A stretch of DNA of 64,000 nt from Ligula intestinalis (Eukaryota > Platyhelminthes > Cestoda > Diphyllobothriidea > Diphyllobothriidae), in assembly GCA_036362985.1 (NCBI GenBank), contig JAYGXS010000009.1, positions 12,491,629 through 12,555,628 on the forward strand. The letters are read 5' to 3'. The number at the start of each line of letters is the position of its first letter. The first letter of the stretch is position 1. The notes under the pieces are model-generated. The model worked only from the letters and a program-made list of their open reading frames with translations, was not told the DNA's origin and did no database searches. A program made the position numbers and the translations under genes. Below are positions 1 to 64,000 of this stretch, in pieces.

Positions 1-37
<37 letters not shown>
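1..37. repeat. (AT)n microsatellite at the window edge
   Basis: An uninterrupted AT dinucleotide run that begins at the first base and probably continues outside the window. Confidence 0.97.
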
Positions 38-40
<3 letters not shown>

Positions 41-861
41 TTTCCCTACAGTTAACTTGCATTTATAATTTACATAGCTGCTGTATATTAAGATTTTCTA
101 CTTAATATAATTTTTATCTGAACGCCCTGTATCGTTAATTTGACAAGCGATCAGAGCAAGTGCCAAATCATACAAGTCGTCAAAATCAGTAATTCAAACC
201 GTACGGCTTACCGTTTTAATGGCATACAACTGAAAGAACTAGACGCGTAGAATGATTTAGGAGTCTGGATCACGCCCTTGCTTAAACTCTCCCTGCATTG
301 TGCAAAGGTACCCAAATCTGCGATGTCGGCGCTGTACCTTGTCAAAAGTGCTTGTTCTGTTTCCAATGACGATTGCTTCATAAAAGTTTTCGGAACCTTT
401 GTGTGGCAGCAACTGGAGTCAGTTACCTGAGCTTGGAGGCTCTGGGTGGCGAAAGAAATCAACACCCCAAAAGGTTCAAAGGTGTGCAAACAAACTTGTC
501 ATAAAACAAGGCTCGCGGTCTTATGAAACACGGCAGTTAAATTTCAATCTCTTTTCCTTGTGCTACAAACAGCTTCGGTGGGAACTGATACAAAAATTCC
601 GCATATTATGTGTTCAGGACAGTTGCCTTATATCAGGAGAGTATCAGGGAGTATCAGGCCGCATATTCCACACTCAGTGATGATCCCGGTAGCCTCTGAA
701 ACCCCCCTTCTTGTTGGACCCTCCCACCAGGGGTGGAAGTTTTTTCTCCTCAACCCACCATCATATCCTCTCCTCAATAGCCCCAGTTTCTTTATCCTAA
801 AAAATCCCAAGGAGTTTTTTTTCACTGTTTGTTCTTTTTTAAAAACTACTTTCCACCTGTA

Positions 862-1213
862 GTGCTTAAGCCTACAACACGCATAAAAACGTATTAGAAA
901 AGATGCAACAAAAACTTCCAAGTGTAGAGCTAGCTTGCAGTAACTAAACTACCACACTACGCTAGTGGGAAAAGTGTAAAACTGGATAAAAATGACAATG
1001 GAAAGGTGAACGATGCAACTCACGTGATCCCCTCTATCCTTGGTAGCAATAGTCAGAGGATTGACTTGCCGAAGGATGGATTTGTAAAATTGGGATCTCG
1101 GTTCGTCCGCCTTTTCACTGTCATTTTTATCCGGTGTAGAACTAGCTCTACACTTGGAAATTTTTGCTGCATCTTTTCTAATACGTTTTTATACGTGTTG
1201 TAGGACTAACCAC
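862..1213. mobile_element. Foldback MITE with inverted arms of about 100 bp
   Basis: The left arm (about 862-1010) and right arm (about 1106-1213) are inverted copies. Both carry CCTACAACACG followed by an AAAACGTATTAGAAAAGATG core and an AAGTGTAGAGCTAG segment, then GGATAAAAATGACA. The left arm holds an extra block of about 50 bp near 937-985. No coding sequence is present. This is the structure of a small non-autonomous DNA transposon; I see no clear target duplication and cannot assign a superfamily. Confidence 0.75.
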
Positions 1214-1924
1214 TATACACCTCATGGCTCATGTCAATTGGCCTGTTCAAAAACCTGATATAGTATTCTGCTACCACGAAAAACATGCAAAAATAGAGAA
1301 ATAACAGGCAACCCACCTGTATATCCCTCAAACATACGGACTGTCTGAAGCCATTGTTCTAGTACGCTGCTCTCCCTGCAGTTTATACGGTTCTGTCACA
1401 TGCCCTGAACATACAGGTGACTCTAGTTTGTTTGTCCGAACTTTCAGACGCTGTCGTATTTAATTAATGTCCAGTCATTAGTCATGTTAAGTATTTTAAT
1501 TTTCATTTCAAATCGTATGAGTTGATCGTTTCTGCTGACACTAGTAGCAAGATTCGGAGCATTTTCATTCCAGGATAATAAACACACTAGTTGACAGCGA
1601 TACTCAAGCGATGAATTTTGGCCAGCAGCCGTCATTCGATGTTGTGAATAGAATAAGTCTTTGACTGACAATCGTTGAGTGACGGAGCTCAAAGGTTTTA
1701 GATGTGGTTTTACACAAATTTTGCTTTTACTTTGCTTAAGCCACGTGGCGTAGGAGAGGTGTACGCGCGGCAGCCTGCCAGTAAGTCCTATCATATATCG
1801 TGTGTTCTTTCTGAATTAGGTTGTTCGAGCTTTGCACATACTTTTGCATGACACCTGTTTACTTGTTTAACTGTTTGTGTTGTTTTTTTTCCGTGCCCAA
1901 CCACCCCTATCTCTAATAGCAATT

Positions 1925-1968
1925 TGCTGGCATAAAGTGACCTACTTTATGTCAGTATTATGCCAGCA
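1925..1968. repeat. Perfect 11-bp palindrome with nested stem
   Basis: TGCTGGCATAA at 1925 is exactly matched by TTATGCCAGCA ending at 1968. Inside lies a second stem (AAAGT/ACTTT). A related hairpin occurs at 23364-23399, so both may be remnants of one tiny palindromic repeat. Confidence 0.6.
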
Positions 1969-4283
1969 TGTTTATGCATATCTTATCGTGTTTTATTGCC
2001 ACGGCACTGATGCCCGTCCGAAAATATTCTCGTTAGATCGTGTTAAATACATCGATGATATTACGTAAATCAAACTCATCTTTCCCGCTTGCATGCAATC
2101 TCCCCTTTGAACTTCCAACAGTCAGGTGACAGATTCAAGGTCTTTCCTCCCTCCTATTCCGATTCGCGAGATCGTGGCTGGCAATTAAGAAAGTGCTTCG
2201 CAACGTACTAACGAATTCTGTTACTAAGTTTTCTTTCGGCGTTTCATAAATGAAAAAAACTTCTGAAGAAATCGTTCGCTTATATGGGTTATAAAGGCTT
2301 ATATTGTAGGTACACTTTAAACGGATGCTTATTTTTTCGTTGTCACCCTCAGGGTTGAAGTGGAATAATTACTTTCCACACAGGAGAGCGTATCATTCCT
2401 CCAACAACGGATGAGTTTCGTACCGCTAACTTGATATAAGTGCTGAAGCTGTAGAAGTGTCAATAAGAAACTGCACGATTATGGTCTTTTGACGGACATT
2501 GGCTTCTTCTATAGAAGCATAAAATTGACCAAAGCCTGTCCTGGACCAGATAGGATATCCTTGCTTATCTTGTCGCGTGATATGCCTTCTAAAGAATGTC
2601 TTTGCTTCTCTTCAAAACATGTAAATAGTTGAACGCAGCTACAAATACAAAGGGGTTAGATGACCGCGAGAGCGAAAGTAAGGCACATCAAGCAATGAAA
2701 ATTCGTTCAAACCCGTACTTTTTGAGACTAAGACCATTGACTTCCAGATTTTTCTAGATATACAGTTTGAGCGCGGCCCTGACTGGAAGAAATCGGTAGC
2801 ACATTCGGCAGAACACCCTATGCACACCTGTTGTCTGCGCAGACGCCGGCGCTGGCAACGTCCCATCCCGTTCTTTAGCCATTTTCAGTCGTAGACCAAT
2901 CACAGTCATGGCGCAGACTGACAGTTCCTGGAAGCACTTCACCAGGCAATCAACGTGGGGTCATTTTCCTGGCATGCATATGGCGATCTGTTGGCACATG
3001 CTATTAGAAATGTTTACAGGAAATTCGGCAAAATCTTTTCGGAGGCGTATAAAATTGATCATGTAAGGGAAAGTAAGGTTGTCAACTGTTCACTCACACG
3101 CACCATATTTTCCCAATTAAGAGCGATTATGGAAAACAGGCTTTAGATCCAAGAGCACTGTTAGGGAGCATGATCACACGTACATTGGAATCAGCAGCGC
3201 GCCTTGGCAAACATAACGTAATGGTTATTCGTAAGTGAACTAGGGCGTACGAAGCTTACGAAAGGTTGTTGACTTTATGTTCGTAACACGAGTAGACATT
3301 TTGCTGGTCCTGTTGTGCACTATGAGATTAGATTCGCGCTCCCCTTCAGAATTACTATGTTTAGTTAACTTTGGATTAGCAGAAAGGCCACTAAGTTTGT
3401 CTGCTATTAGCCAACGAGGCATAAATAGAAGGCTATAAAGGTCAAAATTGCATGCAGCGATTGATTACTTCCTGAGATTAGTGCTTTCCATACGAACTCA
3501 CTCGGCGATCGACATAAGTAGAGTATTTTTATAAGTTAAAAGCATCGGAGTTTAGGGTATTCTCTATTGTGCAATAATTTCATAGCCTTACACGGTGTAG
3601 TTTCTAAACGTTTTTGTGTATGTTTATGCTTTTATTCGTTTACACAAGACCTTGTCACGCAATGCTCATTATGACTGGCAGTTAGGTTTTCGTCTGTTTA
3701 GGCATGATCATAAAATATTTCTGCATCTGTACTGCCTAAGTGGAATGTTGTATGGTGTTCGCAGTTATGACCAGTTTAGTAAATAATTTTTACCCGAAAG
3801 TTAGCTGGATCGATTGAAAGAATTATTGAACTCTCTTGGGCTTCGAAACTAATAGTCTGTCGTCTCGACAAAAATCTGTCCTGGTACGCCTGAAATAAAA
3901 AGCGGAGAACTGGCTTCAATTCGCCTGACTGAACGGGCGCTTGCTTCTGTCTTTTCTCCTTGGCTTGCCTATGCAATTTATAGTAATGAGTTCACTACTG
4001 ATTGGAGCTGCGCTAAATAAGCGGACAGCTGGTGTGCACTAATGTATTGCACGTTGTGATCGCATCGGACACAGGACGCTTAACATGGCAAATGAATACG
4101 TTGAATTTATCATCTGAAAAAACGCCTTGTTTTGCCGTTTCCGCAGATACGCCTGTACCAGTTACTGTGACGGCCTTTGTTCGCAAGCCGGATCGCGTGC
4201 ACACAAAATGTCTCCGCATTTGATGTTAAGCCGTGTGATGTTAATACTAATCTGACACTCGTTCACCCCTTTCCGCTCACCCT
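1969..4283. other. Intergenic DNA with no recognised gene
   Basis: Short frames on both strands overlap each other and none shows a domain. No repeat shared with the rest of the window was recognised here. Confidence 0.5.
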
Positions 4284-4395
4284 TGTTGATTAACATTCAT
4301 CCTTACCTTATCACCTTCGTTGATTACCGTTCACCCCTACCTTCTTACACTCGTTGATTAACATTCACTCCTGCCTCCTTACGAACGCTTGATTT
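4284..4395. repeat. Degenerate minisatellite, about 35-bp unit
   Basis: Three and a half units of 33-36 bp, each with the core CGTTGATTAACATTCA or a close variant followed by a pyrimidine-rich stretch. Related TTCACCCCT pieces extend to about 4255. Confidence 0.7.
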
Positions 4396-4697
4396 TTGCC
4401 TATATACTCCTAACCGCTCTTCATCCCTTTTTCGTTCATGTATGACAATTATAAGATGAGTAAAGCCCAATTCTAGGGTACTCGACTTCTCATTCTTCAC
4501 GACTGTTCGGCTATTGCGTACTGAATAACTCGACAAGCAGTTATCTCCGTTCACGGCAACTGAACAGGTGGTCTCGCAGTTTCTTGTTCCCCTCTGGTTA
4601 TGCGTTCACACACGACCTGTATTTGGCTTCGACCACGTTCGGTCTACTGCTATCACTAAAACCGTCAGGACAGTCGAACAGCTGTTGTTGGAAGTTG

Positions 4698-5040
4698 GTT
4701 AGGTGTGCAATATTTCTAGCTGTTTTCTGGTTGTTTGCCCAGAGTTTCGGTAAAGGTGTGTCCCAGTGGTTGCTGAGGGTTCCACCACCAGCGAGAGTTG
4801 GTTCATCCGTATCACGACTTTTGTGTGTCCACGCATGCGGCTCTGCAGTCGGTTACTGATCTTTCCAACGTAGTTCATTTTACAAGATCTGTACTGGGCG
4901 CAACATACAACATTGACAATTTCACCTCCTGGCAGAATTTCATTTATTTTGTCACTTGCCTCGCTTGTCTGTAGAGAGTTCGTATGCGACGTAACCGGTG
5001 AGTACTGTGGCGTGCCACACAGCGGGGCCGCACCAAGGCA
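4698..5040 (-). mobile_element. GIY-YIG endonuclease fragment, probably from a PLE
   Basis: The minus strand is open across this interval without needing an ATG. It reads ...EILPGGEIVNVVCCAQYRSC, then NYVGKISNRLQSRMRGH. That is the GIY-YIG pattern: a hydrophobic strand ending in a cysteine-containing loop, a YVG motif, and an R-x(3)-H-like helix. In flatworms such domains are most often the C-terminal nuclease of PLEs, although stand-alone GIY-YIG ORFs exist. It ends at a TAA near 4698. No reverse transcriptase is adjacent on this strand, so it is called a fragment. It lies just upstream of WDR89 and is antisense to it. Confidence 0.6.
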
Positions 5041-5149
5041 CGGCAGACTTACCTGGGAATGCGCACTTATATCAAATTTCGCACATGGGGGTGTGGTGGC
5101 ACTTCTAGGCGCAATATCACGCCGCGCCAGCTACCTGCACCCAATTCAA

Positions 5150-5232
5150 TCTCCAGTCTTTTCGCCTCGGTCTTGACACCGAGTCCAGGAGGCTGGGTTA
5201 GGAGAAGGTGTGACAGGTGCGGCGCAAGTACC
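5150..5232 (+). repeat. Fragment of dispersed repeat C
   Basis: The segment around CTTGACACCGAGTCC resembles the end of the repeat at 50577-50620 and the reverse complement of 62290-62340. Short and diverged. Confidence 0.4.
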
Positions 5233-5319
5233 GTTCCGGTTTTATTTTAATTGACAGAGCTGATTTTGTTTGTTAGTTTAGTGGACTCTTTTGTCTGCAT
5301 CAAGTTCTCTCAACGCTTC

Positions 5320-5342
5320 TTCTCTCTCCTTCCACAGGCAAA
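5320..5342 (+). promoter_or_regulatory. 3' splice site five bases before the WDR89 start codon
   Basis: A strong pyrimidine tract (TTCTTCTCTCTCCTTCCACAG) ends in AG at 5336-5337, and the ATG follows at 5343. No in-frame coding sequence precedes it. It is therefore the acceptor of a 5' UTR intron or a spliced-leader trans-splice site; flatworms use spliced-leader trans-splicing on many mRNAs. Sequence alone cannot tell the two apart. Confidence 0.6.
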
Positions 5343-8300
5343 ATGCTTCATACCTTGCAAAGATCATACCTTAAAGATGATACTTTCGTGGCCGCTACCC
5401 ACACCCCTGAGTCTGCCCTCGCAGCTTCGAATAAAAACTTTGTCCTCTTTGATATCAAAAAGTCACAACAGGCAGTCCACAAACGTCGTACAACCGACAG
5501 ACTCGTCAGCGTCGATGCAGCTCCCTTAGCCAACCGCTTCATGTCCTGCACGGAATCTGGTGTAGTCTCCCTGCTCGATTTAAAGTCAAAGAATTGTGAG
5601 GTAAATTGTATAAACCGTCTTACTTTGCTGCCCTAAAACTCCAACCATGCACAAGTTTAAATTTATGCGAAGCCCATTAGTGTGCAGTCTTAAAATCAAG
5701 GTGAACCGACCGCCTTCTCCTAAACAGCAGCTACGCACCAAGTGTGATGTATGAACCGGCACTTTATTCAGAGGTTGAAACGGGGAAGGAAAGGCTTAAC
5801 TGCGGTCTTGGAACGACTGGATCGTCCATTCCCTCCTGTCAACATGCTGCGATGTGTTACGGTCGCAACACTGATTTCGTGGTGCAGTGCGCTTTACATA
5901 TTCCTGACATTTTCACTCTCAACTTAGGCGTGAAAGTGGTCTCATGGCGGCAGCAATAAAGTTGGCCAACAATCTTAGATACTCCTAGCCCCCGGATTCG
6001 GTCTTACAGAACCGATCGTAATAGGAGTTTAATGGATTGGTCATATCAGGGGAAGGAAAAAAATAAACTATAAAGTAGAGCAAATAAGAGCAGAAAATAA
6101 TAGGAATAATTGAGAGTTCAAGTCTTCAATTTTTGCCTCAATCGACATTTGAGGGCTCATTGTTGGCTATCTGCACTGACTCAAATCACCTGGATCAGAA
6201 GAAGCATGCCCTAGACAACATATGTTCCGTTTGTTAATTATTGTTGATGAAAAATGCATGCATCATACAAAGGAAGATAAGAGAATCATACTGCTTTAAA
6301 TACAAGAAGTCATTATACAAGAAATATACTGACGAAATTTTTCCACTGGATGCAGACGAAATTATTCTCAAATTTTCCGACATTACACTTACTAAGCCAC
6401 AATCAGAGGCTTTATTACTGGGATTGGACTTTTGTGTCCCAAACAGACGAATAAACCCAGCTGAAATTGAGGCACAATTTGAGGACTTGAACTCTCAGCT
6501 TACCGACCTAATACCTAGGTCCATTGACGACTATGGCTGGCTTAAAGCAAAATTTGTGGAAATTGCTCACCAATAGGAATGATTATTGAGATGACTTAAT
6601 AATTGGTCTGCGATAATTGAAATGAGAAATGAGACTTCTGACGTGTACTGCCGTAGCAGCTAGTCGCTCTGTTTCATTACTTGACTTCTGATAACTTCTG
6701 TTATGTGTGCAACTCCAACTCCAAGGGGTTTTAGGAGACGATTGACGTCCACATTCGAAGCGCTCGTCAAGATCTAGGGCCGGTATGATTCGGTCTGTCT
6801 CGTTTACGCGTGCAAAATGGCGGATGAAGGCTCACGGATTGATTAGGGGACCCACTCGTGCCGTTCTGCCTTGGGGCTCGCTCTCGACTTCCCTCCAACA
6901 GCTGCACAGCGGCTAGTGTATTGCAGACAGATAGGTTAGAATGGTAGCCTGACCAAAGACTAGCAGCCTTGTCGGGTCTCCTAAGGCGTCGTGCCTGCCG
7001 CCCACCGCCACAATGATTCCTTTGTTCAATAGAGTTCTCTGGGCTGGGCCCAAGCAATGACCTTAGACCGGACGCGCATCAACTGGTCGCAGTTATCCCA
7101 GCGTAGTGTTTAGATTATTCCTAACGAGCAGCCCGGATGAACTCTCAGGTCACGCTATCGGTCCACCCCACATAAAGGCGTGGGCAGCCAATGCGGCAAT
7201 CAGGCCACAAGAGAACGCGCAGAAAATCTCTTATAAGCCACTGTCCATAGCAGACAGGGAGAGTTGCATCACACACCGGATAGCGAGGACATGCTAGTCC
7301 GCTCCCAATGCCGGCGCTTGCCCCCGAGGCGGGGCAAAGAGCGTGCTGGAGATAAACCAGCGGCAACATCCACCCGAGACAGCAACTTTGTTTTGTACAC
7401 AATAAACCCTCCTCCTGGTGGATTCCAGAATCATGCCCTTGTTATTGTGTTCTTCTTTGGGGATTTCAACAGGTCGTAATTCGACGGTGGCACACGGTGT
7501 CACACTGGCGACGCTGAACCACTCGTTATAACAAGATAAACGTTTCCGAAAAAGACTGGAAGACTGAAATGGCAATTTCTGACTTGCTGACTATCATCAG
7601 TCAGCCATATCCAGTCACAGAGAATGCATCACTCGACGATCGAACCTGCGACTTTGAACTCCTAATTAGCGGATCGTGGGTTCGAGCCTCGGGCGGGGCA
7701 CCTCCTGTGGTTGGGTATGGCTAACGGCTAATAAGCCTGAAATGGCCATTCCAGTCTCCTTTGTCTTATTCGGCATTGGCTTAATACAAATTTTGGCAAA
7801 ATTGAATGGATAACCGTTTGCCCTGACTGGGGAATTGCAATTATTAGGAAATTTGCGAAAATTCCCTTTACAAAATTCCGAAGATGAATTGGCAAACATA
7901 CGTTTGTTTTCGGTAAATTCTCGTCAGACCTTTACATTTATATTGTAATTAAGTAAGTAAACTATGAGGGTTGGTAGAAAAAATCGTACGATTGTCAGGG
8001 GAGTGGGAAGGGAGGATCGGCGTCAAAATCTGATCAGCGTTAGAGGGGAGGTGAAAAGCTGCTTTTTGCCCATGGTAACTGCGGCGCCGCGACGAAGTTC
8101 TTTTAGGCGCACAGGACCGGTCGGTGCCCCTAATTTATTGCCATATAAATGTAAAGGCTTGAGAATAATTTATCAAAAACAAACGTATGTTAGCCAACTC
8201 ATCTTCTGAATTACTAGTAACTTTATTTCGTTTCCGTGACGTGGTAGACGTGATTATTAATTTGCAGTTTGAACTATCATGATTGCTTCTGAATGCCCTT

Positions 8301-11300
8301 ATCGACTACACTAACCAGTGATCGATTTCTTTGAATTTCTCGTTCTGTTTAGCAGTGTACTTCGACCTCAGGGACTTTTGAATTGTTTTGCTTTCTGACA
8401 AACTGTGATAATTTGAGTTCAGCGATGATACCCTTTTGAGCATTCAAGAAACCAAGATAGCCGAACGAACGTTTTCTATTAATTCATCATCAGGCGTGTA
8501 CAATAATATAAAGGGGGTAGAGTTAGCAAAAGTTTGAACAACCAGCTAACGGTAATTAAATGTGGGGGAGGGGGAATTGTTGAGAGACCAAAGGGGGCAG
8601 GAGGAGGAGGGACGTGTCCTAAAATTAGTTCATATCAACTGGTCATCTTCTCTCTTGAGGCCAGTTTTCACAGTCTGCTCATCGCCTCGCGGCATGATAG
8701 CAGGTGTGCGGACGGATGTTGAGTTTGTTCTCGGCCACGCGAGCCGTAGGGCCACTACTAATGCCTTCTGCGCACATAAGATTGGGTTTGTGAGTCGTAT
8801 GGCGACGGCTTCTGTCGTCGCAAGTATCCGTTGACGCAAGAACTTAGAGTGTTTAGCCGGAACTTTATACAAGACTCGAAATGCTTAGTTTACGTCTACC
8901 CGGTGACCGCTGTCAACTAAAAGAACCAATATCGCACTAGATATTGACTTGACCTCGCCTTTGTTTAGCCAGGCAGGATGGTGTTCCCGCATGCGCTTGG
9001 AGAGCCGCCTAGTTGTTCGACCAATATAACTTGCCCCACTGGAGCATGTAAAGTTGTAGATACACATTGATGTGGTCTGGAACGGCAGTCTATCCTTGCC
9101 TTCAAGGCGAAGAAGTGGAGTGGTTGAAAATACAAATCTTAACTTAGCTGCTGGATACGTACGCGCGATTGCAGCGTTCAGGCGAAGCTGTAGAAGTTCG
9201 CTTGCTGGATCACCTTGAAATGGCAACGTAAGAAATAAGGTTTTCTTCTCAGCCGTCGGTACTTCCGATTTGGTGGACGTTCTTCCATAAACTTATTGAT
9301 GAACTTCTCAGAAAATCAATTTTCTTGTAGGGTGTTTTTAATGAGTACGAGTTCTTTCTCCAGTGTCCCTGGGGAACAGATTCTCCTGGCTCGGTTCTTG
9401 AGACAGCGAACTAGGCCTCGTTTCTGACTAAGTGGCACAAAACTGTAGAAATTAGTATATTGCCCTGTCCAGGTTTTCTTGCGAAATACACCTACTTATT
9501 GTTCCATCCGACCTTCTACTTAGAAGGACGTCCACAAAGGAGAGGCACTGTCTGTCCTCTTTTTCTAGAGTGAAGGTTACCGCTGGGTGCACCTAACTCA
9601 CTTTATTTAAGAAAGTGTCCAAGTCAATACTGCTGTTACAAATATATCGTCCACATATCTAGCATAGGAATGAAGATCCTTTATAATAGGGGAAAGTTCG
9701 TTGCTCTCCAGTTTGCCCATGAAGGCATCAGCTAAAATAGGTCCCAGTGGTGATCCCATCGCAACACCATCGATTTGGCCGTAAAATTGTCCACTAAAGC
9801 TGAAATGCACGTTTACCGTGCAGCGAAAGAGTAGTTCCTTTAGGTCTCCGATCGGCATGCCGATTGGAAAATCCTGTTTAACAATCTCGTCACACAAATA
9901 TTCTAAGGTTTCTGAGAGGGGAATGTTGGTGAACAGAGACGCAACATTTAAGGATAACATCGTTTTCTCCTTGATATTTGTGTTTCTTATGGACTCGACG
10001 AATTCAAACGTGTTTCGTAGGCTGTACGGTGCTATTTGGTGCCGAATCGGTTTCAGCTTTTCTGCCAGCCACTTTTCAATTGCAAATTCGCCATATCACG
10101 CAATCACAAGCCCAGTCTTGTGTGCGCAGAAAGCCTTTGTAGTGGCCCTACGGCTCCCGTGGCCCAGAAAAAACTCAAATCCGTCCGCACACCTATTACG
10201 CCGCGAGACGATGAGCAGACAGTGACAACTGGTGTCAAGAGAGAAGATGACCAGTTGATATGAATTAATTTTAGGACACGTCCCTCCTCCCCCTGCCCCC
10301 TTTGGTCTCTCAACAATTCCCCCCTCCCCCTTTAATTACCGTTGGCTGGTTGCTCAAACTTTTGCTAACTCTACCCCCTTTATATTATTGTACACGCCTG
10401 AGGATGAAACTGTGATTAATGTCCTAGTGCATAACCTTCTACTAATATTAATTCAGGCCATTTCTTCGCGGCCCGGCAACGAAAGCCTCCCATGCCCCGC
10501 AAGCTTTACGTGCTGTGCTATAGACCCTACATCTCGCTACCTTTGTGCCGGGACAGACAGTGTCGAAGATGACATCTCGAAGAAGAAAAAAAGGCAGAAA
10601 TTAGAAGAGGACGACGACCCTCAGGCTCCCATTTTGGTTTGGGATGTCCGCAGTCTCACGCAGCCTCTTTCTGTTCTCTCCGATATACACTCAGACTGTG
10701 TAACCAACCTGTCCTTCGATAATAGTTCCCGCCTACTGAGCTCATCGGAGGATGGTCTCGTCTGCGTCAGTGACGTTAAGGCTTCTCCCGAGGATGCCCT
10801 TCTTCAGGTGAGCTTCATACTCCTTGGACGAGTCAAGAATTAACTAACAACAAATGTCCTACTGATATCATAACAGTAGCCTTATTATTAAACAGGCTTT
10901 CAATGCTGAAGCGCCGGTTATGTACTGTGGCTGGTTATCACCGGACAAGACGGCCGACTCTGGTGTATACGGCTTGAGCAACATGCGGCTGAGATTCCAA
11001 TGTTGGCCTTGGGTGGACCCAGAGCAAGAAGTGGCGGCAATTGCGGATGATGGTTGGCGCAAATTGAAACGCACCTACCACGAAAAAACATTGCTCTCGG
11101 CTGTCCGTCTGCCCGACACATTTGCACGTCTGTCTGCGGAGCGAGAAATGCCTGATTTGCCCGATTATCCCGTGATCTGCATGTTAAACACAGCTGACGA
11201 TCGGTTCAACCTGAGAGTGTCTCTACTGCGACCAGGAACCTCCACATACCTTGCGTCGCACCGCATGCAGTCAAAGACGATGGACACGAAATCGGCCATA

Positions 11301-11399
11301 TTTTATGCTGCTTTTCTGGACTCCGAACCAAAACATATCCTGGCCGTGGGTCGGCATTCTGTTCATTGCCTTCAGTTTAATATTTCTGATGAATCTTAG
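5343..11399 (+). CDS. WDR89: WDR89-like WD40 repeat protein, three coding exons
   Basis: Coding exons are 5343-5600, 10457-10807 and 10896-11399 (TAG stop). All junctions are GT/AG and phase 0: GAG|GTAAAT, ATTCAG|GCC, TTCAG|GTGAGC and AAACAG|GCT. Together they give about 370 residues, close to the usual 380-390 of WDR89. Exon 2 holds the family's most recognisable block: LCAGTDSVEDD, a lysine-rich insert, ILVWDVRSLTQPLSVLSDIH, SDCVTNLSF, LLSSSEDGLVCVSDV and an EDALLQ tail. Exon 1 carries the first blades (NFVLFDIKK, SGVVSLLDLKS). Exon 3 carries later blades, including AEAPVMYCGWLS and YHEKTLLSAVRLP. WDR89 is a predicted seven-blade beta-propeller scaffold whose molecular role is poorly defined; no catalytic residues are expected. 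The start codon follows the acceptor at 5337. The reading frame is intact in all exons although intron 1 is packed with transposons, which suggests the gene is functional. Confidence 0.85.
6241..6576 (+). mobile_element. PLE fragment, region upstream of the reverse transcriptase
   Basis: A 111-residue open frame whose second half, FSDITLTKPQSEALLLGLDF then CVPNRRINPAEIEAQFEDL, resembles the N-terminal conserved block of Penelope-like proteins (...LT..E..LLSLG..F.P...). The RT core does not follow; a TAG ends the frame at 6576 and the next few hundred bases are non-coding. It lies in the sense direction in WDR89 intron 1. The match rests on family pattern only. Confidence 0.5.
7555..7665 (-). 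mobile_element. tRNA-headed SINE carrying a hammerhead core (copy 1)
   Basis: Read on the minus strand, a B-box-like GGTTCGATC near 7635 belongs to a tRNA-like head, followed by a hammerhead core at 7606-7562. The core has GGCUGA (stem I), CUGAUGA, a poor stem II, GAAA, the two-pair stem III AU/AU with loop UGCC, and UCAGUC, which closes stem I with six pairs. It overlaps head-to-head with a plus-strand relative starting near 7655. Confidence 0.65.
7655..7790 (+). mobile_element. tRNA-headed SINE, hammerhead core damaged (copy 2)
   Basis: A good B box (GTGGGTTCGAGCC, about 7675) is followed by GGTATGG, then CGGCTAATAAGCC (stem II), GAAA and TGGCCATTCCAGTC. The CTGATGA half of the core is reduced to CTAA, so cleavage is not expected. 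The 3' part matches the family consensus very well. Confidence 0.65.
7845..8210. mobile_element. MITE E, copy 1, with TIRs of about 75 bp
   Basis: The left TIR (about 7870-7955) and right TIR (about 8130-8209) are inverted matches sharing GAAGATGA.TTGGC, AACATACGTTTGTTTT and CCTTTACATTTATAT. The centre is GC-richer and non-coding. A second copy in reverse orientation lies at 20165-20530. No transposase is present. Confidence 0.7.
8630..9226 (-). pseudogene. PLE GIY-YIG endonuclease domain
   Basis: The domain reads MCIYNFTCSSGASYIGRTTR, then RLSKRMREHHPAWL: the GIY-like strand, YIG, and the arginine/histidine helix of the PLE nuclease. Downstream it continues in frame as AFRVLYKVPAKHSKFLRQRI and NPILCAQKALVVALRL, interrupted by one TAA at 8895-8897 where relatives would be expected to have a glutamine codon. 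In PLEs this nuclease nicks the target so that the RT can prime. The stop makes this copy a pseudogene. Confidence 0.8.
9607..10085 (-). pseudogene. PLE reverse transcriptase palm, 5' truncated
   Basis: The minus frame is open from about 10085 to 9607 and starts before any ATG (IEKWLAEKLKPIRHQIAPYS). It then carries NVASLFTNIPLSETLEYL, a YGQIDGVAMGSPLGPILADA block and YARYVDDIF. These are RT motifs A (in PLEs LFTNIP replaces the usual aspartate-rich motif), B (AMGSPLGP) and C (YVDD). The YVDD pair is intact. The frame then breaks near 9620, and the linker to the nuclease continues in other frames. It is truncated at the junction with the inverted tail near 10090. Confidence 0.85.
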
Positions 11400-12135
11400 T
11401 AGCTAGTTGTTTCTAAGACATAAACTGTAAATATACATATATTTAAAGCGTTTCTCGAACGAATTCTTTTGTGTCTGCCTGCTCCTACCGTTCTGCAAAG
11501 GTTAGTTGCGGGATACCTGTGCATTCCGGCATGCAACTCGTTGTGTTTGGCCTTATTAAATTGAAAAATCAATGATCTGTGGTATTCACTCACAAAATAT
11601 AATGACGCAGATATCAGAGGCTGAGGGTAGTTCGTTCTGTGCGCTGGGCAAGTGCTGACATTCGCAAATCTCAAAGGATACAAGCTACTCACCTCGTGGA
11701 CGCGTAACTTACGTGGTGAGCGTAGAGTGCTATTGGGCAAGTAGTTTTGCCATCGATGGCCCACTTTTGGACGGGTAGGGGTGGAGATGGGGCTTGATTT
11801 GCACTTTCTGCCTTAGCACATCATAAGCGGCAGAACAAGGTGCTGATCCAGTTTTGTGTCTCGTGCACGTTCACATCTTAAGTAAAGATCTGGTTGACGG
11901 AAGCATTCCAGTCTGTCTTTCTCGACGCGTCGTCTGGGATGTCCTTAGTTGTGCTGTCAATGAAGCGGGTTTATGTCCATCTCTGGGTGGCTGGTCAAGC
12001 CTGACCGCTAATGAAGATGGTAGGTGGTCATGCAGGTGTGTGTCTTAGCCCATTGTTGGATTAGGAATCTCCACCGGAATCCCAATTGGGAGTAGTTGGG
12101 AGGGGGAGAAAAGCCGAGATCTCGACCGGCTTGAG
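11400..12135. other. Downstream flank of WDR89, no gene seen
   Basis: An ATTAAA-type signal occurs near 11553 and could serve polyadenylation of WDR89, but no signal stands out. Nothing else was recognised. Confidence 0.4.
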
Positions 12136-12861
12136 CTAAACGTCTGCGAGGGTGAGGTGGATGCCTAGCCAGGAACTGAAGGCGGAGAGATGCTGACAGT
12201 CATGCGGACAAACGCTGCAGTCGGGTATGGATGGGTCGAGCCGGTGTTGGTATTGGCGAAGGGCCACTGAGTAGCCACTACGTATTTGAACCAGTGTACA
12301 GCGAGTGACCCTCGGAAGTTGTTCTGACGCCGCAATTTGAGGTGGATAGCTGTCCAAAAAGACCATGGGGTGATAACCTCGTTTTTCCTCGACAACGGCT
12401 CTCCGGTGAAGACGCTGGAAGCCTGTCTTTGTGGCATAACCATCAACGGATAGAGACGAGGCCACAGCTTCCTTGTGCAGAGCTCGAATAGACGGCAATA
12501 CGTTGCGGCTAGGCTCAGGAGCGTGGCAACGATGATAATAAGGATAGCCGGGTTGCGAACAGGTCCACCAGAACTGCTGGCCTAAGAGTGTGTTGTGAGG
12601 AGCAACCGGCAGGATGGAAGCCTCTGAATGAAGGTGATCTATAGGCGACATTTTATAGCGACCCGTGATCGTGCGGAGGGCGGCGTTCTGTGATATTTGA
12701 AGGCGGTGGATGCTGGAAGAATGGTTTGTGGGAGACCAGATTGGTGCTGCATAGGTAAGATGCGGTTTGGCCAGCGCTTTGAATGTGGTCGCTAACGTCT
12801 CTTTCGCACAGGCGCAGGATGTGCCCGCAACAGCCTTGAGGACCTTATTGCAGCCGCTCAC
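12136..12861 (-). mobile_element. Jockey-like non-LTR retrotransposon, C-terminal part of ORF2
   Basis: A 241-residue open frame. It begins in the post-RT region (LTYAAPIWSPTNHSS, LQISQNAALRTITGRY) and ends with LPRVTRCTLVQIRSGYS, RLDPSIPDCSVCPHDCQH, the cysteine-histidine knuckle typical of ORF2 C-termini in Jockey-type elements. The RT core is absent and the 5' part is lost. The tail HLSAFSSW has lost the final cysteine that usually follows HLF.C. The frame itself is intact over 726 bp, so this is a fairly young fragment. Confidence 0.75.
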
Positions 12862-12998
12862 TTTGCCTGCAACCTCCCTGGCGTGGTTATGCAGGTAGGC
12901 ATAGCCTACGATTACGTGGGGTTACTTTGTTCGATGGGCAGAGTGATTCTCAGAAGCCGACTCCACGCTGAGAACATGTCCCCTGGCCGTGGTTCGAA

Positions 12999-13304
12999 CT
13001 AATATTCAGCGCCTGCATGGCTATCCTCGATGGTCCTCAGCAGAGGTATTGGATCCTTGTCTCGTGTACTTCGCCTGAGGTATCTGTAAAATACTTTGGG
13101 GTTGACTGTGGCATGGTTCGGCAGATCTATTTTGAAATCCCGTCTTATCGTAAGAATAAGACCCCTGATCCGATTTATCTGCCATTTTTCGCATTTGAAG
13201 ATGCAGGACTCCTGTCCGTAAGCGATTTTTTCTGCAGCTTCCGCTTCTTGGTACTTTCTAATTTTAAGTCTTGCGTAAACTGTCGTGCTCTGTCGGTCAA
13301 CCAT
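12999..13304 (-). mobile_element. Non-LTR retrotransposon fragment, endonuclease-RT linker
   Basis: The C-terminal half, NPKVFYRYLRRSTRDKDPIP then LLRTIED, matches the linker between endonuclease and RT in CR1/RTE-type ORF2 proteins (..FY.Y.RS.T....I..L...DG). The region to about 13520 on the same strand looks like decayed endonuclease sequence. With 12136-12861 it may be the remains of one element lacking its RT, or of two different ones. Confidence 0.5.
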
Positions 13305-13651
13305 TGCCTCGAAAGCGGACTGGTTTTCTATGAGCCTTTCGTGGAATGTCTTCCAGTCCCTCGTTATATTTCGAAAAATAGAGATTCACACTCAGTGCGC
13401 AGGCCGAGCTCCAGTTATAGTCATTCCCGAACCAGGATATCAGATATTGTAGCAACATTTTCAAACTCCTCTAGCGAGGAAACATCAGCTACGGAAGCTC
13501 TTATCAGTAGGCCGTAGGGTGTAAGGACATTGCGGCTGGATGAATCTGGTACTTTAATGAATAGCCAGATTGCCTCGGAAGTACACACCAGTTAAGCCGT
13601 TGAGGCAAAAACGGTAAGTCCATTTTTTCATGTACAGTTGGTTATCTAAGG

Positions 13652-15120
13652 AAAGCAAAGGATTTTTACAAGCAACTCTCTGTTACTCAAAAGCAGCTCA
13701 AACTACGGCCCCCAAAGACTTACAGCAATAAAGAGATGGCCGTTCTTCACAAAAGGGCAGATTGAGATTTTTCAAGGAATATTATATTGTTTAGAAACGC
13801 TACATTTATTGAGTAGAAGGAAAAATTCCGAAACAGTGAAAATCGCGCGTACTAGGTACACTTTGGTTTTAAATATAGAGAAAGCCTGCCTCTGCAAAAG
13901 CCGAATGAATAAAGTAGCACAAGTATAATTACGTTTGAAATAATCCTTTTGTAAAATTTTTGGACATATTTGCTTCCATCTTACGTGCAATGTAATGTGT
14001 GGCTGTTACCGAAGAGCCCAAATTTCGAGTATGTATCCCAACACGGTTTCACGCAAATTGCTAGATGTTTATACCGTTTATACGTTACATGAGTTGCGTT
14101 GAACTAAAGCGAGCAGATTTTGCTTGATTTTGCCGATCGAGGGGTCACAGGATTAAGATATTTTGTAAGCTCACGTGCAGGCATGCCAGTCAGTATCTAA
14201 TAAATGTTAATAGAATTGTCGAATCCAGTCGTAAACGTTCCATTTTTTGTACACTTAGAGACATTCCCTTCCGACATTTTGCTTTGCAATTATTTTGAAA
14301 TTTCGATTAAGTCGGAGTTCAGAACTTTCTTGGAATTTTGATTAACATTTTGCGATTTTGACTGGCTCCAGTCGATTGGCCATAAATAAGGATTATATTC
14401 TATGTGCTTACCAAAACCTTCAAAATCAGATATTTGTTAAAAGCATTTATCTTAATAAAGGCTTTTAAGCATTCTTACTTATACAGCTGTCTGTTTGGGT
14501 CATGGTTTTAGAAACGCCCAGGCATGTCTACTTCTTGTCGAGAAAAATAAACGTCCACTACAAAAGTTGCGAAGGAATATGCCTAAGATTATTAAAAGGC
14601 TTTTCATAAAAAATTACCTATTGAAGAGACATTTTAGTTAGGTATTTTGTCGTCAAATACCTGCGTTGTTTTTTCAAAGTTTGAATCAAGATCAAAAAAG
14701 GAAATTTTAGCCAGTTCTTTTCTTTTTATACCTGTGCAATTGTCACTATGTGTGCTTACTTCTAGGCTTAGTTCTTAGATAAAAAATACAAAGTATAATA
14801 GCAGAGTCTCAACTACGATTTTGAAAAAACTAATCGCCTTCTGTCCATTTCGCTTCAAGTTTTTTTGATAAATTAATTATGTTTTACAAATATAAACTGT
14901 TTGGGCATCCTTTGCATATGGTTTGACAGAAAATTGGTGATATGTTTGGTTGTTTGTATATATACTTGTTTACGGTTATTTTCGGTGGGGTAAAGCAAAT
15001 AACAGCCTTATAAGGTTACTAAGGTTATTATATATATGACGCACGACTTTTCAGATTTACAAAATGGAATTGTTTAAACGTATTCGGCTCTTTTCTTACC
15101 AAAATCATGCGTTATCCTTT
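13652..15120. repeat. AT-rich dispersed repeat D, copy 1
   Basis: Aligns by eye over about 1.4 kb with 19955-21745 in the same orientation. Shared landmarks are CTTACAGCAATAAA, TGTGCTTCCAT-like and ACGTGCAAT segments, GAAGAGCC.AAATT and TTACTTCTAG.CT. Identity looks moderate. There is no coding potential or identifiable terminus, so it is an unclassified repeat or an old segmental duplication. Confidence 0.6.
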
Positions 15121-15540
15121 GGTATAAATTGGACGGCAGTCATGCCAAGAAATGTAATTTCAAGGAGGCACTTGTCAAGAAACCGATTTAATGGATCCTG
15201 TTAAATCCAAATTAGTATGTTCCATAGATCTCCAACATAGTCTGTAAAGTAAACTAATCTTTATATACGACCTTTTGTGAGAATGTAGCGTAGGTTACCT
15301 ACTGCAATGAATATTCGATTTGTCTACTATGGCTGAGCAAACGCTCGCAGGCAACAGCTTTGTCTGTCGCATTTCTTTTACTAATTTTTTGGTACCTATT
15401 TTTTACAGTGGCAGATAAGCGAACACCGATATATTGGACGACACACTCGTCTGTCCGGGATGCCTTTGGAGTTCATAATCGAGCCTATGCTGCAAAAGGG
15501 CTATTGATATAAACAAAAGGGCATAACCTTCAAAGACAAG

Positions 15541-15690
15541 AGAGACTAGGATCGCCATTTCTGGCTTTTTAGCAATCGTCAGCTAATCATATTGAACTCA
15601 AGTTTTGTCCCTAGAAATTGGTTTCCTGCTTTAGTTTCGAACCCAGGACCTTGTTAGTCAGAAATATGAGGCTCTAACCACTGCAAAAAA
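15541..15690 (-). mobile_element. tRNA-headed SINE with an intact-looking hammerhead ribozyme
   Basis: Minus strand, 5' to 3': GCAGTGGTTAGAGCC (A-box-like), GGGTTCGAAAC (B box), a spacer, then the ribozyme core at 15588-15544. Stem I is GAUUAG paired with CUAGUC (six pairs, one G-U). The core parts are CUGACGA and GAAA. Stem II is GCU/AGC with loop AAAA. Stem III is two pairs (A-U, U-A) around loop GGCG. The cleavage triplet is AUC. All invariant residues of a type I hammerhead are present. This matches the minimal hammerheads known from PLEs and schistosome Sm-alpha SINEs. Activity is inferred. Confidence 0.75.
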
Positions 15691-15992
15691 ATGCGTGCGG
15701 GGTTGTTTTATTTCGCGATCACGGAGGGTGGGGGCTCGTGCTTGGATAGGGGATCGTCGGGGTTCTTATCGTGAAAAACGAAATTAACCCACAGGTTTTG
15801 GAGGCGTAAAAATATTTGAAAGTCTGAACAATGAAGGTAAACGTTTCCTTAAGTTGAAAGGATAACCAAAACACTTTCGCTAGAGAAATAAATCTATTAT
15901 AAATTAAAAATATGTTCAACATATTTGCGTTATTTAATTACCTTTTCTTACAGCTAGAGGCTTAACTTCTGAAAAATGTTCGAACGTTTCCA

Positions 15993-18900
15993 GTGCTGTC
16001 AAATTTTTGTCCGTCTCCATCAGCACCGACAGCTCCCTGCATGCAATCTCACGCAAGAGGCAACCGCCTGCATAAAGTGATGAATAAGTCTAAATTGAGC
16101 TTTCTTTACACTAATGCCCAAAGACTTCCCTCAAAAATTGATGAACTCAAGGCAGTACTTTCGGAGCGGAAACTTGATTTAGTTGCCATAACGGAAACGT
16201 GGCTCAAAACAGAAATCACAGATTCGGAGATTTCGGTTACAGCATACCAGCTTTTCCACAAAGACCGCCAAAACCGAGAAGGAGGTGGGATTGTCGTGTA
16301 TGTCAGAACTGAAATCTCTGTTGTATAAAGAGAACACACTGTAGCCCAGGAGTATGAGTCCGTCTGGTTAAAGATCAAGAAGGCAAATTCACAGAACCTT
16401 GAATTCCTGGCCGTTTACCGGCCACCGAACATTCTGAGTGGAGCCGACGACTCGCTCCTTGGTCTGGTGAAAGAAGCTGCTAGCCACCAGGAGGTTCTCA
16501 TCGTTGGTGACTTCAACGCCCCTGCAATTGAATGGAACAACCTGACAGTGGAGGCGGCGTCAACTTCCTTGAGTTCCAAATTAATGGATCTCACGCTTGA
16601 CCTATCTCTAGTTCAGAACGTTAAGGGCATAACCAGATTTCGAGAAAACCAGCGGGCTACTTGTTTGGATCTCATTTTCATGAAGGATTCATCCTACATA
16701 GATGAGGTGCATTCAAGTGCTCCGCTCGGTAAGAGTGACCATACGACGCTACTGTGGGATTACTCACTCCATACTCAACGGCTGAGGAAAACGGAGCACC
16801 AGCCAAACATATGGAAGGCAGATCTCAATTCAATGAAGAGTGCACTATCGTCCGTGAATTGGGACTGCCTACTCAAGGGGGATCCGGAGAAGGATTGGAG
16901 ATCACTCAAGAGGGTTGCATTAGATCTGATTAAGCGCTTTTGTCCGGTGAAGGTACAAAAGACGGCTATTCGTTCTGCCTGGTTGACGAGAGACCTTGAC
17001 AGGCAACTGAATAAGAAGAATAGGAAATGGAAGTAATTAAGGAAAACTGGGTCGCCAGTACACCTCGAGGAATTCCGGCACCAGAGAAATGCAGTAAAAA
17101 ATCAATTCGCCAGGCCAGGAAAAACGATGAATCAAGAATCCTCCAACAGGCTGAAGAAAAGCCCAAAATTCTATTCCGCTATAAGAACAGTAGATTAAAA
17201 AACAAGGACCCTGTCGCAGTACTTAAGAATGATGATGGTGGAGAAGTCGTTGAGAATGACGAGAAAGCCTAGTACTGTAGCCGGTTTTTTGCCTTGGTAT
17301 TTACTAGGGAAACCGAGCTTCATTTTGATAATGCCAACAGTGCTGTTGTAAACGCTGGTCCAGCACTTCATTATCTACTATTTCTAACATCTGTAGTTGA
17401 GAGGGAGCTGCAGAGCCTCAAAGAAGCAAAGTCATCCGGTCCAAACAATATACCAGCCAAGTTCTTGAAAGAATTGGCAAGCAAACTCTCAGAGCCCCTA
17501 GCACATATTTTTCGTTCTTCATTTGAACTAGGCAAATATTTACCCGATTTACAAGGGCGGAGCCCGAACGAAGGTCAAAAATTACCGGCCCGTCAGCCTT
17601 ACTTGCATTTGTTGTAAGGTGATGGAAACGATAATTAAAAAGGCGACAATGAAGTTCTTGGAGGAGAACAACCTGCTGTCAGGGCTCCAACAAGGCTTAA
17701 GAAAGAACCATTCTTGCCTTTCCAGCCTTCTACTCTCCACTGAGCAGTGGACTCGCGCACTAGATTAAGATGGTAAGGTTGACGTCATCTATACGGACTT
17801 CAAGAAGGCATTCGACAGCGTCCCACATAAGCGTCTAATGTATAAATTGTCAGAAATTGGCATAAGAAGAAACCTGCTGGCATTGATCACAGATTTTCTC
17901 AGAGGGCGATCGCAAACTCTGTGCATCGGTGACTCAAAGTCAAACCCTACATCTGTTCTGAGTGGCGTCCCCTAAGGCTCTGTCTTAGGACCACTGCTCT
18001 TTCTTATCTATATCAACGACTGTGTCAACGACCTGGGTTGCAGCGCTATCATGTTTGCCGACGACGTCAAACTCTGGAGAGCCATCAGGTCTGACGCCGA
18101 TGGGATAGCGCTTCAAGAGAGTCTCAATCGACTTAGCTGCTGGTCTGCTCGTGGGCTCTTAAACTTAAACATTAGTAAGTGTGTGGTTTTAAGACTCCGT
18201 ACTAGAAGGACTGATGAGGAAAACGATTCCTTCCAATGCCTCCTCGATGGGCACCCGCTTTCAACTGTGAACGAAAAAAAGGTCTCGTTGTTCTAATAAA
18301 TTCCTCACTTAAACCATCTACTCAGTGTGTAAAGGCAGCTAAACGCGCGACACAGGTGCTGTTTGCGATTTGGCGGGGATTAGTCAACATTGACAAGGAG
18401 CTCTTCAGGAAAACCTATGGAGCGTTTGTTTGGTCCCATTTGGAGTATGCTGTCCAGGCCTGGCGTCTTTGGTTCAAGAAGGATTACCTGCACCTGTAAC
18501 GAGTGCAGGTGAGGGCTACGAAAATTTGTCAAGAATCTTGGTCATCTGCCTTATGAAGACATACTGACCGAACTTGATCTTTTCCCTCTCAATTATAGGC
18601 AACTCCGCGGGGACCTGATACAAACCTGCCGTATTGTTAGAGGCCGAGACTGCGACCTAGAATTTGATTATTTCTTCGAATTGGCTCACACTGACCATCT
18701 GCGAGGTCATCCTTTTAAACTACAGAGGAAACCGGCCCGTATCGACGTTCGACGAAACGCCTTCTCTCAGAGGGTCATTGGAGCGTGGAACGGACTCCCG
18801 GAGCATGTGGTCCTCTCAGATACTGTTGACATTTTTAAACACAAACTTGATTCTCATTTGCTGAGATACTGTGGCAGATATAATGAACAAAGTGTCAGTA

Positions 18901-19026
18901 GCAGCACCTTGCAACTGGCTCTCACTTATCGCCGATGTTAAGCTTACATTTGTACATTTGTACTTTGTACTATTGCTACGGTGGACCTATTATGCGATTT
19001 CGGTTATGAATAATAATAATAATAAG
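15993..19026 (+). mobile_element. CR1-like non-LTR retrotransposon, nearly full-length, inactivated
   Basis: Endonuclease motifs run in order: FLYTNAQRLPSKIDELK (about 16100), AITETWL, VYRPPN, LIVGDFNAP (about 16500), LDLIF and KSDHTTL (about 16730). RT follows: KSSGPNNIPAKFLKELASKL (about 17430), DVIYTDFKKAFDSVPH (about 17780), VLSGVP-stop-GSVLGPLLF (about 17955), and MFADDVKLW at 18051 with the catalytic FADD pair. The C-terminal LRGHPFKLQRKPARIDVRRN, FSQRVIGAWNGLPE is at 18700-18800. It ends in an (AAT)n tail at 19008-19026, typical of CR1-type elements. Inactivating lesions include TAA at 16326-16328 and 17034-17036, frameshifts near 17272 and 17565, a stop near 17766 and TAA at 17972-17974 replacing the glutamine of P-Q-G. 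No ORF1 is visible. Confidence 0.9.
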
Positions 19027-19954
19027 GTTTATTTGTAAAGCACATCTTTGGCGCTCAAGGGCGAAAGCCGTCTTCCCTTAATAATGTGACTTGAAGTGAC
19101 TACTGTATGTCAAGAAAACCAGCCTTACCACCCCTGGTAACCTCTCCCTGTGGTGTCTTACAAGTTTGATGTCCTTCATACCAACTAAGAAAGCTCACTT
19201 TGACTTCCACTCAAAATTACCCTATGTACACATATCGCAGATGTTGTTATTCACATTCACACTAATAGGAATTTCGTGTTTTCTAGGTTCCGCCATCTCA
19301 CGCCTACCCCATTAGCTGTCAAAAAGGATGCATTCGTGCACATTCCTCGAGAGGAAGAATAAGTATGAAATCCCAAATAAATTCCTGAATCTGGGGCACC
19401 TGAACCTCACCTGTGTCTCACATATTCGCTCAAGCTTTCTACAGACACCTTTATGGCGCTTTCCTAGGTAACAGTTGCCCTTACCGCCACCGTTCTGATG
19501 ATCTATTTTGCTCCCGACGCGAACACCCCCGTGAAGGCGGACGCCTCTTATACTGCAATGGGCGTGGTTCATCAACAGGAGGTGTGGTCCGACTGCCACA
19601 CTCTTACCCGAAGACCGTACTATCATGGCGCCAGACATCTGCCCCTATTCGGCTGTCAATCCAATTCAACCACGTATCGAATCAGGTAATGAAGAACGAA
19701 ATCCTCTTTTAACTTGCGTATATTATCTCCTTTAATTTAGGGCCAGCTCTGCAGGTTGAAGTTACTATAATATTCGTAGGTATTCAGTTATCGTGACAAC
19801 TTTGTCATGTTCCCAGAGTATAAGCCTTTTTGAGCTTGCATAGAACAACGAATACATCATTTACTGTAGTATTCGTCAACTGAACCATATCGCAAATATC
19901 AGCTACATCTAAAGCTTCCGGAATACACTAGGTGGCCAAAATCATGCAATCCTA

Positions 19955-21745
19955 CGATTTTTACAATTAACTCCCTCTTACTCAAACTCAGCCCAAGCTG
20001 TGGCCCCCAAAGTCTTACAGCAATAAATTTATGATCGTTCTCCACAATAGGGCAAATTATGATTTAGGAAGGAATATAATGTTTGATAGAAACACCAGCT
20101 TTTTTAAGTGGAAAATTCTGAAAAATTGGAAATCGGGCGTACTAGGTTAACTTAAGTTTTACATGTAGCGTCTCTTGGCTACGGCAGAAGCGGCCGCAAT
20201 CAGGCTACGCCGACCCATCCTTTGCGCCCAAAAGAATTTCGTCGCGGCACCACAGTTACCATGGTCAAAAGCTGCTAATCCAACAGCCAGCGGCTTAACA
20301 CCTCAACCGACTACCAGCTCCCCCTAACGCGGATCAAATTTTGACCCCGTTTTGACCCCCCATTCCCCCTCCCCTGACAACCGTCCTTCCTTTTTTCTAC
20401 TAACCCGCATAGTCAATTTACTTAATTACCCTATAAATGTAAAGGCCTGATGAGAATTATCGAAAACAAACGTATGTTCGCCAATTCATCTTCTGAATTT
20501 TTCAATGGGAATTTTCGCAAATGTAAAATTACGTAGGAAAATAATCAATTTGTCAAGTTTTCGAATAAATGTGCTTCCATATAACGTGCAATATAGTGTA
20601 TGGTTATTACTGAAGAGCCTAAATTTAGAGTATGTATTCTTACACGTTTTCACGAGAATTGCTAGTTGTTTCTTTTTTTTATGCATCGCTTGACTTATGC
20701 TAAACTAAGGCAACCACGTTTTCGCTTGATATCCTCCATTGGGAGAGCACAGGATTAATGTATTGCCGGTCAGGTACCAAAAAATTTAAATAGAATTGTC
20801 GGGAACAATTGTAAACGTACCCTTGTTCGTACACTAAGAGTGTTTGCCTTCCGCTATATTTTTTGTAATTATTTTGATATTGATATTGCGAAAAGGTTCA
20901 GATATTCAATGAAATTCTAAGAAGGATTTTACGATTTTCACTGGCTTTAGTCAATTGAACATAAATAATGAGTATATTCTTTGCTTACCAAAACTTTCCA
21001 AAAACGATATATCTTGAAAGCTTTTACATAAATAACCAGCTTTTAAACTTTGTATATCTAGCAACTCTCTTTGAGTGTCATATTTTCAGAACTACCCAAA
21101 CATTTGAAGTCATTGCCGAGAACAATGAACGCCTACTTCAAAAGTCGCTAATAAATATGCTCAAGGTTGACTTAGAAAAATTCTAAAAAAAAGAGAACTC
21201 TTGAAAAAAGGTTTACTTTGATATTTTGGCGTCTTATGTCTGCGTACTTTAATTTTTTATGATAAAGTCAAGGTTAGAATGTGAAATTTTGGCCAGTGGA
21301 TTGATTTCTCTAAAAACTAGGGGTATCTCTACTGTTATAAATGAAAGAGCTTCTTGTTTTATCTAAAACGGAACAGTTTTCAGCATATTTGGTTACTTCT
21401 AGACTAAGTTCTACCATAAAAAAAATACGTTGTAGTGGCAATACTATCAACGGCGATTTAAAAAAAAAACTGTTTTGCAATGTCCCGTGACAACCCTGTA
21501 AAATATTTGCTATGTTAACTGTCTCCAACTTCATACCGACTGTACAATTTATTTGGTTGCCATATACTAATAAAGTTCTCAAACGCATTCCTTGCCTGTC
21601 ACCCCTCAAATATCAAACATAAATTTAATATGGGGTAATGCGAAGAACAATTTAAAAAGTGCATTACTCAATTTTAAAGCACGAAACTTGGCAGATTTGC
21701 AAAATGTAAATTTTCAAACTTATTTTGCTCTTCTATTCCAAAAAG
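19955..21745. repeat. AT-rich dispersed repeat D, copy 2, with nested MITE
   Basis: Direct-orientation partner of 13652-15120. Copy 1 runs through uninterrupted, whereas copy 2 is split at about 20165-20530 by MITE E. This shows the order D, then E. Confidence 0.6.
20165..20530 (-). mobile_element. MITE E, copy 2, one TIR retained
   Basis: Reverse complement of 7845-8210. The right end (GTAAAGGCCTGATGAGAAT, AACAAACGTATGTTCGCC, TTCATCTTCTGAATT) is the counterpart of the left TIR of copy 1, and the GC-rich centre (TTCGTCGCGGC, GTTACCATGG) matches too. The opposite TIR is missing. Confidence 0.65.
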
Positions 21746-21807
21746 AAACGATTTATCTCTTGATTACACTAACCTTAGTTTCTATTCTCCTCATCTTTTC
21801 CGAGCAG

Positions 21808-22386
21808 CTTTCTCCATGACCCCGAGAAAGGACCATCGGGAATTGAGAAAATCCGCTTGAAACTATTCTATCTGCCTCGTTTCCTTCGAGAACCTAGATG
21901 TTTCCTTTAACCACCGCTGAATCAAACGAAGCCACGTGGAATTACTCAGTCTAAAATGCTGTAGCTTCGTTGAATACTCACCTTTATCAGACCACCCACA
22001 CCTATTTCTGCTCTACTTCTTTCTTCCTAAGCAGTTTTTTCTCGTGCACACTTTTGAACATGGAGGCCCGTTGAACACTGTCTCCATTTTCACTCTTTCT
22101 CCATGACCCCGAAAAAGGACCATCGGGAATTTAGAAGATCCGCTTGAAACTATTCTCTCTGCCTCGTGTCCCTCGTGTCCCCCGAGAACCTAGATGTTTC
22201 CATTAACCACCGCTGAATCAAACGAAGCCACGTGGAATTACTCAGTCTAAAATGCTGTAGTTTCGTTGAATACTCGCCTTCATCAGACCACCCACACCTA
22301 TTTCTGCTCTACTACTATCTTCCTAAGCAGTTTTTTCTCTTGCACAGTTTTTTAACATGGAGGCCCGTTGAACACTGTCTCCATTT
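21808..22386. repeat. Tandem duplication, 287-bp unit x2
   Basis: Unit 1 starts at 21808 and unit 2 at 22095, both with CTTTCTCCATGACCCCG. They match almost base for base through ACCATCGGGAAT, GAATCAAACGAAGCCACGTG and GGAGGCCCGTTGAACACTG. Unit 2 has a short extra CTCGTGTCC repeat. No ORF or terminal structure is present. High identity suggests a recent duplication. Confidence 0.85.
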
Positions 22387-22964
22387 TCACTGTAAGAGAT
22401 TTTAAACTGCCATAATTTTTCGCTTTTAGTACAAAATTACCTGCAAAACATTGCTAAATGTTGCCCCAAAAGGACAATTTCTGCTGACATTATTACGATT
22501 TTCTACGTCTACTTGCACATATTGTCAAATTATTTTTGAATTTTATTTTTTTCGAAATTAACTTTGTATAGATAGTGCCGTACCGGCGCTGAAAAATAAA
22601 AATTCCAAATTGATGCAATGCAAAATTTTCTGTTTTGTGAGCAGATATGATTAAAAAGTTTCTGCTCTTCCCGAATGTTCTTTTATATTGCAACAGGTAC
22701 ACCCAAGAAGTTCTTTTCCGCAGTGTTTAATGGCATAGGAAATTTCTCGGATATCATGAAACGCTGGGTTTCGCCTTTTTCGCCTCTATTTTCGCCCAAT
22801 TTTGGATCTGAACGTCATTAAACTCTAGTAAACAACATCTTGCGACCTAATTCAACCCAATAAGCTAACTAAACAACTTCAAATGTGCGTTAACTCCTTC
22901 AATCCCCAACCTCGCATCAGATATGCAATCTACTGTAAGTTAGCTCACGCAGTGTACAGGCCTT

Positions 22965-23233
22965 CGATCGTTCATATTAAACTCCCTTCCGGAATTGACT
23001 TCAATTGGACGACTGTCAAACATGGCCACGTTGATTGCACATGGGAAGGAGACATTTGGACGCAAACACCAGGAACTCTCCCTGATAACTGGCGTCAATA
23101 CCAATATCTGCTACACTTCTACCATCCAACTGTGCCGGCATCTCTCCTCACTGACGTCTTCTTCCGCCCACATGGCAACTCAGACTATGTTTATCTAGAC
23201 GCCATAAAGTTGGTCTTCAGTTGCTTCGTCTAA
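22965..23233 (+). other. Possible exon of an unknown extracellular-type protein
   Basis: Open from the acceptor-like GTGTACAG|GCC at about 22963 to TAA at 23231-23233. The translation has protein-like composition with many aromatics: PSIVHIKLPSGIDFNWTTV, then DNWRQYQYLLHFYHPTVP and YVYLDAIKLVF. The YLLHFYHP segment recalls the short domains between EGF modules in laminin alpha chains, but I cannot confirm that from sequence alone. No consensus GT donor is visible before the stop. It could also be a chance frame. Confidence 0.3.
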
Positions 23234-23363
23234 TCTTAAATTCACAAGGACGTACAGGTTTAGCCACAAAAATGTACAGAACGTCAGAAAATTCACGTTA
23301 ATTGGCACAACAAAGCTCCAGTAGTTATTCATCCTGGCACCTTTGTCAGGTTTAAACATGTCC

Positions 23364-23399
23364 AACTGGCATTATAATAATATGTTTATTATGCCAGTT
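23364..23399. repeat. Imperfect hairpin
   Basis: AACTGGCATTATAATAA is opposed by TTTATTATGCCAGTT around a short loop. It shares the CTGGCATAA arm with the palindrome at 1925-1968. Confidence 0.5.
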
Positions 23400-24039
23400 T
23401 ACAGGCAATTGTAAAGAGTTGGTAATGCACCTCTTGGCTGCCTTCCAACACCTCGAAGACCGGAAAAAACCTAAAACATTGTAGGTCTACTGACTCTTAC
23501 CATTGGGTGCTCCTAGTTTTCCGCTTTTTGACTGTTGAACCTCGTAGAATTAAGCTATCCATATACCTAATCCAGAGTCTTTAGCTGCGGTTAAAAAGAG
23601 TCACTCGATTGCCGTCTTCGGTGCCTTGTCAATGTCAATCCTTCTATATTTTACCTTCATCGCCTTACAACATACTCACCTTGTAAGAAGTCGTTAAAAC
23701 AAAGCATATAAAAACAATGAAACCTTAGTTACCAAAAATAGAGGCTTTACATAATCAATGAAGGGATTTAAAAATCAGAATAGTTCAGAGAAACAGCATT
23801 AATTGTACTTTGCTTTTTGATTTGGTGGAACAAGTTTGTGGGTTAATGGAATAGCAGACTGAAACGTAAAATTTGTGATTAGCATTCTTTTTTCGTGAAA
23901 ATCTATGAATCTCCTAATCCTCTGGCTAAGTGCTCTGTTAAGTTTCATCAACGACATGGCACGAAACAAATGTGTGCCGAACTACCTATCGTCGTCTCTT
24001 TTGTTTTTCTTTTCCAAATCCATCACATAATTTCAAGCA

Positions 24040-24132
24040 GCATTTCGGAAGCGCTTGTCATGTCGATTTGTCAGGTGAGTTCGTGTCTGGCGATCTGTAC
24101 CATGATATCAGCCCTGTCACCCTTCGGTCCAG
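24040..24132 (+). other. Possible short exon, low confidence
   Basis: After a pyrimidine-rich stretch and ATTTCAAG, the frame reads HFGSACHVDLSGEFVSGDLY, then HDISPVTLRSSTQ, and stays open to about 24174. It is plausible as an exon of the same unknown gene as 22965-23233 because strand and composition agree. A GTGAGT inside the stretch at 24075 could instead be a donor. Confidence 0.2.
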
Positions 24133-24179
24133 TACGCAGATAGGTATGGGACGGAAGTTTGAAAGGGTTAGTTGAATGG

Positions 24180-27100
24180 CCCATCGACGTGTGTGTTAAC
24201 TTTATTGTGTTATACTTCTTAATTGTTCTGTTGTCCATTAATTTATACTTACCATCACTCTAGATAACAACGAAATGCAGATCCATAGTATCTTAATGTT
24301 CCTGATCTTGTTCCCCTTATGTGTAACGTGTTATATTATGGGTCGATGTACAACTGTGAGTATTTTTTATAAATAATGAGTATCTTACCTCAGATTCTGC
24401 TGATTTATTTTGGGTTTATTTCAGTTTAACAGAACTTACATTCTTCCTGCGATTTAAATTTTAATGAACCTTGTTTGGTTGAATCCAAGATACTGCCCGA
24501 TGTCAGTGGATGAGTTTTTTCACGCATTTTATGAAAGAATTTTAATGAATTAATGTATAATTCGCTCTCGAATAAAATCTATTTTCTATCCAAAATATTT
24601 GATTACTCGTTAGACTGAAGTGGTTGGCCTCAAGGGTTTTTTCCTTAAATACCTCCGAGCTTTACCGCTGCTACTATAGAGACTAAAGTAACAACCATGT
24701 TTTCTCCTATTAATTTGAAGAAGAGAGGTATTGTATCTCCCAGACAGCTTGTCGGGACACACCGCTATCGTTTTTCGTATGCATTTATGCTTTTATCTGA
24801 TTAAATTTAACTCACTGGAGGTAATTTGGCTGACGGAACTTCAGTTAACTGCATTACAGCTGTCCAGTAACAAACAACATGGAGGTTGTCGGTTCGTTTG
24901 ACTTGTGCTATATTCGTAGTAAATGCACCCGCAATTAGTAATCTTATGGCCTCTCACAAATAAATTCAGTTAGTCAGAAAATGAACTTCGAATTCATTCG
25001 GCAGTTGTGCCATCCTGAACACTTGCTTTCGAATAGAATCTGTAGGGGTATTGAATGGTCCACATGAAATATAAAAAACTCTTTTTTGGAGCGGAGCAAC
25101 CTACTGCAGCAGAAATGCCAATAAATAAGCCTTCTGAAAATCCAAGAACCATGCAACTGTGCATGTCGATTTTTGAAGTTGAAAAAAGACGGATAGAACA
25201 TGAATATTACTTTAGCAAACCGGTTTTTAAGTGTAGAAAAACTAGTATAACGAAGAAATACCATAAAAGCCGGCCGTTGTTCATGTTTTAATAGTGATGC
25301 CAAAGTGTCGTTATATGCAAAGCGTGACTTAATTATGCACTGTTTCCATGATGGTTACTAACCCCGACTATCAGATTATGGCGTCTAAATCGGTCTACGG
25401 CATGATGCTCCGCCTGGACCCTTTCAAAATATTTCATGTGGACATTATCATTACTTAGGTAAATGCCTGTCGCGTGGAGTCGTAACGCAGTTAAAGTCTT
25501 GTCTAGTGAGGACGGTGCAGCTGCAGGGGGAATCTAGGGCGGTGCTGGTCAAACAGAACAGGCGAGCTCAAGAAAGCAGTTAAAAGTGAGAAGATGCGAT
25601 CTCTGGAAAAACGAAGTTAGTTTGCCTGATGTGTCGGATTCTGGCTTGAGCCCATCCCAGCGATAACTGCCGAAACATAAGTGGGGGGGGTGTGGTTATT
25701 TCCGAGGATGATTTCAAGGCAAAATCCAAAATGTCAGGTAAGTTAACTTCTCGTTCAAGCCACCGCATCCTCTTCTGATTCTAGAGAAGTGCTCCGTTGA
25801 AGTCGGTGGAAAGACAATTTTTTTTCACAATGTTGCGTTATAAAATTTAGAATAAATCCTGCTTTTCTTCTGACCTTGGATTTGGAACGAAGCTTGAAGG
25901 TTTATATGGCAGGTTTTGCATATGTTCGAAAGGGTTTCATGTTGTATACAAGAAATGGCGAGCATATGAATGATAATTATTCGAAGTGGGACCGAACAGC
26001 CTTGGTGTATAGTGTTCAGTGGACTTTTCCTTGTAGTTGAACTTTGCAGTTAGTCAGTACTACTTGTTTTAAAACACTGGAAGCGGCCCCTCAGCATGTT
26101 TTTAATGATGAGATGGTGTCAGAACTAACAATTTTGTGTAGTTTGCTTTGTCCGATATTATCGTGATATCTGTTTGGTGAAAAACTCTGACGAAATCTGA
26201 TGTCATTTTCTACGGTCATGTCTATCGAGTGCCTGCTCCTGTGGAAGATAACAACAAAAAGGAAATAGAGCAGAAGTGTTTTTGATGACCTAGTGCAGCA
26301 TAATTTAGAGGAAGCGAACGCGTATGTACAAGGTAAGATAAATTGTATGGTGGTCACAACTAAGGCACGACTTCTTTGGCTGGGTGAGTCATGCAGTTGG
26401 CGTGTTAGTCTTGCGCCGGCTGTAGCTAGACGCGGCGTCACAAAATGTACTTTATGTGCGCGGGCGGACCGGTTGGCTAGATTGCGTTAGGGTCCTGCGC
26501 CGCCGAGCTGTGCGCGTCGTCACGTGCACTCTGCGTGGGTGGACCGGCGGTCTCGCGTAGGAACGCCTCGTTAGAGTAGCGTGCACTTTGAGTTAAGCTG
26601 GGCCCTAAAATTGACTGAATGAGAATAGTAGTATAACAACAACCTTTTTCAGAAGTAGGTCTAGTTTGACCATAATTAAATGGAAACGGTTCCTCTAAAG
26701 GTTTACCAGGGATAGTTGAACGATATTGGCTTTATGCTATAGTTTTCTTTCTTGTTACTTTCCGGCTAATCACCTCTTATTCGGAGGTTTCGGGTTGTTT
26801 TGCGAGATTCTCCGTGAGCTGAGTTTTTTAATGAACTGCCACTTAGCTCCACGTTCGGATAATAGTGACCGACTGACCTTCAATCACATATGTCTTCTGT
26901 TTTTCCATACACCTCAGTGCGATCAAACTGCCAAGGACTCGTTTCTGGCTAATTTGTTCCATTTAACTCAAAGGCGTTAATAGTTGTTTGAATAGCACAT
27001 TATGCGCACTAGCCGTACCTTTTTACGTTAATATGAATCCGCCATTGTGTTGGAGACTGAAACACTGAGTGGAGGACGTCAGCCGTTTGACCTGTCTTCG

Positions 27101-27239
27101 TAATTTAGCTACCACAGTTGTTTTCCTGATGCAGTTCCCAACCTCGTGAAAGTCGACTCTTCTATTTTGGTACGCTTACTTTAATGCAGCAGTAAGCATT
27201 ACGCTGAAAGGCGTGCCGTCACTAATTCGATACGCCCTA
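24180..27239. other. AT-rich intergenic DNA, no gene recognised
   Basis: Only short overlapping frames occur. A GC-rich patch at 26400-26590 has two diverged copies of a block of about 80 bp (GTCACAAAATG...GGACCGG and GTCACGTGCAC...GGACCGG). Confidence 0.45.
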
Positions 27240-27690
27240 AAATTTTGATTATCGTCGATGTTGAGGTCAACGTCTGCCCATGAGGTTCGACAGTTCGACC
27301 GTCGCTCTCGAAGATGTCCATTACGAGTTTCAGCAGGCTGAAGTAACGCAGTGACTACTACGGGATTATGCAGAAAGTAGAATTTCGGAAAATCTACCCG
27401 ACTCACCACTTCCACACCTGTACGCGGTGTCAAAACAACAGTCGAGAAGACCGGATATAGGGGGAGGGCACAGGTGGCTGGTGCCACCAAAGTTCAATAT
27501 ACGCCACAGCAATGCCATCTCGCTAGGTAGGTTCCCGCCTGGGCGCACCATGAAGGCCATACTAAGAAGGAGCCATTAAGCCTGACTCTCAGTCCACAGT
27601 AAGCAACTCCGCACAACAAGACACAGTGGACTGACTGCGTGTCCAGATTATTTCGTCAGCTCGCAACTCTCCAAGCCACGGGCTTTAGCG
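27240..27690 (+). repeat. Dispersed repeat C, copy 1
   Basis: Aligns by eye with 62168-62640 along its whole length. Landmarks are GACCGTCGCTCTCGAA, GGCTGGTGCCACCA-like, TAGGTTCCCGCCTGGG, TGACTCTCAGTCCACAGTAAG and CTCCAAGCCACGG. It is non-coding and the class is unknown. Confidence 0.7.
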
Positions 27691-28869
27691 CACCGTGATA
27701 ACTCCAAGCGCATCAGATAGTTTTTTGTAAGGAAAGCAACGTGCTGAGGGCCGACATCAACAAGACGACCGGAAGTGGGCTTGGCCGCAGTAGCTGACGT
27801 GCGCCGCACATGACCTGATCCCTACTTCAACGTGAATCAGTGCACATTTAAGGAGTTGGCTTGGTGTTCGCATAGCTGACAGTACTGTAACGGCTAAATT
27901 TGGAGCTCGATCCTCAGTCCTGAGCAGTAGCGTCAATTGGCCGCTGATCTTGCCTCGTGGTTGATTCAAGCACGTCAATGAAAAAGGCGCTAATTTGTAT
28001 ATGAATGTGGATTTCTGCCCAGCCTATGCTTCGGACATCGGAGCTACTTGTTGTAACGGTAGCCAAGGCCGAGGTGTCGCCACCCAATTATGGCTTGTGT
28101 GAGTCCCCAAGGAACAAGACGACAAGAAGAGGGCAACAGCAGAAGTCTTTGAGTGTAAAAGGTACAGCATATTTCGGGCAACAAACGAGTGTGAGCTTGC
28201 TTCCATCGAACCAATCTGCTTCTGTCCTGGCTTGGCTACCGGCGCGATTGGCTGTGACTCAGCTTTTGGCATTCAGCTTAAAATCTGAAGTATTAATTGA
28301 TTTGACTGCGAGTTGCGTTCATGGTGTGTAAGCCGACCGATAGCCTGATGTGAGCCCGGCCGCTTGCTGCACGCTATATGCCAGTTAGGCGCCTCCTAAC
28401 ACTACGGAAACCTTTTGTCCGGTCACACCGCGATGGACTCGTAGGTGGCTGGCCGGGTCACTTGTGCTAAATGTGCGACCGTATTGTGTGCATTGTGAGA
28501 ATGAGCGGATACGATCGCGATCTGCGCAGCTTTGCGCGGCAATCTTGAAGGAGCACACAGATAATTTGTCTTCCGTGTTGAAACATTATGTTCTTCGTTA
28601 GCTCCGTGTATGCTTGGGTCTGCCTGCAACACATTTCAACAATATGTTATTGTCAAGGCACTTGTACAGAAATCGAACCTGCGCATAAGTAGTGGCTTCT
28701 CGAAAGGCAGCAGTTTCTCATCGTCGGGCCAATTGGAGCGCATCACGCCCAAATAAATAACTGATTTAAGCGAAGATGCAAGTCCCGGGAAGCAGTCGAG
28801 GCCAAGAAAACGCGATCGCTCTAACAAGAATATTATTCATCTAAGGATTCGAATTCACACCTCAACCCA

Positions 28870-29420
28870 TTAGCAGAGACAGTAGCAGAAACAGGTTGTT
28901 AATGCACAAGGAGTTGCACTATTTATAGGATCTCGACGCTATGCTACTGCATACCTATGACAGTAAATGGCTCTACGACGATAGATTACCGCGTGTGCGC
29001 TTAAGGCTGAATGGCCAGCATGCGCTCCATGTCCTGTTGGGTTTGGGCCTGATGATTGCTCGGCCATCTGGCTCTCTGGCTCAGACGCTGGACGAAATTG
29101 TTGGGCCGCACTCGCCCCACACGACTGATTTCCCTGGTCAGGCAAAGTCTCAGTACAGAATATGGCCCCGGCATGTCTTGGCGTCTGTATTGGGACTGAG
29201 GATCAGAAAGCCGTGACTACCAGCAACTTTTGGTTCCCATATGTTTGGCACACTTCTTGTGACAATTTCGGCCTCACTTTATTTGATAAAATGGCTAGGT
29301 CTCGTCAAATGAACTGCAACCTCAGAGCTAGCTAGCGAGCGAGAATGTGAAACATCAAGCCAGTAAACTTCTCGGTCCAGCGCTCACATTTTCGCCTTCA
29401 AAGGCATATCTCGTTCGAAG
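28870..29420 (-). mobile_element. PLE 3' region fragment
   Basis: Shares the order of 3' UTR blocks seen in the PLE at 51980-53064: AGTAGCAGAAACAGG, ATTTATAGGAT and GATTGCTCGGCCATCTGG. Near 29255-29320 are remnants of the GIY-YIG C-terminal coding region (TTCGGCCTCA, GGTCTCGTCAAATGA). It is heavily decayed. Confidence 0.55.
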
Positions 29421-29649
29421 GGACAAGTATGAGCAGAGCTGCGGTAGGCCAATTAGATCACCACTGTCATCTGTGCTTGCAGTTCTTTAAAAATTAAAGT
29501 GTTTAAGTTAATTACCTTTAAGCCAACATTTTAGAGTCACTAAGCCGGCCTCTCCTTAGTTATTCTCCTCCGAGGCTGAGGAAGACAATCTGCTGTCATA
29601 GCTCTATGCGTTTGCTAACTTTAAGATGGATGGAAGCCCACAAACGACG

Positions 29650-29765
29650 GTACATGAGAAGGCCAGGAGTAATCAGCCAAAAACGCGTCTGGATTCGAAC
29701 CCTATACGCTACAATGACCTGACGACAAATTCGCACTAACTTGAGTGCCCATTCCAGCTTTATAG
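29650..29765 (-). mobile_element. tRNA-like SINE head fragment
   Basis: The minus strand has a perfect pol III B box, GGGTTCGAATCC, near 29695, followed by a decayed GGCTGATTACTCC where the hammerhead core would begin. No cloverleaf was established. Confidence 0.4.
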
Positions 29766-30079
29766 GTGCCCCAATAACTTGGTCAATGGTGCTAAGTGGT
29801 TCAGCCTAGCAAAAGAAACGATGTAGACTTGATTGCTAGAAAAAGAACTTTAGTCACCTGATGTGGCGGATTTCAGCTCGAACCTAACATCAAGGCCCGC
29901 ATTTGGTACACAATGTGTGGCAGTATTTATAGGATACAGTCGCTAGGCTTCTTTATCTCTACGACCAGTAGCGCTCTCCCCCTCTTTTGTTGATTATTAC
30001 TGCCTTCCGTTGTGCTGATGGTTCGGCGACTGGCACGCGGGTCGTGACCTGCTGAACATTCCTACCTGCTACTGTGCCT

Positions 30080-30500
30080 GGGCGTGATGAGTGCTCGGCT
30101 ATCTAGCACGTCGGAACTGTCGTTGAGAGATGTGTTCGCCCATGAGCTCCCTGGTTGGCTAACTGCTATTGAAATCAATTCTCAGCGGTGAATATCAGTT
30201 GAGGGGGGAGGGGCGTACTGGCACCGGGAGTCAATAAACCATGATTCAAGCAACTCGCCGTTCTTAGGTATGCAGTAGCTCGACGATTGCATCCGATGCA
30301 TACAGCAGATCCCTCAGTACGAACTAATCTTAGCTGATGGGTTCGAGAGGGAATCCAAAACGTCACACGTATAAACTTTTTATCTCAGCCATCGCGTCTA
30401 CCTCGTCCCATAAACTTCCTGGCATCTGCACCTTCACTTGTATCGACTGCTGCTTTATCGATGTTGACTTGGGTCAATTGCAACTCAACCCTGCCGAGCA
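30080..30500. repeat. Repeat G, left copy flanking a PLE
   Basis: Direct repeat of 31640-32045. Shared blocks are GAGATGTGTTCGCC, GGGAGTCAATAAACCATGAT-like, CAAGCAACTCGCCGTTC and TAGCTGATGGGTT.GAGAGGG. The two copies bracket the PLE at 30525-31636. GCTCGG near the start resembles PLE 3' UTR sequence, so G may itself be PLE-derived. Confidence 0.7.
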
Positions 30501-30524
30501 ATCATCGCACCCAGCAGTTAGGCT

Positions 30525-31636
30525 GAAATTGAGAAGAAGAAGAAGATTCAATCGCTGGGACAACACTTTTATTCGCCTGACGTTTCGACATCCTTCGTGG
30601 ATCCTTCATCAGAGACATGAGCAGAAATCAGTAGCAGAAGCGGATAGCTCATGCACAGGAAATTGCATTATTTATAGGATGCAGTCATAACTGCACACTT
30701 ATGACAACGAAAATTAACGATAATTGCCCTCTTGTGCGTTAATGGCTTGGTGACCAGCATGTGGGTCGTGAAATGCTGAACTTTAATCACGCGTGGTGAA
30801 AATGGATGTGGTGATTGCTCGGCCAACTGGTTCCCCGATGTTGGCGTAAAACGACGCGGTGGCCTTTGCGTTCCCCAAGTGGCGACTTGCCATGGCCAAA
30901 TTAAGCCTCGACACCGAATATGGATTAGGAAAGTCGTTGCACTTTTTTATGGACTGTAGGCCCGTGAACCCTGACTCAAGTAATTCTCGGCTCACACGAT
31001 TTCCATCTCCTGCTAGAATTTTGACCTTGTGGGATACGATGAGGTCTGGCCAGTTAATAGGCAATGGAACGTATTCCAACGAATATAAACTGGTGGATGG
31101 GCTAAGGCGTGAAAGGCCATAGTGTCAGGGAGAATTTACTAAGGTGGAACAAGCGTAGAATGTAAGTAACATGCAAGTGACTCCCAGACAAGTGCAGTCC
31201 AGCCATGAGTCGGCCGGTGTCCAGAGTTGCATTCCGGCAAATAGGTCGCCAAGTCTGGAGGTCTGCAACCGAACAGTAGGTCGTCTGGTCCGGGAGTGAT
31301 TGAGCGTAAACAACTCCCCCGCATCTTAGAATAAGGGGTCGCTAAAACCTCATCAAATTTCAGTGTTTAGCCGGATCTCGTCAAATAAGCCGAAACTTAG
31401 GCATTGGCATCATTTCACCGGACTGCTGCCGCGTGTTCGGCAATTTGCGTCTTGAAATGTCTGCCAGTTTCCCCGACGTAGTTGCTTTGTCCGCAGCTGA
31501 ACCAGAGCTTAAAGACGACAAAAAATCAGGAGTCCTCTATGCTAATGTCTCTGATGAAGAAACCGCGACGGCTGTCGAAAAGTCAGGCGCATAAAAGTGT
31601 TCGCCCCAACAATCGAATCTTTTCCTCAATTTGATT
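30525..31636 (-). mobile_element. PLE 3' part with inverted tails, containing a nested solo LTR
   Basis: The minus strand carries decayed GIY-YIG C-terminal coding (KILAGDGNRVSRELLESGFT, NDFPNPYSVSRLNLA, about 31020-30880), interrupted by a family-B solo LTR (31028-31346) and resuming near 31350. The left tail (30618-30525, minus) has CTGATGAAGG, an ATCC/GGAT hairpin, GAAACGTCAGGCG and ATAAAAGTG. The right tail (31544-31636, plus) has CTGATGAAGA, GAAAAGTCAGGCG and ATAAAAGTG. It is thus an inverted copy of the same 3' end. The arrangement equals that of 8483-10409. Confidence 0.75.
31028..31346 (-). mobile_element. Family-B solo LTR inside the PLE, 4-bp target duplication
   Basis: Starts TGTGGGATACGATG and ends GGGGTCGCTAAA on the plus strand, matching the LTRs at 58555-59021 and 59706-60171 but with internal deletions (319 bp versus about 467). 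ACCT at 31024-31027 and 31347-31350 flanks it exactly, and the PLE coding region resumes on the far side. This is direct evidence for insertion followed by LTR-LTR recombination. Confidence 0.85.
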
Positions 31637-31639
31637 ACT

Positions 31640-32045
31640 GTTGGGTTTTGGCATAATTATTGCTCGGCCATTTGGCTTGCCGGCAGTGCCGTTGGGAGAT
31701 GTGTTCGCCTATGAGCTTTAGCTAAATCAAGGATCGGCAATGAATATTATGTTCGGGGGAGGAAGGGGGTACTGGCAATGGGGGTCAATGAGCCATGATG
31801 CAAGCAACTCGCCGTTCATACATATGCAGTAGCTCGGCGATTGCATCCCATGTATACAACAACGCCCTCCGTACGAACTACTCTTAGCTGATGGGTTTGA
31901 GAGGGAATCCAAAATCGTCCGGCGTATAAAATTCTTGTCTCAGCGATCGCCTTTAATTCGTTCCATTTTCGCTTGTATCGACCGCTGCTTTATTGCTGTT
32001 GGCTTGGATCAAGTGCAACTCAAACCTGCTGATTCTGTTGTTAAA
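31640..32045. repeat. Repeat G, right copy
   Basis: Partner of 30080-30500 in the same orientation, with the same block order ending in GTATCGACCGCTGCTTTAT and CAAGTGCAACTCAA.CCTG. Confidence 0.7.
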
Positions 32046-32718
32046 ATGCACGGGCCTGGACTTCCGGACCGGTTTCTTCTACTGATTCTCACCACTGTCA
32101 TCCTCCTTCTGCACATCTTGTATGTGTTCCCACCCCAGTTTTGTGCCTTTGCTAGCATCTGATCGAAGTTTAGTGTACCTGATGTTGCTTTGATTTGCGG
32201 CTTCGTGCGAGGTTAGCGTTGCAGCTCCACGAAAATGTAGGCATCAGTTCAGCATTCCCTACCGCATAGCGCATTTGCCTTTGGGCAGCATGTGGAACAC
32301 ATATCCCAAACGACGACATAATGCAGAGGTTACCAGGGCCGGGAACGAGTGCAAATCCGGATGGTCTCCCCTCCAGCTTAGGGAGTGCTGGTGAGCGACG
32401 TACTGTTATGTCTATGCTTGCAGCAGAGGGAGGCGGTTGCAATTTCCACAAAAGGTGTTGCGTATGGACACATAGTTTGACAGTTTTCGTCGTAGTTGCG
32501 ATGAGGGTGTACAGAACGGCATAACGGTAAGTGCAAAGAGGCAATTAATGGGAAGAAAAACTCACCACTCAAACTGGAATATTGGTTATCTGAAACGCAC
32601 GCTAAAACGGATGTATGGAGGTGCAGCATTCATCAGATTCGAGTTCAAGAAACATGAATTGCATTTTTAACCACAGTTTGCAATAGTGACTATCGTGTTG
32701 AAGGCTGCCAATAGAATA
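32046..32718. other. No recognised feature
   Basis: Overlapping short frames on both strands at 32170-32629 show no domain. I see no repeat partner in the window. Confidence 0.4.
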
Positions 32719-33492
32719 GGGCCTAGAATTCATGTAACATGCCGAAATATGACAAAGGTTGATACTCCCTCGCTAATCGGTGTTGAATAAGGTTGTAATA
32801 CGGATTATCTGGTAGTCATGTCTAAAATCATTTTAGTCACACTAGGATGCCGGCTTAAAAAGGTATCTTACGTTTAAAAATAGTTTCTAAATTGCCGAAC
32901 AATTTTGAAATCTACTGACCGCTACACTTGAATACAAGGTTCACAAACTGCGCACTGTGTACCTCCTGCTTAAGGATGAGGAAGTTTTTCCTAACGGTTT
33001 GAGGAAGAAGTCATATAGTCCTCATGAAATGTTGAAATAGATGTGCATTACGCTGCATACCTTATAGGCAGCATTAATAAATTGACCAATGCGATAGATT
33101 ATGAATGAGCATCGTATAAAATTTATACTAAGAAACTTTTTTTAAAAATCGAAGGTACCTTTTTAAAGTATAGAATTTAAAGAAGGTTTAATTTCCTACC
33201 AACGGAGTACAGGAAATAATTTCTTCGTGTGTGTTTTTCATAAAATATATGCGAATTTATAAAGGTAGTCAAAATCAATGATAAGTCATACAAATTAAGT
33301 AGCCGCTTTGTACAGTACATACACTTTGTTAGCGGTCAGAATGAAGCGAGTTAAATAGCCGGCCTCCTACCGTTACTAAAATAACTTCAGAATAGACTGG
33401 ACGATAATCAGTTACACAGCCTGAGTCAATGCGCATTAGCGAAAGCGTATTAATTTTTTGCATTTGTCGGCATGGTACACGAGTTTTAGGCC
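32719..33492. mobile_element. Long-arm foldback element F, copy 1
   Basis: The ends are inverted copies beginning GGGCCTAGAATTC (left) and, read in reverse complement, GGCCTAAAACTCG (right). The arms share CATGCCGA, a GATTATC block, AGGATGCCGGCT-like and GACCGCTA segments. The left arm is internally deleted relative to the right arm. The whole element aligns with 40611-41587. It is non-coding. Confidence 0.7.
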
Positions 33493-33811
33493 GTACTGTA
33501 TAATAGTCAGATTATCCAACACATCAGTAGCAGCTGGAGTATTGTTCTCTCCTTCAGACGGCCTGACGACGTACTTCAAAAATCGTTGGGTAAGGTACGG
33601 CCCGGCAACGACTCTCCCCCGCGATTTATATGGCTTTCATTTACCATTTCATGCGGTGAAAGTACCCTCCACTTGGTCGACATTTGTCAGCTGATTCTCT
33701 GGTGGACGCAGGACTGCACTCGTCCGACGTAATGTCGCCCTTTCTTTTAGCTTAGCCGGCACCTGCTTCCTTCGCCTGCCTATGTTAAAGCAAGCAGGTT
33801 TTTCGCGGGAT

Positions 33812-33881
33812 TAGTTAGTTAAGTCAAATCCTGGCAACTGCAATCTTTAGGCCCGGTTCCTTAAGATAAGAAAAGTCATGG
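33812..33881 (-). repeat. Short fragment of a family-A LTR end
   Basis: GGCAACTGCAATCTTTAGGC and the adjoining AAGTCATGG resemble the family-A LTR terminus. Only about 70 bp remain before PLE sequence begins. Confidence 0.4.
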
Positions 33882-33891
33882 GAGTCCATCG

Positions 33892-34359
33892 TCAGAGATG
33901 GGAAGCAGCATCAAAAGTGTGGCTGGTTATAGCCTGTGAACAAACAGATAAAATTTGAACGTGTAAAAAATCGATAACTGTTAGGTTTGGGCACCTAATG
34001 GCCACGTCAGCACCGAAATGGGGCAATTATGGAGGATGTGGGGCCAGTTAATTATGTAGGACGTCCAATTGTGATCGTATGTAAGAGCGCAAGGCTCTGT
34101 ACGCCGGAGCCAATTCGACACATCTGTTGACAGAATTCTCGTCCGTGGACCAGGCTTCAATAAATTCTCTGCTCGCTTTGTTTCCTGCGTGGGCGAGTAC
34201 CTTGACGGCAGCGAAGTTGAACTCATGGCCCGTTTCGTAGGTGTGAGGTGCAACTTGAGATAATTTGTTTTTCATCGTACGGCCAATTTGTACTCTTGTA
34301 GGCGCGTTTGTTCACAGGCTATTACCAGCCACTCTTTTGTTGCTGCTTCCCATCTCTGA
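33892..34359 (-). mobile_element. Short PLE with inverted tails around a GIY-YIG C-terminus
   Basis: Minus frame: APTRVQIGRTMKNKLSQVAP, then HTYETGHEFNF, HAGNKASREFIEAWSTDENS and ALRSY, the C-terminal half of a PLE GIY-YIG domain. The outer 54 bp (33892-33945 and 34306-34359) are inverted copies with TCAGAGATGGGAAGCAGCA, GTGGCTGGT and AGCCTGTGAACAAAC, only a few mismatches apart. The body is truncated exactly where the right inverted tail begins. Confidence 0.75.
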
Positions 34360-34793
34360 AGTTAGACCCCGGTAAGAATCCGAAAGCTCAGAATAAAATA
34401 CAAGTCGTTACGATGTTCCATCACCTGTCTTTTTTACCGATGTAAATACCTGGAACACGAACGTTCTCTTTCATAGTATATTTTGTACAGGAGAAACGAA
34501 GAATAGGCAGAAATAAGTGAACTGTTGGAGCGCCCGTCCATCACCTAGGTCGACTTGATCTGAAGTTCCGGCCTGAGGAGGGTCAGCGCATTGAAGTCTT
34601 TGTGATTTGACCATGTAAGCTGATTGTCTGGACAGATGGGCGTAGGTAGCCGCTGCTTGAGCACTCGTTGGCGGTGGTGAGCGTTCCCGCGATGATCGTC
34701 TGTGTGGAGTGAGTCACCACGAGTTTCGTTAAGAACAGCTATGTTCAGTTTTCATGGACCTGGTGACCAGACCTGTCCTCCCATTGGATGGCC

Positions 34794-36020
34794 TATCGCA
34801 GGGGCTTAAGTGATTTAAACCCAACAACTGCGATATTCAGACCATAGTTACTTAGTGGAGAAGGAGTCTTGGAAAGGCCAGAGCAGTAGGCACAGTATAT
34901 TGTGTACACAGAGAAAATAAGAATAGATGGGAGGTTATTTGACTTGGAGAGCGTACAACCGGCCCGGAGAGCCAGTCGAGTCCAAATGCTGGTTTGACAG
35001 CAGTCAAGCCAGTACACAGAAAGATAGAGCGTTAATTGGCTGGGTCGGCCTTGAAGATTGGTTGGACAGCGTGTGGGTGGACATAGGACGTAGGCATCCA
35101 TGTCTCGCGCGCCAGTAAGTCTGGCGGCCACCACGACCTTGAGGTCTAGATGGATTAAGGTCACGACAGGAAGGCCGGGCAATGGGCAAGCAATGCCCAC
35201 TACAAGTGCTCTCTCCCGAGGCCGTAGTAAGGATATGAGGTATGATTACAGAAAAACATGGGCGGCTGTGGCTGGAATGAGCCAGAATGCAGGAGCGGCT
35301 GAAGAAACCCGGTGCTCCGGTAAATTGTCAACGGCTAAATAGTATGCCGTGTCCGTATGAGTTGAACTAAAAGGGTACCATTGGCGGTGGAAGTAGTACC
35401 ACTTGTTGTAAAGAAGATCTGGTTGTTCATATTCCTCAAAGGACATCTCTGCTGGATTAGGAAGTAACCGTGGCCTGGCCTGGATAGGCTATGAGCCGTA
35501 AGTCGCGAATGCCCACCACCAAATACGCAGCAACAGGTCGGTAAGTCAACAACTACGCAGGAACAGCAGGCTGCATCAGAAGTTTAGATTCATATCATGC
35601 TGGGGTCACCAATGTCGCAGGGGGGATAAGTGGGTTAAACCCAACAACTGCGATCTTCAGACCATAGTTACTGAGTGGAGAAGAAGTCTTGGAAAGGCCA
35701 GAGAAGTGGGAACAGTATATTGTGTACAGAGAAAATAAGAATAGATGGGAGGAAATTTGACTTCGAGGGCATACAACCAGCCCGGAGAACCAGTCGATTC
35801 CAAATGCTGGTTTGACAGCAGTCAGGCCAGAAGACAGAAAAAAGGGCGTTAATTGGCTATGTCGGCCTTGAATGTTGGTTGGACAGCGTGTGAGTGGACA
35901 TCGATGAAGGCATACGTGTCTAGCGTGCCATTAAGTTTTGCGGCCACCACGACCTTGAGGTCTAGATGGATTGAGGTCAAGACAGGAAGGCCAGGCGGCC
36001 GGCAGGTAGCGACCACTACA
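34794..36020 (-). mobile_element. Complete non-autonomous LTR retrotransposon, family A (minus copy)
   Basis: The 5' LTR is 35612-36020 and the 3' LTR 34794-35204 (about 410 bp each, minus strand, starting TGTAGTGG and ending CTGCGA.A). Next to the 5' LTR lies TTGGTGACCCC (minus, about 35612), like the tRNA-Trp primer site of the CsRn1 group of Ty3/gypsy elements. A purine-rich GGGAGAGAGCAC precedes the 3' LTR. The internal region is only about 400 bp and lacks gag-pol. It holds one 66-codon frame of unknown meaning (35446-35246). The flanks GGCC and GGCT (minus) could be a 4-bp target duplication with one mismatch. Confidence 0.8.
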
Positions 36021-36894
36021 AGCCTTAAAAGGACCAAGCGTTGGGGGCTATAAAGTCCCCCGAGAGACTGTTGGGAGAGTTGTTTTGAATAAGGATCGAT
36101 AGCATATCTTGCGGCCATAAACCTTCGTCTTTTTTGCCGACAGCACGTTTTGCCAGCAATTTTAGGGCGTCTTTCTCAGTCTCATCTTCCGCGGAAAAGG
36201 AAGCAGTATCTGTCCGCTCTTACCGTCATCGGCTCACACGTGACTGTCCGCCACACGCTGACTTCTCGACCTTGACCTTCAAAGGCTAACGCGCCAACGC
36301 TCTTGCCTCTCGGTCCGGCCGCTGCCTCACTAATCCTGATCTACTCGGTGAGAACTTGCACCAATCAGTGTGACCCACTTCCCGATTGGCTGCACGAACG
36401 AAGCATGCGCTGAGTTTTTGGAATCACCCTACGCTCTCATCACTTCAGCCACAGTCCACCGGCCTGTGGATGGGTGCTCCTCCTACTTATTTTCCATTCA
36501 TTCCTGTCACTCTGGCCTCCCACATTTCCTTCTTCTAAGGAAGCGGTCCTGAAAGATCTTAGTGACAAGGTATAACTCTATAAACCTTTGCACTTATCGA
36601 TAGAACAACGCTGTCTCAATGACAAATGCTCGTATACTACATAATGCCAACACCAACAGCCATAATTTTCCAAGGGTTCCTAGTTGAAAAAGCACGAGAC
36701 GCAGGGAATCACGATGCTGGTCTCTTCATGCATCCTACCTCTGCTACCGACTTCTGTCTGTCCTCTCCAAGCTGCGTGGTCGTATTGGTATGGATGACCA
36801 CCCCCCCCCCCTACTATAAGATCACATATTTTGAAACGGGTTCTACTCTCCAAATTACCTTTTAGGACGTGTCAGGCCATGGCAGGCAAGACCT

Positions 36895-37375
36895 TGTAGT
36901 GGCCCTAGCAGCCACTTGGAACCCCAGATCGGACGGATGGCGCCTTTGGCCTGCGTGCCTAATGCCGCCTGCGGTCAGGCGCTACTTGCCGGCACCCCCT
37001 GTCCTTTCTCGCTCAATGGTCTGAGCCACTTACGATCACATCCAGTCTCGCCGTGCCAGCCCTGCGCTATGCGACCAATCACAGGCCGACCTTGCCAGTG
37101 AACGCGCTCTGCCTCTGTCTTCTGGCCTAATTCCTGCTAAGATCTGACTTGGGATCCCGTTCAGGTGCGTCGTGGCCGGCGATACCGCCCTGCTCTAGGG
37201 GCCTCACGGTCCTACGCCCTGCAAGACCTGTTGGCAACCTTCCCCTTATCCCTTCTGTAAACAATACACTGTTCCGTCTACTCTGCAATCCCAAGACTTT
37301 TCCTATCTCCTAAGGAACCAGGGTCTGGAAGATTGTAGGTTTTAGGGTTAACCGTCCTAGCCTTACCTCACCTAT
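36895..37375 (+). mobile_element. Diverged family-A-like solo LTR
   Basis: Starts TGTAGTGGCCC and ends with CCTAAGGAACCAGGGTCTGG, AAGATTGTAG and AGGGTTAAC. It matches the family-A end pattern in plus orientation but belongs to the variant seen also at 54183-54649 and 63050-63245. There is no internal domain. Confidence 0.6.
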
Positions 37376-37739
37376 AACCTCGAAGATTGGGTCCAACTGA
37401 CTGGCTGTGCAACGGCTACTCGTATTCTCGGTAATCCGAACCTTAGGGCGCTGTATTGTATTACCACAGCTTCGTCACGGCATGATCGCAATGACCTCTG
37501 AAGGAATACTTTACAGGATCTAGAAATCAATGTTTGCGAACATAGAAACGATGAAAGGGTGTTGATTGCTTGACTGTCAGACACGGTATTCTGATTTAAG
37601 GAGCACTTGTTTCAACTCTTGAATATCAAAAACTCCGCTTCCTCCGCTGTACTGCATTTTAATGACACAGCACAGCAACCATGACTGCCGTTGCATTTTT
37701 CGGCCATTGACTCTGCTGCTTCATCAGGGTTATATATGG

Positions 37740-37850
37740 CCATTGCTGCTTTATAAGCCTTCGCCAGTCAGTCATACCCAACGCCAGGTTGCACGACTAC
37801 TGAGGCCATTCCCCTGGCTATTCTAGTCTTCCTTGTCTTCGTCAGTAATG
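37740..37850 (-). mobile_element. SINE remnant with a mutated hammerhead core
   Basis: The minus strand has GTTGGGTATGACTG, then GGCTTATAAAGC and AATGGCCAT, the family 3' region. Both CTGATGA and GAAA are mutated. Confidence 0.5.
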
Positions 37851-37997
37851 TTCTTCTGTCTGTAATACTGGTCTCTCTGCGGCTGCTCTTGGGTGTAGAG
37901 AGTGGACCCCAACGAGTACGAGTGAGCCCTATAACGGATCGTTGAGCGCTTAGCTACCACTGTGTATATTCTCAATCGTAGCCGGCAAGGCAACTAG

Positions 37998-38125
37998 GCC
38001 GTGGTGCAGTGGTTCGAAGGTTGGACTTCTGCCTAACAAGGTCGCGTGAGTTCGAGCATCGGGGGTGACTTCCCCTGAAATGGTCATTCCACTCCCGGTG
38101 TTGTCATTCTGCCTAGATCATTAGC
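37998..38125 (+). mobile_element. tRNA-headed SINE with good A and B boxes
   Basis: TGGTGCAGTGGTT (A box) and GAGTTCGAGCATC (B box) lie at pol III spacing, followed by CCTGAAATGGTCATTCCACTC. The last part keeps GAAA, a two-pair stem III with loop GGTC, and part of stem I. The 5' half of the ribozyme is deleted. Confidence 0.65.
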
Positions 38126-38232
38126 TGCTGTGCAGTGGAGCTCGATATTGAGCCCAAAGGCAAAAAAAGTGAGTGAGTTGCCTTGGCTTTCTGTGTTTCC
38201 ATCAAAGACTGACGCAAACCGGCAAGAAAATG

Positions 38233-38365
38233 AGTTCGTGGTGTAACAGATTAGACAATTGGACTTCTGATGTACAGATTGTGGGTCCTAGCCTCGGGTA
38301 TCGCAACACCTGGAGTTGAGTATAACTGTCTGAAGACAGCCCATAAACGGAAAAATTGCCCGGTT
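38233..38365 (+). mobile_element. Second SINE-like copy, decayed
   Basis: TGGTGTAACAG (A-box-like) and GGGTCCTAGCCTC (B-box-like) precede ATAACTGTCTGAAGACAGCC, which keeps a CTGAAGA half-core. The GAAA half is degraded. Confidence 0.5.
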
Positions 38366-38450
38366 ATTTTCGGCTGAACAATTTTTGGAATACTCCACGC
38401 CCATCGCTGGTAAAATTCTGTCAGGCCTACGTGTGATGGTTCCCTCCCCC

Positions 38451-38822
38451 TATCGCAGGGGTTAAGTAAGTTAAACCCTAGCAACTGCGACCTTCACACC
38501 ATGGTGACTTAGTAGAGGAGAAGTCTTGGAAAGTCCAGAGTAGTAGAAACAGTATAAAAAGTACACAGAGGAACGGAGAATAGATGGAAAGATATTTGAA
38601 TTGGAGAACATACGACCTGCCAGGAGGGCCAGCCTGACCCAAGTGCCAGTTTGACAGCAGTCAGGCCAGTGGACAGAGAAAACGTTAATGCGTGCAGGCT
38701 TGCCATTCGTCACCGGCCTAGAATGCATTAATGCGGCAACTGTGATTGGCTGTTCGCAGACATCGAAAACCGCAGTCGTGAGGTTCTAGTGGAGTTCACT
38801 TCGACGCCAGCTAGTCACTACA
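38451..38822 (-). mobile_element. Family-A solo LTR
   Basis: The plus strand runs from TATCGCAGGGGTTAAG to GTCACTACA (372 bp), with the shared GCAACTGCGACCTTCA and AAGTCTTGGAAAG.CCAGAG segments. No clear target duplication (CCCC against CGCC). Confidence 0.75.
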
Positions 38823-38930
38823 CGCCTTCCAACATTATTAATATGTACGAGCGCAATCGACAGGACAACGAACCAGTGGCTCAATAACTAGAGCGTTGAA
38901 CATCTAACGAAAAGATCGAAGGGTTGAGCA

Positions 38931-39284
38931 TATCTCAGGGGTTAAAGTAAGTTAAACCCTAGCACCTGTGGTCTTCAGGCTCGGCTCCTTAGTAGTAGAG
39001 AAGTCATGGAAGGCCAGAATGGACAGAACAGTTTATTCTGTACAGAAGAAAGGGCAGAATAGGCAAGAAGAAACTAACTGTCAAAAGACCACACAAACGC
39101 AAGCCAGTGAATGGCGTCTGAAGTGATGTCTGCTCGGCAGTCGTCACATGGGGTCCTGTGTGAGTCGGCTTGTGATTGACTCCTCTAGAGGCCGGAAACA
39201 ACAAGCATTCACGAGTGTGCGTTCAACCGGAGCTAGTCGCGAAAAGTGTTCACGGGTGCACTTCATGTGGACCTAATTACTACA
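38931..39284 (-). mobile_element. Diverged family-A solo LTR
   Basis: Begins TATCTCAGGGGTTAAAG and ends AATTACTACA, with GTAGAGAAGTCATGGAAGGC in between. It lies 108 bp from the LTR at 38451-38822 in the same orientation but is too different to be its partner. Flanks are AGCA and AGCT. Confidence 0.65.
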
Positions 39285-40029
39285 AGCTTGAAGGCTTGCA
39301 CAACCTAGAGCCGGTTATTGCGGATGATAACGGCTAATAGGCCGGAGATGGTCATTTCCTTCCTTCCGATAATGTTATTCCACCTAGCCTAGTCAGTAGC
39401 TGCGTTCACGCTCATTTCCAGCCGTCTGGGCGTTTTGGCGTTCGATAATTATCGGTCTAAGGGAAGAGGGGTGAGATGGATGCCCTGAAAGTCCATTTAT
39501 TTGCAAACTAACATGTGCGTAAGTCGTGACAGTGCCTACTCCGGCACGCTAGTTTTCCGAGGTCTTCTCTAAACTGATGATGGTGTGGCGCTAGCGATTC
39601 TGGCTTTTGAGGTCCCAGAGATAAGGGCAGTCAAAGTTAAATCGAAATTTAATCTCTCAATAACGAATGTAATCGTCTCAATTTTCGCTATTAATGACAC
39701 CCTTCCTCCCGGCTCTAGTAGATGCTGAAACTCTGAATTCAGTGGAAAAACTCCGTGAGGTAGAGGTAAAATTGCCGATGAGATCACCTCAAGTGGCACG
39801 CGCTTCCCCTGATTTTTCTCGACATCTCTGAAGTCGAAACGAGCTCAGGCCGGAGAGCAAGCTGCAAGCACGTGAGATCACCGTCAGGGCAGTTCTCCTA
39901 CGCAGGTATCCCCCCAACAGGTCTCCATAACCCAGGTGTTTGTGCTCCATTATCTGAACTCGTCCACTTAACGTTTATATAGCCACGCAGTAACCGAACC
40001 AGCTAGCTGTGCTTGTAGGTCCAAGAAAG
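39285..40029. other. Mostly unassigned; SINE remnant at 39300-39420
   Basis: GATGATAACGGCTAATAGGCC and GGTCATTTCC near 39325-39365 are the decayed 3' core of the hammerhead SINE. The remainder shows no gene or shared repeat. Confidence 0.45.
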
Positions 40030-40110
40030 CCACAACTGACAAAGACAAGGAAGACTGGAATTGCCGTTTCTGAATTATTAGCTTTCATCAGTTAGCCAGC
40101 CAGCCATGCC
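40030..40110 (-). mobile_element. SINE 3' region with a hammerhead core
   Basis: Minus strand, 40097-40053: GGCUAA, CUGAUGA, AGCUAAUAAUU (weak stem II), GAAA, CGGCAAUU and CCAGUC. Both conserved core halves are intact, but stem I keeps only about four pairs and the second pair of stem III is lost. Activity is doubtful. The tRNA head is not clear. Confidence 0.6.
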
Positions 40111-40610
40111 TAACATGTGTCCGTGGCCGTCTTCTACCAGTGGTCGACGGCGCAGTCGCTCACACAGGCCCAGACCTTACTGTCAATCAATTGCTTCCGC
40201 CGCGCGTGACTTGGCCCTGCCGTGGCAGCAACCTTACCAATACTCAAAGCCGATTGGTCGAATGCGGACAAAGTCAAGGCACGCGCGCATGCTTCGCGCG
40301 GAATTTAACGGCCTGCAACGACTGGCGAGGACACCTGCTGCCGTTGCTTTCTGAATTTTGCACCAAACGTTGTCCTTCTTCTCTCTACCCTTCTTTCCTT
40401 TGACTTTTGAGTCGGAAAACCCCGAATTGTCCAGCCATCGCATCCTTATTTGCGACTGGACGCCTGGGCTTTGCGGTGCGCCGACCATACTGCAAAATCG
40501 ACCTCCATAAGAGAGGGCGAGAGAGCGGAATATTCCACTTTCTTCAGCCATGTTGTCAGAATGCACACGAATAAATGAAAATTTGTAAGTTTTCATAAAA
40601 AAAATGTAAA

Positions 40611-41587
40611 GTACGGCTCCGAATTCGAGCGACATGCCGATAGCTGCGAAATATCGATACTCACTTGCTAAACGGCAATGACTAAGGCTGTAATACTGAT
40701 TATAGGGTAGCCGATTCTCAAGTCATTTCAGTCAGGATAGGATGCCGGCTTTTTAATGCTTTTCTTTCTGACCGCTAATGAAACACTTACTGTGAAAATG
40801 GCTATTTAAATAGTACGTATTTCATCATTGATTATGACTACTTTTATAAATTCAAATATATTTTATGAAAATATACACGAAGCATTTTTTCTTGCACCCA
40901 TTTAGTAGAAAATTATGCCTTCTTTATTTTTTTACTTGAATAGGGGTATCCTTCGGTGATAAAACATTTATAACTTGCCGAATAATTTTGAAACCTACCG
41001 ATTAGTTCACCTGAATTCAAGGCTTAAAAACTGCGTGCTGTATACATCCTATTTGATGAAAAGTACGTTTTTGCCTACAGTTTGACGAAGAAGTCACATA
41101 GTTCTCATAAAATGTTGCAGTGTATGCGGATCATGCTCTGTACATTATAGGCAGCATTTATAAATTTACGGATATTATGTATTATGAATGAGCATTTCAC
41201 GATCGTGAAAAATCTCATCACTAGAAATTTTGTAAAACCGAAGGATACCCTTTCTTTCAGTTTAAAATTTAAAGAAGGCGTAATTTGCAAAAAACGAGTA
41301 CAATAAAGAATTTTTGTGCGAGTTTTCCACAAAATATATTTGAATTTATAAAAGCAGTCAAAATCAACGAGATAAATGCTTTTTATTTACGTAGCCACGT
41401 TTTACAGTACATACTTTTTGTTAGCGGTCTGAAAAACAAACTCTTGAAAAAGCCAGACATCCAATCGAGACTGCAATGACTTGACAATGAGTTCCTCGAT
41501 AATTAGTATTACAGCCTTAATCAATGCCGTTTGGCAAGTGAGTATTAAGCTCTCGCAAATGTCAACATGTCGAATTCGGAGTCGTAC
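40611..41587. mobile_element. Long-arm foldback element F, copy 2
   Basis: The arms of about 370 bp (40611 to about 40985 and about 41220-41587) are inverted copies: GTACGGCTCCGAATTCG against GTACGACTCCGAATTCG, then TACTCACTTGC.AAACGGCA, AAGGCTGTAATACT, CTTTTATAAATTCAAATATA and GGGTATCCTTCGGT. The spacer of about 235 bp is non-coding. It aligns with 32719-33492. The arms are far longer than ordinary MITE TIRs, hence foldback-like. Confidence 0.8.
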
Positions 41588-42111
41588 GGCAATTATTAAG
41601 GGAACAAATCAGGTCTTAGTTTTTGCATTTTGGTCTTTTTCCACGTGAGATATCACGCTGGAGATTATAATACGGAACCGTTTAGGGTCACAGCACGTGT
41701 GACAGCAAAACTTTGCAGTAATTAATTCCGGATTCAGAACAGGATTCAGAAGTTGATCAAAAAATCGCTTGACTTAGTGAAGTGTCGTTGCATTAGTTTT
41801 TCAACTAAACTGACACAAGAAACACCGACATCAGAATAGAGTATTTAAGGGGAGCGTTTTATGATGAGACTGTGAAGTTCACTTTGACTCGACCTAGTCA
41901 TGACAAGTCTATTGGCTGACGCTTCGGAGTCTCATTCAAATGTACTACCAGAAACAGACGACGATAATTGTAATGGAGCCACAACGAGTCCGGTATCAAT
42001 AACACATAGTCGCCACGCGGGTTTCAGCCCCAAAATCGGCAAAGCCCTGTTCGAGATGAGACTGGCTTTTGGCTGTTAATGAGCCAAAATTGGCCATGCC
42101 ATTTCCCCTTC

Positions 42112-42336
42112 TTATGGAGGGATGAACCACTGCTGCTGAAGATCCGGTTGCAATGGTCTCCTCGCAATGCGATCCTTACGGCACCGCGCTGAATTACGGA
42201 TAATCTGGTCTGTGTACGCGGACAAGGGTGCTTGATGGTTACCACATTCGGGCACGCTCATGCAGTTGTCACCTCTTGTGAGGATTTCGGCCTCATTAGA
42301 TTTAAAAATATGGCCGGGTGCCACCGAATGAGTCAC
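42112..42336 (-). mobile_element. PLE GIY-YIG C-terminal fragment
   Basis: The frame reads APGHIFKSNEAEILTRGDN, matching the GHIFKFDEAEI..RGDNR block of the PLE at 45422-45658. It diverges after GDN. Confidence 0.6.
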
Positions 42337-42516
42337 AACCTAGGAACTAGGGTTTTTCCTTTTCCTTATCACCACTGCTGCGTGTTTGGCCATTCGCGTG
42401 TAGCGAAATCCTTCATGGTTACCTGACGTACTTAATTGATCCACAAATGCATCATATCCAGCATAGGGAACGAGGAAATTGTTCTGGGCAGAAGCGGGAC
42501 TTAAGGTTGAAAGATC

Positions 42517-42916
42517 TATCGCAGGGAGTTAAGTGAGTTAAACCCGGCAACTGCGATCTTCAGACCATGGTAACTTAGTAGAAGTCATTGAAGGCCAGAG
42601 TAGATGGAAGAGTATATTGTGTGCACAAGAAAAAGGAGAATAGGTGGAGGAAGTCTGGCTTGGTGAGCCTACGACCCGCAGGAGAGCCAGCCGCAGTCCA
42701 AGTGAGGTCGTAGCAGCAATCAGGCCAGAAGACAGAGAGAGAGCGCGTCCATTGGCTAGGTCGGCCTGTGATTGGTTGGACGGCATGTTGTTTGACACCG
42801 TTGTTGGACAACGTGAGTGGCCTGTATCTCGCACCAGTAAGTCCGGCGACCGCAACGACCTTGAGGTCTGCACGGATTGAGGCCACGAATGGAAGGGCAG
42901 GCAACGACTCACTACA
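42517..42916 (-). mobile_element. Family-A solo LTR with perfect 4-bp target duplication
   Basis: The plus strand runs from TATCGCAGGGAGTTAAG to CACTACA (400 bp). GATC flanks it directly at 42513-42516 and 42917-42920. This is a textbook solo LTR and supports both the LTR boundaries and the 4-bp duplication size of the family. Confidence 0.88.
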
Positions 42917-43094
42917 GATCCACTACCAGATTAGGAAACCACTGGAGTCATTTACTGGATTTGGTGTGATTTTGGACGAGACAAATACGTTGGAAGCACC
43001 GGGGGGTCACCTTGGACACGAATGGCTGAGCATCCAGAAGCGGGGATGTATAAATACGTTGGTTTTGAGGTTGCGGCTCCTTTGACGGGACTCG

Positions 43095-43325
43095 GTGAGT
43101 TTCGTGTTTCGAGAAGACAAAACCCTCACGAGCAATGACAACCGCGTGAGCCGTGAGCAGCTCGAGTCACGGTCCTCAGGTTCACAGTCCATCAATAGGG
43201 GCGTGCTGAAACTTTGCCTAAGCAGGGGCCATCGGTCCTGTGGAGAAGGCGCGGACGACCAACGCTTCCTATTGCAGCAAGCCAAATTGCCGAGGAATTA
43301 TTGCGCCAACGTCCAACAGGGATGA
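43095..43325 (+). mobile_element. PLE GIY-YIG C-terminal fragment
   Basis: The frame contains NDNRVSREQLESRSSGSQSI, matching the DNRVSRELLES block of other PLE copies here. The upstream nuclease core is missing, and the downstream frame ends at tandem stops. Confidence 0.55.
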
Positions 43326-43659
43326 TAAAATCGCGGCAATTAAAGACTCAGACGCGGACTGCCAAGCCATTATCGCAGCAATCACGACCAGCCAGCTCTG
43401 ATCGCAGGAGCCGCTAATAACAGCACGCATATGGTCATTGCGTTCGTACCGACATCTAGTATAGCCTCTTGTTTGCTTGCATTAGCGGAAAATTGTGGTG
43501 GATGTAGCTAGCGTTAGGCGCATCGTTGATGAAGGTTCACCGAACACTAACGGAATTCACCTGTCCCTTACTAAACCAAGCTATCGATTTATATCCCGTC
43601 TACCAAGGGCTCTGTAATAGGCTCACGTCCACTGAAAACGGGGTGAAAGTAGTCATGTA

Positions 43660-43989
43660 GGGCCAACAGCCGACACCTACGAAAGAGGAAGGCAGCAGCA
43701 ACTGAGAGCCATATGACCTGAGCCACATGCTTTCTCGCAGAGGCACCGAAAGCACTGCGAGCGAACACTAACGGCCGATTGCTCTACGGCCTCGCGAGGG
43801 GGAGGCTGATGAGCAAGCCACACAGGGCCAGCAGCCTCGCGGGAATCAGGCGGCAGCGATCGACAATCATATGAACGGTGCGGCATGCTTTCCCACGGAG
43901 GAGCCGATAATGCTGCGAGCGAGAACCCACGGTCGATCGTTTCACCGCCTGACGAGAGGAACGCCGGTGTGCAAGCTGACGCCATGGCA
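43660..43989. repeat. Diverged tandem duplication, 165-bp unit x2
   Basis: Units start with AGGGCCAACAGCC (43660) and AGGGCCAGCAGCC (43825). They share GGCAGCAGC/GGCGGCAGCGA, CATATGA, CATGCTTTC.C and CTGCGAGCGA. The unit is GC-rich and its function is unknown. Confidence 0.65.
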
Positions 43990-44424
43990 ACCACGATAGG
44001 AGCGTAGGGAACAAAGGCGACCCGGACCCGCTATTGGTCGGTCGCAAAAACTTAAGAGCCAACCAGCGGCCACCAGACAGGCGGACGCACGTGCAGTGAG
44101 CACCGATAGCGCTGACGGCTCGCGGCAAGGTGGATTTATTCAAGGTCTACGGAAGATAAAGCACGGTACTTTGAGGATGGAGGCGAGTGAGCTTTTGAAA
44201 CGTCAGTCAAAATGTTCTTTGGCCTATGAAATTGCCCCCTCTTCGGGAGATGATGCACACGATATGATGTCTGGACCTCGAATCTTCCAGCATATATACA
44301 TGCATAAATGCAGGTGTTTCAAAGATCTAGTCAAGGAACACTTAAGTTCCGCTTTGTCAAGGAGCTCGCAACGCAAACCCTCCAGACCGTCACCGTGACT
44401 AGGGTGATATGATGAAATGGATGC

Positions 44425-44577
44425 GACAAAGCAAAAGGAGACAAGAATGGCCATTTGTGGCTTATTAGCCGTCATCAGCCAGTCATACCCAATTTCGAGG
44501 GTTGGCACCCCCGAGATTTGAACCCGAGACCTTCGGTCATTGTGTTCAGTACACTAAATCTAGTCCACGGGTCCCTT
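44425..44577 (-). mobile_element. Hammerhead SINE, left member of a head-to-head pair
   Basis: The minus strand has a tRNA-like head with B box GGGTTCAAATC, then GGGTATGACTGG, CTGATGA, CGGCTAATAAGCCA with a perfect GGCU/AGCC stem II, but CAAA in place of GAAA, then TGGCCATT and CTTGTC. The G-to-C change at the invariant core position should abolish cleavage. Confidence 0.7.
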
Positions 44578-44617
44578 GATTTGTGGGTTGTCATCGGCAA
44601 CATGATGAATGAATACA

Positions 44618-44775
44618 GACTAGTGGACTAGAGGTATTGTCCTGAACATAATGACCGAAAGTCTCGGGTTAAAATCTCGGGGGTGCCAAACCTCGAGATT
44701 GGGTTTGACTGTCTGATGACGGCTTATAACCCAGAAAGGGCCATTGAAGTCTCACGTAGCTTTGTCGGATACACT
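44618..44775 (+). mobile_element. Hammerhead SINE, right member of a head-to-head pair
   Basis: The plus strand has a tRNA-like head (AGTCTCGGGTTAAAATC, B-box-like), then the core at 44707-44751: GACUGU, CUGAUGA, CGGCUUAUAACCCA, GAAA, GGGCCAUU, GAAGUC. Both conserved core halves are intact. Stem I keeps GACU/AGUC, stem II has one mismatch, and the second pair of stem III is lost. Confidence 0.7.
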
Positions 44776-44792
44776 TCACATACATATATATT

Positions 44793-44879
44793 TATATATT
44801 CACTGAGGAATGTGCGAACACCGATCGAATAGGCTTCCGAACTAAACAAAGTTCATGTGGTGGTCAGAGGTCCCCAACG
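44793..44879. repeat. Direct repeat, left copy (about 87 bp)
   Basis: Matches 45168-45254: ATATTCACT.AGGAATGTGC, CGAACACCGATCGAATAGGC and GTGGTGGTCAGAGGTCCCC. The copies flank about 290 bp that include a damaged hammerhead SINE core (minus, 44997-44976, with perfect GGGCU/AGCCC stem II but GACA for GAAA). Confidence 0.75.
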
Positions 44880-45167
44880 GGTGACCGCCTGCCAGGCCGA
44901 TTCCACCCAATTCATCATAGCAGTAAGGGGGGTGGGTATGACAGCATTTGGGGGTAACTTGATGCAGAACTGTGTCGGGCTTATTAGCCCTCATCAGCCA
45001 AGCATAACCTTGAACACCAGCTGCTCGGACAACACAAACAAACGCACTCACAGACGGCGCAGTTGGTCCACCACTGGTGTCTATCAGGTGGGTCATAAGC
45101 ACTACATCGAACCGCAATTCATCAGCACCTCGCCACCTGCTATTTGCTGTCACTGCTGATCGGGTAT

Positions 45168-45254
45168 ATATTCACTCAGGAATGTGCGAACACCGATCGA
45201 ATAGGCGTCCGAACTCAACAAAGTGCATGTGGTGGTCAGAGGTCCCCAACGAAC
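45168..45254. repeat. Direct repeat, right copy (about 87 bp)
   Basis: Partner of 44793-44879 with about five differences. Too long for a target duplication; either short LTR-like ends or a local duplication. Confidence 0.75.
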
Positions 45255-45361
45255 ACTAGGCGCAGCAAACACAAGTTTGACGAACTCTTTCATGCATGAA
45301 GAATGCATCGGAAGTAGTCAGCCGCCTACACATCCCACTTGGAGTTAGAGTTGTGCACAGG

Positions 45362-46095
45362 CTATAAGCAACCATCAGGCGCCAGGTCATAAGACCGAAA
45401 GACCCACTGCCACGGCAAGAAATGGCTGAAGTCGTTTACCAGATGTGGCGCAGTTGTGGACAAAACAACTGCGTCGGAGAAACCAGAATATTTCTCCGAA
45501 CGCGAATGGTCGAGCATGCAGCGGCGGTGAGGAAGAAAGACACTAACTCCCAGGTTGCAGCTCACACAACGGGACGCGGCCATATTTTCAAGTTTGACGA
45601 GGCCGAAATCTTCGCAAGAGGTGACAATCGCGTGAACTGCGAGCTGCTGGTGTCATGAATCTCAGGCTCCTAGTCCATCAACAAGCGCAGCCATCTGACG
45701 TTCCCATATGGTGTACTGACAAGTTTCCTGAGCATGAGAGAATCGGTCACATGGAAAAGGCCGGGCGCAGCAAAAACTCTGACGACAGCTGGCATTATTT
45801 TCACGCAATTATCAGGCCCGCATCCAACGCTGACAAGGCAACTGTGGCAATTAGTGAGTCGAACGCGAAGTGCAAGCCAGTACCGCATCAATTAAGACCC
45901 AAGCGGTGACGACAGAAGTGAATAATTATCACACACACGCGGTGGACCACTATGAGCTATGAATACCGTGCAACCTGTGCATACTTCAACCCTATCTGCA
46001 CATGACCATGACTTTGTTACTATCACTTTTGATCAAGGATTCTTGATGGAATCCGAATCGTTAGGACAATAAAATTCTTGTTCCCGTGATCGCAT
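45362..46095 (+). mobile_element. PLE 3' part: GIY-YIG nuclease and 3' UTR
   Basis: The open frame 45422-45658 reads VVYQMWRSCGQNNCVGETRI, LRTRMVEHAAAVRKKDTNS, QVAAHTTGRGHIFKFDEAEI, FARGDNRVNCELL. It is a nearly complete GIY-YIG domain in which the usual Y of YVGE is C (NCVGE). The stop at 45656 truncates the usual C-terminus. The 3' UTR ends near 46030-46090 with a decayed form of the PLE tail (AAGGATTCTTGATGGAATCC, GGACAATAAAATTCTTG). The RT is absent upstream. Confidence 0.7.
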
Positions 46096-46229
46096 CCTCT
46101 TCTTCTAAACTGCTTCCAGGAACTCGCATATTCTTCATTGTTGGCAATGCTTTAATGATAAATGTGACAAGGTTTCAGCATCGCTAGTGCAAACGCAATT
46201 CAGCCCACGAACTGGATCCCTGTTTTTCA

Positions 46230-46332
46230 GGAAATGACGCACGCGATAAGATATCTGGACTTCTAATATTTGATTATGCATATTAATCTGCGCGAATATT
46301 TGGGGTCCAGATATCATATCGTGTTCATCATC
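46230..46332. repeat. Inverted repeat with arms of about 40 bp
   Basis: The left arm, GGAAATGACGCACGCGATAA, continues GATATCTGGACTTCTAATATTT. It is opposed by the right arm, which in reverse complement reads GGATGATGAACACGATATGA, then TATCTGGACCCCAAATATT. The spacer is about 22 bp. The arm also occurs singly at about 44240-44280, so this is two copies of a repeat end in opposite orientation. Confidence 0.65.
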
Positions 46333-46641
46333 CTTGGAAGGGGAAGAAAAAGGAGAGGGGCAAGTGCTGCTGACATTTCGAAAACATGCTCATTACAATC
46401 GTCAGAGCATGGCGCTTACTCTTCCACCACCTTTGAATTAATGCGCCTCACCACTAGCCTCATGTTGTAGCCGTGCCTGATGTTCGTGCGTTCGTTAGCC
46501 CGTTAACCGTTTGTTGGCTCCATCTTCTCCACTGTAATAAGCATTGCGTTAGCGTGCTCCCCGGCCTCCCCCTCGTTCACATACTTGAAAAATATCGCAG
46601 AGGCGATTGCAAGATCCCTGTCGTAAACTGGAGTAGAGTAT

Positions 46642-46686
46642 TCCCAGCTGACGACGACAAATAAGCCAGAAAAGGCCTATCTGGAG
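46642..46686 (+). ncRNA. Hammerhead ribozyme core of a SINE
   Basis: CCAG (46644-46647), CUGACGA, a weak stem II (CGACAAAUAAGCCA), GAAA (46669-46672), AGGCCUAU, CUGGAG. Stem I pairs CCAG with CUGG. Both conserved core halves are exact. The base before the cleavage position is A instead of U, so activity may be lost. A tRNA head was not clearly seen upstream. Confidence 0.5.
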
Positions 46687-47138
46687 TCTCTATCTTACAA
46701 TAAACATGTCCTTAATATATATTGCTAACAGAAGTTAAGTTGCGCGTCCCCGAACATAAATGAGAAAATAAAGTGATCTTGGGAAACATTACTTTATCTT
46801 TCTGACCTTTCAAAAGCGTACAGGCTCCGGCGGGTCTACCAAATGGGTAATAAGCCCTTCGTGGAATCAAGGTTCACCAGCGTCTCCCAACTTGTCATTC
46901 CCTGTGACTACCGCTGCAACTTTATCCAACATCAGAGGAAATGCCTCAAGCTCACATCCGAGCGTCCGCGCTGCGATTCTAGGCGCTTAAGGAAGCCTCG
47001 TCATGGTTTCAGATGCAATCGCTGACGCCACGTCAGAGCCTGGCCTAGTTTTTTAAGCCAACCAGGGTTCGGGTCGCTCGCTTTGTTTGGCGTCCATTCC
47101 CTACCTATCAACACTAACGTCTTCCGCCTAGATTATCA

Positions 47139-48741
47139 TGTAGCGGGTCGTGCCTGCCTGACTAGCTCGCGTCGAAGTGCACTTTCCCAAACACTCACCG
47201 ATGTGCTTTCTCGACGTCTCGATCAGCCAATCATAGTTCTCGCATCTATGAGGCGACGAATGAGGAGCTTGCACGCGTACCCCACGCAAGTTGCCTCTCT
47301 GCCCAAAATCTCCGGGCCGACCTACCCAATGAAAGATCTCTCTCTATCTGTCCTCTGGCCCGACTACTCTAAGACCTCACTTGGGCCCGGTCAACTTACT
47401 GATCGGACGTATCTCTCCCAAGTCAATCTATTCTCCTCTTCTGTTGTGTACTCAATAAACTCTTCCATCTACTCTGGCCTTTAAATACTTCTCTCCTCAG
47501 CACTAAGTAACCATGGTCTGAAGATCGCATTTGCATGGTTTAACTCACTTAAACCCCTGCGATATTGGTGACTTTCCGACATGAGATGAACACTCAACTT
47601 CTGATCTGGCTGAGCTCAATCATCATCAAACCTCCCTTGCCTTCAATTGAATTTCTCCTGTGTCATCTGATGTGACCACGATATGGAGACTTTCTGCACC
47701 GACATCCTGTCGTGAAGCGAGGTCGAGATCTTCAACCGCTCACAACTTCTGATGTGGCCTGCCTTCCTTGCGTAGCTGCCAACTTCCCGACCTGTCCCAA
47801 CGCAGTTCCCTGCATATTTGGCGATTTATGGACATGTCCCTACGTATTTGGTGATTGGCATTCGCGACTTACTGCCGATAGCCCATTCAGCCCAGGTCAT
47901 GGTTACTTCCCAATCCAACAGAGATGTCCCCTTATGAGTGTCAGCACCCAGATCTCCTTCTCAATCTCCACCCTTCCTTCTACTGCCAACGATTCTTCAT
48001 GTTCAACTCATACTGATACGGCATACTGATTTGCTGTTGAAGTTCAACCCGGCCAACCAGGCTCCCTCCCACGTTGTTGAGATGCCCAATCTTCTACGAC
48101 ATGCCGATGCACGCGTAGTCGAGAAATTTCCTCCTACCGCAGACCCAGTTGCCCACGCGGACGCGAGATGACCTTTCCTCCTCCTAAGCGGCACTGGCGG
48201 CACTAACCCGCCTCTCGCAACCTCATCATGGTACGTATCTCTCACACCTAACTTAACGATTCGTCCTCCACTCGGATTCTTTCAGTTTCCTCGTTACGGT
48301 CGCCGGGTGGAGTACTGTAGCGGGTCATGCCTGCCTAACTAGCTCGCGTCGAAGTGCACTTTCCCAAACGCTCACCGATGTGCTTTCTCGACGTCTCGAT
48401 CAGCCAATCATAGTTCTCGCATCTATGAGGCGATGCATGAGGAGCATGCACGCGTGCCCCACGCAAGTTGCCTCTCTGCCCAAAATCTCCGGGCCGACCT
48501 ACCCAATGAAAGATCTCCCTCTATCTGTACTCCGGCCCGACTACTCTAAGACCTCACTTGGGCCCGGTCAACCTACTGATCGGACGTATCTCTCCCAAGT
48601 CAATCTATTCTCCTCTTCCGTTGTGTAGTCAATAAACTCTTCCATCTACTCTGGCCTTTAAATACTTCTCGCCTCAGCACTAAGTAACCATGGTCTGAAG
48701 ATCGCAGTTGCACGATTTAACTCACTTAACCCCCTGCGATA
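47139..48741 (+). mobile_element. Complete 1.6-kb non-autonomous LTR retrotransposon, family A
   Basis: The 5' LTR is 47139-47563 and the 3' LTR 48316-48741, both TGTAGCGGGTC...CCCTGCGATA and differing at roughly 18 positions by eye. The target duplication ATCA flanks it (47135-47138 and 48742-48745). Just inside the 5' LTR is TTGGTGACTTTCCGACATGA, close to the tRNA-Trp-type primer site of CsRn1-like elements. GGGTGGAGTAC sits before the 3' LTR as the polypurine tract. The internal region of about 750 bp has no gag, protease, RT or integrase. It shares blocks (TGGCATTCGCGACTTAC, GGTTACTTCC.AATCCA, CAACTCATAC.GA.ACGGCA) with the minus copy at 34794-36020. CAATAAACTC in the LTR is a likely polyadenylation signal. 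Confidence 0.9.
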
Positions 48742-48809
48742 ATCACACCTATGATATCCGGTCGGCATCTTGTTAGTCAAAACCTTTTTTGACAAAAGAC
48801 TGAAGCCTT

Positions 48810-49740
48810 GCACCTGCCTCCAATCGAACTCGTTCTGCCCCGCATTGCAGAGTCTCCTCTGTGCCCTCCTCACTCTGGAGCAAGATCAAGATCTGATGTA
48901 AACGCAAGTGCGGGTGAGCAGGGAAGTGAAATGTGGGCGGGCGGACGGGCGGGCAGACGGGCGGGCCGTGAGCACGTTGTCGCCTCGCCAGACAAGCCAT
49001 TTCATCATCGGCAGCCGACTGATCTTCCCAGTGCCAACCCCCACCCCACCCCCCCCATTCCGCACACCGACTGAAGCAGAGGAAGGCGGGGAGGGGCGGG
49101 GGGGGGCGAATGAGTGTGTCGGCAGCGGGCAATCCCCTGTTGGAGCTGATAATGCTGGTGATGAGGCCGATTATGCAGAGGACCACATGCCGGAGTCCTT
49201 GATGTTGCAGTTGCTGCACTGTAGGAGCTAAGACACACACACGTACAGCGCTCACGCCAGGGCGCGCGCACGCACGCACGCGCTCGCTCGAGTTTGTCTG
49301 TCGCACTATCTCTCTCCCCTCCCCCCAGAAGCAGGCCAGACCGCCGGCCTTTTGGCGGCGTGCCAGCGTCGGTCCATCTATCGATCACACGTAAGTTGGC
49401 GCGTGTCCGTCTGCCGTTGCGCGCGACCTGGCGGCTTGCCACCACCGCGTTTCGACCGTGTCAGCTTCGGCAACCAGCCTGAGACGCGGTCGCGTACACA
49501 GAACTACACGCCTCCCCCCACCTCCTCTCCAGGGCCGGCGGCGGAAGCCAAGGGGAGAACAAGCAACAGGCAACAACACTGCGTGGCTAGGGTTGCTTTG
49601 AGCATATTCTGGCTTGAAATTATCGATCCGGTTGAATCGACTTCATCCACCCCCGCCCTTGCCACCCGCCGCCGAGGGCAGAAGCAGCAGTGCATCTGCG
49701 AAATTACCGCGGCCGACTGTTGCTCGAGCCATTAAACGCA
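48810..49740. other. GC- and CpG-rich block, possible promoter or first-exon region
   Basis: GC content is far above the flanks, with runs such as GGGGAGGGGCGGGGGGGG and CGCACGCACGCACGCGCTCG. Overlapping long frames on both strands are an effect of high GC and disagree with one another. Plus-strand candidates are ...GADNAGDEADYAEDHMPESL (ending about 49230) and a proline/alanine-rich frame 49352-49735. A GTAAGT occurs at 49390. No known domain was seen. Confidence 0.4.
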
Positions 49741-50224
49741 GGAGGAAGATGTGGAAGTTGTGGTTTAACGATTGCCATCTGGATGTCAGCGCCTGTGTGG
49801 CTGTCGGTGTGTTTGCATGCAGCACTAGCATGTTTACTAATATTAGCATCAGTAGTATTCGAATATTATTTGTATCGACAGTTACTTTGTATTAGTTCTC
49901 AGGCCACCTCAATCTTGTTATTTGCCCCTTGTGCCGTTTGTACCACTTTTGATCTTATCGCCTAGCCTTTTATTATGAACACAAGCTTCTCCAACGAAAG
50001 CCTTTACCAATCCCTGAAGATCGTCCGCTGAAGGGAAAGCTGTGTTCTCGTTCATGTTTTTTTCGTCCACTATCCTGTTTACCCTCTCGTTATTCATTCA
50101 TCCTTCCTTCTTCCTCTCTCTCTCTCACTCTCTCCCTTCCTACCCGGTCCATCTCCTTCCCTTCCAATTCCCTTACAGAATCTATTCTAGAATGCTCATC
50201 ATCGACTTGGTTCCCTTTACAGCA

Positions 50225-50620
50225 CTGCGCCGATCCCACCTCAGGCGACCGAGAGTGAGGTGGGGGAGAGGGTGAGGTTGACGCTCAGCCCATTGCTTTC
50301 CTCACTAAAAACAATCTGATGCACTGGAAGGTATCATGATGCGCCAAAAGCCGTGGCTTGGAGGGTTGCCAACTGAAGGGATAGCTTGGGTACCGCAGTC
50401 GACCCAGTGTGTGTCTTGTTGTGTGGAGTGGCTTACTGCAGACTGAAAGTCAGGCTCAATGGCGCCTTCTTAACGTGGCCTTTATGGCTCTCCCAAGCGG
50501 GAGCCTACCTAGCGAGGTGTGCTGTTGGTACGCCTGTTAAGTGTTGGTTTCACCAGCCGCCTGTGTACTCCTTTATCTTCTCGAATTTTGTCTTGATACC
50601 GAGTCTCTATGTGTGAGTGG
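50225..50620 (-). repeat. Dispersed repeat C, copy 3 (reverse)
   Basis: Reverse-oriented relative of 27240-27690 and 62168-62640 (GGCTTGGAGGGTTGCCAACT, GCTTACTGCAGACTGA, CTTTATGGC.CTCCCA). Its first 150 bp also match 58325-58500 (AGGTTGAC.CTCA, CTCACTA, AAAAGCC.TGGCTT), which defines one end of the repeat. Confidence 0.7.
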
Positions 50621-51639
50621 TGAAAATGTGGGCTGCATTCTCCGCAAGTCTTCTTTCACTATAATCCCGCAGGAGTTACCACGCTGCTTCAGCCGGCTTA
50701 AGCGCGCGGTGGACAATGTCGAGATCGACGGTCGAACTGTCGTGTTTGCATGCAGTTTCGATAAAGAGAGCCAGCAAGCATGCAGTACAGGCCGTCTGCA
50801 TGGTTTCCATGCCTTATGTAACTCCTTGTGGGATTGTAGGCTGGGCAGTGTGAGCGAGGTTCCTTAAACGATCGGTGCGCACAGCGTGCCAAACAAAAGT
50901 TTCAATCCTCTTTAGCATGCATTTCTTTCTACTTACTTGAATGCTAGTAGCTGAAGTTGATATCACTGGCTTTGCGAAAAGCACCCGCTTGAATTCAAAA
51001 AGGGGCACCAGCAGGTGAGTTGGAACTGCAGGCGAGATGTCTAGTTGATCGTTGAAAAAAATTCAATCCCGACGGGTGTGATAGAAGAAATGAGAATGCC
51101 GATATCCGAAAAAAACCTCTAGAAACAGTGGATTCTCTAGGTCGTCAACCCTCACTAATTTTCTAAAGCCCTGGAGTTCCTCAGACATTTTAACAAATGG
51201 CGTGACAGTCGGGAATAGCATTCTGGAACATTCTGTTGCACGACTTACCGCGCTTTGATTGGTTGTTTACCGCGTTGGAATGCCCCTTGAATATTTGGGC
51301 CGCAAGCGTACTTGATGCAGTACCACACGCCATTATGTTGGCAAAGAACAGAACACGGGCGAACCGGACGTAAGGATGGCAAGTGAAGAGGAACTTACTA
51401 CGAACCAGCCGAAAGAGGAGGCAGGGTTACCAGACCCTCTACCGTGGGGACAAGGCACTATACTAAGTGGTGTTCATGACCCGCCCTGTTATTTTGCCGT
51501 CTGTGCCCGCGACCAGAAACCAAACCTTAATTCTCTTCAAGCATGCAGGCTGCCAATCGCAAGTGCCACCCCCCCCCCCTCCCGCCCCCCTACCAACCCC
51601 ATTCACGCGTAGCCAACGCTTGCTGTTTTCTCACTTTAT

Positions 51640-51684
51640 CTGACGATAGCTTCTCGTGTGAAGCCGAAAGCTCAGGACAATAAA
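51640..51684 (+). ncRNA. PLE 3'-end motif with hammerhead-like half-cores
   Basis: CTGACGA, then a perfect GCTTC/GAAGC hairpin with a 6-base loop, then CGAAAGC, CTCAGGACAATAAA. A relative occurs at about 34357-34400 (GAATCCGAAAGCTCAGAATA). The two conserved hammerhead boxes are present, but I cannot draw a convincing stem III and stem I. It is a conserved tail signature, possibly a degenerate ribozyme. Confidence 0.45.
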
Positions 51685-51979
51685 TTAATTGATCCAGTGC
51701 TCGACTCATGTCCATCCTTAGCCAAGCAGATAACTGTAAAGCGAACTTTCTCATTCATTCGTACACGCTGATTGGTTGCCTAGTTCCAGCATGTATTTTC
51801 CAGGTGGCGCGCATGGTCGTCGTAGGCTTCAGGGTGATGAGGGTGATGCAACGCCAATTGGTATTCACCGAGGAGCCCGGCGGCTAGTAATCTAATATGC
51901 TGTAGCTGTGGCAGTTGCAAATAATTCGGAAAAACCAGGTGAAGACTGCAAACCCGGGTTAGCGAGAAGCAAGCTAAAT

Positions 51980-53064
51980 GTGAGAAAAAAAGAAGAAGAC
52001 TCGATCGCTGGGACAATATTTTTATTCGCCTGACGTTTCCAGATCCGTCGTGGATTCGTCATCAGAGCCATAGTCAAGCAGCAATAGCAGAAACGGGTAA
52101 AACATGCGCAGGGGTCTGCAGTATTTATAGGACACAGTCAGTGCTGCAAACATATAGAGACGATTAACTTTAATTGCCTTTGTGCGTGGATAGTTTGTTG
52201 GAGAGCATGCGAGCTCTGACCTGTTGAACTTTCCTCACGCGTGGTGGACTCGGGCGTGACGATTGCTCGGCCATCTGGGCCTGTGGTGTTTTCGTAAACC
52301 TGTCCCTATCCCGAGTGGCGACTTGCTTTGGCCAAATTGAGTCTCAGCACCGAATAACCATTGGACAAATCGTTGCACTTGTTTGTGGAATGGGGGCCCG
52401 TGAACCATGGCTCAAGTACTTCTCGGCTCATTCGATTGTCACCTCTTGCGAGAATTTAGGCCTCATCAAATTTGAATGTGTGGTCGGGTCTCGTAGAATG
52501 AGCCGCAACTTGAGAATCGGCATCATTTCGCCGCACTGCTGCCGCGTGTTCGGCAATTCGCGTCTTGAGAAGTCTGCCAGTTTCTCAGCCGTTGTTGCTT
52601 TGCCCGCAACTGCACCAGATCCTGTAGACGACTCCAGATGTTTCTTGCCGTGGCAGTGCGGCTTTTGGTTTCATTATCTGAAGCCTGATGGTTGCCTCCG
52701 GCCTGTGTGCGACTCCAACTCCAAGTGGTGCGAGAAGGCGGCCGACAGCTTTCGAGACGTTTTTGACGTACGAAATCGCTCGCTGAATTTTGAGGTCGGT
52801 GCCCCTTTGTTGGCCATCTCTTTTAGGCAAGCACCAATTGACGAATTCACACGGGTAGCCATTTTCTCTGAACACCCGTTGAAGGTATTCTTCCTCGGCA
52901 ACTTTATCTTCTTGTTCGCTGCAGTGCGTTTCAACACGCGGACAGAGCGTCCTTACGCACCTGCGCTTGTGGCAGATAGGGTTGTTGCTGTTGATATTCA
53001 GTACTTGCATCGTATTTGTCGCTTTCCTGAATACTTTAGTCTTTAGGCCACCACAGCTTTGCAT
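51980..53064 (-). mobile_element. PLE 3' part: RT-nuclease linker, GIY-YIG, 3' UTR
   Basis: The minus frame 53064-52585 contains RKATNTMQVLNINSNNPICH, FRENGYPCEFVNWCLPK and SGVVYRIWCSCGQSNNG: the linker after the RT thumb and the start of the GIY-YIG domain. It is broken at the YVG motif (SNNG, then stop). Decayed nuclease sequence continues to about 52400. The 3' end at 52065-52034 has CTGATGA, a 7-position stem closing with ATCC/GGAT around ACGAC, and GAAACGTCAGGCG. A second copy of this end lies in direct orientation at 53375-53450, so this copy may have direct rather than inverted terminal repeats. Confidence 0.75.
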
Positions 53065-53374
53065 AGGGTAAATCTCCTGGCTCGGCTCTCAGTCCACACA
53101 TGTTCTTGGCAGGTTAGTTGAGTCAGCCTAGGTGGAAGCACTCCAGTAGGTGAATGACGCAAGAAGTTACGGACGGTTATGTTGCAGGAAGTAATGACAG
53201 CTTCTCCAGGTGGAAGTGATGTCTAAACTACGTTGCGTGTGACTGGTGGCTTGGATCATCGCCACCGTCGCTGACTCATCGTGCATTAGCCTGCCAAGTC
53301 TCGTGACAATCTTCCCCTGCGCCGTCTGTCCGCCGCATGCAATCTTGTTCGATCCGCTGCGAAGGTTGCCCACG

Positions 53375-53450
53375 CTATCTGTCTCTCGTTTGTGCCTGAT
53401 GTTTCGACACCCGTCACGGATTCTTCATCAAAGACATGAGCAGAAAGCAG
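53375..53450 (-). repeat. PLE 3'-end motif, direct copy
   Basis: The minus strand reads GCTCATGTCTTTGATGAAGA, ATCC/GGGT hairpin, TGTCGAAACATCAGGC. It is the same tail as at 52034-52075 and 30525-30618, with C to T in the first core box. Confidence 0.6.
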
Positions 53451-54182
53451 TATCAGAAAGGACCTTTTGTGGTCATTAATGCTCTATCTTTTAAAATGAT
53501 GTTGTGGCCACTTTCTCATAGATACTAGGTTATTGGGTGACAGTTTGGGGCAAAACTGTATGACTCGATTTGCTGCTGCCAGCTGGAAAAAATCATCGTT
53601 GACGGGGGGATGGCCGAAATCCCCATTTTTTTCGGCCCTGCATCTGGACTCGCTTGGCATCTGTTACCAGTACAACAAAAAATCCGACAGCAACGAGTAT
53701 CCTTGTCCAAATTCAGGGTTAAACCATTCGGGCTGGCGAAGTCATAAAAGGTCAGCGCTTCTGATAAAACCTGTCGACACAGAAGTCCGGACTCGTGTGA
53801 TAAGTCTGACCTAGCGGACGCCAAGGCAGTGGTCGATGCCGGAAAAATGAAACGCCTGTGCCTGAAATGGAACAGGTTACGACGACCCAGCTGTTAGACA
53901 AGGCGACTGCCTCTCCGACGGGGAAATACAGCAAATATTGCGGTTTTACAAAAAACGCCCTTGAGATTTCTTTTCAACTATTGCGACCACCGTTGTGATA
54001 ACTGCTTGCCTTCGGACATTGGTTAAAAGCTGCTCGTAGAAGTTTTGTACGGAGAGGGCGCCGTAGTGAGAAAAATGGTCAAATCTAAAAGTTCCAGGTT
54101 TAGCGATCCAGATGACCGACCGTCTTCAACAAAAACCATCTGAGGAAAGATGAACGGGGACAGAAGTGGATGTATCGGCAGG
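53451..54182. other. No recognised feature
   Basis: Overlapping frames at 53525-53934 show no domain. No repeat partner was noticed. Confidence 0.35.
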
Positions 54183-54649
54183 TGTTAAGGCTAAGAAAGT
54201 TGACTCTTGCAGCTACGATATTCCTGGCCTATTGTTGCTTTAGGTGAAGAGAGACGCCAGTGGTAAGGCCAGAGTGGTAGGAATAGTGTATTCTGTACAG
54301 ACAGGAGGGAGATTAGTTGGGAGGAGATTTGACTTTTGCACTAGTGCATCCGTTCCTTAGTCGGGTCGGGTCCGGAGTGACGAGGGCATCAGACATCGCC
54401 GCAGTTTTGGTGCATGCTTTGTTACGGCGGCCAATGACGCGGCTGATGTCTAGACTAGCATGGGCGCGCGACCTTGAGATGGGCTAAGGTTGGCTAGCGT
54501 AAGAGCGCGGTCACGCTGAGGCGTATGTGCGCTTCGGTCAAGGATATTTAGTGCCTAGCCCCAGGAGGTAGCTAGCGCGCAGGTAGACTAAAGGCGCCAT
54601 GCGTCAGCGTCTGATCTTGGGTTCTAAGTGGCTGTAAATGGCCACTACA
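54183..54649 (-). mobile_element. Diverged family-A-like LTR
   Basis: The plus strand runs from GTTAAGGCTAAGAAAGTTG to GGCCACTACA. It contains AGGCCAGAGTGGTAGGAATA and GTATTCTGTACAGA like the other LTRs. Same variant group as 36895-37375. Confidence 0.55.
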
Positions 54650-55072
54650 GATGAACCGCGTAGAGCAAGCAGTAGAAACAGATGCTTCATCCTACAAACT
54701 AACCATGGGAGTTGGGAAGGGGGCAAAATCTATTCCAAAATTTTCAAATAAAATTAGATGGTTGAAAGAACCACAACCCTACTGCAAGCTTAAATTAAGC
54801 TATTTAGCAGAAAGACTCGACTGTCAAGGACCGCAGAGCTGACTTGCTGACCTGCGGACTCTTGACCTACTTCCCCGCGCACACATGCACGCGTGAAAAG
54901 AGAGTCACGGTTGCCCAAGTGCCACTTGAACAGACCACCTCTTCGCCAACGCAACATGAGCCCTTGTACGCGACACCTCTTTCGGCCAATGGTTTACATC
55001 CCGCGGACACCACATGAACTGGCTCCAAGTCGCATAAAAGCAGCGGTCACTTCCGCTCCCCCACACACGCTT

Positions 55073-55129
55073 ATCGCAGGGGTTAAGTAAGTTAAACCCC
55101 AGCAACTGCCATCTTCAGACTGTAGCGTG
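55073..55129 (-). mobile_element. Family-A LTR end, cut by the assembly gap
   Basis: CTTATCGCAGGGGTTAAGTA and the following AACTGCCATCTTCAGAC are the canonical LTR terminus. Sequence is lost at the gap that follows. Confidence 0.7.
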
Positions 55130-55139
55130 NNNNNNNNNN
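55130..55139. other. Assembly gap (10 N)
   Basis: Ten consecutive Ns separate an LTR end from the 3' end of the hAT pseudogene. The true distance is unknown, so neighbours across the gap may not be adjacent in the genome. Confidence 0.99.
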
Positions 55140-56462
55140 AACACTCCCTTGGATGGGTGATCTACTTAAAAAGACGAGTGTGCTCTCAAAATTCTCCAAA
55201 GCGTGCTTTAAACGGCTGTAGGAGACTGGATTTGAAGCCAACTAGCTGGTGGAGATCAATGTTTTGAGTGGACTCACTTACTATGCATACATCTTTATAT
55301 TGCCTTAGTTTTTCAAAATGTAGTAAACGATCTGTTTCAAGATCCATGATAAACAGTTCAAGCTTGTTTTCAAAAGCAAACACGGATTGTTGAAGGGATA
55401 AGGGTGTGTTTCCATTGCCTCAAAATTTAACATTAAGTTGTTTCAGATATTCGGTCATATCCACGAGATAGTAAAACATAAGGAGCCACTCAGTTTCGGC
55501 TAGCTCACGACGCTCAATGCCCTTCATTTCAAGGAACGTCCAGATTTCGTTCAGGCAAGCTGCAAAACGGCTGAGCACCTTCGCTTTTGCCAACCAACGT
55601 ACCTTGCTGTGCAAAATCAGACCATATTAGTAATTTCCAACTTCAGCAGTGTTTTGAACTGCCGATCATTTGAGCCTCGGGAAACAAAGTTGATCTCACG
55701 ATTAACCAGCGACATCACTTTGCCAAGCTGCCCGTCACATATCTGAGCACAAAGAACCTCCTGATCTAGAATGCAATGGAAACGTACGATAAATCTACTT
55801 TCAGGTTCACAGAGAAGCACCACAAATCCTTTGCTTTCCCCCATTATACACGAAGCACCATCAGTACACCCTGGGATAAGTTTTTCCATAGGTAGTTCTT
55901 TGCCTTTAGCGACCTCCATGAAAGACTCGAATAAATCCTCACCTCCTGAGGACCCTTTTATTGGCAGAACCGCAAGACTTTGTTCGTGCAGCATATCTTG
56001 CAACCACACTGAACTGCGCCAAATGGCTTATGTCTGTTGACTCATCCAAAGCCAGGAAAAAGAACGGCGCTGCATTTATTTCTTTAATTTGCGTTACCTC
56101 CACGCGGGTTGCCATCATGATGGTACGCTAATGAACAGTTTTTTTGCCGACAAAGACATGTCTTGTATCCATTTGATTATCTTGTCTTTGTTCGGAAGAT
56201 CATCAAAACGTTTATTGGCTACATCCAGCATGAACGTTTTGGCAAACTCGCCATCTGTGAATGGTTTTCCGTTCCTAACTATTGCTAAAGATCCAGCAAA
56301 GCTAGCGGAGTTATAGTAACCTCACTGGGTCCATACACGGAGTTGCTTCTGGCTGGTTTGCATCCTGCTCATTAGCGCGTGGCATGCAGTTTTTCGGCTA
56401 TCTCCCGCAGGGTATTTTGATGCACAGGTATCATGGCGTGTGTTGAAGTGGCGCTTTACATT
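55140..56462 (-). pseudogene. hAT transposase pseudogene, main part (ZBED5/FAM200-like)
   Basis: Minus strand in order: NVKRHFNTRHDTCASKYPAG (end of the BED-type zinc finger, about 56460-56400), AIVRNGKPFTDGEFAKTF (about 56285-56230), LPMEKLIPGCTDGASCIMGE (about 55900-55850), FIVRFHCILDQEVLCAQ (about 55790-55740), HSKVRWLAKAKVLSRFAACL (about 55610-55550), LFIMDLETDRLLHFEK and LQPFKARFGEF (about 55200). This is the catalytic and insertion-domain order of domesticated-type hAT proteins. Stops and frameshifts (for example after RVWTQ, about 56316, and in EF-stop-EHTR, about 55180) inactivate it. Its N-terminus lies 3.7 kb away at 60172-60304. Confidence 0.8.
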
Positions 56463-56620
56463 CGTGGGATATTGTGAACGTCGGGGTCAACAATGTGGGA
56501 TACGATGTGGTCCAGCCAGGTAATAGACGAGACAAGGTATCCCAACATGTATAAGCTAGTGGAATAGGATAAGGCGTAAAAGGCACTTCTCGACGTGCCA
56601 CAGGGACAGCCCATCAAAGG
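56463..56620 (-). mobile_element. Family-B LTR fragment with adjoining primer-site region
   Basis: TGGGATATTGTGAACGTCGG and GGTCAACAA (internal end) run into TGTGGGATACGATGTGGTCC, the LTR, which is truncated after about 120 bp. It abuts the broken hAT coding sequence at 56462/56463. Confidence 0.7.
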
Positions 56621-57549
56621 GCATGCACACGTTAAAGGTCATTCAATACTGGCATACGTCAAAAAAGCGACGCAGTTGTCTGACAGCATGATAGCCATGA
56701 ATAGCCATAACATGCGCATCCTTGGAATAATATTAGAAAGAATCCGGACATGGGAACCAGGATAGGAGCAAGGGATCGCCAAAATAAACATGCAGAGGTA
56801 CTGATAAACAGTTCACATTGAGTCCTCTGCCCACCAAGGACACATACGTGTTGGAGCTAACAAAAACAAGAAAATAGCCATTTACTCAAATTACCAGCAA
56901 ATCCTCGAGACTCGCCCTGACGAACGAACTAGAAAATACCGATTGCAGTCGCGATTGACGTTTTCGTTTTATCGTCTAGGATACCGACGACATTGCGAAA
57001 GTATTTAATGATGTCAACGCCAGAAAAATGGTCTTGAAAAAACTGTCGGAGCTGAGGAATGGAATATTTTTCAGGAAGGGAATCATTTTTAAAATACAGT
57101 GCTCACCATATGGACGCCAGCCAATGAAAGAACTCCAGCAGTATGGGGCAGTTCGTGTGTCAGTGGAGGCCCCGACAACGCTTTGTGTCTTCATACTAGG
57201 CGATGCAAGACGGAATGTCTGATTAGTTTGTCAGTAGATAAAACCCTAGGGGTCGAAGCAGCGATTTTTTATTCAGAGTACTAAAATCACCCGGCTAAAT
57301 CTCAATTTTAAGGAGAGAGGTATTGGGGACGGAACTCCGAATTGCTGTCGCGGGGAGCAGTGATAATTGGCGAAGCCAGGATTAGCATTAATTGCTTTAC
57401 ATCCTACCTGAGAGGAAGAGGGAGTGGAAACGAGACAGTTTTGGTAGCTGTTATAATAGGCTCATGGACCAAGATGAAGCGTTATCTTTTTGGTGTGTGT
57501 TGTAGTACCCTAGGCATGCGGTTTCTAGTGTCCCGTGCTGCATCGGTCA

Positions 57550-57905
57550 AGGGAATGAGATATTCGAATGAGACAGTCCCAACCCGCTGCGATCGTATCG
57601 TGAGGTTATCTCAGATCATTCAAGAAAGGCGACTGAGGTGGTTTGGACACATTCTCCGTCGTCCGCCCCACGAGCCTAGCTGTGCTGTCCTCGACCCAGC
57701 ACCGCAGCCCACCTGGAAGCGTCCAAGAAGTGGACAACAGAAGACTTGGCTCGACAGCGTCCTTCAAGACATGGAAGCAGTTCTTCGACGATCGATCTTC
57801 GGCATCCGTCGCTGGATAAGAGACTGGGTGGAGCTCTCAAGATCCGCTCCCACCAATAGTCACGTATGGAGAGTTACCACCCAGGACATAATTGAGGCAG
57901 GCTAG
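57550..57905 (+). mobile_element. Non-LTR (RTE-like) retrotransposon C-terminal fragment
   Basis: Within an open frame ending at TAG 57903-57905: RIVRLSQIIQERRLRWFGHI, LRRPPHEP, KRPRSGQQKTWLDSVLQDME. The RRLRWFGH..R and RP.G.Q..TWLD..L.D signatures are the C-terminus of RTE-type ORF2 proteins. The RT is absent. The frame from 57342 to 57550 shows no recognisable domain. Confidence 0.75.
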
Positions 57906-58324
57906 GTCAGACATGATCACAGCCATAACAAGTACAAGTGCAATGGTCAAGCGCCGACTACTTAAAGTGGCGCCGAGGCTGCTGCGATTGTGAAAATCTG
58001 CCAAGTGGCTGCGCATCAGCTCGTCTGGACGCGCTCACTGCGACGATGAGTGACCTTCGGGCGTCAAACCCAGTAATACCGACTCTAGAAGGATTTTAGA
58101 ACAGATTGCCAGCTAAGTGGGAGTCCAAGTCTCGTACCGTGTGAGTGAGGTAATCTTCAGAACGCCTCGAGAGAGTTACGTCTGATTCTGAGTCCTCGAT
58201 TTTCAACGTCTGTGTGTAAATGCAATGCCAGACTTTGGCAAACCACGGTCCCTTCGGCCTAGAAGGCGCTGGTATATGCTCGCAGTTCTGATCCCCTGTC
58301 AGTGCATACGTTCGCGCTCCCACT

Positions 58325-58500
58325 GGGTTTCGGGCCCCACCTCAGGTGCCCGAACAGCTAGGCGGTCGCTAGACGGTGAGGGGAGAGAGTGAGGTTGACC
58401 CTCACGCGTTTTTCTCCTCACTATAATAAATATGAATGCGCTTGAATCTATGACGGTGCGCAAAAAGCCATGGCTTTGAAGGTTTGCCAAATTACGAAAA
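58325..58500 (-). repeat. Dispersed repeat C, terminal fragment
   Basis: Same orientation as 50225-50370, with GCCCCACCTCAGGTGCCCGA, GAGAGTGAGGTTGACCCTCA and AAAAAGCCATGGCTTTGAAG. Confidence 0.6.
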
Positions 58501-58554
58501 AACTCGGGCCACCAACGTTGCTGCCCCTCTAGTATGCGTGTGTTTGTGGATGCG

Positions 58555-60171
58555 TGTGGGATAAGATGTGGTCCAGCCCGATAGTAGACGAGAAAACGTA
58601 TCCCAACATGTATAAGCTAGTGAAATAGGATCAGGCGCGAGAGGCCATAGTTTCAGGGAGAATTTACTAAGGTAGTAACAAGCGTAGTATGTAAGCAATA
58701 AGAAAGTGACTTCCAGACGAGTGCAGTCCGGAGTCGCATTCTGGCAAGTCTATCACCAGGTCTGGAGGTCTGCAACCGAACAGCGAGTCGTTGGCTCTGG
58801 AAGTGAATGAGCATTAACAAATCGTCCGCATCTCGGGCACTGGTCTAAACTTGAGAAGTGGTTAGCTAGTGAGACAAGACCGCGTTGAGAAAGCCAGACA
58901 GGAGTGACCTTGAACGGAGGCCTTGACTATGGTGTCTTGCGGACGCGTGGTGGTTACGGCAGGCATGACCTAGTCCGCGCGGCGTCCGAGGAAAGCATGA
59001 CTAAGAAAGGGGGTCGCTACAATACTCCCCCTCTCAGGAGAACGGAGTTCAAAAATGCTAATCGGAGGAAACTGTGGGTATGCTAAGGGTAGAGTACAAA
59101 TTGGTAACGGTCTTAAAAATTTCTACCAAATAGGATCAGTGTAGAAAAATTGAGTATAAATTGTAATATAGGTAATTTGTAGATATATATGTGAATAAGA
59201 AGGGTTTACCACATAATGAAAGGATGTTCATCGACCGAGTAATGTCGACAATATATGCCAGTGAATCGGTAGGTTGATAGGAGGAGAGTATAGCTCATCA
59301 AGGAAAGCCAGTAAGTCGGTGCTTTGTTGGGAGAATAGAATGTCTTTGAATAATCCCGTCACCTTTCCCAGTGAGGCGGCTAATAGGTATGAGGTAAGGA
59401 CATCCTGTCAACGTAAGTCGGAAGGATCGCATGAGTGAGTGAGTGTTGAATTGTTAGCAGTTAAACGGAGTTGAAGGCGTGATAAAGATAATCGGGTCAC
59501 CATTGCGATAGAGTGTTGTGAACGCCGGAATCGAAAGTGTAGAGTTAAGTGGAGTAAATTGAACGCCGAAGTCGTTTTTGTAGGTAGGAGAAACATCGAA
59601 GTCGAGTGTTGAATATAGAAGCGTCGGGGTCAAAAATGTGTAATGTGGAGTTAATTGAACGTCGGGGTCAACAATGTAGGATATTGTGAACTTCGGTGTC
59701 AACAATGTGGGATACGATGTGGTCCAGCCCGATAGTAGACGAGAAAACGTATCCCAACATGTATAAGCTAGTGAAATAGGATCAGGCGCGAGAGGCCATA
59801 GTTTCAGGGAGAATTTACTAAGGTAGTAACAAGCGTAGTATGTAAGCAATAAGAAAGTGACTTCCAGACGAGTGCAGTCCGGAGTCGCATTCTCGCAAGT
59901 CTATCACCAGGTCTGGAGGTCTGCAACCGAACAGCGAGTCGTTGGCTCTGGAAGTGAATGAGCGTTAACAAATCGTCCTCATCTCGGGCACTGGTCTAAA
60001 CTTGAGAAGTGGTTGGCTAGTGAGACAAGACCGCGTTGGGAAAGCCAGACAGGAGTGACCTTGAACGGAGGCCTTGACTATGGTGTCTTGCGGACGCGTG
60101 GTGGTTACGGCAGGCATGACCTAGTCCGCGCGGTGTCCTAGGAAAGCATGACTAAGAAAGGGGTCGCTACA
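58555..60171 (-). mobile_element. Complete 1.6-kb non-autonomous LTR retrotransposon, family B
   Basis: The LTRs are 58555-59021 (3') and 59706-60171 (5'), on the plus strand TGTGGGATA...GGGTCGCTACA, so TG...CA in the element's sense. They differ at only about nine positions by eye, so insertion is recent. GAGAGGGGGAGTAT (minus) directly precedes the 3' LTR as a polypurine tract. The primer-site position after the 5' LTR reads TTGTTGACACCGAAGTTCAC and is repeated in degraded form upstream. The 684-bp internal region has no protein-coding domain. No matching target duplication (ATGCG against GTTT), which suggests later rearrangement. Confidence 0.85.
59520..59710. repeat. Degenerate tandem array of primer-site-like units
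   Basis: Six units starting near 59520, 59561, 59591, 59618, 59657 and 59688, each of the form GAACGTCGGGGTCAACAATGT with changes. The last one touches the LTR boundary. Spacing is 27-41 bp. Confidence 0.65.
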
Positions 60172-60304
60172 GTTTCATCAATATAATCGTTTTATTGCAA
60201 TTTAGACACACCGCATAACCTGCTCTCTGCACAAAGGCGAATTCTTCGGCCCATTCATCCTGAAATGTACGGTACTCCTCAGCTCTTTTTATTTTCGCCA
60301 TCAT
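60172..60304 (-). pseudogene. hAT transposase N-terminal exon piece (BED zinc finger start)
   Basis: From ATG at 60304 or 60301 the minus frame reads MAKIKRAEEYRTFQDEWAEE, FAFVQRAGYAVCLNCNKTII, LMK and then stops exactly at the family-B LTR (60171/60172). CLNC is the first zinc-ligand pair; the HFNTRH ligands are found at 56450. In related proteins the two parts are nearly contiguous, so they are halves of one gene. Confidence 0.8.
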
Positions 60305-62167
60305 TTTTGTTGCAGAGGTTAACTTTGGGCGAATGAGATAGGGATATTAGCGTTTAAAGATGTGCGATCCGTCTAATGAAAAAAAGCAGTCAGATCTTAG
60401 GATCGATATATTAGTCCTTACGGCACGTTTTTGCGATTGGAGTATTTGCTCCGTCTGAAGGACATAAACAGGAGGCACTATATGTTACAAGGCCGGCTGG
60501 CCTATGCGCGTAAGAAAGCCTTGTCAGCCAGCGTGACCTTGACCCAGCTGAGTTCAAGTCTGAGGGCTGCCTTGTTTTATTAGAGCATCTATTATTAAGC
60601 GAGCTTGTCGCCGGTGTTATGACGCAGGAGCAAACGGAAGCAATTGCAGTCGGCAAGCCAGAAAGGGACCAGCCAGTTCAAACGTAGGGGTGCTAAAACT
60701 CCGAGATTTGTCGAGCTTAAATTGATTGTGATACGCATCTCGGCGGTGGCACGTTATGGGTTGTGGATGGCCACAATGCGTCCCTCTTTTCGTTCACCAA
60801 GACCCGCTGCCCCAAAGTCATTTGTTGCCAAAACCAACTGTACCAATGCTTTCTTGAACTGACACCCCCGTCCCCCGAGGCTTGAACTCGCAGCTGTGTC
60901 TGGGAGACCGGTAACAGCTGCGCAAGCGTCCCCTTTCCTTCGGTTTTCCGACGGCCCCCAGACCACCACCCTGGCAAGCGCAGTTTATTCAGTCACGCAC
61001 ACACACCCGAGCAAACACGCGCGTCCAAATACCTAAAGGCCACTTGAATAGCCCACCCCTCGGTCGATGCAGCAAATATCTCTGCAGGCGACATCCCATC
61101 GGGCAATTGCAAGACACCAATAGCAGAACAACTGAACCTTCTCCGCAATCCTATTGAGCCAGCTGTCACCGCTGTCTCAAGCTATCTCAAGTCTAGTTGG
61201 ACGCAATCAACATAAGCCCTGGCTTCGCCAGTGGCCAGTGCCACCTAAGACAGCAATTGGGAGTTCTGTGCATAATAAATCACTCCTTCTGGTGACTTCT
61301 GTCCTTCAACTTCCAACCTGGGATTTGGCCTGATGATTGTAGTGATCCGAGTACAACCCATTACTTAGAACCCTAAAGAGTAACCAAAATTATAAAATCA
61401 GAAGTTTCTGAGAGAGCTGTACGCAATCATCAAAATAGCCATAAATGGCTCGCGAGCCATAGGTTGCCGAACCTGGACCTAGCCGCACGTGTGTGTGCCC
61501 GAGGGGAAAACGGCCAAGTCTCTGCAAGTCAGCGCGTCTGTAAGCGCTGACTGAGGTATTGGATGACCTTGAGGCAGCTGGCCTTGAAAAATGACGCCGG
61601 ACAAAGAAATAAAGGGCATTGGACGGCAGAGGTAACTAAAAATGCAGTGGGAGACAGTGTGTATCATTCACACATGTAGTGTCAAAGTAGTGATTGCGCT
61701 AAGACCACTACCATCATCAGACCGAATCCCAAGTTGCAGGTCAGTAATCACAGGTGTAGCGGCCACCTCCTCTCTCAGGCCTGGCTTCGCCCTGTACAAA
61801 TGTGGCATTATTGAACATGCCTTGTTTTCTTGTTTATGGGTAGGCGACATTTGGCTGACTCCTTTGAAATTGACTGTGTATATCCACTGTAAAGGCTTGT
61901 ACAGTGTTTATTGTTCGCTATTAGTTTAATAGTACCATACTACATCAATTTATGTTGTCATTGGGAATTGACATATGCAGTACGACTGGATACTGAGTCA
62001 AAGGATGCAGGACACTCGAACACTCCGTGTTCACCAAAAGGCTGTATTTTTTCCTGAACTATCGTGCAGTTTTCTTAACTGCAAGACCTTCTGAGTATCA
62101 AATTCACTCAATAGATTAAAATAAGAAGACCAAATGTACCTTTTAACTACCAACTCAAATTTGCGTG
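60305..62167. other. No gene recognised
   Basis: Short frames only. Around 61230-61320 a GACAGCAA and AATAAA..CTCCT.CTGGTG arrangement weakly resembles 7370-7420 and may be an old LTR end. Nothing else could be supported. Confidence 0.35.
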
Positions 62168-62640
62168 AGCTAGGTCAACTGACAGTTCAACCGTCGCTCT
62201 CGAAAATGTCCATCATGAGCCTCAGTAGGCCGAGGCAACACGGTGACTCCCTCTGGATTAAAGTGAAAGCGGACTCGGGGAGAATCTACCCCATTCTCTC
62301 ACCACTCCCACATTGAGACCCGATGTCAAGGCAAAAGTCGAGAATATCAGAACTGGTGGAGGGTGCAGGCGGCTGGCGCGACCATCACTTAACACGCGTA
62401 CCAACAGCACACCTCGCTTGGTAGGCTCCCGCCTGGGAGCGCCATAAAGGCGATGTTAAGAAGGCACCATGGAGCCTGACCCTCAGTCTGCAGTAAGCCA
62501 TTCCACACAACATGACACACACTGGGCCAACTGCGGTGCCCAAATTATCCCGTCAGTTGGCAACCCTCCAAGCCACGGCACTGGTGGCACTGACCTTGCT
62601 CCCGCAGGCCAGCCAGACGAACATCGGCTGTTCGAAATCT
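62168..62640 (+). repeat. Dispersed repeat C, copy 2
   Basis: Full-length partner of 27240-27690 with the same order of blocks (TTCAACCGTCGCTCTCGAAA, TAGGCTCCCGCCTGGGAGC, CTCAGTCTGCAGTAAG). Confidence 0.7.
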
Positions 62641-63049
62641 ACCGTTGGTACCTACCTCCTTCCATATCTTTCACTAATCTTCCTTCGTTCTCTCTCATCA
62701 ACAAACTTCGGTCTAGGAGGGGAGCACTTGCAGCGGTCGTGTCTGTGCGACGCCCTCCTAAGTCTTGACGTCACAGACAAGGTCGGTCAGAGCTGAGGAT
62801 TTCGCACGCAAGCATTTTTTCCGCATGAATCGAGGCTTGCGCAACTGGACGGGCGACCGCCACGCCAACCAGATGCAACTGACGCGCACCCAAATACACC
62901 TACCAAGTTTCCTTCATTCTGGCCCTTACCAACAGTGGCTTGACCTCAATCTGTCCAATGAGATTCCTGCGTTAATAGACTAACCTCATTTAGTAGGTTG
63001 CCCTTAATCTATGGGAAAAAGACAACAATACGGTGTCTGCCTTCAAGCC

Positions 63050-63245
63050 TGATTCCGGAACTGTTCCGAATAGGGAACGGACGAACTAGTCCGCGATTCA
63101 ACACTCTTTCCATCTATTTCCCTATCCATCTGCAGAATACACTATTCCTAACAATCTGGCTCTTCCACCGTCTTCTCTCCTCACCTAAAGGAACCATGGG
63201 CCTGGAAGATCGTAGCTGTTGAGGTTAACCTTCTTAGCCTTAACA
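63050..63245 (+). mobile_element. Family-A-like LTR, 3' portion
   Basis: CACCTAAAGGAACCATGGGC, CTGGAAGATCGTAG and GAGGTTAACCTTCTTAGCCT match the variant LTR ends at 54183 and 37375. The 5' part could not be delimited. Confidence 0.5.
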
Positions 63246-64000
63246 ATTGTCGATATACACACACGAACAGACAGAGAATTGAAATACCCTGGGATTAATT
63301 GATGCGCAAGAAAGGTGCACAAAAGCACCGCGTGGTCAGACATGCGCGGCGATAACCATTTGGAGGGGCAGCGGGGGGAAAGCTTGTAGGACCATGCGCT
63401 AAAAAACTCACTGTTCTCCATTGTCCCAGTCCCACTTCGCTCTTTGGCAAACCCAGATGGACGACTTTTACCATGCAGCGCGTGGAGGCAGACATTGCTT
63501 GTGAGAACCTCGAATCTGCCATGTAGTTCGGCGTAATCTGCCTGTATCTGCTGATCTGCAATCCCGTAAGTAAACCGCATGCTCGCAGGAAAACCTGGGT
63601 GTCTTACACAATCACCAGGGAAAATGAACAAATTGGTAAGCTCATATTCCCATCTATTATACTCATTGATTTTTACTCAGTTACTGCAATAATTATAGGA
63701 ATTATTGAGCTTCCATGGCTAGTGGATTATAAAGAAGGTAGCTCCCCTATTAGATAGGAGACATTCTGCAAATTCAAACCTAGAGCTAGATACAGAAGGC
63801 GGTTAAAGTTAGCCTGAAAAACAGCGAATAGCCCTACGGTGAAACTTAAAGACATTTTAGAACTTGAGCAGTTGTTAAATAAACGTTTCTTTATCCTTTC
63901 GGTTTACTATTTGCCCGATATACGTTGCAACTGCATACAAGCCTTCGATTTCCAAATTGCACCTACAGGCCTTTTCATAATACACTATTTACTGGTTTCA
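63246..64000. other. No recognised feature
   Basis: Overlapping frames on the minus strand at 63185-63631 show no domain. The last 350 bp are AT-rich. Confidence 0.35.

Follow-up and report, generated by a model that had tools for sequence, protein, structure and literature searches.

Several stretches of the 64-kb segment of Ligula intestinalis DNA analysed here (the window) share a short motif that a first-pass annotation had taken for a minimal type I hammerhead ribozyme, carried behind a tRNA-like head by a family of SINEs. Is this motif a hammerhead in its evolution as well as in its appearance, and what kind of element carries it? Sequence evidence supports the proposal: the copies form a family with tRNA-like heads, stems I, II and III covary, the catalytic core is constrained, and some copies are tandem units running from one hammerhead to the next. 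We consider it quite probable, on this evidence, that the family belongs with the metazoan retrozymes and Sm-alpha as a SINE-like retrotransposon, non-autonomous and present in high copy number, with predicted self-cleavage.

Four parts make up a unit of about 272-317 nt: a body of ~127 nt, then a pol III promoter that resembles a tRNA, a linker and, last, the type I hammerhead. In the hammerhead of the first family (class A), an internal loop, UAU/U, lies beyond the 6-bp stem I, and beyond the loop comes an outer helix of 3 bp, GGG/CCC, which had been overlooked in the first-pass annotation; the core reads CUGAUGA...GAA, stem II has 4 bp above a mostly mismatched base, and stem III is reduced to 2 bp with the palindromic loop GGCC. 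Cleavage is predicted after AUU or AUC. A second family (class B) has other stems, including a different stem III, and the core in common with class A.

A covariance model trained on 66 family members was run over the window and found 10 copies at the cut-off of E ≤ 0.01. All six copies originally named are present, those at 7562, 15544, 40053 and 44440 on the minus strand and only those at 44707 and 46642 on the plus strand; their E-values are partly circular because five of the six, all but 40036, had been used to train the model. The domain at 44424-44494(−) (79.4 bits) has stem I GACTGG/CTTGTC, core CTGATGA, stem II CGGCT/AGCCA and CAAA, in which G12 is changed; its tRNA-like head (44504-44575(−), B box at 44524) scores a sub-threshold 17.9 bits (E 0.49) as a mascRNA-like tRNA fold. 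It stands head to head with 44697-44768(+) (74.1 bits), whose tRNA-like head (approximately 44618-44696(+)) has a B box of 7/8, and the inverted arms of the pair, 44413-44573 and 44618-44778, match at 83%. The best preserved domain of the window, 15527-15598(−) (66.4 bits), has all six stem I pairs, intact catalytic core positions, the cut triplet AUC and one stem II mismatch. Its tRNA-like head (approximately 15600-15690(−)) contains an A-box-like GTGGTTAGAG and a B box at 15643, and directly 3′ of its hammerhead tail a body segment at 15401-15525(−) (95.0 bits, one of six body-profile seeds) starts the next unit. Another head-to-head pair consists of 7546-7616(−) (65.9 bits) and 7709-7773(+) (59.3 bits, B box at 7679), the latter lacking most of CTGATGA through a 7-nt gap. 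At 40036-40105(−) (50.7 bits), stem I and II pairs are broken and no B box was found within 300 nt upstream; the diverged domain at 46632-46696(+) (48.1 bits) has stem I TCCCAG/CTGGAG and outer TAGAG/CTCTA, both sides departing from the consensus at several pairs.

Among the sites first listed as decayed, those near 39330 and 42050 are class A domains at E ≤ 0.01 (39325-39356(+), 22.2 bits, E 0.0009; 42049-42121(+), 18.5 bits, E 0.0098), that near 7711 is the gapped copy just described, and that near 37760 corresponds to 37736-37790(−) (32.6 bits), a class A domain truncated in stem III and head to head with a class A 3′ half-domain at 37816-37855(+) (16.6 bits), which is followed by a body at 37846-37968(+) (66.5 bits). 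The site near 44976 does hold a decayed hammerhead domain, with GACA for GAAA (44953-45009(−), 30.1 bits, also at E ≤ 0.01; Rfam HH9 21.2 bits, sub-threshold), but it belongs to class B and not to the first family. A further body segment at 38102-38193(+) (57.5 bits) follows a possible remnant domain at 38074-38091 that alone is not significant. A borderline decayed class A domain with CTGAAGA (38314-38373(+), 16.1 bits, E 0.045) was likewise absent from the original list. This genome also contains a motif that we take to be of the PLE type, found in the window at 30612(−) and 52065(−), where the copies read ...GAAACGTCAGG.

The original wording that the copies fold exactly as a hammerhead is too strong for the window, where no copy passes a strict descriptor requiring every stem II pair except the base one. 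With one stem II mismatch tolerated (0.01 exact matches per window in shuffles), the catalytic core is intact in the window at 15582(−) alone, G12 being changed to C in the match at 44478(−). When the descriptor is relaxed to three pairs in stem II and one in stem III, an intact core is found at 44713(+), 15582(−), 7600(−) and 30612(−), the last in another family, and a plain pattern with up to two mismatches is only mildly enriched (36 against 23.1 expected). Since the window E-values are partly circular, a core count over the whole genome serves as independent evidence: in 644 Mb, the exact core CTGATGA-N14-GAAA occurs 11,313 times (5572 + 5741), against 372 (196 + 176) for the backwards pattern. 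Exact-pattern scans of collections of viral contigs and of genome contigs gave no match, and a protein search using one window ORF gave none.

Is there a tRNA-like head in front of the hammerhead? A/B boxes had been ascribed to ten or more copies in the first-pass annotation, which overstates what is seen in the window: an exact B box (GGTTCRANNC) precedes three copies (7679+, 15643−, 44524−), and a 7-of-8 match precedes 7562(−) and 44707(+). A B box of at least 7/8 is present in 48 of 89 copies and in 1 of 85 controls. At one locus (L068), the sequence directly 5′ of the domain scores 43.6 bits with the Rfam tRNA model (gathering 29) and is read by ARAGORN as tRNA-Arg(tct); ARAGORN reported just one tRNA among 59 loci and none in the window. 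Like a tRNA-derived SINE, the family has a head that resembles a tRNA and carries A and B boxes, the B box being the part scored systematically, and we infer that it is transcribed by pol III.

The stems carry compensatory changes. Among 66 aligned copies, 41 cells show a change on each side of the pair; shuffles give 20.7 (sd 3.9), and none of 500 reaches 41. For the same sequences the covariation score is 0.233 against 0.180 (0/500 shuffles) and at most 0.133 in slid alignments, and 78.6% of cells are paired, against 28-57% when slid. Raw double changes are nearly equal in controls slid by −3 to −1, with 38, 31 and 33 such cells against 41, and with 11, 14 and 13 pairs showing a double change against 13. 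By helix, in 80 non-redundant copies, double changes number 20 against 10.8 in stem I, 11 against 6.0 in stem II, 4 against 1.1 in stem III and 9 against 5.1 in the outer helix, which covaries less clearly than the other three. On two rough trees, the double changes require 29 or 35 origins. Three stems with compensatory changes and an open stem I agree with a type I hammerhead; the standard pair expected at 10.1/11.1 (stem II base) does not, being found in 20 of 79 copies, with C.A in 51. In axolotl HHR_Amex2, too, helix II is reported to have a mismatch, U.U, at its base (PMC7229834).

Rfam models at gathering thresholds gave no hammerhead match in the window, and class A gave none in nine loci even at E ≤ 5, other runs at permissive thresholds likewise yielding no class A hammerhead; the best Rfam hammerhead score was 25.4 bits (HH9, class B) against a gathering threshold of 52. 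An Rfam search and an alignment test of the stems had been suggested together as checks, the idea to be given up only if there were neither model matches nor covariation; covariation being present, the finding survives. The consensus hammerhead fold (−12.7 kcal/mol, −15.0 without stem III) is less stable than the MFE structure (−18.2), a rival fold better by 5.5, and free RNAalifold returned a different inner fold on seven sequences and no structure on 66. Three sets of competing helices gained no support from their double changes: the hairpin CTGGCT/AGCCAG (3 against 3.0 in 66 copies, 3 against 3.9 in the by-helix test), the MFE inner helices (1 against 0.8, and 8 against 5.2; 70/500) and the seven-sequence RNAalifold helix (7 against 5.2; 134/500). 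On the seven window copies the MFE structure does exceed shuffles (8 cells against 3.0), because stem I and the outer helix are common to both folds.

In 42 copies, changes fall on 47 of 457 sites at 11 invariant core positions and on 423 of 2392 elsewhere; leaving out exact-core copies outside the window, the figures are 47/358 (13.1%) and 368/1872 (19.7%; Fisher 0.003, column permutation 0.042). Within the heptad N7 varies most, and position 17 over class A copies is T66 C17 G3 A1. The family has the core CUGANGA...GAA, A15.1-U16.1 and H17 of a type I hammerhead, but many individual copies depart from it: only 12 of 42 retain the exact core. Judged by rule, competence is kept by 16 of 79 gapless copies, and the exact core is found in 56 of the 79, 45 of these selected for it. 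The intact descriptor matches 28 times, and never backwards, in loci that total 285 kb and were mostly selected for their core. In the window as in the sample, the majority of copies look dead.

Could the domain be a conserved SINE 3′ structure, such as a reverse-transcriptase recognition stem, that merely resembles a hammerhead, with stem I and the outer helix mattering and the catalytic core not? Most covariation does lie in stem I and the outer helix, the more stable inner fold is not a hammerhead, G12 is often altered (12 of 42 copies), and copies run on past the cut site: both arms of L046 and the right arm of L028 end ~32 nt beyond it, so their template RNA was uncut there. However, stems II and III covary as a hammerhead needs, whereas covariation in the rival inner helices is weaker or absent, the core is constrained with N7 freest and position 17 seldom G, and class B retains the same core with other stems. 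We regard this explanation as decidedly unlikely. Somewhat more credible, though we would not favour it, is that the domain is a fossil, once a true hammerhead, whose source copies have become inactive, the family propagating, now or formerly, like any ordinary SINE; such a reading overlaps with the one we prefer and does not exclude it. The competence by sequence of just 16 of 79 gapless copies, none of them in the window, and a mean pairwise identity of 73% point in this direction, but the hammerheads are intact in the copies that look youngest (L028 4692 and both arms of L046), the other L028 arm having CTGATGT.

The arrangement of the copies bears on the identity of the element. Some copies form tandems in the order hammerhead, body, tRNA, hammerhead, with direct spacings of 272-317 in class A; the direct spacings in class B are 361 and 401. 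A body follows a hammerhead in 21 of 34 places (6 of the 21 being profile seeds chosen there) and has a hammerhead on both sides in 6 of 34 (two of them seeds); tandem partners are frequently from different subfamilies. Type I hammerheads in direct tandem repeats of ~150-450 bp, as in retrozymes, are present, although direct pairs make up only 14 of the 42 close ones. Head to head is the commonest close arrangement: of the 42 adjacent pairs lying within 450 bp, 21 are of this type (p 0.0004, tested against one quarter), and an example each is seen in class B and in PLE-type hammerheads. This frequency, and the identical domains of the L046 arms, flanked by (AT)n, could mean that the pairs are themselves the element, an inverted-repeat DNA transposon or MITE with hammerhead-like sequence in its arms. 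We find this highly improbable: of 16 head-to-head pairs, only the arms of L046, L028 and L012 stand out as relatives on both sides, junction spacing ranges from 26 to 398, direct pairs and copies without a close partner occur, and the tRNA head suggests RNA-based copying. A speculative alternative, to which we give only a modest chance, is double-ended target-primed insertion, in which a Penelope-like enzyme may act on RNAs with hammerhead tails: a break in the target would prime at both its ends on the 3′ tails of two RNAs, and the cDNAs would join head to head. This would account for the class A head-to-head excess and, if true, would make the hammerhead plus its tail the recognition signal common to three families.

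If the family is a self-cleaving retrotransposon, as we prefer, its RNA would cleave itself, probably better as a dimer via the self-complementary AUGGCCAU or with protein help, both proposed because stem III is tiny and the competing fold more stable. Columns 43/46, the pair that would extend the palindrome in a dimer, do not covary (1 against 1.1), so the dimer idea draws only on published relatives and the palindrome itself. Cleavage would release monomers with 5′-OH and 2′,3′-cyclic-phosphate ends, which may be ligated into small circular RNAs and reverse transcribed in trans by a Penelope-like element or a LINE enzyme. Self-cleavage and circular RNA are predictions from sequence.

How does this family compare with known systems, as far as the available parts of the published accounts describe them? 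Sm-alpha and Sj-alpha of Schistosoma are SINE-like, with a tRNA-derived head and a type I hammerhead, as here, and are likewise abundant, with more than 10,000 copies estimated and ~38,500 blastn candidates in S. mansoni (PMC2770079). Sm-alpha resembles tRNA-Gln(TTG)-derived sequences, whereas the one readable head here is tRNA-Arg(TCT), and it was found by blastn with an Rfam hammerhead motif (PMC2770079), whereas Rfam models miss the present family; stem III here, 2 bp with a palindromic loop, also differs, the systems being compared by architecture. The original suggestion of a lineage-specific relative of Sm-alpha fits as an agreement of architecture, not of aligned sequences. Metazoan non-LTR retrozymes such as axolotl HHR_Amex1/2 share hammerhead-to-hammerhead tandem units of ~300 bp and a weak helix III, a single pair with a palindromic tetraloop in HHR_Amex1 and two pairs with a tetraloop in HHR_Amex2; the same text mentions retrozyme-like repeats in platyhelminths, naming no species (PMC7229834). 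Unlike the present family with its tRNA-like promoter, retrozymes seem to lack promoters (PMC7761336); close partners here are also more often head to head than tandem, unlike retrozymes, and circular RNA is a prediction. The W elements of S. mansoni, another flatworm repeat, have hammerheads with an extremely short stem III, for which their authors report functional evidence, and are likened to our minimal stem III by description; they are satellite-like, unlike this family (PMC8490949). Hammerheads of Penelope-like elements have a very short or absent stem III, like class A (PMC11167929, PMC6155905, PMC7761336). Class A differs from PLE-type copies in its tRNA head and its stem III, and kinship to them is unproven. 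Among the literature matches listed, as far as their available text goes, no flatworm hammerhead SINE outside schistosomes was found.

The family thus appears to be a further member of a kind known from blood flukes and salamanders rather than wholly new. With it, the classical case of the schistosomes is joined by another abundant SINE that carries a hammerhead, and it illustrates that standard Rfam models are able to miss such a family. It also provides a large natural alignment of a tRNA-promoted hammerhead with a weak stem III, on which the reasons why genomic hammerheads persist in retroelements can be tested, including monomer versus dimer cleavage, circular RNA and the link with Penelope-like enzymes.

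All six copies named by the first-pass annotation (at 7562, 15544, 40053, 44440, 44707 and 46642) are present in the window, four of them on the minus strand, and belong to class A, an abundant SINE-like family in which a tRNA-like head is followed by a minimal type I hammerhead. Profile searches added further window copies; since seven copies had gone into the profile, the scores of those seven are partly circular. A covariance model of 66 family members, five of the six named copies among them, gave 10 window matches at E ≤ 0.01. Across the 644,354,889-bp genome holding the window, the exact core CTGATGA-N14-GAAA occurs 5572+5741 times, versus 196+176 for the backwards pattern.

Sequences were compared in a sample of 20 stretches of 5.4-10 kb, 20 of 801 bp and 20 of 0.4-1.8 kb (loci, numbered L), nearly all centred on listed exact-core places, so that the exact core is present by selection; one place is represented twice (L041, L053) and L054 has no listed place. 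Together with the window, these 61 sequences (285,243 bases) contain 119 profile matches at E < 1e-3. The 105 aligned copies comprise 90 of class A and 15 of a second family sharing the core, class B. From class A we derived a non-redundant set of 80 copies (mutual identity <93%) and an alignment, A2, of 66 of the 69 near-full-length copies, omitting by judgement window 40036-40113, L021 4645-4724 and L038 242-309 for insertions or decay.

The class A consensus reads GGG-UAU-GACUGG-CUGAUGA-CGGCU-AAUA-AGCCA-GAA-AU-GGCC-AU-U/CCAGUC-U-CCC. On A2, the hammerhead pairs 78.6% of cells, with 41 double-change cells against a shuffle mean of 20.7 (sd 3.9; 0/500 shuffles reach 41) and a covariation score of 0.233 against 0.180 shuffled (0/500); the number of pairs having a double change, 13, is by itself not unusual (69/500 shuffles). 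Control pairings slid along the alignment paired 28-57% of cells and scored 0.053-0.133, but three of them still gave 31-38 double-change cells, which makes that count a weak argument when taken by itself. In the strongest rival hairpin 83.1% of cells are paired, yet there are 3 double changes versus 3.0 shuffled; without an excess, its pairing reflects consensus letters held in common. Some results speak against the hammerhead: its consensus fold lies 5.5 kcal/mol above the minimum, unconstrained alifold chose a different inner fold on 7 window copies and returned no structure on the 66, and the pair at the base of stem II is standard in only 20 of 79 copies.

Compensatory change across copies, earlier proposed as a check on this fold, supports it in the 80-copy set, where stem I (20 double changes vs 10.8 shuffled; 0/500), stem II (11 vs 6.0; 6/500) and stem III (4 vs 1.1; 7/500) all exceed shuffles and the outer helix is less clear (9 vs 5.1; 37/500), these counts being inflated by kinship among copies. 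Placed on two approximate trees, the double changes call for 29 or 35 separate origins, distributed among 13 of the 16 pairs. In the 7-copy window alignment, covariation was already visible in stem I and the outer helix and absent from stem II.

The catalytic core is constrained as well. After dropping the exact-core copy nearest the centre of each fetched locus, the class A set comprised 42 copies with 45 or more aligned letters each. The 11 invariant hammerhead positions were changed in 47/457 cases in these copies and the other positions in 423/2392 (Fisher 6e-5; column permutation 0.014). Exact-core copies still numbered 12, nine of them from outside the window; as most of the nine had themselves been listed places, the test was rerun without them, giving 47/358 (13.1%) versus 368/1872 (19.7%) in 33 copies (Fisher 0.003, permutation 0.042), a comparison biased against finding constraint. 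Within the window alone, 5/84 core positions are changed versus 89/444 elsewhere, in 8 copies located via the motif itself. Position 7, which is left free in a hammerhead, is the most variable of the heptad (20-25%), and position 17 is T66 C17 G3 A1 across class A copies. G12 is altered in 12 of the 42 copies, and only 12 of the 42 retain the whole core.

With a strict descriptor, 28 hammerheads within the 285 kb qualify as intact (18 class A and 10 class B, counted from the list), which is no density figure since the loci had been picked for the core; the same 285 kb read backwards gave none. No window copy passes this descriptor. A somewhat looser descriptor passes window 15582(-), and another passes 44713(+), 15582(-), 7600(-) and 30612(-). 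The site at 30612(-) is one of several minimal, hammerhead-like motifs that read ...GAAACGTCAGG, which we take to be Penelope-like (PLE), the others being window 52065(-), L012 87(-)/293(+) and L019 1934(+)/2260(+). The motif at 52065(-) lies near a minus-strand ORF (52585-53064), presumably PLE-like, for which Pfam returned no match. Elsewhere in the window, an ORF at 10388-10843(+) scores 27 bits against Pfam WD40, right at the cut-off of that model, and is probably a host gene exon, and 16467-17036(+) holds a fragment of a LINE-type endonuclease (45.5 bits to Pfam Exo_endo_phos_2).

Class B shares with class A the UAU/U element, the core and GGCU-AAUA-AGCC, and differs in stem I (GCUUGG/UCAAGU), the outer helix (GGGU/ACCC) and a 3-bp stem III (ACA-GUUC-UGU); its predicted cut is after GUA. 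It is the more homogeneous hammerhead family, with a fold energy of -13.1 versus an MFE of -16.5. With Rfam HH9 it reaches 20.6-25.4 bits at six sites, short of the gathering score of 52, and the class A covariance model picks it up at 27-34 bits over the entire hammerhead. Examples lie at L017 4461-4517(-), 5003-5059(+) and 5366-5404(+), at L010 4747-4803(-) and, decayed, at window 44953-45009(-); direct pairs in L017 are spaced by 361 and 401. The stem II letters AGGCTAATAAGCC, which class B typically has, occur in 21 of the 100 exact-core places listed.

ARAGORN found a tRNA, tRNA-Arg(tct), in one of 59 loci (L068), ending where the hammerhead domain begins; among four loci submitted to Rfam, this head alone exceeded the tRNA gathering score (43.6 bits against 29). 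Pol III boxes had been described ahead of the copies: of 89 class A copies, 48 have a B box of at least 7/8 in the sequence upstream, versus 1 of 85 downstream control stretches. A profile of the ~127-nt body, seeded with six stretches behind hammerhead tails, gave 34 matches. Twenty-one of them, all six seeds among these, start behind a hammerhead tail, 10 have another hammerhead within 260 nt downstream, six lie between hammerheads on both sides (two seeds included) and nine have one on neither side. Direct pairs at 272, 274, 286, 291, 311, 316 and 317 nt point to a unit hammerhead-body-tRNA-hammerhead; others lie at 57, 96, 115, 238, 361, 394, 396, 401 and 648. The two tandem units of L049 carry different tRNA heads and are thus not simple copies of one circle. 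In L046 and L028, the 5' stretch ahead of the tRNA head (CCGACAAAGCAA...) is similar to the 3' tail (...TTGTCTTTGTCGG) when the latter is reverse-complemented; judging from these sequences, the two ends of the unit could pair.

Copies also cluster: the ten-kb loci and the window together contain 22 adjacent matches at most 450 bp apart, where random placement would give 5.2 (no more than 12 in any of 1000 trials). The 42 close pairs across all loci, which were chosen around matches, divide into 21 head to head, 7 tail to tail and 14 direct, the excess of head-to-head over tail-to-tail having p 0.013 in all loci and 0.14 when restricted to the ten-kb loci and the window. Inverted head-to-head pairs include L046 71-465 (flanked on both sides by (AT)n), L028 4617-5071, L045 377-724 and window 44413-44779 and 7535-7785; class B (L028 5163-/5236+) and the PLE-type motif (L012 87-/293+) each offer an example. 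Arm-to-arm comparison of 16 such pairs showed close kinship in L046, L028 and L012 and mostly no such kinship in the others. In both arms of L046 and in the right-hand arm of L028 (to about 5080), the copy ends ~32 nt beyond the predicted cut site; some insertions therefore do not require cleavage at that point. These young copies terminate in GTCGGATCCACTCC, then (AT)n. For the Anolis PLE hammerhead, passages of PMC11167929 reach a like conclusion on cleavage and insertion in vitro for that element.

We infer that pol III would transcribe from the tRNA-like head, that multi-unit transcripts would be cut at each hammerhead and the cleaved RNA ligated to small circles, and that reverse transcription may be supplied in trans. 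The weak stem III of class A, with its self-complementary loop, matches the dimer-acting hammerheads of salamander retrozymes as described in part of PMC7229834, which also reports retrozyme-like repeats in platyhelminths; the Anolis hammerhead, in the passages of PMC11167929, did not cleave when no protein was added. According to excerpts of PMC2770079, schistosome Sm-alpha is a SINE-like element akin to tRNA-Gln whose hammerhead occurs at sites numbering from thousands to tens of thousands, and excerpts of PMC8490949 describe S. mansoni W elements whose hammerheads have an extremely short stem III. Since Sm-alpha, the platyhelminth retrozyme-like repeats and the W elements are already described, class A joins a known kind: judged by its architecture, it belongs among the hammerhead SINE/retrozyme-like elements, as a family that is itself new.
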